DNA of 45,471 nt from Candidatus Saganbacteria bacterium (GCA_016939335.1 JAFGHC010000040.1:1-45471), one strand, 5' to 3'; positions 1 to 45,471 are shown, numbered from the stretch's first letter. Program-made: numbers and translations. Notes: generated by a model not told the origin, from the sequence alone.

Positions 1-143
1 TCGCCGCTTGCGCGGAAAGGCATAAGAAGACTGTCAAGAAGAAGAGGAGCAGCCAGAATTTCCTAAAGGACAGCAACATTGCCTCCTGATATCACGACAG
101 ACAGCCTTAACGGGGCGGCCGCTTTGCCCGTTGCTGATTACTT

Positions 144-419
144 CTAACGGCTAACAGACTCAAGCTTTTTAACTCTGCCGTCCAGCTCGTCCAGCCGCCC
201 ATCCTGCTCGCGATCTTTGCCGACGGCAAACACGCGGTCCTCCCGCGCTTTTTCCAGCTCTTTCATGATCTTATCCTGGCCTGTCAAGACCCGGTCAAAT
301 TTATCCTTAATCTCTTCCCTGACCTGCCCCAGATCATCCTTGGTCGCGAACCTTTCCAGATCACCCTTGGTCGCGAACACTTCCTTCAGCTTATCTACAT
401 CTTTATTTGTTATCGCCAT
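144..419 (-). CDS. small coiled-coil hypothetical protein
   Basis: 91 aa ORF, highly charged, heptad-like KDDLxx / DGRLDELDGRVKKLE pattern; no catalytic motif seen. Confidence 0.6.
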   Translation of the reverse strand: MAITNKDVDKLKEVFATKGDLERFATKDDLGQVREEIKDKFDRVLTGQDKIMKELEKAREDRVFAVGKDREQDGRLDELDGRVKKLESVSR

Positions 420-506
420 TCCCCTCCGCCCCCTTTGCCCGTTCTGCCTCTCTCACCGGCAATTCTAACACACCACCCGTGAAATTTCCCCCACTTCTCC
501 ATTACC

Positions 507-558
507 TCACATCGTTTCCGGAGCGCTGATCCCCAGCAATTCTAACACATTGCGCGGG
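507..558. repeat. copy B of argS 3'-end direct repeat (inside AbiEii 3' end)
   Basis: 44/49 nt identical to 1997-2045, counted by eye; includes gagcgctgatccccagcaattc. Confidence 0.9.
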
Positions 559-1307
559 AAGTTCTCCACCCGTTCTTTTTGCGTCTCATCGAAAAGAAAA
601 GGAGCCACTTCACGAGCCAAGACCTTATAGTTGAAGGCCGCGCAGCGTTCCCTGAACCGCTGCAAAAATTTCTCGCGCTTTAAGCCGGTGGCCGCTTCGA
701 GATAAGCGAAATCCGGCCCGGTCAGGCCCAGCAGGTAGGAAACGTCGTAAAAATCGCGGCCCCGTTCCCGCCGGCGCCGCAAGATGGCGATCAGCTTCTG
801 CGCCAAAAGGACCGCGGCGGAACCGGCCAGGACGCTGCGGAAAACGCCGAACCTGTTGACCGGCTTGACGACCGGCAGGGCGAACTTCTTTTTCCGTTCC
901 GCGTCGACGGCGACAAAGATCTTCTCCAGATGATGGCCGGCCAGCCCGTATTGCTTCAGCACCGAAGGAAATTTCACGTAAGCGTGGAAGACCGCGCCCT
1001 TCTTTAAGAACCGCCATTCGGTCTCAAAGCCCTTGGCTGCCATTTCACGGCAGACCTTGCCGATCAGCCGCCGGAAAGCTTCGTAACCCAGGCCAAAATT
1101 GTCAAAATCAAGATCTTCCGAAAAACGCTGGCTGTTATAGATTATCCTGATGGCGGTGCCTCCGATAAAACAGAGCTTTTCCGAACCCGGCTGCTTGAAA
1201 AGCGAATCAAGAAATTCATACTGGAGATATTCGACCAGCGCCCCCTTCGGGTTAAGCCGCATTATTTCGGGCGGGAAATACTCTTTTAACTGTTCAAAAG
1301 TCAGCAT
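507..1307 (-). CDS. AbiEii/AbiGii-family nucleotidyltransferase toxin (type IV TA-like)
   Basis: FIGGTAIRIIYNSQRFSEDLDFD nucleotidyltransferase motif; overlaps the AbiEi-like ORF; C-terminal RNVLELLGISAPETM matches the ArgS tail. Confidence 0.85.
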   Translation of the reverse strand: MLTFEQLKEYFPPEIMRLNPKGALVEYLQYEFLDSLFKQPGSEKLCFIGGTAIRIIYNSQRFSEDLDFDNFGLGYEAFRRLIGKVCREMAAKGFETEWRFLKKGAVFHAYVKFPSVLKQYGLAGHHLEKIFVAVDAERKKKFALPVVKPVNRFGVFRSVLAGSAAVLLAQKLIAILRRRRERGRDFYDVSYLLGLTGPDFAYLEAATGLKREKFLQRFRERCAAFNYKVLAREVAPFLFDETQKERVENFPRNVLELLGISAPETM

Positions 1308-1912
1308 TATTCTTTTTCCAGCGACCAGGCCAGCGCTTGTTTAATGCGGCGGTCGCCGAACAATTTAAGATATTTCTTTAATTTAGTCTTGGAAAGTTCG
1401 TCCCGCAATAGCCGGCGCTTGAACCGGAAAACGGCAATGTCGGCCCTTGATTTCAAACGGCTCCGGTTGAAATACAACAGGTCCAGCAGCGCTTTTTCCG
1501 GTTCGGCAATAAGATATTTGTGCCCCGGCCCGCCGGCCGTCCGGTAACCGAAAAACAGGGCCGGTTTAATGTGCCGGTAAATGAAATGGCCGATCTTATT
1601 CCTGAAGTTACGGGTGGTCTTGGGCGTCACGGAAGTTACGCCATAGACCATTTCCGGAATGATCCCGTAAACCGCCAGCGCCCGTTCCAGACTGATGTAG
1701 CTCGGCGCGTAAAGCAAGCCGGCTAAGGTCTCCGGCCGGACCTCCGCTGCCCGGTCGGCAAAGGCATAAACGCCGTTTTTAAGCTTGAGCAAGCGGCCCT
1801 GTTTTTGCCAGAGCGTCAACTGGTAGCTGAATATTTTCACCCCCAGCTGCCTGAGGTCCTGCAGCGTGAAGACCGGCGAACGAAGCTTCTGGCTAATTTG
1901 AATGTATTTCAT
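1307..1912 (-). CDS. AbiEi-like antitoxin / winged-helix transcriptional regulator
   Basis: N-terminal wHTH (FTLQDLRQLGV...LLKLKNGVYAF), YISLERALAVYGIIPE motif, adjacent to AbiEii. Confidence 0.8.
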   Translation of the reverse strand: MKYIQISQKLRSPVFTLQDLRQLGVKIFSYQLTLWQKQGRLLKLKNGVYAFADRAAEVRPETLAGLLYAPSYISLERALAVYGIIPEMVYGVTSVTPKTTRNFRNKIGHFIYRHIKPALFFGYRTAGGPGHKYLIAEPEKALLDLLYFNRSRLKSRADIAVFRFKRRLLRDELSKTKLKKYLKLFGDRRIKQALAWSLEKE

Positions 1913-1996
1913 TTTATTATTATTTATAATAGAATAATGAAATGATAGTCCGGGACCTAACGGTTGTCAAGGTTCTTCCGCCGGCGCGACGCCGCT

Positions 1997-2048
1997 TCAC
2001 ATCGATTCGGGAGCGCTGATCCCCAGCAATTCCAGCACGTTGCGCAGG
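1997..2048. repeat. copy A of argS 3'-end direct repeat (native argS end)
   Basis: direct repeat of 507-558. Confidence 0.9.
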
Positions 2049-3556
2049 GTGATCCGGGAAGCATCTACCAGCGTCAAACGGCCCGGATTGCCGAGGACGC
2101 GGCACTGTTCGTAGAAGTGATGGAAAACGATCGCCAGCTCCTTGCCGTACTCGGTCACGCGGTGCGGCTGGCGCGCCGCCGCCGCGGCCGCCACCAGCCG
2201 CGGCCAGGCCAGCAGCTTGAGCATCAGTTCTCTCTCTGCCGGGTAAGTTAATCCGCTTAAATCAATTTTTGACTTTTGACTTTTGACTTTTGACTTTCGC
2301 AGGATCGAGCAGATCCGCGCGTGCGCGTACTGGAGATAATAGACCGGGTTACTGACCGACCGCTGCTTGGCCAGCTCCAGGTCAAAGTCGAGATGGGAGT
2401 TGACGTCTGTGGCGGAGAAGAAGAAGCGCGTCGCGTCGGCTCCGATCTCGTCAAGCACCTCCTGCAGGGTGATCAGCTCGCCGGTCCGCTTCGACATGCG
2501 GACCGGTTCGCCGCCCCGGTAGAGCGTGACCAGCTGGCCGATGATTATTTCAAATTTATCGGCCGGCTGGTCCAGGACCTTGAGCGCCGCTTTGAGCCGC
2601 GGGGCGTAGCCGTGGTGGTCGGTCCCCCAGATATCGATCAGCCGGCCATAGCCGCGGGCGAACTTGTCGAGATGATAGGCGATGTCCGCCGCGAAATAGG
2701 TCGGCCGGCCGTCCTCGCGCGTCAGCACGCGGTTCTTGTCGTCGCCCAGTTCCTGCGCTTTGAACCAGGTCGCGCCGCCCTCCTCGAACGTCGCGCCCAG
2801 GTCGCGCAGTTTTTGGACCGCGGCCAGGACCTCTCCCCGATCGTGCAGCTCATTTTCATAGGACCAGCGGTCGAAAGTGATACCGAGCTGGCGGAGGGTC
2901 TCTTGCTGCTGGCCGAGCAGGAAGGCCAGCATTTCTTTCCTGGTCCCGCCCTGAACATCTTTGATATAAGCTCCGCCGTAGCCACCCTCGGGCACCGGTT
3001 GCCCGGCCCGCACCGCCCGGACCGAGGCCTCGAGGTTCTCGACCTGCGCGCCGACGTTGTTGACGTAAAACTCGGTCGCGACCCGGCCGCCGGCCGCTTT
3101 CAGCAGGCGGGCGATGTTGTCGCCGATCACCGCCCAGCGGCCGTGCCCGACGTGCAGCGGGCCGGTCGGGTTGGCCGAGACAAACTCCAGCAATATCTTC
3201 TCTTCTTGACCCTTGACCCCTGACCCTTGACCCCACGCACGGTCCCGCTCGATAATTTCCGGGATCGCGTCCTGGACCACTTCGTCTTTGAGGAAAAAGT
3301 TGATAAAGCCGGGCTTGACGACCTCGATCTTGCTCGCCGTCTGGCCGCGATCGAGCTCCGCGAGCAAGCCGGCCAGGCGGCCGGCCAGCTCCAGCGGGTT
3401 CTGCCCCAGCTGGCGCGCGCCGGCGACCGCGACGCTCGAAGCGAAATCACCGTATTCTTTGCGGGGAGAGGCCGTGACCTTGCCTTCCAGTTTAACCGGC
3501 AGCGCCGCCCGTTCCAGCGCCCGGGCCAGCAGCGATTCAATTTTCTCTTGCAGCAT
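1997..3556 (-). CDS. argS: arginyl-tRNA synthetase
   Basis: LLEFVSANPTGPLHVGHGRWAVIGD (HIGH motif region), GTDHHGY, C-terminal LLGISAPESM. Confidence 0.97.
   Translation of the reverse strand: MLQEKIESLLARALERAALPVKLEGKVTASPRKEYGDFASSVAVAGARQLGQNPLELAGRLAGLLAELDRGQTASKIEVVKPGFINFFLKDEVVQDAIPEIIERDRAWGQGSGVKGQEEKILLEFVSANPTGPLHVGHGRWAVIGDNIARLLKAAGGRVATEFYVNNVGAQVENLEASVRAVRAGQPVPEGGYGGAYIKDVQGGTRKEMLAFLLGQQQETLRQLGITFDRWSYENELHDRGEVLAAVQKLRDLGATFEEGGATWFKAQELGDDKNRVLTREDGRPTYFAADIAYHLDKFARGYGRLIDIWGTDHHGYAPRLKAALKVLDQPADKFEIIIGQLVTLYRGGEPVRMSKRTGELITLQEVLDEIGADATRFFFSATDVNSHLDFDLELAKQRSVSNPVYYLQYAHARICSILRKSKVKSQKSKIDLSGLTYPAERELMLKLLAWPRLVAAAAAARQPHRVTEYGKELAIVFHHFYEQCRVLGNPGRLTLVDASRITLRNVLELLGISAPESM
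2267..2294. repeat. heptanucleotide tandem repeat, 4 x TTTTGAC, inside argS
   Basis: exact tandem ttttgac x4; encodes KSKVKSQKSK. Confidence 0.95.
3206..3233. repeat. heptanucleotide tandem repeat, 4 x (T/C)TGACCC, inside argS
   Basis: ttgaccc ttgaccc ctgaccc ttgaccc; encodes GQGSGVKGQ. Confidence 0.95.
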
Positions 3557-3572
3557 TAAGCGGCTCTTCCGG

Positions 3573-3755
3573 TCAATCTTCCTTTTTGCCGAATTCCTGT
3601 TTCAGTTCGTCGAATTTAGCTTTGCCTTTGTCCAGCGCCGCTTTCAGCTGCTCGCGGGTCTGCTCGCCTTTCTGCGGCGCGACCAGCAGGCCGCCGATAA
3701 AACCGATCAGCCCGCCCAGCGTCAGGAGCTTGAAGATCCTGTTCATTTTCCCCAT
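3573..3755 (-). CDS. YtxH-like small protein
   Basis: N-terminal glycine-rich TM segment GGLIGFIGGLLVAPQKGEQTREQL then charged helix. Confidence 0.65.
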   Translation of the reverse strand: MGKMNRIFKLLTLGGLIGFIGGLLVAPQKGEQTREQLKAALDKGKAKFDELKQEFGKKED

Positions 3756-3784
3756 TTGTGCTTCCCCTCCTCTATATCAAGCGC

Positions 3785-4024
3785 TCACTTGAACAAAATG
3801 TTCAGTAACTTTTTCAGCGCCGCGACGAAAGCGCTCCCCCGCGCCCCGACCAGCGAGACCGCCACATCGAACAGGGAGGTGACCACCCGGACCTTTTCCA
3901 GCAGGACCCGCACCGTCCGCCGGACATCGACCAGAATGAAGATCAGCTGCACCGCTCCGACGGTCAGGGCGATCAGCAGCAGGATGGCGCAAAAGATCAG
4001 GCCGTTCAAAAGATAAGTTTGCAT
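3785..4024 (-). CDS. small membrane protein, DUF948-like
   Basis: 79 aa, N-terminal TM helix (LIFCAILLLIALTVGAVQLIFILVDV). Confidence 0.45.
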   Translation of the reverse strand: MQTYLLNGLIFCAILLLIALTVGAVQLIFILVDVRRTVRVLLEKVRVVTSLFDVAVSLVGARGSAFVAALKKLLNILFK

Positions 4025-4038
4025 GCGTGTTGCCTCCT

Positions 4039-4908
4039 TTACTTATTCCTGGCCCGCGGATAAGAACCGAGCAGCTTAAGATAAGAAGCTTTGCGTTTGA
4101 TCCCCGCCAGCGCCCCGGCGATGACGCGGTCGCTCCGGTGCCCCTGCATGTCGGCAAAGAAATAATAGTCGCCGAGCGCCTTCTTGGACGGGCGGGACTC
4201 GATCTTGGTCAGGTTGATGTCGCGCCCGGCAAGCTCGGCCAGGATGTCGTGCAAACCGCCCGGCCGGTCCCGGGCGATGGAAAAAACGATCGAGGTCTTA
4301 TCGTCGCCGGTCCGCGGATGGTCTTTTTTGGCCAGGACGATGAAACGGGTCCGGTTGTCCGGCGCGTTGATCCTGGCCGCGATGACCTTGAGGCCGTACA
4401 GCCTGGCCGAGGCCGCCGTGCCGATCGCGGCAAAGACGCTCCCTTTCACCCGGCCGTGGGCAATAATTTTTTCACCCAAAGAGGTCGCGACCTGGCGGAC
4501 CGCTTCGGACGAGCTGTAGGAGAGGTGCAGTTTGGCTTTGGGCAGCTTCCGGCGCAGGAAGTCCCGGCACTGGTCGAGGACCTGCGGGTTGGAGATCACG
4601 TCGGTAATTTCGCCGAGCCTGATCCCTGTCTGCGCGATCAGGTAATGATAGATCGGCGCGACTATCTCCTGCTTGATCACCAGCTTGACGTCCCTGACCA
4701 GCGTATCGGTGACGATGGCGATCGTCCCTTCGATCGAGTTCTCGATCGGCACGATCGCCTCGTCGATCCGGCCGCGGTCGGCGGCCAGCAGCGCGTCGTG
4801 GATCGTCGAATAAGGGACCAGGTCGGCCCGGCCCTCGAGCCGGCGCGCGTAAAGGCGGCTGGCCTCCTCGCTGTTGGTCCCTTCAGGCCCGAGATATCCT
4901 ACCTTCAT
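4039..4908 (-). CDS. pheA: prephenate dehydratase
   Basis: GYLGPEGTNSEEAS, VPIENSIEGTI, ACT region LHDILAELAGRDINLTKIESRPSKKALGDYYFFADMQGH. Confidence 0.95.
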   Translation of the reverse strand: MKVGYLGPEGTNSEEASRLYARRLEGRADLVPYSTIHDALLAADRGRIDEAIVPIENSIEGTIAIVTDTLVRDVKLVIKQEIVAPIYHYLIAQTGIRLGEITDVISNPQVLDQCRDFLRRKLPKAKLHLSYSSSEAVRQVATSLGEKIIAHGRVKGSVFAAIGTAASARLYGLKVIAARINAPDNRTRFIVLAKKDHPRTGDDKTSIVFSIARDRPGGLHDILAELAGRDINLTKIESRPSKKALGDYYFFADMQGHRSDRVIAGALAGIKRKASYLKLLGSYPRARNK

Positions 4909-5344
4909 ATTTGACGACCTCCAGTTCCGATTCCTTGAGCAGTTCCCGGGCCAATTCGTCCGGGTAGCCGCCGGCGCAGACCAGCCTGACGATCCCGGCG
5001 TTGATCATCATTTTAACACAGATGACGCACGGCTGGTGCGTGCAATAGAGCGTGCCGCCGGAGATGCGGACCCCGTGCCAGGCGGCCTGGATGATGGCGT
5101 TCTGCTCCGCGTGCAGCCCGCGGCAGAGCTCGTGCCGCTGCCCCGACGGGACGTTCATCTGTTTGCGGACGCAGGTCGCCTCGCTGCAGTGGGCAAAGCC
5201 TTTGGGGGCGCCGTTGTAGCCCGAAGAGAGGATCCGGTGTTCCTTGACGATGATCGCGCCGACCCGGCGCTTGACGCAGGTCGCCCGTTCGCCGACATCG
5301 GCGGCGATCTTCATGAAGTAATCGTCCCAGGAGGGGCGGTTCAT
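4883..5344 (-). CDS. dCMP deaminase family protein
   Basis: HAEQNAI and CTHQPCVICVK zinc motifs; overlaps pheA start by 26 nt. Confidence 0.92.
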   Translation of the reverse strand: MNRPSWDDYFMKIAADVGERATCVKRRVGAIIVKEHRILSSGYNGAPKGFAHCSEATCVRKQMNVPSGQRHELCRGLHAEQNAIIQAAWHGVRISGGTLYCTHQPCVICVKMMINAGIVRLVCAGGYPDELARELLKESELEVVKYEGRISRA

Positions 5345-6288
5345 TTTTTCCTTTCCAGGGCGGCGCGGGCCGCCGCGCCGATCTCTCTGGCGGTCAGACC
5401 GTACTTGACCAGTAGCTCTTCCGGCTTGCCCGATTCGCCGAAGACATCTTTCAGGCCGACCCGGATCAGCGGCACCGGCGCGTTCTCCGCCACCACCTCG
5501 GCCACCGCCCCGCCCAGCCCGCCGATGATCGAATGCTCCTCGGCCGTGACGATGGCGCCGGTCTCGCCGGCGCAGCGGACGATCAGCTCCTTGTCGAGCG
5601 GCTTGATCGTGTGCAGGTTGACGACGCGCGCCTTGAGCCCCTCCTGTCCCAGCGCGGCGGCCGCCTCGAGCGCCGGCGCCACCATCGTGCCGCAGGCGAT
5701 GATCGTCAGGTCGCTGCCCGGCCGCATTACTTCACCCTTGCCGATCTGGAAATCGTAATCGGCCGGGTGCAGGACCGGCGTCTTCGGCCGGCTCAAGCGG
5801 ACATACATCGGCCCGTAATACTTGACGGCGGCGCGGATCGTTTTTTCGGTCTCGACAGCGTCGGCCGGCACGACCACCGTCATGTTCGGCAGCGCCCTCA
5901 TGATCGCGATGTCTTCGTTGGCCTGGTGCGAAGCGCCGTCCTCGCCGGTGGTGATCCCGGCGTGGGTCACCACGATCTTAACGCTGAGGCGGGTGTAAGC
6001 GACCGAGACCCGCACCTGGTCCCAGGCGCGGCCCGAGCCGAAAACAGCGAAAGTCGAAGCGAAAACGATCTTGCCGGCCGCGGCCAGCCCGGCGGCCGTG
6101 CCGATCATGTCCTGTTCGGCCACGCCCAGGTCAAAGAAGCGGTCGGGAAATTCTTTGGCAAAGACCGAAGTTTTGGTGGAAACGGCCAGGTCGGCGTCGA
6201 GCACCACCACGTCAGGGTTCTCCCGGCCGATCTCGGCCAGCACCTTGCCGTAGGCGTCGCGCGTCGCGATCATTTTAGTTTCGCTCAT
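5341..6288 (-). CDS. transketolase, C-terminal (pyrimidine-binding) subunit
   Basis: VAEQDMIGTAAGLAAAGKIVFASTFAVFGSGRAWDQVR; partner of the next ORF. Confidence 0.93.
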   Translation of the reverse strand: MSETKMIATRDAYGKVLAEIGRENPDVVVLDADLAVSTKTSVFAKEFPDRFFDLGVAEQDMIGTAAGLAAAGKIVFASTFAVFGSGRAWDQVRVSVAYTRLSVKIVVTHAGITTGEDGASHQANEDIAIMRALPNMTVVVPADAVETEKTIRAAVKYYGPMYVRLSRPKTPVLHPADYDFQIGKGEVMRPGSDLTIIACGTMVAPALEAAAALGQEGLKARVVNLHTIKPLDKELIVRCAGETGAIVTAEEHSIIGGLGGAVAEVVAENAPVPLIRVGLKDVFGESGKPEELLVKYGLTAREIGAAARAALERKK

Positions 6289-7130
6289 GAACTCTTTTCC
6301 CCCCGCCGGCAGAGCTCTCCCAGCGCCAGTTTTTCTTCGTCCGCGGTCGGCGCTTTGCCGTGGTAGTCGAGCGGCTTGGCCTCCATAAAGCTGACCCCTT
6401 TCCCTTTGACCGTCTCGGCGATGATCACCGTCGGTTTGCCCCTGGCTTTCACCGCTTTGCCCAGCGCTTCGATGATGGCCGGGACCTTATGCCCGTCACA
6501 CGCCAGCACGTTCCAGCCGAACGCCCGCCATTTGTCCGGGAAAGGCGCCAGATTCTTGATCCGCTCGACCGGCCCGTCGATCTGGAATTTATTATGGTCG
6601 ACGATCGCGGTCAGATTGTCGAGCTTGTAGTGGGCCGCGGTCATCGCCGCTTCCCAGACCTGCCCCTCCTGGCACTCGCCGTCGCCCAGCAGGCAATAGA
6701 CGCGGCTCTCCCTTTTGTCAAGACGGTTGGCCAGCGCCATCCCGTTGGCCGCCGACAGCCCCTGCCCGAGCGAGCCGGTCGACATCTCGATCCCCGGCAG
6801 GGAGAGCATATCAACGTGGCCCTGGAGCGAACTGCCGGTCTGGCGCAGCGTCTTCAGCTGGCTGACCGGGAAAAAACCGGCCTCGGCCAGCGCCGCATAG
6901 AGGATCGGCGCCGCGTGGCCCTTGCTCATGACAAAGCGGTCGCGCTCCGGCCAGGCGGGGTTCTTGGCGTCGTAACGCAACTGGAAAAAGTAAAGGACGG
7001 TGATGATATCGGCCGCCGAGAGCGAACCGCCGGGGTGGCCGGAGGCGGCGGCGCAGGTCATTTCGATGACGTGCCTGCGCAGTTTGACGGCCATCGCCTC
7101 TAATTCTTTGGCCTTTGACTGACTGGTCAT
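6285..7130 (-). CDS. transketolase, N-terminal (TPP-binding) subunit
   Basis: SGHPGGSLSAADI, MSKGHAAPILYA, GDGECQEGQVWEA. Confidence 0.94.
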   Translation of the reverse strand: MTSQSKAKELEAMAVKLRRHVIEMTCAAASGHPGGSLSAADIITVLYFFQLRYDAKNPAWPERDRFVMSKGHAAPILYAALAEAGFFPVSQLKTLRQTGSSLQGHVDMLSLPGIEMSTGSLGQGLSAANGMALANRLDKRESRVYCLLGDGECQEGQVWEAAMTAAHYKLDNLTAIVDHNKFQIDGPVERIKNLAPFPDKWRAFGWNVLACDGHKVPAIIEALGKAVKARGKPTVIIAETVKGKGVSFMEAKPLDYHGKAPTADEEKLALGELCRRGEKSS

Positions 7131-8002
7131 GTTAGAGACGATTGTACCATGATTTTCAACTCGGGCTCAAGCCGGACTTTGCAGCGCTTCTTGACGGAAT
7201 TCTGCATCCGCGTCATCAGCTTAATGACGTCACGGGCGCGCGCTTCGCCCAGATTGACGATGAAATTGGCGTGCTTGGCCGAGACCTGGGCGTCACCGAC
7301 CCGCACCCCCTTGCAGCCGGCCTCTTCCAGCAGCCGGCCGGCGAATTTCCCTTTGGGATTTTTGAAAATACTGCCGGCGTTCGGACAGCCGAGCGGCTGG
7401 CTGGCTTTTCTTCTGGCCAGGAACCCTTTGAACCGGCCTTTGATCCGGCGCGGCCGCCCCCGCCGCAAGCGGAAAACCACCTCGGCCACGATGTAGCGTC
7501 CGTTTTGCAGGTTGCTTTTACGGTAGCCAAAACCGAGTTGCCCCTTTTTTAAGACCGAGAGTTCGCCGTGCCGGTCAAGCACTTTGATCCGGTCGATGTA
7601 GCGGCCAAGCTCTTTTCCCCAGGCCCCCGCGTTCATGACCGCCGCCCCCCCCACCGTGCCGGGGATCCCCGCCAGGAATTCCAGGCCGGTCAGGCCGCGG
7701 CCGGCCAGCGACTTGAGCAGTTTCGAGAGCGGCAGTCCGGCGCCGGCCTGCACCACACTCCCCCGCACGGTGAGCCGGTCAAGCCCGCCGGCCAGTTTAA
7801 TGACCAGGCCATGGAAGCCCTTGTCCAGCGCCAGCAGGTTGGTCCCCGCCCCCATCACCGCGAGCGGCAGTCGGTTGCCGGCGGCAAAGACCAGCAGCCG
7901 GCGTAATTCTTCGATCGTGCCCGGCACGGAAAAATAATCGGCCGGCCCGCCGATGCGGAAAGACGTGTGTTTCTTCAGCGATTCATTACGCAGGATTTTC
8001 AT
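7127..8002 (-). CDS. murB: UDP-N-acetylmuramate dehydrogenase
   Basis: HTSFRIGGPADYF, GAGTNLLALDKG, GIPGTVGGAAVMNAGAWG. Confidence 0.95.
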   Translation of the reverse strand: MKILRNESLKKHTSFRIGGPADYFSVPGTIEELRRLLVFAAGNRLPLAVMGAGTNLLALDKGFHGLVIKLAGGLDRLTVRGSVVQAGAGLPLSKLLKSLAGRGLTGLEFLAGIPGTVGGAAVMNAGAWGKELGRYIDRIKVLDRHGELSVLKKGQLGFGYRKSNLQNGRYIVAEVVFRLRRGRPRRIKGRFKGFLARRKASQPLGCPNAGSIFKNPKGKFAGRLLEEAGCKGVRVGDAQVSAKHANFIVNLGEARARDVIKLMTRMQNSVKKRCKVRLEPELKIMVQSSLT

Positions 8003-9380
8003 GCTTCATCTTCAGCCGCGCCAGCAGTTCTTTGCCGACGGTATAAATATCGCCCGCCCCCAGCGTCAGGACGATGTCGCCCGGCTTCAGTTCTTTGATC
8101 AGGCGCTCGGCGATCTGTTCTTTTTTCGGCAGGTACCGGGTCTTTTCCCGGTCAAGCAGTTCGGCGATCGTCCGGCCGGAAACGCCCGGGAGCGGCGTTT
8201 CCGATGCGGCGTAAACGTCGGTGATGATGACACGGTCGGCGTCGCCGAACGCCCCGGCGAACTGCTCCTTGAGGATCATCGTCCGGGTGTAGCGGTGGGG
8301 CTGGAAGACGCAGATGATCCGCCGTTCCGGCCAGCCCGAACGGGCCGCCTTGAGCGTGGCGCTGATCTCGGTCGGGTGATGGGCGTAATCGTCGATCAGC
8401 AGCACGCCGTTCTGCTCGCCTACCGTCGAGAAGCGGCGCCGCGCCCCGACAAAGGTGCGCAGCGCGCCGGCCACCGTCACAAAATCAAGGCCGAACTCAA
8501 CACTGACGGCGAAGACCGCCAGGCTGTTCAGGATATTCTGCCGGCCGGGGACGGAGAGCTCGACCGCGCCAAGCTCCTGGCCGCGGCGCGTCAGCACGTA
8601 GCGCGAGCTGAAGCCGGCGAAGGAGAGTTCCCTGGCGCCATATTCCATTTCGGGCGCCAGGCCGTAAGTGATGAAGCGCCGTCCCCCCTTACCGATCAGC
8701 CGCTGGTTGTTCGGGTCGCTGCCGTCGATCACGACCAGGCCGCCGGCCGGCAGGCAGGCCATGAACCGCTCAAAGGTCGAGAGCAGTTCGTCCATCCCGC
8801 CGAAGTGCTCCATATGGTCAGCCTCGATATTGGTGACCACCTCAAGCGTCGGCGAGTAGTAGAGAAAAGAACTGTCCGACTCGTCGGCTTCGGCCACCAG
8901 ATAGTTGCCGCCGCCCAGCCGGGCGTTGCCGCCCTCGTAGTCCATGTCGCAGCCGATCAGATAAGTCGGGTCCAGCCTGGCCGCTTCCAGCACGCGGGCG
9001 GTCATGGCGGTGGTCGTTGTTTTGCCGTGCGTGCCGGCCACGGCCACCCGGTGCTTTGAGCGCGACATGATCCAGGCCAGCACCTCGGCCCGTTTGACGA
9101 TCCTGATCCCCTTGGCCGCCGCTTCGGCCAGTTCGGGATTGTCCGCCCTGACCGCCGAGGAATAGACCAGAAGATCGGCGTCGCGCACCTGCGAGCTCCC
9201 GTGGCCGATAAAAATGCGGACGCCGAGGTCTTTCAGCCGGATCGTGTTGACCCCTTCTTTCTGGTCGGAGCCGCTGACCTTAAAGCCCATCTCCAGCAGC
9301 ACTTTGGCGATCCCCGACATGCCGCAGCCGCCAATGCCGACCAGGTGGACATTCTTCATTCTTTCCAGATCAAGGTCCAT
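7986..9380 (-). CDS. murC: UDP-N-acetylmuramate--L-alanine ligase
   Basis: HLVGIGGCGMSGIAKVL, VAGTHGKTTTTAM, DDYAHHPTEI. Confidence 0.96.
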   Translation of the reverse strand: MDLDLERMKNVHLVGIGGCGMSGIAKVLLEMGFKVSGSDQKEGVNTIRLKDLGVRIFIGHGSSQVRDADLLVYSSAVRADNPELAEAAAKGIRIVKRAEVLAWIMSRSKHRVAVAGTHGKTTTTAMTARVLEAARLDPTYLIGCDMDYEGGNARLGGGNYLVAEADESDSSFLYYSPTLEVVTNIEADHMEHFGGMDELLSTFERFMACLPAGGLVVIDGSDPNNQRLIGKGGRRFITYGLAPEMEYGARELSFAGFSSRYVLTRRGQELGAVELSVPGRQNILNSLAVFAVSVEFGLDFVTVAGALRTFVGARRRFSTVGEQNGVLLIDDYAHHPTEISATLKAARSGWPERRIICVFQPHRYTRTMILKEQFAGAFGDADRVIITDVYAASETPLPGVSGRTIAELLDREKTRYLPKKEQIAERLIKELKPGDIVLTLGAGDIYTVGKELLARLKMKHENPA

Positions 9381-10437
9381 TTGCTTCCTTCAGGTCGGAC
9401 AGGATCAGTCCGATGATCTCGCTGGCCGCCTCCGGCCGCCCCAGCCGCCGGGCGGCCGCCGCCATGGCCGGCAAGTCGAGGTTATCGCTCCCCGCCAGCG
9501 CCGCGAATTTTTCCGGCGTGAACTCGTCATTCTCGACGCACAAGCCGGCGCCGGCCGCCGCGATCGCCCGGGCGTTCAGTTCCTGATGTCCGGCGGCGGA
9601 AAAAGGGAACGGCACAAGGACCATCGGCAGGCCCCGGGCGGTGAATTCGGCGATCGCGGTCGCGCCGGCCCGGCTGACCGCCAGATCAGCCGCCGCCAGC
9701 ATTTCCCCTACATTATACAGATAATTGACCTTGCGATAAAACGGATATTGGGCGCCCTTGAGGGCGGCGTCGACCAGTTCCGCGTCACGATTGCCGACCA
9801 CATGAATTATTTTGATCTCACTGGATAATTTCGGCAAAGCGGCGACGACTGCCTGATTAATGCTCCGCGCCCCCTGGCTTCCTCCCATGATAAGAACGAC
9901 ACGGTCGCCGGGCGCAAAGCCGAGCCGGCGCCGGCTGGCGTCCCGGTCGGCGGACAAGATCTCGCGGCGCACCGGATTGCCGGTCAGCACGCCCGGCAGA
10001 TACCGTTCCGAGCCGGGAAAAGAGAGAAAGGTCCGCCTGGCCCAGCGGACGCACAAACGGTTGGTGAAACCGGGGAGCAGGTTCTGTTCGTGCAGGTAGA
10101 TCGGGACCGCGAGCAGTTTCGCCGCCGCCACCGCCGGCAGACTGGCGCAGCCCCCCGTGGAAATCAGCGCCTGCGGGGCGAACCGGCGCAGCCGCCGCCA
10201 GGCCTGGAAAAAAGCGAACAGCAAAACAACTGACGGACGGCGCCGCGCGCTGATCAGCTCGAGCGGATAGCCGGCGCGCGGCACCAGTTCGCGCTCCAAC
10301 CCTTCACGGCCGCCAAGGAACAGCAGCTCGGCCCGCGGCAACCGGCTTTTCAGTTCGTCGGCCAGCGCCAGGCCCGGGTAAATGTGCCCGCCGGTGCCGC
10401 CGCAGACCAGCGCAAAGCGCAAATTATCCCTGCTCAT
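9370..10437 (-). CDS. murG: undecaprenyldiphospho-muramoylpentapeptide beta-N-acetylglucosaminyltransferase
   Basis: ALVCGGTGGHIYPGLALA, LHEQNLLPG, MGGSQGARSIN; start reassigned to ATG at 10437 (the listed ORF runs into ftsW in another frame). Confidence 0.95.
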   Translation of the reverse strand: MSRDNLRFALVCGGTGGHIYPGLALADELKSRLPRAELLFLGGREGLERELVPRAGYPLELISARRRPSVVLLFAFFQAWRRLRRFAPQALISTGGCASLPAVAAAKLLAVPIYLHEQNLLPGFTNRLCVRWARRTFLSFPGSERYLPGVLTGNPVRREILSADRDASRRRLGFAPGDRVVLIMGGSQGARSINQAVVAALPKLSSEIKIIHVVGNRDAELVDAALKGAQYPFYRKVNYLYNVGEMLAAADLAVSRAGATAIAEFTARGLPMVLVPFPFSAAGHQELNARAIAAAGAGLCVENDEFTPEKFAALAGSDNLDLPAMAAAARRLGRPEAASEIIGLILSDLKEANGP

Positions 10438-11522
10438 GGCCGCCGCGAGATATTGAGGACGACGCCGGCCGCGAACAAGTTGATCACGGTCGCCGTGCCG
10501 CCGTAGCTGATGAACGGGAGCGGGATGCCGGTCGTCGGGACCAGGCCGATCACTACCATGATATTGAGCAGGGCTTGGACCGTCAGCCAGGAGACCAGGC
10601 CGAGCGCCAGCAGGTTCTTGAAAGGATCGGCGGCCGCCAGCGCGATCATCAGGCCGCGGTACGCCAGCAGGCAAAAAAGGGCCACGATTATCACTCCCCC
10701 GACGAAACCGAGCTCCTCGCACAAAATGGCGAAAATAAAATCGGTGAATTGCTGCGGCAGGTAAAAATATTTCTGGCGCGAAGCGCCCAGGCCGAGGCCA
10801 AAGAGGCCGCCCGAACCGACCGCCAGCAGCGATTGGATGATCTGGAAGCCGCTCCCCTGCGGGTCCTTCCAGGGATCGAGATAGGCCAGCAAACGGCGCA
10901 GCCGGTAGGCGCTGGAAAGGGAGAGCGCCAGCAGGCTGGCGAGTCCCAGGCCGGCGAGCACCCCGCTCTGCCGCCAGTCAGCCCCTGCGACAAAAAGCAT
11001 GACGAAAGCGGTCAGCGAAATCGTCAGCGCCGTGCCCAGATCGGGCTGTTTAATGATCAGCGCGGCGATCAACCCCGTCAGCAAGACCGGCGGGAGAAAA
11101 CCGCGGAAGAGATCGCCCAGTTTCTCCCGGCTGGCCGCCAGGTAGACGGCCAGGAAGAGCACCAGCGTGAATTTGATGAGTTCAGAAGGCTGGAACGACA
11201 AGATGCCGAGCTCGATCCAGCGCGAGGCGCCCAGCACTTTCCGGCCGACGCCCGGCAGATAAATAATGACCAGCAGCAGCACGGAAACGAGGAAGATCAG
11301 GCCGGAACGTTTCTTCAGCACTGCCAGATCAAGACGGCAAGCGAAGCAGAGCGCCGCCAGGCCGAGGGCCAGATAAAATATCTGCCGCTTGATGAAATAA
11401 AAGCTGTCGCCCAGCCGCAACGCCAGGGTCGGGCTGGCCGAAAAGACCATGATCGTGCCGACGGCGGAAAGGGCCAGCACGGCAAACAGGAAAATATAGT
11501 CTAAACTTTTAGGCTTTGGCAT
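10434..11522 (-). CDS. ftsW: FtsW-type lipid II polymerase/flippase (SEDS)
   Basis: multi-TM SEDS protein, GTALTISLTAF, VPTTGIPLPFISYGGTA; ATGA overlap with murG. Confidence 0.93.
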   Translation of the reverse strand: MPKPKSLDYIFLFAVLALSAVGTIMVFSASPTLALRLGDSFYFIKRQIFYLALGLAALCFACRLDLAVLKKRSGLIFLVSVLLLVIIYLPGVGRKVLGASRWIELGILSFQPSELIKFTLVLFLAVYLAASREKLGDLFRGFLPPVLLTGLIAALIIKQPDLGTALTISLTAFVMLFVAGADWRQSGVLAGLGLASLLALSLSSAYRLRRLLAYLDPWKDPQGSGFQIIQSLLAVGSGGLFGLGLGASRQKYFYLPQQFTDFIFAILCEELGFVGGVIIVALFCLLAYRGLMIALAAADPFKNLLALGLVSWLTVQALLNIMVVIGLVPTTGIPLPFISYGGTATVINLFAAGVVLNISRRP

Positions 11523-12790
11523 AGCTGCTTGAAAACCGTCCCCCGCTCCTCATAATCCCTGAACATATCAAAACTGGCGCAGGCCGGTGAAAAGAGCACG
11601 ACATCGCCGCGCCCGGCCAGCAAAAAAGCATTTTTCACGGCGTCGGGCAGCGAGGCCCCGGCCCGGTAAATCTCCTCGCAGCCGGCCGCCTTGAGCGCCG
11701 CCTCAAAGCGGGGCGCCGCCTCGCCGATCAGCACGACCGCCTTGACCCCGCGCCTGACGTCGCGGGCCAGCTCGTCCAAACTGACCCCTTTGTCCCGCCC
11801 GCCCAGGATCAGCACAATCCCCCGCCCCCGGAAAGTTTCGAGCGCCACCCGCGTCGAATCGGGGTTGGTCCCTTTCGAATCGTTGTAAAATTCGACGCCG
11901 GCCACCGTGGTGACGTATTCGATCCGGTGCTCGACCCCCGGAAAAGCGCGCAGCACCTCGGCCGCCGTTTCCCTGCTCACGCCGCAGAGATAAGCGGCCT
12001 GAGCGGCGGCCAGCGCGTTTTCCAGGTTATGCCGGCCGGGGATCTTGATCTGGTCAGGCGCCAGGGTGACGATCCCCGGCCTGGAGCGGGAGAACGGCAC
12101 CAGCTTCGCCTTGGCCTTTTTGACCATTTCCGCTACCGCCCGGTCGGCCTGGTTGTAGACCAGCCAATCGTCACCGGTCTGGTTCCGGAACAGACGCGCC
12201 TTCTGGGCGATATATTCCCGCATGGTATGGTGGCGCTCCAGATGATCGGGCTGGATGTTAAGTATCACGCCGATCTTCGGGCGGAAGCTCTCGCACGCCT
12301 CAAGCTGGTAGCTGCTGACCTCCACCACCAGGTAATCGAGGCCGGTCTCGTCGACATCGATCAGCGGCCGGCCGATATTGCCGGCCACGACAGCCGGCTT
12401 GCCGGCCGCCTTCAGCAATTCGCCGATCAGCGTGGCGGTGGTCGTTTTGCCGTTCGTTCCGGTCACGGCAATGATCGGTTTGGTGATAAAACGGAAAGCC
12501 AATTCGATCTCGGCAATGACGGGGATGTCCCTCTCCCGCGCGGCCGCCAGCACCGGCAGATCGAGATGGACTCCCGGGCTGACCACGATCAAATCGTCAC
12601 CTTCAATTATGCCCAAGGAGTGCCCGCCCAGCTCGATCTCCAGCCCCAGGCCGTTAAAAACCGAAACATCGGCCCGCGGGTCGCTGTCGGTCAGGCGCAC
12701 GCTGGCCCCCAGGGCAAGCAGTTTTTTGGCGGCCGCGGTCCCGCTCCTCCCCGCGCCGAAGACCGTGACTTTTTTGCCCTTCAAATCCAT
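11501..12790 (-). CDS. murD: UDP-N-acetylmuramoylalanine--D-glutamate ligase
   Basis: VTGTNGKTTTATLIGEL, NDSKGTNPDST, ILGGRDKG; start trimmed to MDLKGKKVTVFG. Confidence 0.95.
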   Translation of the reverse strand: MDLKGKKVTVFGAGRSGTAAAKKLLALGASVRLTDSDPRADVSVFNGLGLEIELGGHSLGIIEGDDLIVVSPGVHLDLPVLAAARERDIPVIAEIELAFRFITKPIIAVTGTNGKTTTATLIGELLKAAGKPAVVAGNIGRPLIDVDETGLDYLVVEVSSYQLEACESFRPKIGVILNIQPDHLERHHTMREYIAQKARLFRNQTGDDWLVYNQADRAVAEMVKKAKAKLVPFSRSRPGIVTLAPDQIKIPGRHNLENALAAAQAAYLCGVSRETAAEVLRAFPGVEHRIEYVTTVAGVEFYNDSKGTNPDSTRVALETFRGRGIVLILGGRDKGVSLDELARDVRRGVKAVVLIGEAAPRFEAALKAAGCEEIYRAGASLPDAVKNAFLLAGRGDVVLFSPACASFDMFRDYEERGTVFKQLCQSLKV

Positions 12791-13734
12791 AAGCCCACGA
12801 TCCCAAAAACGATTCCCGCCGCCCAAAAGCCGGCCACGACCCATTGTTCCTTGACCCCCATCAGTTCAAAGGTGTGATGCAGCGGGGTCATTTTAAAGAC
12901 GCGGCGCTTGAAGAACTTATAAGCGGTCACCTGAATGATCACCGACAAAGCCTCGATCACGAAGACGCCGCCGATCACTACCAGCCGCAATTCCTGGTGG
13001 ACCAGGCAGGCAAGGCCCGCCAAAGCCGCCCCCAGCGGCAGCGAGCCGGCATCGCCCATAAAGAGCGCGGCCCGGGGAAAATTGTAACAGAGAAAAGCGA
13101 GGACCGCCCCGGCCGCCGTCAGGGAAAAAGCCGCCGCATTGGAAATGTGCAGAAAAAAGAAGGCCAGCGCTCCCAGGAACAGGAAGGCCAGCCCGGCCGT
13201 TCCCGCCAGCAGGCCGTTCAGGCCGTCGGTCAGGTTGGCCGCGTTGGCGAAACCGACGACAAAAAAGATGACCAGGAGCTGGTAGAGGTACGGATTGCCA
13301 AACCGGAGCCAGGCGAGCGGGCCGTCAAGCGAGAGGTTATAACCGAGAAAAGTAAGATAGGCCGCGAAGAAGCCGGCCGCCAGGACTTGCAGCACGATCT
13401 TTTCCCAGAAAGTCAGCCCCAGGCTCCGGCGCCGGAAGATCTTCAGCAGATCATCGGCCAGGCCGATGGCGGCAAAGGCGGCCAGCAGCAGCAGCAAGGC
13501 CAGATAGGCCGGCTGCAGTTCGACGTCGATCAGGATCAGCGTAAAAACAACGATCGTCAGCAGGAAACCGAGCCCGCCCATCGTCGGCGTGCCGGCCTTG
13601 GCGCCGTGCGCCGGCGGGCCCTCGGCCCGCACCGGCTGTCCGAGCCTAAAAAGCTTAAGGCCTCCGAGCAAAGGGAAAGTCAGGGCCAGGGAAACGATCG
13701 CCGCGGCAAAAAATATAAAGATCAAGCTGCTCAC
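12781..13734 (-). CDS. mraY: phospho-N-acetylmuramoyl-pentapeptide-transferase
   Basis: AKAGTPTMGGLGFLLTI, NAANLTDGLNGLLAG, MTPLHHTFELMG. Confidence 0.95.
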   Translation of the reverse strand: MSSLIFIFFAAAIVSLALTFPLLGGLKLFRLGQPVRAEGPPAHGAKAGTPTMGGLGFLLTIVVFTLILIDVELQPAYLALLLLLAAFAAIGLADDLLKIFRRRSLGLTFWEKIVLQVLAAGFFAAYLTFLGYNLSLDGPLAWLRFGNPYLYQLLVIFFVVGFANAANLTDGLNGLLAGTAGLAFLFLGALAFFFLHISNAAAFSLTAAGAVLAFLCYNFPRAALFMGDAGSLPLGAALAGLACLVHQELRLVVIGGVFVIEALSVIIQVTAYKFFKRRVFKMTPLHHTFELMGVKEQWVVAGFWAAGIVFGIVGLWI

Positions 13735-13778
13735 CCGTCAATTTTACAATATTTTAGGAAGGGGCGCAAACGGGCCAG

Positions 13779-13817
13779 AAAAAAAATAAGCCTCCCGTGA
13801 GCGCTCACGGGAGGCTT
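13779..13817 (-). terminator. Rho-independent terminator
   Basis: perfect 30 nt palindrome aagcctcccgtgagc/gctcacgggaggctt (13788-13817), then on the minus strand TTATTTTTTTT. Confidence 0.85.
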
Positions 13818-13837
13818 TATTTTATTAAAAACAACGA

Positions 13838-14359
13838 TCAGAGATAGAGTCGGCCGCCAGAATATATCTGCCCGGCATTCGCCCCAGCGAACCAGGTGGT
13901 CGCGCCGTTGGCTGAAGTCAGCGAAAAAGCGGTCAGATCAGCAAACAGCGACAGATTGGGCGCGAACACGTATTCAGCGCCGACCAGGACTGTGATCGTG
14001 GTGGTACCGCTACCGGCCGAATTGTACAGGACCGCCGGCCCCCAATAAGTCGACAGGCCGTTAGAAATCTTGCTCAAGGGGATATTCCCCCTGGCGAGGA
14101 GGGTCAGGGTAGTCGTATTGGCAGCGTTGGCGATCGTGCCGCCAACGTCTAAACTCCAGCCCCCCATGCCAAAATGGGCCGCCGGGCAGCCGACCGATGT
14201 CAGGGTCACCCCGGTCAATCCCATCAAGCTGGCGCCTGAGGAAGTGGTCGTACTGGTGGTGTCGGCCGTAACTTTTTTAGCCGGCGTGACTGTAGCGGCC
14301 AATGAAGCAACCGACATGACCAAGACTAAAAGTAACGTTAAAAATGCAGTTCTCTTCAT
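13838..14359 (-). CDS. secreted/outer-membrane beta-strand-rich hypothetical protein
   Basis: N-terminal signal peptide MKRTAFLTLLLVLVMSVASLAA; alternating strands; C-terminal GGRLYL. Confidence 0.6.
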   Translation of the reverse strand: MKRTAFLTLLLVLVMSVASLAATVTPAKKVTADTTSTTTSSGASLMGLTGVTLTSVGCPAAHFGMGGWSLDVGGTIANAANTTTLTLLARGNIPLSKISNGLSTYWGPAVLYNSAGSGTTTITVLVGAEYVFAPNLSLFADLTAFSLTSANGATTWFAGANAGQIYSGGRLYL

Positions 14360-14421
14360 TATTTCACCTCCTTCTCTTGCGAGGCATTATATAACCAAAT
14401 TAAAATATAATCAAGCAGCGG

Positions 14422-15036
14422 TCAGAACCTGTACTCGCCGGCCAAACCGGCGCCGGTGCTGCTGCTCCCCTGCGAGACCGTGACCATGATCTCGCCTTTC
14501 ACGTTCAGTTTATCGGTGGCCGCGTAAGCCGCCCCGCCGCTCAAGACCAGGCTGGTGCCCGTGGTGGTCGAAGTCCCGCCGCCCGGCAAGCTGGCCGCCA
14601 CGCTGGAATAATTGAGCCCGACCACGCCGCCGGGGGTCCATTTGTCGTCCAGTTTCCGGCTCAAGACGACGCCGCCGGTCAGGCTGACCGTTTGCAAAGA
14701 ATTCTGGTTGAAATAACCAAAGTCGCCCAGCCAGGCGAGATCGCACGGCAAGTCAGCCGATACTTTTTGCCACAGCCCTTTGGCTCCCAAGCCCAGCCAG
14801 CTCGAGGAAGAACCGGACGCCGATTGCACCGCCAGGCGGCCGTAACCGTCAACGTCAGGAGTAAAACCGTAGCTTAACCTGGCAGCGATCTCCGTCGCCC
14901 CGGCGGACGGGAGGACAAAAGCGCCGGTCAGCGAAACTTTGCCGGCGCCCAGGCCGTCCGCCGTCATGAAAAACAAGGCGTGCGCGCCGCTCGCCACCGC
15001 CGCGGCAAGCGCGCCCGCGATCAAAATCCTTTTCAT
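14422..15036 (-). CDS. secreted/outer-membrane beta-barrel-like hypothetical protein
   Basis: signal peptide MKRILIAGALAAAVASGAHA, C-terminal GLAGEYRF; start trimmed from the longer ORF. Confidence 0.6.
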   Translation of the reverse strand: MKRILIAGALAAAVASGAHALFFMTADGLGAGKVSLTGAFVLPSAGATEIAARLSYGFTPDVDGYGRLAVQSASGSSSSWLGLGAKGLWQKVSADLPCDLAWLGDFGYFNQNSLQTVSLTGGVVLSRKLDDKWTPGGVVGLNYSSVAASLPGGGTSTTTGTSLVLSGGAAYAATDKLNVKGEIMVTVSQGSSSTGAGLAGEYRF

Positions 15037-15037
15037 T

Positions 15038-15691
15038 TCACTTCCCCTTGAAAATACCGTAGAGAAAATCGGCCGCCATGTCCTTGCAGCCCAGCCCGAA
15101 GGCGATCGCCGCCGCCAACCCCACCGTGCCAAGCAGGATGTCCAGTTTGGCCAGGATCTCTCCCGGCTTGAGCCCCAGCTGGGCCAGCACCGCCAAAAAG
15201 GTGAAGAGGACCACGACATAATAAATGAAACGGGCGAGCGCTTTGCCGCCCGGCACGCCGCAATTGAGCAGCACAACCTTCACCAGGCCGGAAAAGAACG
15301 CGGCAAAAAACAGGCCCAGGCCGAGCACCAGCGCCGCCATCAGCGCCAGCCCGAGATAAATCATGACCTTGGTCATTACCGGTTCGATCTTCAGGCCGGA
15401 CAGCCCGCCGACCGCCAGCACCGTCAGCAAAATGATGGCCCAGAAAACCCCGTCGCCCAGCAGTTCGGACAAGCCCTTCTTGACCTCCCCCTTTTCCAGC
15501 AGCTGGTTGAACTTGACCGTCTTGGCCCACTGGTCAAGCCGGGCCAGTTTGAGAATATAAGCAACAATGAAGGCCCCCAGCCGGGCAAGCAGAAAACCGA
15601 GCAGGATCACGATCAGCGCGGCCAGTAAATTAAGCAGCGGCAGGGAAACTTGGTTCCAGGCGGAGACGAGCGGAACGGTCAGGCTATCCAT
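15038..15691 (-). CDS. mechanosensitive-channel-like TM-helix repeat membrane protein
   Basis: repeated long TM helices (LLNLLAALIVILLGFLLARLGAFIV..., LDILLGTVGLAAAIAFGLGCKDMAADFL), lacks a large MscS beta domain. Confidence 0.65.
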   Translation of the reverse strand: MDSLTVPLVSAWNQVSLPLLNLLAALIVILLGFLLARLGAFIVAYILKLARLDQWAKTVKFNQLLEKGEVKKGLSELLGDGVFWAIILLTVLAVGGLSGLKIEPVMTKVMIYLGLALMAALVLGLGLFFAAFFSGLVKVVLLNCGVPGGKALARFIYYVVVLFTFLAVLAQLGLKPGEILAKLDILLGTVGLAAAIAFGLGCKDMAADFLYGIFKGK

Positions 15692-15707
15692 AACACCACT
15701 CCTTTTT

Positions 15708-15935
15708 TCAAGCCTTCAAGATCGCCAGAATGACCGACAGTGACATAAAAACGATCGCCAGCCCCCAGGTGATCCGGTCAAGCCCTTCCTCCAGCCCCTT
15801 GGGCGTGCCAAAAAGCTTGGCCGAGCCGCCGATGCCGCCCAGCCCCTCCCCCTTGGCCGCGTGCAGCAGAACGGCCACGATCAGCAGGAGTGCGGACAAG
15901 AACTGCAAAGCCAGCAATAATCCTCTCATAACCAC
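15708..15935 (-). CDS. secG: preprotein translocase subunit SecG
   Basis: LQFLSALLLIVAVLLHAAKGEGLGGIGGSAKLFG. Confidence 0.85.
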   Translation of the reverse strand: MVMRGLLLALQFLSALLLIVAVLLHAAKGEGLGGIGGSAKLFGTPKGLEEGLDRITWGLAIVFMSLSVILAILKA

Positions 15936-15977
15936 CCCATATTATATATTTAATTTATCAGTTTGCAACATCAAAAA

Positions 15978-16050
15978 TGGAGGTGATCGGGATTGAACCG
16001 ACGACCTCGGCGTTGCGAACGCCGCGCTCTCCCAACTGAGCTACACCCCC
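15978..16050 (-). tRNA. tRNA-Ala (anticodon CGC)
   Basis: rc GGGGGTGTAGCTCAGTTGGGAGAGC..CGGCGTTCGCAACGCCG..GGTTCAATCCC..CACCTCCA; acceptor contains the G3:U70 pair typical of tRNA-Ala; CCA not encoded. Confidence 0.95.
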
Positions 16051-16065
16051 ATACCACTGCGTGGC

Positions 16066-16093
16066 AAATCCCAACCTCCAACGTCCAACTTCA
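16066..16093. repeat. heptanucleotide repeat between tRNA-Ala and pgk
   Basis: aaatccc aacctcc aacgtcc aacttca, 7 nt period, degenerate. Confidence 0.6.
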
Positions 16094-16095
16094 AA

Positions 16096-17292
16096 TTATT
16101 TATCCCGCAAACAGGCAATGCCCGGCAGCGTTTTCCCTTCGACAAACTCAAGCGAGGCGCCACCCCCGGTGGAAATGTGGGTCATCTTGCCGGCCAGGCC
16201 GGCCTGCTCCACGGCCGCGACCGAATCGCCGCCGCCGATCACGGAGCTCGCCCCTTTGCCCGTCGCTTCGGCCACCATTTCAGCGATCGCCGTCGTTCCC
16301 TTGGAGAATTTAGCGAATTCGAAGACCCCCATCGGGCCGTTCCAGAAGATCGTTTTGGCTTTTTTGATCGCGTGGCCGAACTTGGTGATCGTCTCGGGAC
16401 CGATGTCCATCCCCTGCCAGTCGGCCGGGATGCCGGCGCGCGTCACGATCCTGGAATCGGCATTCGCATCAAATTTATCGGCCACAACATGGTCGATCGG
16501 CAGCATCAGCGGGATGCCGCGGTCGATCGCCTTCTTCAGTATCTCTCTGGCCAGCCCGATCTTGTCCTCTTCCACCAGGGATTTGCCGACCTCGACGCCG
16601 CGGGCCTTGAAAAAGGTATAGGCCATGCCGCCGCCGATGATCAGCGTATTAACCTTGGCAAGCAGGTTTTCGATCACGTCGATCTTGCCGGAGATCTTGG
16701 CGCCGCCCAGGATCGCCACGAACGGCCGGGCCGGATTTTCCAGCAACTGGCCGAGGAATTTGATCTCTTTTTCCATCAGGAAACCGGCGTAGCCCTTGAG
16801 ATATTTCGTCACCCCTTCGGTCGAAGCGTGGGCGCGGTGGGCCGTGCCGAAAGCGTCGTTGACGTAAAGATCGGCCAACGCGGCCAGTTTTTCGGCAAAA
16901 GCGGGGTCGTTCTTCTCTTCTTCCTTATAAAAGCGGACGTTTTCGAGCAGCAGGATGTCGCCCGCCCTGAGTTTAGCGGCCGCCCCTGCGACTTCCGGGC
17001 CGATACAATCTTTGGCATAAGCCACCGGCTTGCCGAGCAACTGCGAGAGTTTCGCCGCGACCGGGGCCAAACGAAGTTTGTCGTCGGGCCCGGCCTTGGG
17101 CCGGCCCAGGTGGGAAACAAGGATGACCTTCGCGCCCTTGCCGCAGAGATACTTGATGGTCGGCAGAGCGGCGCGGATCCGCGTATCGTCAGTGATGTTC
17201 TGTTTCTCGTCCAGCGGCACATTGAAGTCAACCCTGACAAGAACCCGCTGATCGCTTAATTGCTTGATGTCCTCGACGGTCTGTTTCGCCAT
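16096..17292 (-). CDS. pgk: phosphoglycerate kinase
   Basis: [47 protein letters not shown]; first ATG at 17292. Confidence 0.97.
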
Positions 17293-17294
17293 TT

Positions 17295-19606
<2,312 letters not shown>

Positions 19607-19610
<4 letters not shown>

Positions 19611-20845
19611 AAAATTATCTTGTGCCGCCGCAGCGAAATGCTCTGCAGGATGCCGACCCCCGCCAGCCCGATGATCAGCGAAGTGCCGCCGAAGCTCAGG
19701 AACGGCAGCGGGATGCCGACCACCGGCAGCAGGCCGATCGCCATCCCCATGTTGGCAAAGACGTGAAAGGCGAACATGGCGGCGATGCCCGAGGCGAGCG
19801 CCCGGCCGAGAAAATCGCGCGATTCGGCGGCGATCACCAGCGCCCGCCAGACCAGCAGGGCAAAGAGGCCGAGCACCGCCAGCGAGCCGAGAAAGCCGAA
19901 CTCTTCGCCGAGCGCGGAAAAAATAAAATCGGAATGCTGTTCCGGGATGAACTGGAGCTGGGTCTGGCTGCCGCGCAAAAAACCCTTGCCGAAAAACCCG
20001 CCGCTGCCGACGGCGATCATGCTCTGCAGGCTGTGGTAGCCGGCGCCGTACGGATCGGCCGCCGGATCAAGAAAAGCGACGATCCGCTGGCGCTGGTAGG
20101 CCTTCAGCATCCCCCAGAAGAGCGGGACGGCGATCCCCACGCCGATGTTGAGGCCGAGGACCAGCAGCCAGTCCCTGAAACTCGCCCGGCTCAAGAAGAG
20201 GATGACGACGAGCGCCAGAATGTAAATCAGCCAGAAGACCAGCACCGGCCGCAGCAGCACCGAGATCAGCGGCGTGATCAGGAAAATTAGCAGCCGGGGC
20301 GAAGCTTCCGTGGCCGCCAGCATCCCCAGTAATATCCCGATAAAGACCAGCGCGGTCCCCAGATCGGGTTGTTTAAAGATGAGAAGGAACGGCAGCCCGA
20401 CCAAAAGGAGGAGATAGCCGGTGTCCCACAGGCCTTTGATCCGGCGGCGCTCATTCAAAAAGGCCGCCAGGGCGATGATCAGGGTCAGCTTGGAAAGTTC
20501 GGAGGGCTGGAAAGAGAACGAGCCGAGCTGGAGCCAGCGCTGCGCTCCCTGCGCGCTGGCGCCGGTGAAAAGAATAACGAACAATAAAACCAGTGTCAGG
20601 CCGTAGAGGCCGAAAGCGATCCTCTTTAAATGTTTATAATCAACGTAAGTGCAGATCGCCAGCCCGGCGCAGGCCAGCAGCAGCGAGAAGAACTGCCGTT
20701 TGACAAAATACAAAGGATCGAGCTCCAGCTTGAGCTGCAGATGATAGGTCGTGCTGAAGATGGCCAGAAAACCGATCAGCGTGAGCGCGGCGGCGGAGAA
20801 CCAGAGGAGCGGGTCGGAGAGCTTGAGCATCCGGAAATTGATCAT
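19607..20845 (-). CDS. rodA: RodA-type SEDS peptidoglycan polymerase
   Basis: SEDS topology, KQPDLGTALVFIGI, GEEFGFLGSLAVLGLFALL, GIPLPFLSFGGTS. Confidence 0.93.
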
Positions 20846-22257
20846 CGGGTTGATTGGACGGCGGCGATCAGGGCGCGCGCCTTATTGACCGATTCCTGAT
20901 ACTCCTTCTCCGGGTCGGAATCGGCCACCACCCCGCCCCCGGCCTGAATGAACGCTTTGCCGCCCAGCACCAGGATGGTGCGGATGGCGATCCCCGAATC
21001 GAGATCGCCGGAAAAGCCGAAATAGCCGACGCTGCCGGCATAAAGGCCGCGCTTGCTTTTTTCGAGCTCGTCGATGATCTCCATGGCGCGGACCTTGGGC
21101 GCGCCGGAGACCGTGCCCGCCGGGAAGGTCGCTTTCAGCAGGTCGACGGCGTCCTTCCCCTTTTGCAGCCTGCCGGTCACGTTGCTGACAATATGCATGA
21201 CGTGGGAATATTTTTCGATCACCATCTCTTCGGTCACTTTGACGCTGCCAAAGTCGCAGACCCGGCCCAGGTCGTTGCGCCCCAGGTCGACCAGCATGAC
21301 ATGCTCGGCGCATTCTTTCTGCGAGGCCAGGAGTTCGTCCATCAGCTTTTTATCTTCTTCGTCGGTCCGGCCGCGGGGCCGCGTGCCGGCGATCGGCCGC
21401 ACCGTCGCCTGCCCTTTTTCCAGCCTGACCATCACCTCGGGCGACGAGCCGATGATCTTGGTCGGGCCAAGCCGGAGGTAGTACATATAAGGTGAAGGAT
21501 TGATGATCCGCAGCACCCGGTAAACATTGAACGGGTCGCCGCTGATCCGGGTCTCAAAACGCTGCGACGGAACGACCTGGATGATCTCGCCCGCCAGGAT
21601 ATATTGCTTGGCCTTCCTGACCATCGCTTCAAACTCGGCCTGCGTGACATTAGAGCGGGCGGTGACCTTGGAGAAAGCGATCGCCGGCACTTCCAGTTCC
21701 TCGCGCTTGAGATCGAGCTCCCGGTTCAGTTTCTCTTCCAGCCCGTTAATCTTAGCGCAGGCCTGGCGGTAGGCGGCTTTCGCGTCGCCAGCCACTTCGG
21801 CGTTGGCAATGATCATGATCTTATGCTTGATGTGGTCGAAGGCCAGCACCGTGCCGGCGACCAGAAATTGCATCAGCGGCAGCTTCAGCTCATCGGGATT
21901 CTTGTCGGGGATGTCTTCGATCAGCCGGACCGCGTCGTAGCCGACATAGCCGACCAGGCCGCCGTAAAAGCGCGGCAGGCCGGCCACCGCGACCGGCTTG
22001 TAGCGCTTAAGCATCTCTTTGATCTCTTCAAACGACTTTGGACTTCGGACTTCGGACCTGGAGCACGTCCCCAGAAAGGAATAACGGGCGATCTTTTCGC
22101 CCCCCTCGACCGACTCCAGCAGGAACGAATATTCCGACTCGATCTTTTTATAGGCGGAAACGGGGGTTTCCATGTCGGCCACGATCTCTTTGTAGACCGG
22201 GATGAGATTTCCCTTCTTCGCCAGCTTAATAAATTCTTTTTCGCTTGGATAAAACAT
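20842..22257 (-). CDS. trpE: anthranilate synthase component I
   Basis: PSPYMYYLRLGPTKIIGSSPEVMVRLE, PIAGTRPRGRTDEED, FPAGTVSGAPKVRAMEIIDELE, VQAGGGVVADSDPEKEY-like C-terminus. Confidence 0.94.
   Translation of the reverse strand: MFYPSEKEFIKLAKKGNLIPVYKEIVADMETPVSAYKKIESEYSFLLESVEGGEKIARYSFLGTCSRSEVRSPKSFEEIKEMLKRYKPVAVAGLPRFYGGLVGYVGYDAVRLIEDIPDKNPDELKLPLMQFLVAGTVLAFDHIKHKIMIIANAEVAGDAKAAYRQACAKINGLEEKLNRELDLKREELEVPAIAFSKVTARSNVTQAEFEAMVRKAKQYILAGEIIQVVPSQRFETRISGDPFNVYRVLRIINPSPYMYYLRLGPTKIIGSSPEVMVRLEKGQATVRPIAGTRPRGRTDEEDKKLMDELLASQKECAEHVMLVDLGRNDLGRVCDFGSVKVTEEMVIEKYSHVMHIVSNVTGRLQKGKDAVDLLKATFPAGTVSGAPKVRAMEIIDELEKSKRGLYAGSVGYFGFSGDLDSGIAIRTILVLGGKAFIQAGGGVVADSDPEKEYQESVNKARALIAAVQSTR
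22034..22061. repeat. heptanucleotide tandem repeat, 4 units GACTTYG, inside trpE
   Basis: gactttg gacttcg gacttcg gacctgg; encodes SRSEVRSPKS. Confidence 0.88.
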
Positions 22258-22285
22258 GTTGTTTCTTCCCTAGTTTCTGTTCGAA

Positions 22286-22307
22286 TCCCCACACTGAAGT
22301 GTGGGGA
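22286..22307. repeat. hairpin repeat TCCCCACACT-GA-AGTGTGGGGA
   Basis: 10 bp inverted repeat; related to 22337-22356 and 29695-29722. Confidence 0.88.
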
Positions 22308-22336
22308 ATTATGGTATAAGCTCCGGGATTTTGATC

Positions 22337-22356
22337 CCACACACTTTAGTGTGTGG
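22337..22356. repeat. hairpin repeat CCACACACT-TT-AGTGTGTGG
   Basis: 9 bp inverted repeat about 30 bp from the preceding hairpin. Confidence 0.88.
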
Positions 22357-22376
22357 TTACACTCCCCCTCATCGCT

Positions 22377-23207
22377 TCACGCTCTTCTAATAACGACAAA
22401 CTCCGCAATCCCTCTCAAAACATCAGCTTTGCGATCAAAGCTCTTCAAAGCTAAAACCGCCTTGTTTTTTTCTTCTTCGGCCAATCTTCTCGACTTCTCT
22501 AAACCGATCAAACGCGGAAAACCCTTGCCGGCATCGGCCTTGACCGGCTTGCCCAGTCTGGCGCGTGTCGACGTCACATCTAGTATATCATCGGCGACCT
22601 GAAAGGCAAGGCCGAGGTGCTCGGCATAAGCGGCCAGGGCTTTAACTTTGGCCCCGGAAGCGCCGCAGATGACCGCCGAGCCGCAGACGCAAGCCTTGAG
22701 CAACGCCGCGGTTTTCCACTGATGGATGTTCTTCAAACCTTGAACGGTCGGTTTTTTCCGCGCGGAACGGAGATCGGCCGCCTGCCCCTCGACCACGGCC
22801 AGCAAGGCTCCGGCTAAGAGCGCGGCGGCCGCTGGCTGGCCGGCCGTGAGCTTGAAGGCCAGCGTGCAGAGCGCGTCGCCGGCCAGGATCGCGGTTGCTT
22901 CGCCGAAAACCTTGTGACTGGCCGGCTTCCCCCGGCGCCAGCCGGCATCGTCCATCGCCGGCAGATCGTCGTGGATCAGCGTAAAAGTGTGGACCAGTTC
23001 GGCCGCGCAGGCGAACGGCATGACTCTCTTTTCCGGCCGGCCGAAAAGTTTGGCGGTCGCCAGGCAGAGGATCGGGCGCAGCCTTTTCCCGCCGGCAAAG
23101 ACCGAGTAGCGCATCGCCGCCGCCAGTCCCCGCCCTTTCGGCAAATACCGGTTAAGGGCGCGGTCGATCTTCCGTTTATCGGCGAACAGTAATCCCTCTA
23201 TCCCCAA
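22377..23207 (-). CDS. ispA: polyprenyl (farnesyl/geranylgeranyl) diphosphate synthase
   Basis: [23 protein letters not shown] (first Asp-rich motif), [10 protein letters not shown] (second Asp-rich motif). Confidence 0.93.
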
Positions 23208-23952
23208 GATAATCCTTGATCTCCTTTATCGACATCTCGCGGTAGTGAAGGATGGAAGCCAGAAGGGCCGCGTCGGCTTTCCCTTTCACGAACGCCTCGT
23301 AAACATGTTCGTTCTTGCCGGCGCCGCCCGAAGCGATGACCGGGACCTCGACCGCGCCCTTGATCGCCCGCGTCAGCTCGAGGTCGTAGCCGGTCTTGGT
23401 CCCGTCGCGGTCCATGCTGGTGAGCAGAATTTCGCCGGCGCCCAGGCTGACGCCTTTCTTCGCCCACTCGACCGCGTCAAGACCGGTCGCCGTCCGGCCG
23501 CCATGAGAGTAAACCTCCCAGCGACTCGCGACTCGCGACCCGTGCCCCGCGACTCTTTTGGCATCGATCGCCAGGACCACGCACTGGCGGCCGAATTTCT
23601 CGGCCCCCGCCGCGATCAGCTTCGGCTCTTTGATGGCGGCCGTGTTGACGGAGATCTTGTCGGCGCCGCTCGAGAGCAGCTCGCGCATCATCTCCACATC
23701 TTTTATCCCGCCGCCGACGGTAAAAGGGATGAAGACCGTTTCGGCGACTTGCTTGACGACCTCGATCAGGATATAACGCTTATCGGAGGAAGCGGTGATG
23801 TCGAGGAAGACCAGCTCATCGGCCCCTTCTTTGTCGTAACGGGCGGCCAGCTCGACCGGGTCGCCGGCGTCCTTCAGGTCGACGAATTTCGTCCCCTTGA
23901 CCACGCGCCCCTCGGTCACGTCGAGGCAGGGAATTATCCTCTTGGCCAGCAT
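23176..23952 (-). CDS. hisF: imidazole glycerol phosphate synthase subunit HisF
   Basis: [80 protein letters not shown]. Confidence 0.96.
23521..23555. repeat. heptanucleotide tandem repeat, 5 units GCGACTC-type, inside hisF
   Basis: gcgactc gcgactc gcgaccc gtgcccc gcgactc; encodes [12 protein letters not shown]. Confidence 0.92.
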
Positions 23953-24452
23953 TACCAGAGCCGCCCTTCGATCTTCAAGAGTTTCCTCTTAAGCTCGGCC
24001 CCGCCGGCAAACCCGCCCAGATCGCCGGTTTTCTTGATCACGCGATGGCAGGGAATGATGAGCGGCAGGCGGTTGCGCTTCAAGGCCCGGCCGACCGCCC
24101 TGACCTCTTTGACATTGCCCAGCTGCTTGGCCACCCAATCATACGAGCGGACCTCGCCGAACGGTATGCCGAAAGTAATATCCCAAACCTTGAGCTCGAA
24201 CGGCGTGGCGCCGCCGACGTCGAACCTCTCCCTGTAAACTATTTTCTTCCCGGCGAGATGCTCCCTGATCTTTTTGCCCAGCGGCGCAAACGCCCGCTCG
24301 TCCCTGGTCAATTCATCGGTGTAATGCTCTTCCAGTGTTTGCTTGACCGCCAGTTCGCTCGGTTTCGGCAAGATGACCATATGCAGTCCTTTGTCAGAAG
24401 CGACTGCCCCCATAAAGCCTAAAGCGGTCTTAAAAATCGAATATTTAAACAT
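23952..24452 (-). CDS. ogt: methylated-DNA--protein-cysteine methyltransferase family
   Basis: [41 protein letters not shown] (PCHRV active site). Confidence 0.92.
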
Positions 24453-25158
24453 GCAACAAATACTTTTCTATCTTGGCCCAGGAAGTATTGACCACGTCGG
24501 CTTCGGTCAAGCCGGCCTCTTTGACGATCGCCAGCGCGTCGTCAAAAACGCCCAGCATGGTGGAGAGATGGGAATCGGTGCCGATGACGACCTGCCAGCC
24601 GGCGCGCTTGACTTCCTCTGCGACCTCGACACAGCGGTCATGACTGCCCGGCCGGGAAAAATCAGAGCTGTTATTGATCTCGAGGAACACGCCGGCCTCT
24701 TTGGCTGCCGCCACGATCTCTTTTATTTTGATCGGGTATTTCGGGTTGCCGGGGTGCGCCAGCACCCTGACGAACGGGTTTTTGAACGTCTTCAGCAAGA
24801 CCTCAGTGTTCTTGTCTTCCCCGTGGTCTTCGTAGCCGACGCGCGGGTGCATCGCCACAGTGACAAAGTCCAGCTCGCCCCACCTGATATCTTCGTCTTT
24901 CAGGTCAAGCTGGCCGTTCTCATTGACAATGTTGGCCTCCGCGCCGCGCAGGACCCTGACGCCGTCGATCACGCGCGGGATCATCCGCATGTTGGCGAAG
25001 TGGTAATAATGCGGGCCGCCGGGCATCGCCGGCCCGTGGTCGGTAACGGCAAACCCTTGCAGTCTGACCTGTTTGGCGCGGCGGACGTACTCTTCGATCG
25101 TGGAATAGGCGTGGCCGGAAGCAACGGTATGGGTGTGCAGATCGCAGACCAGGTTCAC
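24445..25158 (-). CDS. PHP-domain phosphatase (YcdX-like)
   Basis: [47 protein letters not shown]. Confidence 0.9.
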
Positions 25159-25898
25159 TGCAGTTTTTCCATCTCGGCGTCGGCGATATCAAAATTGGCG
25201 TGGACCGCCTGGACATCGTCATGGTCCTCGAGATTGGCGACCAGCTTGAGGACTTTTTGCGCCGTTTCGCCGGTCAATTTGACGGTGGTGCTCGGGTGCA
25301 TCGTGACCTCGGCCGAAGCCGGACTGAACCCGGCCGCCTGCAAAGCGTTCTTCACCTTTTCGAACTCTTCGGGCTTCGTCATCACTTCGATCGTCGTTTC
25401 TTCCGGCAGAACATCCTCGGCCCCGGCGTCGATCGCCGCCATTGTCAACTTTTCCTCATCGACGGCCTTTTTATCGAACACCAGGCTGCCGACCCGCTTA
25501 AATATGTAAGAGACGCTCCCCGCCGAGCCGAGGTTGCCGCCCCCCTTTTCCAGGATGTTTCTGACCTCGCCGGCCGCCCGGTTCCGGTTATCGGTCATCA
25601 CTTCGATCATCAGGGCGACGCCGCCCGGCCCGTAGCCTTCGTAGGTCAGTTCCTCCATGGAGGCCGCGCCGCCGCCGACCCCCTTATCGATCGCCCGTTT
25701 GATATTATCGCCCGGCATGTTGGCGTTTTTGGCTTTGTCGACCGCCAAACGGAGGCGGGGGTTGCCGGCGGGGTCGCCGCCGCCGATCTTGGCCGCGGTC
25801 GTTATCTCCTTGATGATCTTGGTGAAAACCTTGCCGCGCTGGGCGTCGGTCTTCGCTTTGGCGTGCTTAATGGTGGCCCATTTGGAGTGTCCCGACAT
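25155..25898 (-). CDS. YebC/PmpR family regulatory protein
   Basis: [51 protein letters not shown]. Confidence 0.96.
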
Positions 25899-25943
25899 GA
25901 TGATTTATTTTAACATAAAAAAGACGGAGCGGAAAGCCGGGTT

Positions 25944-27338
25944 TCAGAGCGCCGCGATGCCGATCTGGGCCAGCGCTTTCATATATAAAGAGACGTATTT
26001 CTTGGCCGAGGCGTCCCAGGAATAGTCGAGCCCCATGATCTTTTCCTGCAATGGCTTCCAGACCGCCTTCTTGTGAAAAGTCTCGATCGCCCGCTTGACC
26101 GCCTGGAAAAGAGCTTTTGAGCTGTATTCCTCGAATACAAAACCTTCCCCCGTCCCTGTCTTGGGATCGAAGTCGTGGACCGTGTCGGCGAGACCCCCCG
26201 TTTGCCTGACGATCGGCACCGTGCCGTACTTGAAACTGATCAGCTGGCCGAGACCGCACGGCTCGTAACGGCTCGGCATCAGGAAGAGGTCGCAGCCGGC
26301 ATAGATCAGCTCGGCTAAAATAGCGTTGAAGCTCAAATTGACGCCGAGGTGGTCGGGATATTTCTGTTTGGCCTTGAGCAGCAGATCGTGATACTTCTTC
26401 TCTCCCACCCCCAGGATGACCAGCTGGCAGTTCTCTTTCATGATCGCGTCGAGCGCCCCGGCCAGAATGTCGAGGCCTTTCTGGTCGGCCAGCCGGGCGA
26501 TCAGGCCGATGACCGGCGTCTCCTTCTTCTGCGGCAGGTTGTTATGCCGCTGCAGTTCCAGTTTATTCTCGATCTTCAGAGAGAGGGTCGCGGGGCTGTA
26601 GCGCTTGGCGATGTTCCGGTCGGTCGCCGGGTTCCAGACGTCGTAATCGAGGCCGTTGATGATGCCGTAAACGTCCGCCGAGCGGGCGCGAAGCAACCCG
26701 TCCAGGCCGTGGCCGAATTCCGGCGTCTGGATCTCCCTGGCGTAAGTCTCGGACACGGTGCTGATCACGTCGGCGTAAACGAAGCCGGCTTTGGCCAGGG
26801 CGAGCTTCCCCCAGAACTCCAGCCCTTCCGGCTTGAACACTTCCGGCCCGAGCCCGGTGGCCGCCAGCTTTTCTTTGGGGAATATCCCCAGATAACCGAT
26901 GTTGTGGACGGAATAGACGGCGGCCGTCCTTCGGAAAAAATCACTATCCTGATAAAGCAGCTTTAAATAGGCGAGCACCAGCGCCGACTGCCAGTCGTTG
27001 CAGTGGACGATGTCCGGCCGCCAGCCGATCTGCATGACGCAAGGCAGGGCCGACTGGCAAAAAGCGGCGAACCGCTCCAGGTTGTCCGGGTAATCGACGC
27101 CGCCCACCTGGTACAGTTCCTTCCGGCCGCCAAAATACTCTTCGTTCTCGTAAAAGTAGACCGGCACCCGGCTGCCCGGCAAATAGTCCTCGCGTTCCAC
27201 GTCGCGGTAGCGCGGCATGTAAACTCTGATGTCATGGCCGATCTCCTGCAAGGCCTTGGGAAGCGAGCCGGCCACGTCGGCCAGGCCGCCGGTCTTGGCA
27301 AAAGGGACGACTTCCGACGAAACAAAAAGGATCCTCAT
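25944..27338 (-). CDS. glgA: glycogen synthase
   Basis: MRILFVSSEVVPFAKTGGLADVAGSLP, HCNDWQSALV, LMPSRYEPCGLGQLISFKYGTVPIVRQTGGLADTV. Confidence 0.95.
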   Translation of the reverse strand: MRILFVSSEVVPFAKTGGLADVAGSLPKALQEIGHDIRVYMPRYRDVEREDYLPGSRVPVYFYENEEYFGGRKELYQVGGVDYPDNLERFAAFCQSALPCVMQIGWRPDIVHCNDWQSALVLAYLKLLYQDSDFFRRTAAVYSVHNIGYLGIFPKEKLAATGLGPEVFKPEGLEFWGKLALAKAGFVYADVISTVSETYAREIQTPEFGHGLDGLLRARSADVYGIINGLDYDVWNPATDRNIAKRYSPATLSLKIENKLELQRHNNLPQKKETPVIGLIARLADQKGLDILAGALDAIMKENCQLVILGVGEKKYHDLLLKAKQKYPDHLGVNLSFNAILAELIYAGCDLFLMPSRYEPCGLGQLISFKYGTVPIVRQTGGLADTVHDFDPKTGTGEGFVFEEYSSKALFQAVKRAIETFHKKAVWKPLQEKIMGLDYSWDASAKKYVSLYMKALAQIGIAAL

Positions 27339-29677
27339 ATCAGCGAATCGATCTTCTCGATGTATTTGTCGATCAGCTTGGCCGCCTGTTTCTCCGTCTC
27401 CGCTTCGGCGTAAAGATGAATGACCGGCCGTGACGGGTCGGGCAATACCAGCGCCCAGTCGTTGCCGTGAAAGATCTTGACCCCGTCGGTCAGATCAACC
27501 TCTTCCTCACCCAGCGAATCGACGATCGAACGCAGCACCTTGCCTTTGTGCTCGGCCGCGCAGGAAACCTCTTTGCTCGCCATGTTGATCTTCGGCACCT
27601 CGGCGGCGACTTCGGACAATTTGACTTTGGACTTGGCAAGCATTTCAAGCAGTTTGAGGGAAGAGAACATCGCGTCAAAGGCGCACTGGAATTCCGGGAA
27701 AATGAAGCCGCCGGCCGTCTCCCCGAAGAACTTCATCCTCCCTTTATAACAGTTTTCCATCATCGCGCGGACGCTGGTCTTGGTCCGGATGACGCGCAGG
27801 CCGTATCTTTTCGCCACCTCATCGATCACGCGGCTCGCCTTGACCGGCACGCCGAGCTCGACCTTTTTGTGCAGCCGGCCGAAGAGGATCGCCATGATCG
27901 CCAGTTCGAGGTCCCCCTGGAAGATCCGGCCGGTCTCGTCGCAGATGAAGATCTTTTCCGCACCGGTGTCGAGCATGATCCCCAGGTCGGCGCCCAGCGA
28001 CTTGACGATCTGGGACAACTGGCTGTGCGCCTTTTCGAACATCGCCCGCGTCTTGGTGATCTTGGTCTCGTCGATATGGGCGCCCAGCGCGATCACCTCG
28101 ATCCCCAGCTCGCCCAGGATGGCCGGAAAGATCTGCGAGGCCGAGCCGTAGGCGTAATCGATCACCACCTTGAAGTTGCCGGCGCCGATCGCCTCGCGGT
28201 CGAGCGCGCCGAGCACTCCTTCCTTATAGGATTCGGCCACCCGGTGAAAGGGAAAGTTCAGATCGCCGGCGTCCTCGACCCCCGTGCGCTTGAAATCCTC
28301 GCCGAAAAAGAGCCGCTCGATCTTCTTCTCGCTGGCCGAGGCCAGGTCCATGCCGTTCTCGTCAAAGAATTTGATATCGATCACCTGCTGGTCGTAAGGC
28401 GACTTGCGGATATGGAAGCCGCCGCGGCTCTTCAAGGACTTCAGCTCGTAGCGGTTGACCGGGATCGGCACCATTTCGAGGTCGGAAATGCTGACGCCGG
28501 CCGAAAGGACGCCCGCAAGCAGCGCCCGGTAGATCATGCGCGACGCCTTGTGAGAGTCGCGCGAGGTCGAGATCCGGCTCCCCTTGCCGAGCAGCGAGCC
28601 GTAGGCCGCGCCCAGCATGGCGGCGAATTCCGGCGTGATCTCGACGTTGCAGACGCCGGTCACGCCGTAGGGGCCGAAAATGTTCCTGGCCCAGCGCTCC
28701 CGCCAGACCATCGAGCGCGAAACCACCGCCCCCGATTCGATCACCCGTTTCGGCCAGAGCTTGACGTAGGGCTTGATCTCGCAATCGCTGCCGATGTTGC
28801 ATTCCTCGCCGATCACCACGCCCTCTTCGCAGACGGTCCGGTCGCCGATCGAGCTGTCGCGCGCCACGATCGTCTGGTTCAGCCTGGCCCCGGCGCCGAT
28901 CGTCACGTTGTCCCAGAGGACGCACTGTTCCAGCCGGGCGCTGGGGTCGATCTTGCAGTTGCGGCCGACCGAGTTGCCGCCCATGATCTCCACGTTGACC
29001 TTGCTGTACTCGACCAGGTTGCCGATATCTTTCCATGTCCCTTTGGCCACGTAGCCGTAGAGCGGCCGGCCTTCCTCCAGCAGCGCGGGAAAAACGTCCT
29101 GGCTGAAATCGACCGGCCGGCCGGGGGGAATATATTCAAAAACGGCGGGGTCCAGGAAATAAATACCGCAATTGACCGTATCGGAAAAGACCTCGCTCCA
29201 GGACGGTTTCTCGAGAAAATGTTTGACCCGTCCGTCCTTGCCGGTAATGACGATCCCGTACTGCAGGGGATTGGCGACCCGCGTCAGGACCAGCGTGGCC
29301 AGCGGTTTTTTCTCCTGATGGAACCTGGCCGCCGCCTGCAGGTCAAAATCGGTGACCAGGTCGGCGCTGATGACCAGGAACGGCTCTTTGCTGCCCTGGG
29401 CGGCGAAGCGGACGGCGCCGGCCGTGCCGTAATTTTCTTTGGCTTCAATGTAAACAAGGTTAACGCCGAATTTTGAGCCGTCGCCGAAATAATTTTTGAT
29501 GATGTTCGGCTGGTGGTAAAGCAGGACGGTCACGTCCCTGATCTTGTGCTTGCGCAGGAGGTAGATGACATACTCCATCAGCGGCTGATTGGCCACCGGG
29601 ACCATCGGCTTCGGGATGTTGGCCGTTAACGGCTGAAGCCGCGTCCCCAGCCCGCCGGCTAAAACTACAGCTTTCAT
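27335..29677 (-). CDS. sugar-1-phosphate nucleotidyltransferase fused to (degenerate) phosphomannomutase-like domain
   Basis: MKAVVLAGGLGTRLQPLTANIPKPMVPVANQPLMEYV nucleotidyltransferase; left-handed beta-helix repeats; C-terminal PMM/PGM fold sequence with altered motifs. Confidence 0.88.
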   Translation of the reverse strand: MKAVVLAGGLGTRLQPLTANIPKPMVPVANQPLMEYVIYLLRKHKIRDVTVLLYHQPNIIKNYFGDGSKFGVNLVYIEAKENYGTAGAVRFAAQGSKEPFLVISADLVTDFDLQAAARFHQEKKPLATLVLTRVANPLQYGIVITGKDGRVKHFLEKPSWSEVFSDTVNCGIYFLDPAVFEYIPPGRPVDFSQDVFPALLEEGRPLYGYVAKGTWKDIGNLVEYSKVNVEIMGGNSVGRNCKIDPSARLEQCVLWDNVTIGAGARLNQTIVARDSSIGDRTVCEEGVVIGEECNIGSDCEIKPYVKLWPKRVIESGAVVSRSMVWRERWARNIFGPYGVTGVCNVEITPEFAAMLGAAYGSLLGKGSRISTSRDSHKASRMIYRALLAGVLSAGVSISDLEMVPIPVNRYELKSLKSRGGFHIRKSPYDQQVIDIKFFDENGMDLASASEKKIERLFFGEDFKRTGVEDAGDLNFPFHRVAESYKEGVLGALDREAIGAGNFKVVIDYAYGSASQIFPAILGELGIEVIALGAHIDETKITKTRAMFEKAHSQLSQIVKSLGADLGIMLDTGAEKIFICDETGRIFQGDLELAIMAILFGRLHKKVELGVPVKASRVIDEVAKRYGLRVIRTKTSVRAMMENCYKGRMKFFGETAGGFIFPEFQCAFDAMFSSLKLLEMLAKSKVKLSEVAAEVPKINMASKEVSCAAEHKGKVLRSIVDSLGEEEVDLTDGVKIFHGNDWALVLPDPSRPVIHLYAEAETEKQAAKLIDKYIEKIDSLI

Positions 29678-29694
29678 ATCATTTTATTTCCATT

Positions 29695-29722
29695 GATTCC
29701 CCACACTTAAGTGTGGGGAATC
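29695..29722. repeat. perfect 28 bp palindrome GATTCCCCACACTTAAGTGTGGGGAATC
   Basis: 14 bp arms, no loop; same core as 22286-22307. Confidence 0.93.
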
Positions 29723-29732
29723 GAACAGCTAA

Positions 29733-31319
29733 TCACGCATAAACCCTGTAGTCAATATCGGGAAAAAGATTGTCCTTGTACTCTATCTCGGCCAGCCAGG
29801 GGGCATCGATCGAGTTCGATTTGATCGAGTCGTAAAGCTTGCTGAAGCGCTCGATGTGGTCTTTGGTCCGCTTGTGAGCGTAAGGGACGCAGGTACCGGT
29901 CTTGAAAATGAAGGCCCAGTCGGACGACTGCGCCAGCAGCAGTTCGCGGGCCGCCTGGTTGAGCGCGCGCCGCAGCAGGCCGCTGGCGTTCGGGAAGCTC
30001 TCCGCCAGCTCGACCATCCGGTCGGCCGCTTTGTGCAAATAGCGGTAGATCCAGTCATTGCTCCCTTCCAGCCAGACCTCGTTGTAGCCTTTCCAGCCCC
30101 AGGACGACATCGAGGGGGTCACGATCTGATTGCGCGGATACCAGTCGAGGTATTCCGACGGCGTGACCAGTTTGACCGTCCGCTGGTCGTAGCAAAGCTT
30201 GCGGATCAGGAAATTGAGCCACTCGGGGCCTTCGTACCACCAGTGGCCGAAAAGTTCGGCGTCATAGGGCGAAATGACGATCGGTTTTTTGTCCAGAAAA
30301 TCATAGAGATGCTCGACCTGCTTTTCCCGGTTGAAGAGAAAATTGCCCGCGTGCGTCGCCGCCGTGTCGAGCGCCCAGCGCCTGACGTAAGGGGCCTTGT
30401 ACGCCAGATCGACCTGGCCGGTAATGCGGTGGTACTTGATGCCGGTGTTGATCCGCGTGCCATCAACATGGATATAGGGGCGGATGTATTCGTAATCGAG
30501 GTCGAAGCCGATATCGCGGTAGAACTCGCGGTAATTGTAATCGCCCGGATAGCCCTCTTCGGCGCTCCAGACCGCCTTGGACGATTCCATGTCGCGGCCG
30601 AAGGCCGCCACCCCCGACTTGCAGTAGACCGGCGCGAAGACGCCGTACTTGGGCCGGGGCGAACCGTGGAGGATGCCGTGGGTGTCGACGATAAAATAGC
30701 GGATCCCCGCCTCCTTCAGGAATTCGTCGTGGCCCGGGTGGTAGCCGCACTCCGGCAGCCAGATCCCCCGGGGCCGGCGCCCGAAGATTTTTTCGTAGTG
30801 GTCCGCCGCCACCCGCACCTGGGCGCGCACCGCCTTGGGGTTGATCTCCATCAGCGGCAGGAAGCCGTGCGTCGCGCCGCAGGTGATGATCTCCAGTTTG
30901 CCCAGGTCCTGGAATTTTTTGAAGGCGCCGACCAGGTTCTGGCCGTAGCGTCCGACGAAAGCCTCCCGGCTCTCGAGGAAAGCGCGGTTGTACATCCGGG
31001 CCAGTTCGTGGAATTCGCCCTGCCAGCGGGTCCGTTCCAGTTCTTTATATGAGAGGTCGATCAAGCTGTCCAGGTGCTTGAGATAGCGCGCCTGCAGCAG
31101 CGGGTCGCCGAGCATCGAGGCCAGCGTCGGGGTGACCGACATCGTCAGCCGGAAATCGACGCCGTCGCTGACCAGCCCCTCAAAGACCTTGAGCAGGGGG
31201 AGATAAGTTTCGGTGATCGCTTCGTACAGCCAGTCTTCTTCGAGGAAATCTTCGTATTCCGGATGGCGCACGAACGGCAGGTGCGCGTGCAGCACCAGCG
31301 CCAGGTAACCTTTTTCCAT
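29733..31319 (-). CDS. GH57 / DUF1957 1,4-alpha-glucan branching-type enzyme
   Basis: LALVLHAHLPFVRHPEYEDFLEEDWLYEAITETYLPLL, GIWLPECGYHPG, ISPYDAELFGHWWYEGPEWL. Confidence 0.92.
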   Translation of the reverse strand: MEKGYLALVLHAHLPFVRHPEYEDFLEEDWLYEAITETYLPLLKVFEGLVSDGVDFRLTMSVTPTLASMLGDPLLQARYLKHLDSLIDLSYKELERTRWQGEFHELARMYNRAFLESREAFVGRYGQNLVGAFKKFQDLGKLEIITCGATHGFLPLMEINPKAVRAQVRVAADHYEKIFGRRPRGIWLPECGYHPGHDEFLKEAGIRYFIVDTHGILHGSPRPKYGVFAPVYCKSGVAAFGRDMESSKAVWSAEEGYPGDYNYREFYRDIGFDLDYEYIRPYIHVDGTRINTGIKYHRITGQVDLAYKAPYVRRWALDTAATHAGNFLFNREKQVEHLYDFLDKKPIVISPYDAELFGHWWYEGPEWLNFLIRKLCYDQRTVKLVTPSEYLDWYPRNQIVTPSMSSWGWKGYNEVWLEGSNDWIYRYLHKAADRMVELAESFPNASGLLRRALNQAARELLLAQSSDWAFIFKTGTCVPYAHKRTKDHIERFSKLYDSIKSNSIDAPWLAEIEYKDNLFPDIDYRVYA

Positions 31320-31322
31320 TCT

Positions 31323-32285
31323 TTATTCCGTGTTTCTTTCCACCCGGGGCGTGATCTTGCGGCGCTCCGCGCCGTCATCCCTGATCGCCTCAATGGGAAT
31401 GACCTGCCGGCCGTCAGGCAGCGAAAACCGGAGGCTGAAAGTGCCGTCGTCGCGCAGCTTGATCTTGCGCCCCTGCACCGTCACCGTCGCCGACGGCTCG
31501 GTCGCGCCGTAGACGATCAGCTCGCAGTTGGCCGCCAGCCAGAACGGCCGCTCGCCCGGCCGGCGGCTCGGCGAAGAAGGGCTGAAGAGCCAGCCCGAGG
31601 CGCTCTCCTGCTGGAAGCGCTTTTTCATCAGCTCCTTGATCTCCTGGGAGCCGCGGCCAAGGCCGAAGCCGCCGGAGAGCGCGTACATCCTTTCCCAGTC
31701 GGGTATCATCCATTGTTCATCGATGACGTCCGACATCGTCTCAAGCGGCGTCGTCACGCTGTTGGAGCGGGCCGCCGCGATAAAGCGGCCGTCTTCGGTC
31801 AGATAGCCGATCTCGGCAAAATAGGTCCGGTTGGGGGCCGGCACCCGGATATACCAGTTCCGGGCGCCGCCGACCTCGACATCGTGATGCTTGAGGCTGG
31901 CGGCCTCATAAACGCGCAGGACCAGCCGCGCCCGGGCAAAAACGCCCTCGCCCAGTTGCTGACTGATCTCGCTGCGGCGCTGGTCGCTGATCTCCCAGTA
32001 GGCGTAAATCCAGCGGGGATCACGGACCATGAGCACGATGCGGTTATCCCCGTAGCCGGCGGGGAATTCCCAGCGGGCTTCCTGGCTGAATTTTTGAATG
32101 ACCGGCCCGGCGTAGTACTTGCTCGCTTCGACCTTGAGCTCGGCTCCCGGCGCCGGCGGGCCGGACAGTTCCGGCTTGGGCGCGGCCCGCGGCGCCCTTT
32201 TGACAACCCGCCCTCCCTTGACCAGCTTCTTTTTGCCGGCGGCGTTGTTCCCAGCGGTCTTAACCGCTCGTTTTTTCAGGGGCAT
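31323..32285 (-). CDS. DUF4912 domain-containing protein
   Basis: Lys/Arg/Ala-rich N-terminus, DPRWIYAYWEISDQRR, LVLRVYEAAS, YFAEIGYLTEDGRFIAAARSNSVTTP. Confidence 0.8.
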   Translation of the reverse strand: MPLKKRAVKTAGNNAAGKKKLVKGGRVVKRAPRAAPKPELSGPPAPGAELKVEASKYYAGPVIQKFSQEARWEFPAGYGDNRIVLMVRDPRWIYAYWEISDQRRSEISQQLGEGVFARARLVLRVYEAASLKHHDVEVGGARNWYIRVPAPNRTYFAEIGYLTEDGRFIAAARSNSVTTPLETMSDVIDEQWMIPDWERMYALSGGFGLGRGSQEIKELMKKRFQQESASGWLFSPSSPSRRPGERPFWLAANCELIVYGATEPSATVTVQGRKIKLRDDGTFSLRFSLPDGRQVIPIEAIRDDGAERRKITPRVERNTE

Positions 32286-32289
32286 TGAC

Positions 32290-32559
32290 TTACTTCACCA
32301 CCTTGATCGAATTCTCGCTCCCCCAGCCGTTCGCGGTCAGCCGGTCGGCTTTGGGATCGTTGATCCAAGCCCCGTCAGCCAGGAATTTGTATTCATATTC
32401 ACCCGGCTCCAAGCTGGCCTGGGCTTTCCATTCGCCCGAGAGCCCCTTGGTCATCATGATCGCGCCCTTTTCCCAGTCGGTAAAATTACCGGCCAGCTTG
32501 ACATCGTGCATCTCCTGGGCGGACCTGAAGCTGAACGTGACCTTTTTCTTCTTTGCCAT
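32290..32559 (-). CDS. glycogen-binding (CBM48/AMPK-beta-like) small protein
   Basis: VTFSFRSAQEMHDVKLAGNFTDWEKGAIMMTK...LEPGEYEYKFLADGAWINDPKADR. Confidence 0.85.
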   Translation of the reverse strand: MAKKKKVTFSFRSAQEMHDVKLAGNFTDWEKGAIMMTKGLSGEWKAQASLEPGEYEYKFLADGAWINDPKADRLTANGWGSENSIKVVK

Positions 32560-33596
32560 CAAATCTTCACCTCCCGCAGGTATTTGGCGGCTTCCTCCGG
32601 CGCCGTCGGATTGATATAAAGGCCGGAGCCCCATTCGAACCCGGCCTGCATGGTCAGCCGCGGGATAATCTCGATGTGCCAGTGAAAATCATACTGGATC
32701 GTTCCCCAGTAGTCGGGCTTGCCCGGCCGCTGGACCGGGTTAGGCGCGGTGTGCAGGACATAATTGTATGGGGGATCGTTGAGGGTCTGGCGCAGCCGCA
32801 GCAGGATATCTTTCAGGCAGCGGGCCAGCTGGATCCGTTCTTCGTCGGGCAGCTGCTGGAAGCCGTATTCGTGCCGGCGCGGCAGCAGCCAGAGCTCAAA
32901 GGGGAAGCGCGAAGCGAACGGCGCGAAGACGACGAAATATTCGTTCTCATAGACCAGCCGCTCCCCCGCCCCCAGCTCCTGGCGGATCATGTCGCAAAAG
33001 ATGCAGCGCTCCTTTTCCTGGAAATAGTCGCGCGAGTTGGTCAGCTCCAGCTTGACGTAGCGCGGCGTGATTGGCGTGGCGATCAACTGGGAATGCGGAT
33101 GGCTCAGCGAGGCGCCGGCCGCCGTGCCGTAATTCTTAAAGACCAGGATGTAGCGGAAGCGCTGGTCTTTTTCCAGGTCAACGATCCGCTGCTTGTAAGC
33201 CCAGAGGATCTTTTCCACGTGCTCGTCGGGCAGGTCGGGGATATTCTCGCCGTGACGCGGCGTTTCGACGATCACTTCGTGCGCGCCGATGCCGCTCATC
33301 ATGTCATAGATCCCCGTGCCGGTGCGGTTGACTTCGCCTTCGATGATCAGCGCGGGGAATTTATTGGGTATGACGCGGACGTCCCAGCCGGCGGTATTGG
33401 GCAAGGTCGCGGCCTTGCGCCAGGCAACGATCTCCTGCGGGGTTTTGCTTTCGTTCCCTTCGCAGAAAGGGCAGAACTTGACCCCCGCCCCCTCCGCGCC
33501 AACGGCGCTCGTGCCAAAATCGGAAGGCCGCCGCCCGCGTTCCGTTGAGATGACCACCCAGCGGTCGGAAATCGGATCTTTACGCAACTCCGGCAT
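32559..33596 (-). CDS. galT: galactose-1-phosphate uridylyltransferase family
   Basis: LRKDPISDRWVVISTERGRRPSDF, CPFCEGNE, SLSHPHSQLIATP HIT-type active site. Confidence 0.9.
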   Translation of the reverse strand: MPELRKDPISDRWVVISTERGRRPSDFGTSAVGAEGAGVKFCPFCEGNESKTPQEIVAWRKAATLPNTAGWDVRVIPNKFPALIIEGEVNRTGTGIYDMMSGIGAHEVIVETPRHGENIPDLPDEHVEKILWAYKQRIVDLEKDQRFRYILVFKNYGTAAGASLSHPHSQLIATPITPRYVKLELTNSRDYFQEKERCIFCDMIRQELGAGERLVYENEYFVVFAPFASRFPFELWLLPRRHEYGFQQLPDEERIQLARCLKDILLRLRQTLNDPPYNYVLHTAPNPVQRPGKPDYWGTIQYDFHWHIEIIPRLTMQAGFEWGSGLYINPTAPEEAAKYLREVKI

Positions 33597-33620
33597 CCCT
33601 AACTCCCCCCAATCTACACT

Positions 33621-35774
33621 CTAATCTTCGATCCGCAGAACGATCTTGGTGTTCCATTTTTCATTGGGCTGCAAGGAAATTTTCCAATTAAAAACCACCA
33701 CGGAACTCTGATAAGTTTTCTCGAACCCCGCTTCGGACTGAGAAACGGTCTCAATCGGAAAACGCCAAAAATTCGCTGCCCGATCCAGGGCCAATAATAC
33801 ACTAAAACCCTTCCATTCGTCAACGAGCTTTATCTGTCTGACGCTGTCCAGCTCCCCCCGGCTCGCCAGCGTCCGGTCCGCCAGCTCGCTCCCCTCGACC
33901 TCATAATAGCGGTCGGGGGCGCGGCCGGCCAGCAGCGAAAAGTTGAATTCCGGCGCGAACCAGAGCTCAAGCGGCGCTTCGTGCGGGTTGAACAGTTCGT
34001 AATGGATCTCAACGATCGACTGGCGGGCGTACAGGCCGATCGTCTTGGTCAGTTTGAGCGGCCGGCCGCCGACCCGCCCCTGGCGCGTCAGCGAGAGCGC
34101 CACTTCGCTGCCGTGGCGCCGCGGCATGAAATCATACGGCTGATCGACGAAGTCGCCCGCTTCCTCGTACTGGACGCGGCTGAATTTATCAAGGTCGGTC
34201 CCGGCGCCGAGAAAATGGTCGAGCAGCGAGATCCGCCGGTGCCAGTCATAGGCCAGCGCTTTATCGAGCCCGCCCTCTTTCATTTTGACGATCTCGTGGA
34301 TCGAAGTGGCGCCGCCGGCCGGCTGGCCCGCGCGGGCGGCCGCCGCATGGAGGACCTTGCCGTGATAGACCTCTTCGCGGCGGGCCAGCGTGTTGAGCAG
34401 GTTGAAATTTTTCGGCTTGTAGTCGAGCTCGAACAGAGCGCCCCCCGCCGCCGGGGCGAAATAAAGATTGAGCATGTTATTGGAAAGGATGACTTCGTCC
34501 TGGCCGTCCTTGTCAAAGTCGGTCACCACGATATCGGCAAAGTCGTCCTTGCCGCGCGAGTATTTTTCCAGCAGCTGCTCGGCCCGCAGCAGGTGCTCGT
34601 AGACCGCGTGGCGCAGATAATTCAGATAAAGGCCGCCGAAGACGCCGTGCCAGTAAGCGCAGTTGCACTGTCCCTGGTAGAGCTGGTCACGCGCTTCGCT
34701 CAAGCGGCTGTCGCGCTCCTTCTCCCCCAGCGGCGAGCGGCCCTTCTTCAGCGTCTGCAGGCGCTGGCTGACCTGCAGCATTTTTTTGTGCATGTTGTTG
34801 GCTTCCGGGTATTTGACAAAGAAGTTGCGGAAAAACCCGCCTTTGAAGAACTGGCCGTAGTCCTCGGACTTCCCCTGCCGCTTGATCTCTTCCGTGATGC
34901 GCTGGTATTTTTTCCCCGATTCGGTCGGCAGCGCCCACTCCATCATCTCCGCGTAAGCAGCGGTCGGCAGGTAGATCCGGCCGCGGGCCGGCACTTCATC
35001 GAGATACTCGGAAAAGGTCCGCGACTCGATCCAGGAGGAATTTTCTTCCAGCAGCGTCAGCAGGCGTTCGAGATAGCCCTCTTCGAACACCCACTTGTGC
35101 GTGCCGGGCCAGACGCCGAACTTCTCGCCGTCGTCGGCCAGGATGCCGGCCGCGCGCCCGTCCTCGCTGGCGATCCCGGCCAGGTATTTGATCGTCTCCT
35201 CGGGGAGCTTGAAGGGGATTAGGTACCTTAAATTTTTGTTGATCGGGAAGATGTTGAGCGTCGCCCCTTCTTCCTCGGTCACGTAATGGCCGAGCAGCTG
35301 GCCGCCGGGCAGCCCGGCCGAGATGAAATGCGAGTCGTCGACGGTGACATACTCAATTCCCGCCCGGGCCAGCAGCTTGGGCAGGTGCGGCTCCCAGATC
35401 CGCTCCGTCAGCCAGAGGCCGCGCGGCGCCTGGCCGAATTTTTCCTTGAGGTAATTGTTCGAGCGCTCGATCTGCCCGAGCTTGTCGTCGTCGGGGATGA
35501 TCGGGATGATCGGCTCGTAGTAACCGGCGGTCATCACTTCCGCCTGGCCGCGCTTGACCAGTTTTTTCAGGTAATCGAGGAACTCGGGATGCTTGTGCTC
35601 GAACCAGTCGTAAAGGATCCCGCTGTAGTGGACGGCGAATTTGATGCGCGGGTGCGCGTCCATGGCCTGGATGAACGGCAGATATGATTTTTCATAGGCC
35701 TCGTCGAAGACGTTGTCGAAATTGCCGACCGGCTGGTGGCAATGGACGCCAAACAGAAACTTTACTTTTTTCAT
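33621..35774 (-). CDS. GH57 alpha-amylase/4-alpha-glucanotransferase (DUF1926-type C-terminal)
   Basis: VKFLFGVHCHQPVGNFDNVFDEAYEKSYLPFIQAMDAHP, GLWLTERIWEPHLPKLL. Confidence 0.9.
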   Translation of the reverse strand: MKKVKFLFGVHCHQPVGNFDNVFDEAYEKSYLPFIQAMDAHPRIKFAVHYSGILYDWFEHKHPEFLDYLKKLVKRGQAEVMTAGYYEPIIPIIPDDDKLGQIERSNNYLKEKFGQAPRGLWLTERIWEPHLPKLLARAGIEYVTVDDSHFISAGLPGGQLLGHYVTEEEGATLNIFPINKNLRYLIPFKLPEETIKYLAGIASEDGRAAGILADDGEKFGVWPGTHKWVFEEGYLERLLTLLEENSSWIESRTFSEYLDEVPARGRIYLPTAAYAEMMEWALPTESGKKYQRITEEIKRQGKSEDYGQFFKGGFFRNFFVKYPEANNMHKKMLQVSQRLQTLKKGRSPLGEKERDSRLSEARDQLYQGQCNCAYWHGVFGGLYLNYLRHAVYEHLLRAEQLLEKYSRGKDDFADIVVTDFDKDGQDEVILSNNMLNLYFAPAAGGALFELDYKPKNFNLLNTLARREEVYHGKVLHAAAARAGQPAGGATSIHEIVKMKEGGLDKALAYDWHRRISLLDHFLGAGTDLDKFSRVQYEEAGDFVDQPYDFMPRRHGSEVALSLTRQGRVGGRPLKLTKTIGLYARQSIVEIHYELFNPHEAPLELWFAPEFNFSLLAGRAPDRYYEVEGSELADRTLASRGELDSVRQIKLVDEWKGFSVLLALDRAANFWRFPIETVSQSEAGFEKTYQSSVVVFNWKISLQPNEKWNTKIVLRIED

Positions 35775-35816
35775 TTTTATCTATATCTTTTATTTTTTAT
35801 TTTTGATCTTTTATTT
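35775..35816. repeat. heptanucleotide repeat between the two GH57 genes
   Basis: ttttatc tatatct tttattt tttattt ttgatct tttattt, 7 nt period. Confidence 0.7.
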
Positions 35817-35819
35817 TTA

Positions 35820-38012
35820 TTAGATGAACCACTGTTCCTCTTCGTACGATTCGGTCGGCACGGTGACCGTGATGCCGCCGCCGCGCGGCCAGCGCTCCAG
35901 CTCCTGGCCCTGTTTGGCCACCACCACCAGAAACTCGAGCTTCTGCCCGGGCGCCGCCCCCAGGTCGCTGAACGGAAGGCCGAGCTCAATTATACGCCCG
36001 AGCCCGAACGATTCAAGGCTCCTCATCAGCTCCCATTCCTGCCGGTCGCTGCACCGGTAAAGCCTGAAGTTGTATCTGTTCTGCTGCCGGTCAAAAGCCA
36101 GTTCGGCCTTGCGCTCGGCCGGCGCGCCGACCAGCACCGCGAATGAAAAGTCCTTCGCTTCGTCGCTGGCCAGGTAAAGGTTGACCTCCAGCCGGACATA
36201 GAGCTCGGTCAGGCTGAAGCCGTAATACAGTTCGTAAAGCAGCGTTTCGATCTGGTGCATCGCCCCGCGCGCCCGCGTGAAGTCGTAATGACCGGCGGCC
36301 AGCCATTCATAATAATTGGTGACCTCGCCATCGAGCTCCGGCTGGATCAGGTACGTCGGCTCCTTGACCGGCCGGAGCACCCCGATCTTTTTGATCGGGA
36401 CGTCCAGCTCCTTGGGCGGCAGGCGGCCGATCAGGTTGTAGACGTTCTTGAGGTGGCGGCGGAACAGGGCGTCAAAGGCGCTGTCGTTCTCCGAAGCGTG
36501 GTCGTCGCCGTACCACCAGCACCAGTCGGAGCCTTCGGCGATGTAGATCTCCTGCCAGGCGGTCGCCAGGTCGCCGGACGCCGCCCCTGCCAGCGCCAGG
36601 CGCGCCCGGCTAAGGTGCGCCCAGGCCTGGTTGTCTTCGTCGTGACCGATCCAGATCTTGAAATTGCTGTTGATCCAGGAACCGGCAAAGAGCTGGGGAA
36701 CTTTGCGCTGGGGCGGGTTCTGTGCCAAATAGTCAGAGACGCGCACCGTCTTGATCAGCGGGTCGCTCCCCAGGCGGCCGTAAAAAGCCTCGAAGAATTC
36801 CCTGCCGCCGTCGCGGTAATATTCCCACGCGTTTTCCCCGTCGAGGATGACCGAGGCAAGGTAACAGCGGCCGTCTTCGGGCAGGCTGATGCGGATATTG
36901 TGCAGATGGGAAGTGAAATCGTTGATCGCGTCCGGCACCTTCCAGCGGTAATAGACGAAACCGATCTGGTCGGAGATGAAATGGTTGCGGAAGACCATGG
37001 CCACGGAAGTCCCGTCGCGCTCGACCAGATACGGCTGGTAAAGGTCGGCCGCGGACAGGCCGCGCGCGCGCTGTTCGATTTTCTGGAGGGTGCGCTCGAG
37101 GATCGCTTCGTCAGTCGCGCACCACTTGAACCCGGCCCGGGCGATCAGCGGGATGATCTGTTCGGAAACCGAGCCTTCCGAAGGCCAGAGGCCCTGCGGC
37201 GGGCGGCCGAAAATCCTGGCGTGCGACTCGACCGCCAGCTGGAGCTGTTTCTCCGCGTCCTCGGGATGGCGGAAGAGTGCGGCAGGCAGTTTGACGTACG
37301 GCAGCGCTTCGCGCGCCGCCGCCGAATCGCAGAGCAGCGGCAGGATCGGATGATAGAACGGCGTGGTCGTGATCTCGATCTGCCCCCGCTCCTCCAGCTC
37401 GCGGTATTTGGGGATCACCCTGCCCATGACCTCCCATTGTTTGTCGATCACCGCCTGCTTGTCATCGCGGGTAAAGTAGCGCCCCTTGGCGATCAGCTCT
37501 TTGATCACCGGGTCCTCATTTTTACAAATGAAGCCGAACCAGGTCAGGTTGAACCAGACCTGCAGGTCCATGAGCTCCTGGGCGGAGAAGCGCCGGGCCA
37601 CCTTGGCCAGCTCGGCCGGCGCCACAAAGCGGCCGCGCTTGAGCAGGAGGTCCTGGTAGCGCGGATAGGGGGCGATCATGTTGTCCCAGTTGGCCATGAA
37701 AAAGTTCTGCAGCAGGATGACCCGCTCGTCAAGCGACAGGTCGCCCGGCTCCTTCAGCGTCAGCTCAAGGGCGGCGTCCTTGACTTTCTCCCTGTTGTTA
37801 ACGTAATCCTCGATCTGGGCCAGGAGCGACGGCACCAGGTTGAAGTTGACCCTGACCCCGGGAAAGCGGTCGAGGACCGCCGCCATGTCATAATAATCCT
37901 TGACCGCGTGCAGCCTGACCCAGGGCAGAATATATTCCCCCGTCACCAGGTCCTTGTAAAAAGGCTGGTGCATGTGCCAGAGAAGCGCGACTGAAAGAGG
38001 CTGACTGCTCAT
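35820..38012 (-). CDS. GH57 family glycoside hydrolase (alpha-amylase-like)
   Basis: VALLWHMHQPFYKDLVTGEYILPWVRLHAVKDYYDM, GLWPSEGSVSEQIIPLIARAGFKWCATDEAIL; start trimmed to MSSQPLS. Confidence 0.9.
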   Translation of the reverse strand: MSSQPLSVALLWHMHQPFYKDLVTGEYILPWVRLHAVKDYYDMAAVLDRFPGVRVNFNLVPSLLAQIEDYVNNREKVKDAALELTLKEPGDLSLDERVILLQNFFMANWDNMIAPYPRYQDLLLKRGRFVAPAELAKVARRFSAQELMDLQVWFNLTWFGFICKNEDPVIKELIAKGRYFTRDDKQAVIDKQWEVMGRVIPKYRELEERGQIEITTTPFYHPILPLLCDSAAAREALPYVKLPAALFRHPEDAEKQLQLAVESHARIFGRPPQGLWPSEGSVSEQIIPLIARAGFKWCATDEAILERTLQKIEQRARGLSAADLYQPYLVERDGTSVAMVFRNHFISDQIGFVYYRWKVPDAINDFTSHLHNIRISLPEDGRCYLASVILDGENAWEYYRDGGREFFEAFYGRLGSDPLIKTVRVSDYLAQNPPQRKVPQLFAGSWINSNFKIWIGHDEDNQAWAHLSRARLALAGAASGDLATAWQEIYIAEGSDWCWWYGDDHASENDSAFDALFRRHLKNVYNLIGRLPPKELDVPIKKIGVLRPVKEPTYLIQPELDGEVTNYYEWLAAGHYDFTRARGAMHQIETLLYELYYGFSLTELYVRLEVNLYLASDEAKDFSFAVLVGAPAERKAELAFDRQQNRYNFRLYRCSDRQEWELMRSLESFGLGRIIELGLPFSDLGAAPGQKLEFLVVVAKQGQELERWPRGGGITVTVPTESYEEEQWFI

Positions 38013-38026
38013 TAAGCTCCTACTTT

Positions 38027-38149
38027 CTACTTTCTCTCCGTCATCGCTATCCCTTTGGTGATGACCCACATGGCGAACAGCAGTCCCAGGACGGTGACAA
38101 GAACGATCGTGCCGCAAATTATCAGCGTGATCAGGATCCCCGTATTCAT
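38027..38149 (-). CDS. 40 aa single-pass membrane microprotein
   Basis: not in the ORF track; MNTGILITLIICGTIVLVTVLGLLFAMWVITKGIAMTERK* preceded by GGAGGTGTAAG Shine-Dalgarno. Confidence 0.7.
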   Translation of the reverse strand: MNTGILITLIICGTIVLVTVLGLLFAMWVITKGIAMTERK

Positions 38150-38150
38150 C

Positions 38151-39563
38151 TTACACCTCCTGTTCCGGCGGCATTACTTTCGGTAAAACACCATAGATTC
38201 TTCTGTAAATTTCCGGATAAACGTCCTTGCCGCCGGCCAGGAGCATCGTTAACGGCATAACACTTTTCGCCAGCTTGACCATCTCCGCCGACAGCTCGAG
38301 TATCTCCCACTGCGCGTGCGGGTCTTCGCGCAATCTTGAAATATGGTAGAGCTCCCGCGCGTTGAGCGTCATCAGCGAGCGCTTGCGGTGCGCGCCGGTC
38401 AGCACGTACTGCGCCGCCACGGGCGCTTCCTTTTTTATCTCCGCGTAGAGCTCTTCCGGTAATTTTACCGCCGCCAGGAATTCTTTTTCCAGCCCGGCCG
38501 CCTTGATCTTGGGCGGCACGGTCACGCCCAGCTCCGTTTCATATAATTGCGAGGTCAGCGTCGCCATCCGGTGCCGTTTCAGCTGTCCGAAACAGCCCGA
38601 CGACACGGCCAGGTCGTAGGTCAAAGAGATATGCTCGAATTCCCGCGGGACCGCGTCATAAAACTCCATATGCTCGCAGGCTTTTTTGACGACCGCGGCG
38701 CGGGCCGGCTTCTTCATATCCTTGACGAGGCGCAGGCAATTCTGATAAGAGACGCCCGACGAAGTGTGGAGCAGCGCGGCCACCAGTTTATTGTCGGCCT
38801 GGGCGGTGTGATCGACCAGAAGGCAGCGCTGGCCGACCTTGCGCTTCCGCTCCCACTTCCCTCTCGAAAGTTTTCTCAATCCGGGATAGGTCTTTTGATC
38901 GAAATCGTTGGCAGCGGTAAAAAGCAGGATTGACGGCGCGATCTTCGCCGCCAGCCCGTACATTGTCTTTCCCAGTTCCCTGATCTCCGCCAGCTCGGAA
39001 GAAGCGAAGCGTCTCACAAGTAATTCTAAATTCCGGGCATTAATCGTTAAGCCGACCTGTCCGTAAGTCGAGAGCGGCGTCACGTAACGCGCGTCCTCCG
39101 GCTCGATCCCCTTCCCGATCAGCTCTTGGTAAAACGAATTTTGCCGCCCGACAATCTCCGAAAATCGAATTCCGAATTCCGAATTCCGAATTTCGGGTGG
39201 CACAAGAAAGCTTCCCTCCAGCTTCTGGTATCTCTGCGACTTCTCCGTATAAGAGCACAAACGGAATTTCTCTATCTCTTCCAACGCCAGCCGGGAAACG
39301 TCGATCAGATCGAAGTTGAAGACCGCGTGTTCGGCGACCGAGTGGTGCCCCATTTTGAAAATGATGGTGGAGTTTGACTTGCGGGCTTTTTCGACCTCGG
39401 CGCGGGCGTCCCGGCGCAACTCGTTGATCGGCCGGGGATCGCGGGAGATGCGGGCGTAGGAAGCGGAGAGGGTTTCGGGAGTGGCGTCCCGGCGCGGCTG
39501 ATTTTTGGTCAGTTCGTCGATAACTTCCGCGTCCAAATTATAACCGGCGAGAAAGACTTTCAT
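38151..39563 (-). CDS. thyX: double-length ThyX (FAD-dependent thymidylate synthase) family protein
   Basis: N-half MGHHSVAEHAVFNFDLIDVSRLALEEIEKFRLCSYTEKSQRY; C-half GCFGQLKRHRMATLTSQLYET. Confidence 0.85.
   Translation of the reverse strand: MKVFLAGYNLDAEVIDELTKNQPRRDATPETLSASYARISRDPRPINELRRDARAEVEKARKSNSTIIFKMGHHSVAEHAVFNFDLIDVSRLALEEIEKFRLCSYTEKSQRYQKLEGSFLVPPEIRNSEFGIRFSEIVGRQNSFYQELIGKGIEPEDARYVTPLSTYGQVGLTINARNLELLVRRFASSELAEIRELGKTMYGLAAKIAPSILLFTAANDFDQKTYPGLRKLSRGKWERKRKVGQRCLLVDHTAQADNKLVAALLHTSSGVSYQNCLRLVKDMKKPARAAVVKKACEHMEFYDAVPREFEHISLTYDLAVSSGCFGQLKRHRMATLTSQLYETELGVTVPPKIKAAGLEKEFLAAVKLPEELYAEIKKEAPVAAQYVLTGAHRKRSLMTLNARELYHISRLREDPHAQWEILELSAEMVKLAKSVMPLTMLLAGGKDVYPEIYRRIYGVLPKVMPPEQEV
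39166..39193. repeat. heptanucleotide tandem repeat, 4 x CGAATTC, inside thyX
   Basis: cgaattc cgaattc cgaattc cgaattt; encodes EIRNSEFGIR. Confidence 0.93.
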
Positions 39564-39570
39564 TAATTAA

Positions 39571-39888
39571 TTATTCGGCGTATTTTTTGACCGCTTTTTC
39601 GAACTCGGCTTCCGGCCGGAACCCGACCAGCCGCTCGACTTCCCGGCCGTTCTGGAAGACAACGATGCAGGGGATGCCGGTGACCGAATAGTCGGCGGCT
39701 TTCTCCATGTTCTCCTGCGTGTCGATCTTGCAGAACTTGATCCGGGGGTATTTTTCGGAGATCTTTTCCACCACCGGCGCCATCATCCGGCACGGGCCGC
39801 ACCAGGGGGCCCAGAAGTCAACGAAGACCGTCTTTTTTTCGTCCTCGACCTCTGTCTTAAAATCGGCGTCGGTGATTTCGTTAACCAT
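39571..39888 (-). CDS. trxA: thioredoxin
   Basis: FVDFWAPWCGPCRMMAPVVEKISEKY. Confidence 0.96.
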   Translation of the reverse strand: MVNEITDADFKTEVEDEKKTVFVDFWAPWCGPCRMMAPVVEKISEKYPRIKFCKIDTQENMEKAADYSVTGIPCIVVFQNGREVERLVGFRPEAEFEKAVKKYAE

Positions 39889-40010
39889 GCGCGGGGCTCC
39901 TCTCTTGATTTAGATAGGAAAATCTTAGCGTAAAAGTGGGGAAGTTTCAACCGTTACCGGGGAGCGTTGTGCGAATGCGGTTGCGATGCGCGTACCGTAG
40001 TGTGATAAGC

Positions 40011-40038
40011 GTAACGCGTGACGCACCACGCATAACGA
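40011..40038. repeat. degenerate heptanucleotide repeat within a larger intergenic inverted repeat
   Basis: gtaacgc gtgacgc accacgc ataacga; flanked by gcgatgcgcgt (39983-39993) and acgcgcatcgc (40040-40050). Confidence 0.6.
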
Positions 40039-40159
40039 AACGCGCATCGCCCCCGCCCCACGCTACTCGCTCTTCATTGAACATCAAGCCTGTGCTCAAT
40101 CATCAGGCGGCCGATTGGCAGCATAATATTAATAATAGCATTTGCACTGAAAACGGTTC

Positions 40160-40180
40160 AAGTCAAAAGTCAAAATTGAA
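40160..40180. repeat. intergenic heptanucleotide repeat AAGTCAA x2-3
   Basis: aagtcaa aagtcaa aattgaa; reverse-complement relative of the argS TTTTGAC repeat. Confidence 0.8.
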
Positions 40181-40195
40181 ACCCGCACCTGGCCC

Positions 40196-40438
40196 CTACT
40201 TCCCGATCGCCCGCAGCCAGCCCTTGATCTGCTCCACCGTCGGCAGGGGCTTGCCTTCGTGATAAACTTTGCCGTCGATGACGACGCCGGGGGTCATCAT
40301 GATGTACTCGGCGATCTCGGCGTAGTCGGTCACCTTGGTCACCGTGGCGTCAAGCTTCAGCTCGGCCAGCGCCCGGTTGACGCGCCGCACGAGGTCCTGA
40401 CAGTTCGGGCAACCGGGGCCTAAGACTTTGATGATCAT
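40196..40438 (-). CDS. thioredoxin-like small redox protein (CPNC)
   Basis: MIIKVLGPGCPNCQDLVRRVNRALAEL; MTH895-type redox-active disulfide protein. Confidence 0.85.
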   Translation of the reverse strand: MIIKVLGPGCPNCQDLVRRVNRALAELKLDATVTKVTDYAEIAEYIMMTPGVVIDGKVYHEGKPLPTVEQIKGWLRAIGK

Positions 40439-40444
40439 TTTTTC

Positions 40445-40533
40445 TCCCTTCGTGCTCTTGGTATCTTAGTGCCTTGGCGGTAAATTTCGAAAAGGAAATT
40501 AACCGCTAAGACACAAAAACACAAAGATCGCCA
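40445..40533. repeat. imperfect long inverted repeat (hairpin)
   Basis: cttagtgccttggcggtaaattt / aaattaaccgctaagacacaaaaac. Confidence 0.65.
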
Positions 40534-40640
40534 AAAGACTACATTAAACAGGTGGCTTATAATTATTATACTATATTGACATCGCGATAAGCCTGTGGGA
40601 AAATACTATTGACCGTTACAAATCCATGGGAGTGAACGAA

Positions 40641-41015
40641 ATGAAAAGGTGCGCTTTTTGTCTCGTGGCGGCTTTGCTGGCGGCCGGTTTCTCCGCTCAA
40701 TCACTGGCGGCCCCGCCCCCTTTTGCCAAATTAACCGCCGGGCAGAAGGCCAAGCGGGCGGCCCTGGAGGCCAGGCGCGCGCGGCTGAAAGAGCTGACCG
40801 GCCAGCTGCGGGCCGAACTGAAGAAAAAACCCGTCGACCAGGCGAAGATCAAAAAATTGAAAAACCAGCTCGCTCTCGAGCGCGATACCGCGCGGCTCGA
40901 ACTGCTCCAGTCGCTCGCGTCGCGGCCGAACCGGCAGCCGGCCAGCCGGCAAAGATTGAACAACGCGATCCAAAAGCTCAAAGAGCGGATCGCCAAAGAA
41001 CGGTCGGGCCAGTAA
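40641..41015 (+). CDS. secreted basic coiled-coil hypothetical protein
   Basis: signal peptide MKRCAFCLVAALLAAGFSAQSLAA, then K/R/A-rich helix. Confidence 0.6.
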   Translation: MKRCAFCLVAALLAAGFSAQSLAAPPPFAKLTAGQKAKRAALEARRARLKELTGQLRAELKKKPVDQAKIKKLKNQLALERDTARLELLQSLASRPNRQPASRQRLNNAIQKLKERIAKERSGQ

Positions 41016-41019
41016 ACCC

Positions 41020-42003
41020 TTAATCTTCGGAGGCCGCGGCCTCCCGCCCCAACTCCCCGTAGACGATCTGCTGCAGCTCCTTGATCAGCGTGTTCCAGTA
41101 CCTGGGGGACCCCGCTTGAGGGAAATTGTTGAGGAAATCCGGTTCGCCGCTCTGCACGGCCAGCCAGGCGGCGTAGTGGATTATTCTCATGCCCCGCAAA
41201 GCCGGGATCAATTCCAAGGCCTCATAATCGAACGGCCGGAAAGTTTCATACCCCGCGACGAACCAGTTCAGCTCGTTGGCCGACCGCTCCAGCGTGTCGG
41301 GGAGCAGCAGCCAGAGGTCCTGGACCGGCGGACCGAAGCACATGTCGTCGAAATCGACCACAAAGTACCCCTCGTTGGGCCGGAAGATGATGTTCCCTTT
41401 GTGGCAATCGCCGTGCAGGAGAATAAACTTATCTTCGGCGAACATGGGGTCTGCCTTATGGATGAACAGCTCGGCCGCTTTAGCCAGCGCGGCTTTGAAC
41501 TCGGGCAGGATAAAACCGCTCCGGAGTATCAATTCGAGATGCTGGCCGGCGGCGACGGCCGGGCGCCAGTACATCCGGGTGGAAGTTTTGTGGCGTTCGC
41601 CGGCCCGGTGGATCCGGGCGACCGTCCGCCCGAGCGTTTGCCAGCCCTCCTTGTCGAATTCGTCGACCGCCCTTCCCCCCTTTTTCGGGAAGAGCGCATA
41701 ACTGATCTCCCCCCAGCCAAAAAGCGTTTCACCATTAACGGCCAGCGGCGGGATGACGGGGAGCTCGTCCGCGGCCAGTTCCCGCAGAAAGCGTTGCTCC
41801 TCCGCGATCTGCGCGGCGGCCCAGCGGCCGGGACGGTAAAACTTGACGATCAAACGCTCGCCCGAGCCATGCCGTTCCAGCTCATAAACGCGGTTGATAT
41901 AGCTGTTGCGCTTGAGGCAGATGTTACTTAATTTCTCCCCCAGCGTCGTTTCGACCGCGCCAAAAATATTTTCCGGCGTCAAATTCTTCCAGACCGTTTC
42001 CAT
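41020..42003 (-). CDS. srkA: SrkA/YihE-like protein kinase (APH fold)
   Basis: IVKFYRPGRWAAAQIAEEQRFLRELAADELPV, LLHGDCHKGNIIF, VDFDDMCFGPPVQDLWLLLP. Confidence 0.85.
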   Translation of the reverse strand: METVWKNLTPENIFGAVETTLGEKLSNICLKRNSYINRVYELERHGSGERLIVKFYRPGRWAAAQIAEEQRFLRELAADELPVIPPLAVNGETLFGWGEISYALFPKKGGRAVDEFDKEGWQTLGRTVARIHRAGERHKTSTRMYWRPAVAAGQHLELILRSGFILPEFKAALAKAAELFIHKADPMFAEDKFILLHGDCHKGNIIFRPNEGYFVVDFDDMCFGPPVQDLWLLLPDTLERSANELNWFVAGYETFRPFDYEALELIPALRGMRIIHYAAWLAVQSGEPDFLNNFPQAGSPRYWNTLIKELQQIVYGELGREAAASED

Positions 42004-42157
42004 CTACTCTCCACCCCTTACTCTCATACCCGCTCAATTATATTCCCTTTTCACGCCAGACGTAATATAATGTTTTCGAGCCATGAAAATTGTCCGTTGC
42101 AGCGAACGAAGTGAGCGTGTCGTGAGTCGTTAGTTGTCGGCTAAAAGGAAAGCTTAA

Positions 42158-42442
42158 ATGATAAAAATCAATCACGTCGGCGGCAAGAACAAAGGCGAAA
42201 TCGCGCTTTACTCTTTGAGCACCTGCGGCTGGTGCCGCAAGACCAAAGCGCTGCTTGATAAATTGGGACTGGCCTATGACTACATCGACGTTGACCTGTT
42301 AAGCAATGAAGACGCGGCCAAGCTGGAAAAAGAAGAGATCAAGAAGTGGAACCCCAGCGGCACTTACCCGACGCTCGTCATCGATAAAAAACGGGCGATC
42401 ATCAATTACAAGGAAGAGGAGATCAGGGCGCTGGCGGAATGA
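42158..42442 (+). CDS. glutaredoxin family protein
   Basis: [41 protein letters not shown]. Confidence 0.9.
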
Positions 42443-42948
42443 GCGAGCCAACCCGGGAACAGATCGACCGGCTCCACCTCCGGCTGAAAAGCGAGGCCGA
42501 AGCGGCCGGTTACCATTTGCATCCCGACATTGAATTCACTAAAGGACTGATCAAGGGCCTGCTCATCAACGAGGCTCGCTACGGCTACTGGAACTGCCCC
42601 TGCCGCCTCGCGACCGGAGATAAAACGCAGGACCTCGACATCATCTGCCCGTGCGATTACCGCGATCCCGACTTGAACCAGTACGGCGCCTGCTATTGCG
42701 CCCTTTATGTTTCCGCCGAGATCGCTAACGGCAAAAAAGAAGCCCGACCGATCCCGGAACGAAGGCTCCCCAAGGAGGTGCGCGAAAAAATGAAGGAAGA
42801 GGCCGAAAAGAAAAAGCTTGCCGTTCCCGAGCTCCCCCTCCCCGTCTGGCGCTGCCAGGTCTGCGGCTACCTCTGCGCGCGCGAAGAGCCGCCCGAGGTC
42901 TGCCCGATCTGCAAGGTGCCGAAGGAGCGGTTCGAACGGTTCATTTAA
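42439..42948 (+). CDS. ferredoxin:thioredoxin reductase catalytic-subunit-like domain fused to C-terminal rubredoxin
   Basis: [10 protein letters not shown]...[25 protein letters not shown] and [32 protein letters not shown]. Confidence 0.9.
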
Positions 42949-42954
42949 TGTGAA

Positions 42955-43656
42955 CTAACCGGCCCGCCACCTGACCCCCAAACCCTCACGGAACCCGGCG
43001 ACTAACGCTTCCTTGAGCTCGTCAAAGCCGACCGGCCGGCCGAGCAATTCTTCCAGGCTGACGGCGTCGTGCCCGGCGTGCGGTTTTTTCAGCAGAGAAA
43101 AGGCTTCGGCTGACGGCGGGCGGACAAAGAGCGAGCCTTGCTGCAGCAGCGACCGGCGCCCTCTTTTTTGCGCGCTGCCGACGATTTTCTTGCCGCCGGC
43201 CACTACCTCGTATTCGGCAGGATAAGAAAAACATAATGACGAATGACGAATGACGAATGACGAATTAAGGATTTCCGCATTGATTCCGAAATTATTTAAG
43301 GCGCAAACTATCGCTTCAGAGATTTTTTTGTACGAAGGGACCAAGCCGGCCGGCAAAAGCGGATCGTCTTTGCCGATGACCAGCGAGTAGGTCACTTCCG
43401 CCTCGTTGTGAAAAACAATGCCGCCGCCGGTTGGCCGCCCGACCACGTCGTAACCGAGCTGTTGCGCCCGAGCCAAGTCAATTTCCTCGTATATTTTCTG
43501 GGAATAGCCCAGAGAAATGCACTTGGGCTGCCAGGAATAGATGCGGAGCGCCGGCGGGACAAGGCCTTTTTCATGGTCGCGAAAAAGCCGGAGGTCGAGT
43601 TCCATGTTGGCCGCGCCGGGCAGAGGGGACGAAACGATCAGCCGCCAGTCAGACAT
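42955..43656 (-). CDS. lplA: lipoate--protein ligase A family
   Basis: NMELDLRLFRDHEKGLVPPALRIYSWQPKCISLGYSQ, VVGRPTGGGIVFH, GGKKIVGSAQKRGRRSLLQQGSLFV. Confidence 0.88.
   Translation of the reverse strand: MSDWRLIVSSPLPGAANMELDLRLFRDHEKGLVPPALRIYSWQPKCISLGYSQKIYEEIDLARAQQLGYDVVGRPTGGGIVFHNEAEVTYSLVIGKDDPLLPAGLVPSYKKISEAIVCALNNFGINAEILNSSFVIRHSSLCFSYPAEYEVVAGGKKIVGSAQKRGRRSLLQQGSLFVRPPSAEAFSLLKKPHAGHDAVSLEELLGRPVGFDELKEALVAGFREGLGVRWRAG
43236..43263. repeat. heptanucleotide tandem repeat, 4 x ATGACGA, inside lipoate ligase gene
   Basis: atgacga x4 exact; encodes NSSFVIRHSS. Confidence 0.95.
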
Positions 43657-43659
43657 GAT

Positions 43660-45129
43660 CTATAGATTATAACGGAGATCGGGCGAGCGCGCCGCCTTCG
43701 TTTCGTCCAGCCGGCGGACCGGCGTGCCGTGAGGGGCCGACCTCACCAGTTCCGGATCGGTCTCGCATTCTCCGGCGATCTTGATCAGCGCGTCGCAAAA
43801 CGCGTCAAGCGTCGCCCTCGCTTCGCTCTCTGTCGGCTCGATCATCAGCGCTTCCTCGACGATCAGCGGGAAATAGATCGTCGGCGGATGGAAACCGTAG
43901 TCGATCAGCCGTTTGGCGATGTCGAGCGCCCGGATCCCGCACTTTTCTTTCTGCCATTTGGCCGAGAGGACGAACTCGTGCTGGCAGGGCCGGTCATAAG
44001 GCAGATAATAATGGTTTTTCAGCTTGTCCATCATATAGTTGGCGTTCTCGACCGCCCGGGCCGAGACTTTCTTCAAACCATCGGCGCCCAGCGACAAGAC
44101 GTAAGCGTAAGCTTTGACGATCACGTTGATATTGCCATGAAAGGAGTGCACTCTTCCGATCGAGTGCGGGTAATTGGCGCTTTGCAGTTTGTAACTGGCC
44201 CCTTTCTTGACGACCCGGGGGACCGGCAAGAACGGCTCGAGCGGTTTCGTCACGCCGACCGGCCCCGCGCCAGGGCCGCCGCCGCCGTGAGGGGTGGAAA
44301 AGGTCTTGTGCAGATTAAAATGCGCCACATCAAAGCCAAGGTCGGCCGGCCGGCAGATCCCCATGATCGCGTTGGCATTTGCCCCGTCATAGTAAAGCAG
44401 CGCGCCCGCTTGATGGACGATCTCAGCCACTTCCAGAATATGTTCATCAAACAGGCCAAGCGTATTGGGATTGGTCAGCATCAGTCCGGCGGTGTCGCCG
44501 CCGGCCGCCTGTTTCAGCGCGTTGAGATCGATATTGCCGCGCCCGTTCGACTTGATGACCACCGGCTCAAACCCGCAGAGCGCCGCCGAGGCCGGGTTCG
44601 TACCGTGCGACGAGTCCGGTATAATAATTTTATTCCTTGTTTTTGATTTTTGATTTTTGATTTTTGATTTTTCATTATGGTAAGCCTTGATCATCATCAG
44701 CGCCGTCAGTTCGCCGTGCGCGCCGGCCGCCGGCTGGAGCGTGAAAGCTTCGTAACCGAAGATGGCGCACAAATACCGCTCGAAATTGTAGAGCAGTTCC
44801 AGTGTCCCCTGCGCTGCCGGGCCGTCCTGCAGCGGATGCAATTCGGTAAAGCCGGGCAGTTTCGCGGCTTCCTCATTCACTTTCGGGTTATATTTCATCG
44901 TGCAGGAGCCGAGGGGATAAAATTGTGTATCGACGGAAAAATTCTTTTGCGACAGGCGGGTAAAGTGGCGGACGACGTCGAGCTCGGACACTTCCGGCAG
45001 GTCCAATTCTTCGCGCAGTAACTCTGCGGGGATCAGTTTCTTAATGTCTTCGGCAGGAGTATCCAGCTCAGGCAGAGAATAACCTTTTCGTCCGGCAACA
45101 CTCATTTCAAAGATAAGTTTGTCTTCCAT
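43660..45129 (-). CDS. gcvPB: glycine dehydrogenase (decarboxylating) subunit 2
   Basis: [52 protein letters not shown]. Confidence 0.96.
44641..44675. repeat. heptanucleotide tandem repeat, 4-5 x TTTTGAT, inside gcvPB
   Basis: ttttgat x4 + ttttcat; encodes [11 protein letters not shown]. Confidence 0.93.
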
Positions 45130-45173
45130 TACTCAAATATATCCCAATCCATGGTTACAAGTCAATTCCAGAA

Positions 45174-45212
45174 TAAAAAGACAGGAACCAGACTAATCGC
45201 CCGGTTCCTGTC
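45174..45212 (-). terminator. hairpin terminator candidate downstream of the partial Ig-like gene
   Basis: gacaggaacc...ggttcctgtc 10 bp stem (45180-45189/45203-45212) with CTTTTTAT on the minus strand. Confidence 0.65.
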
Positions 45213-45238
45213 CAATTAAAGCTTCTATTCTCGTGGAC

Positions 45239-45382
45239 TTACTTCTTAAGAACCTCTACCTTTACTGACGCTTTCGCCCCATTTTCATCTGACCAATTAA
45301 CATTGTAAACTCCCAGTGCCGGAAAACTTACACTCCACGTCACAGTTATACCTTTCGAATCTGTAAGGGAGTATTTTCCTAC
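45239..45382 (-). pseudogene. C-terminal fragment of an Ig-like/secreted protein (truncated or frameshifted)
   Basis: minus-strand frame reads *GKYSLTDSKGITVTWSVSFPALGVYNVNWSDENGAKASVKVEVLKK* with an in-frame TAG at 45383-45385. Confidence 0.5.
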
Positions 45383-45471
45383 CTAGGAAAGATAAGGCAC
45401 ATGGTCTACACCCTGTAACTCAGTTAGAATGTATTTCGACCAAGAAATTCAACCTACTGAGGAGGTGGAGA

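Follow-up and report, generated by a model that had tools for sequence, protein, structure and literature searches.

Tandem repeats of a 7-nt unit lie inside genes for conserved enzymes in the draft genome of a Candidatus Saganbacteria bacterium (1.53 Mb, 42 contigs), raising the question of how such heptads come to stand in essential reading frames and what keeps them there. The window, a stretch of 45,471 nt that makes up an entire contig (C14), carries seven in-gene loci noted in a first-pass annotation, which took them for a dispersed family of heptads. All seven are present, and all genes that carry them lie on the minus strand:

1997-3556, minus strand: argS (arginyl-tRNA synthetase; DALR_1, Arg_tRNA_synt_N and tRNA-synt_1d domains), with two arrays
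2267-2297, minus strand: perfect heptad array GTCAAAA x4.4 in ArgS (24/24 lag-7 matches), encoding RKSKVKSQKSK in the loop following HARICSIL
3205-3233, minus strand: heptad array GGGTCAA x4.1 in ArgS (20/22 matches), encoding WGQGSGVKGQ, which precedes ILLEFVSANPTGPLHVGH
22034-22057, minus strand: heptad array GTCCGAA x3.4 in TrpE (16/17 matches), encoding RSEVRSPKS
23521-23549, minus strand: heptad array GTCGCGA in HisF (19/22 matches), encoding an 11-residue peptide that follows AIDAKRV
39159-39192, minus strand: heptad array GAATTCG (also given as AATTCCG) in ThyX (24/27 matches), encoding EIRNSEFGIRFSE
43235-43273, minus strand: heptad array GTCATTC, with start AATTCGTC, in a lipoyl ligase of the LplA/LipB family (29/32 matches), encoding EILNSSFVIRHSS
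44640-44676, minus strand: heptad array ATCAAAA (phase AAAAATC) in a GcvP subunit (29/30 matches), encoding a 12-residue peptide

Codon-shuffled versions of the genes in the window contain a mean of 0.01 period-7 arrays, versus the 7 observed, and the genes themselves contain none at periods 5, 8, 9 and 10 and a single array at period 6. The family would have had to be given up if 7-nt periodicity were no commoner than in such a null, which is not the case. Four intergenic loci had also been reported. These can be traced, but they are weak, with only 15–18 matches in the best 21-position lag-7 windows (16 at 16071, 18 at 35784, 15 at 40010 and 15 at 40160). Three of them are delimited as follows:

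16065-16089, no strand: weak intergenic period-7 stretch near tRNA-Ala (14/18 matches)
35784-35818, no strand: imperfect, AT-rich stretch of period 7, flanked by two GH57 genes (23/28 matches)
40160-40175, no strand: short intergenic AAGTCAA x2.3, of the GTCAAAA family

A scan of 752 kb, about half of the 1.53-Mb draft, gave 149 imperfect arrays of period 7, compared with 5 in a Markov null and with 5, 24, 12, 30, 14 and 1 arrays at periods 5, 6, 8, 9, 10 and 11, respectively, confirming that period-7 heptads in this genome are real and far more numerous than first noted. The density is ~198 heptad arrays per Mb here; of four sister genera, each sampled in part, three have 181, 127 and 102 arrays per Mb and the other has 38. 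The unit families of this genome are few, and several unrelated units coexist; GTCAAAA and GTCATTC each account for 16 arrays in the 752 kb, AAATTCG for 14 and GTCGCGG for 8. Pairs of arrays with the same unit within one genome number 605, versus 324 ± 24 expected when genome labels are shuffled. The proposal that most units share a GAC/GAT core is borne out in part: GTC/GAC is found in the unit of 67 of the 149 arrays, versus ~20% of random 7-mers.

The arrays also begin and end at preferred letters of the unit. Specifically, 9 of 10 GTCATTC arrays start with ATTCGTC, usually preceded by an A (P ~1.5e-6 versus uniform phases), while for GTCAAAA arrays the start is mostly inside the A-run and the last letters are AAAA or AAAAGT. 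The GTCAAAA phase recurs far beyond this bacterium. In named genomes, 78 of 137 GTCAAAA arrays start at AAGTC, and the same phase prevails at the 112 loci with four exact copies, whose hosts include Cyanobacteria (Nostoc, Scytonema, Okeania), CPR, Bacteroidota, Nitrospirae, Omnitrophota and others. The setting of the arrays differs among these hosts, with 12 of 13 CPR loci inside long ORFs versus 5 of 91 cyanobacterial ones (Fisher P 4e-11).

Many cyanobacterial GTCAAAA arrays come after a small hairpin, e.g. CTAGTACCGCaagGCGG, and therefore part of the phase lock there reflects a larger shared element. Hairpins adjoin 35% of the cyanobacterial arrays versus 1% in shuffled sequence, but the heptads of this bacterium's family (this genome and its sister genera) show no such enrichment next to them, and we rejected hairpin association as a general feature. 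A few hairpins were seen adjoining or within heptads.

With ORFs defined stop to stop, 75 of the 126 arrays of at least 26 nt fall within ORFs of at least 150 codons. They interrupt ArgS, ValS and IleS (twice each), HisS, TsaD, GltD, TrmD, PdxJ, RimO, TrpA, MetH, ThiL, HemW, Lnt, QueF and others with the frame open, and type III pantothenate kinase and a copper-type P-type ATPase are interrupted as well. In ArgS, ValS, IleS, HisF, TrpA and TrmD the arrays lie mid-gene. The in-ORF arrays hold 2–5 whole copies, mostly 3–4; cyanobacterial spacer arrays are far longer. The in-frame occurrence in core genes proposed earlier stands, at a limited copy number. The orientation of arrays in ORFs is that of the stop-free strand, and GTCAAAA is accordingly read as KSKVKSQ, not as its TGA-containing complement. 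Furthermore, the hydropathy of array peptides tracks that of the orthologous peptides (rho 0.57, P 7e-5), hydrophobic units tending toward signal-peptide-like and membrane segments and KSKVKSQ-type units toward polar loops, which is what filtering for tolerated insertions would yield. A preference for genes was considered and dropped: perfect arrays at first appeared at least as frequent in genes as in spacers, but once imperfect arrays are included the density is about eightfold higher outside ORFs, and therefore we do not claim that genes are targeted. A higher density per base in spacers is expected if most in-gene hits are removed.

Comparison of orthologous sites, which the first-pass annotation had suggested, shows that the sites are shared while the units often are not. 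In named genomes, a search with ArgS brought up distant relatives only. At least 14 of 21 lag-7 matches are found in 61% of readable orthologous stretches of sister genera versus 2.9% at control positions (other stretches in the same genes), the site pairs being non-independent because one site is common to several genomes. At other lags the same stretches give none (5, 9 and 10), 2.6% (6) and a weaker signal of 8.6% (8). The ArgS loop carries GTCAAAA here, AAATCCG in G004, GGGGCAA in G005, GACGAAG in G003 and CTCGCGA in G002, while the HisF loop carries GTCGCGA, GGGTCAA, GACGAAG or GTAACGA, two genomes of a single genus having two different units. Likewise, TrmD has GTCGCGG here versus GTCAAAA in G005 in identical register, the ThyX site has GTAAGGG in G001 and GGGACGA in G003, and the GcvP subunit site has GTCAAAA in G003, GTCGCGA in G002 and GGGGCAA in G005. 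In one signal-peptide-like region, GTCATTC here corresponds to GTCATTT in G003, a single letter being changed in all copies.

Some of these sites are empty or hold something else. G001, G003, G004 and G006 have nothing inserted at one ValS loop, which is filled here (+11 residues) and in G002 and G005 (+8 residues). At a second ValS loop, G008 has a heptad array, and G001, G002, G003, G006 and G007 have palindromic elements, judged by eye; palindromes also occupy the lipoyl-ligase site in G003 and G007 and the HemW loop in other genera. Whether distant homologues have the same loops without any repeat, a pattern named earlier as evidence against the family, received a mixed answer. The HisF array is an insertion of 7 residues relative to solved HisF proteins, while in TrpA the sequence of a loop or helix region is replaced with little or no change in length (three residues fewer than in solved structures). 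Length differences across sites include +4, +6, +8 and +11 residues, at borders that are not precisely readable because the closest genomes belong to other genera, and strict insertion by whole units was rejected as a general rule. Array-free orthologous stretches are of exactly equal length in 15 of 45 pairs. Given insertion at some sites and equal length or replacement at others, both insertion and overwriting, or old decayed arrays, must contribute at these sites.

Of the options raised earlier, mobile heptads are the best supported, by the recurrence of one unit at many unrelated loci, by array ends locked in phase and by the coexistence of filled and empty orthologous sites. We therefore consider it probable that heptads of the STRR type known from cyanobacteria disperse within genomes, survive only where reading frame and protein fold permit, and undergo turnover in the loops that accept them. 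Arrays of ~25–34 nt (3–4.7 units) would disperse in a genome as genus-specific unit families and land anywhere, survival within a gene depending on a kept frame, a stop-free coding strand and a peptide compatible with the fold around it. Because survival would be limited in this way, arrays would build up in the tolerant loops of housekeeping proteins, and because those loops would be hit or converted repeatedly, sister genera would show different units, small palindromic elements or nothing. Dispersal may proceed by copying between loci, e.g. repair synthesis or template switching that starts from short words common to both loci, or by an undescribed enzyme, and turnover, not function, may be what keeps the sites; no enzyme and no donor-to-target copying event was identified in the genomes examined here. 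The absence of any net length change in 15 of 45 array-free pairs counts against dispersal, since overwriting or old arrays fit zero net difference better than fresh insertion does.

Local birth without any dispersal would account for part of this pattern. Slippage by 7 nt, a step set by the polymerase, would duplicate a local word, mutation and further slippage would homogenise the copies, and selection on the frame would keep a net gain of 21 nt. Among the long SSRs of many bacteria, heptads form the most frequent class, and a 7-nt polymerase contact length has been proposed (Mrazek 2007, as related in PMC4679880). The HisF insertion of 7 residues, or 21 nt, amounts to precisely three units, the outcome expected of local slippage, and this too counts against dispersal; same-site units that differ by one letter in each copy (GTCATTC versus GTCATTT) and the weaker period-8 excess at orthologous sites point the same way. 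However, local slippage alone does not account for one unit being shared by many unrelated loci in a genome or for the locked start phases, nor for length changes that are not multiples of seven, such as the +8 and +11 residues, rather than +7, by which filled and empty ValS sites differ. The same unit is, moreover, found across phyla. We thus regard purely local birth as doubtful, although slippage probably adds to the homogenisation of dispersed arrays. It is unlikely that the arrays are instead a selected DNA motif, bound by a host factor for replication, segregation or regulation, with the unit following the factor's specificity and the positions conserved. Conservation of sites across genera, with units changing genus by genus, would suit such a motif, and translational regulation was suggested by MacGregor for TAACTGA repeats (PMC4679880), but several unrelated units occur within one genome, sister species have empty or palindrome-filled sites, and many arrays in this bacterium's family lie mid-gene in enzymes.

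Contingency loci, in which gain or loss of units toggles genes off and on, were another option raised in the first-pass annotation, and a one-unit change does shift the frame because 7 is not divisible by 3. However, the arrays stand mid-gene in housekeeping enzymes with the frame open throughout, their copy number within ORFs is narrow, unlike that of the long arrays in cyanobacterial spacers, and no off-state was seen in any array-bearing gene examined. This option is very improbable, and of the earlier interpretation it is the dispersed, in-frame, mobile heptads that survive. An assembly or binning artefact might be suspected in a 42-contig draft, but independent drafts of sister genera show the same sites with different units and the ORFs are open and conserved on either side of the arrays, so that an artefact is scarcely credible and for practical purposes refuted. 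Finally, heptad cassettes of fixed phase and fixed length could be written at many loci by a dedicated process that works from a template, perhaps through an enzyme that copies a short nucleic acid, and that overwrites the old unit with the one current in the genome without changing its length. We give this little credence; if true, it would mean that essential proteins contain conserved "writing sites" re-lettered in each genus.

The heptads are a major contributor to the peptide sequence of essential enzymes across a family, with ~100–200 arrays per Mb in all but one of the five genomes sampled. Filled, re-lettered and empty orthologous sites make the origin and movement of STRRs directly testable among close relatives, and the array sites form a natural map of where aminoacyl-tRNA synthetases and other core proteins have loops that tolerate insertions. 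Heptad repeats were recognised in bacteria decades ago, to our knowledge without any mechanism being established, and have mostly been treated as spacer DNA. A literature search, conducted mostly outside subscription journals, found no report of heptads that lie in frame within essential enzymes and whose units are exchanged at orthologous loops.

The STRRs of cyanobacteria (Calothrix, Nostoc) resemble the heptads described here in having 7-nt units in few copies, dispersed and in several unit families, and GTCAAAA with the AAGTC start phase is common to this bacterium and to Nostoc, Scytonema and Okeania. As in STRRs, the tandem 7-nt units are far above chance and the same unit recurs at many dispersed loci. 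Known STRRs are described as mainly intergenic, a description of cases rather than a strict criterion; 86 of 91 cyanobacterial GTCAAAA arrays lie outside long ORFs, whereas most arrays here (75 of 126) are in frame within genes, many with housekeeping roles. Small dispersed repeats (SDR) of Nostoc, reportedly described by Elhai in 2008, are said to be hairpins of 21–27 nt, some embedded in heptameric repeats. They are likewise tiny dispersed elements, and a few hairpins occur next to or within heptads here too, but the arrays themselves are not hairpins and have no excess of hairpins beside them in this bacterium's family. The TAACTGA heptamers of Beggiatoaceae, Cyanobacteria and Bacteroidetes, mostly intergenic and, where they do fall within ORFs, placed chiefly at the ends of the protein (MacGregor 2015, PMC4679880), and the GGGAATC / GGGGA(C/T)T repeats (Rehm 2015, PMC4692102) are also heptamer direct repeats that are patchy among phyla and have no established mechanism. 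TAACTGA is one dominant unit, whereas many units are found here, at mid-gene sites in conserved enzymes. Contingency loci are placed in surface or regulatory genes and near the start, unlike these mid-gene arrays. Rickettsia palindromic elements, as PMC10969869 summarises them from Ogata 2000 and 2002, are palindromes of ~150 bp that encode a conserved peptide. They share with the heptads dispersal in frame at tolerated sites of unrelated, conserved metabolic genes, but the heptads are tandem direct repeats of ~30 nt without the palindrome of ~100–150 bp. By unit length and dispersal the heptads of this bacterium are thus of the STRR class, and in their in-gene habit they are closest to the Rickettsia palindromic elements.

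Among the repeat periods of the tandem arrays, period 8 is second in number to period 7 in the genomes of three sampled relatives (20 arrays in G001, 10 in G005 and 8 in G007), hinting at a step of 7–8 nt.

In the window, the 3′ end of argS, the arginyl-tRNA synthetase gene, is present as a 52-nt direct repeat (positions 507–2048; 88% identity between copies), and between the two copies lie a gene for an AbiEii-type toxin and, upstream of it, the partner ORF. The last ArgS codons (RNVLELLGISAPETM) are copied at the end of the toxin gene. The placement of the toxin gene and partner ORF between the argS repeats looks like integration at the argS 3′ end. The ThyX-family protein encoded at window positions 38151–39563 is long (470 aa) and matches Thy1 twice, which may reflect a tandem duplication. 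In the relative G003, the stretch matching valyl-tRNA synthetase (locus L325) carries a single in-frame TAA stop.

At locus L018, the hairpin TATCCGCCGCAGGCGGATA occurs in two identical copies (3193–3211 and 3490–3508), each followed by GTCATTC heptads. In the named cyanobacterial loci examined (e.g. L041, L049 and L065), which were chosen for containing the heptad, 18 of 18 CTAGT(A/G)CCGCnnnGCGG hairpins are followed by GTCAAAA-type heptads, some of them imperfect.
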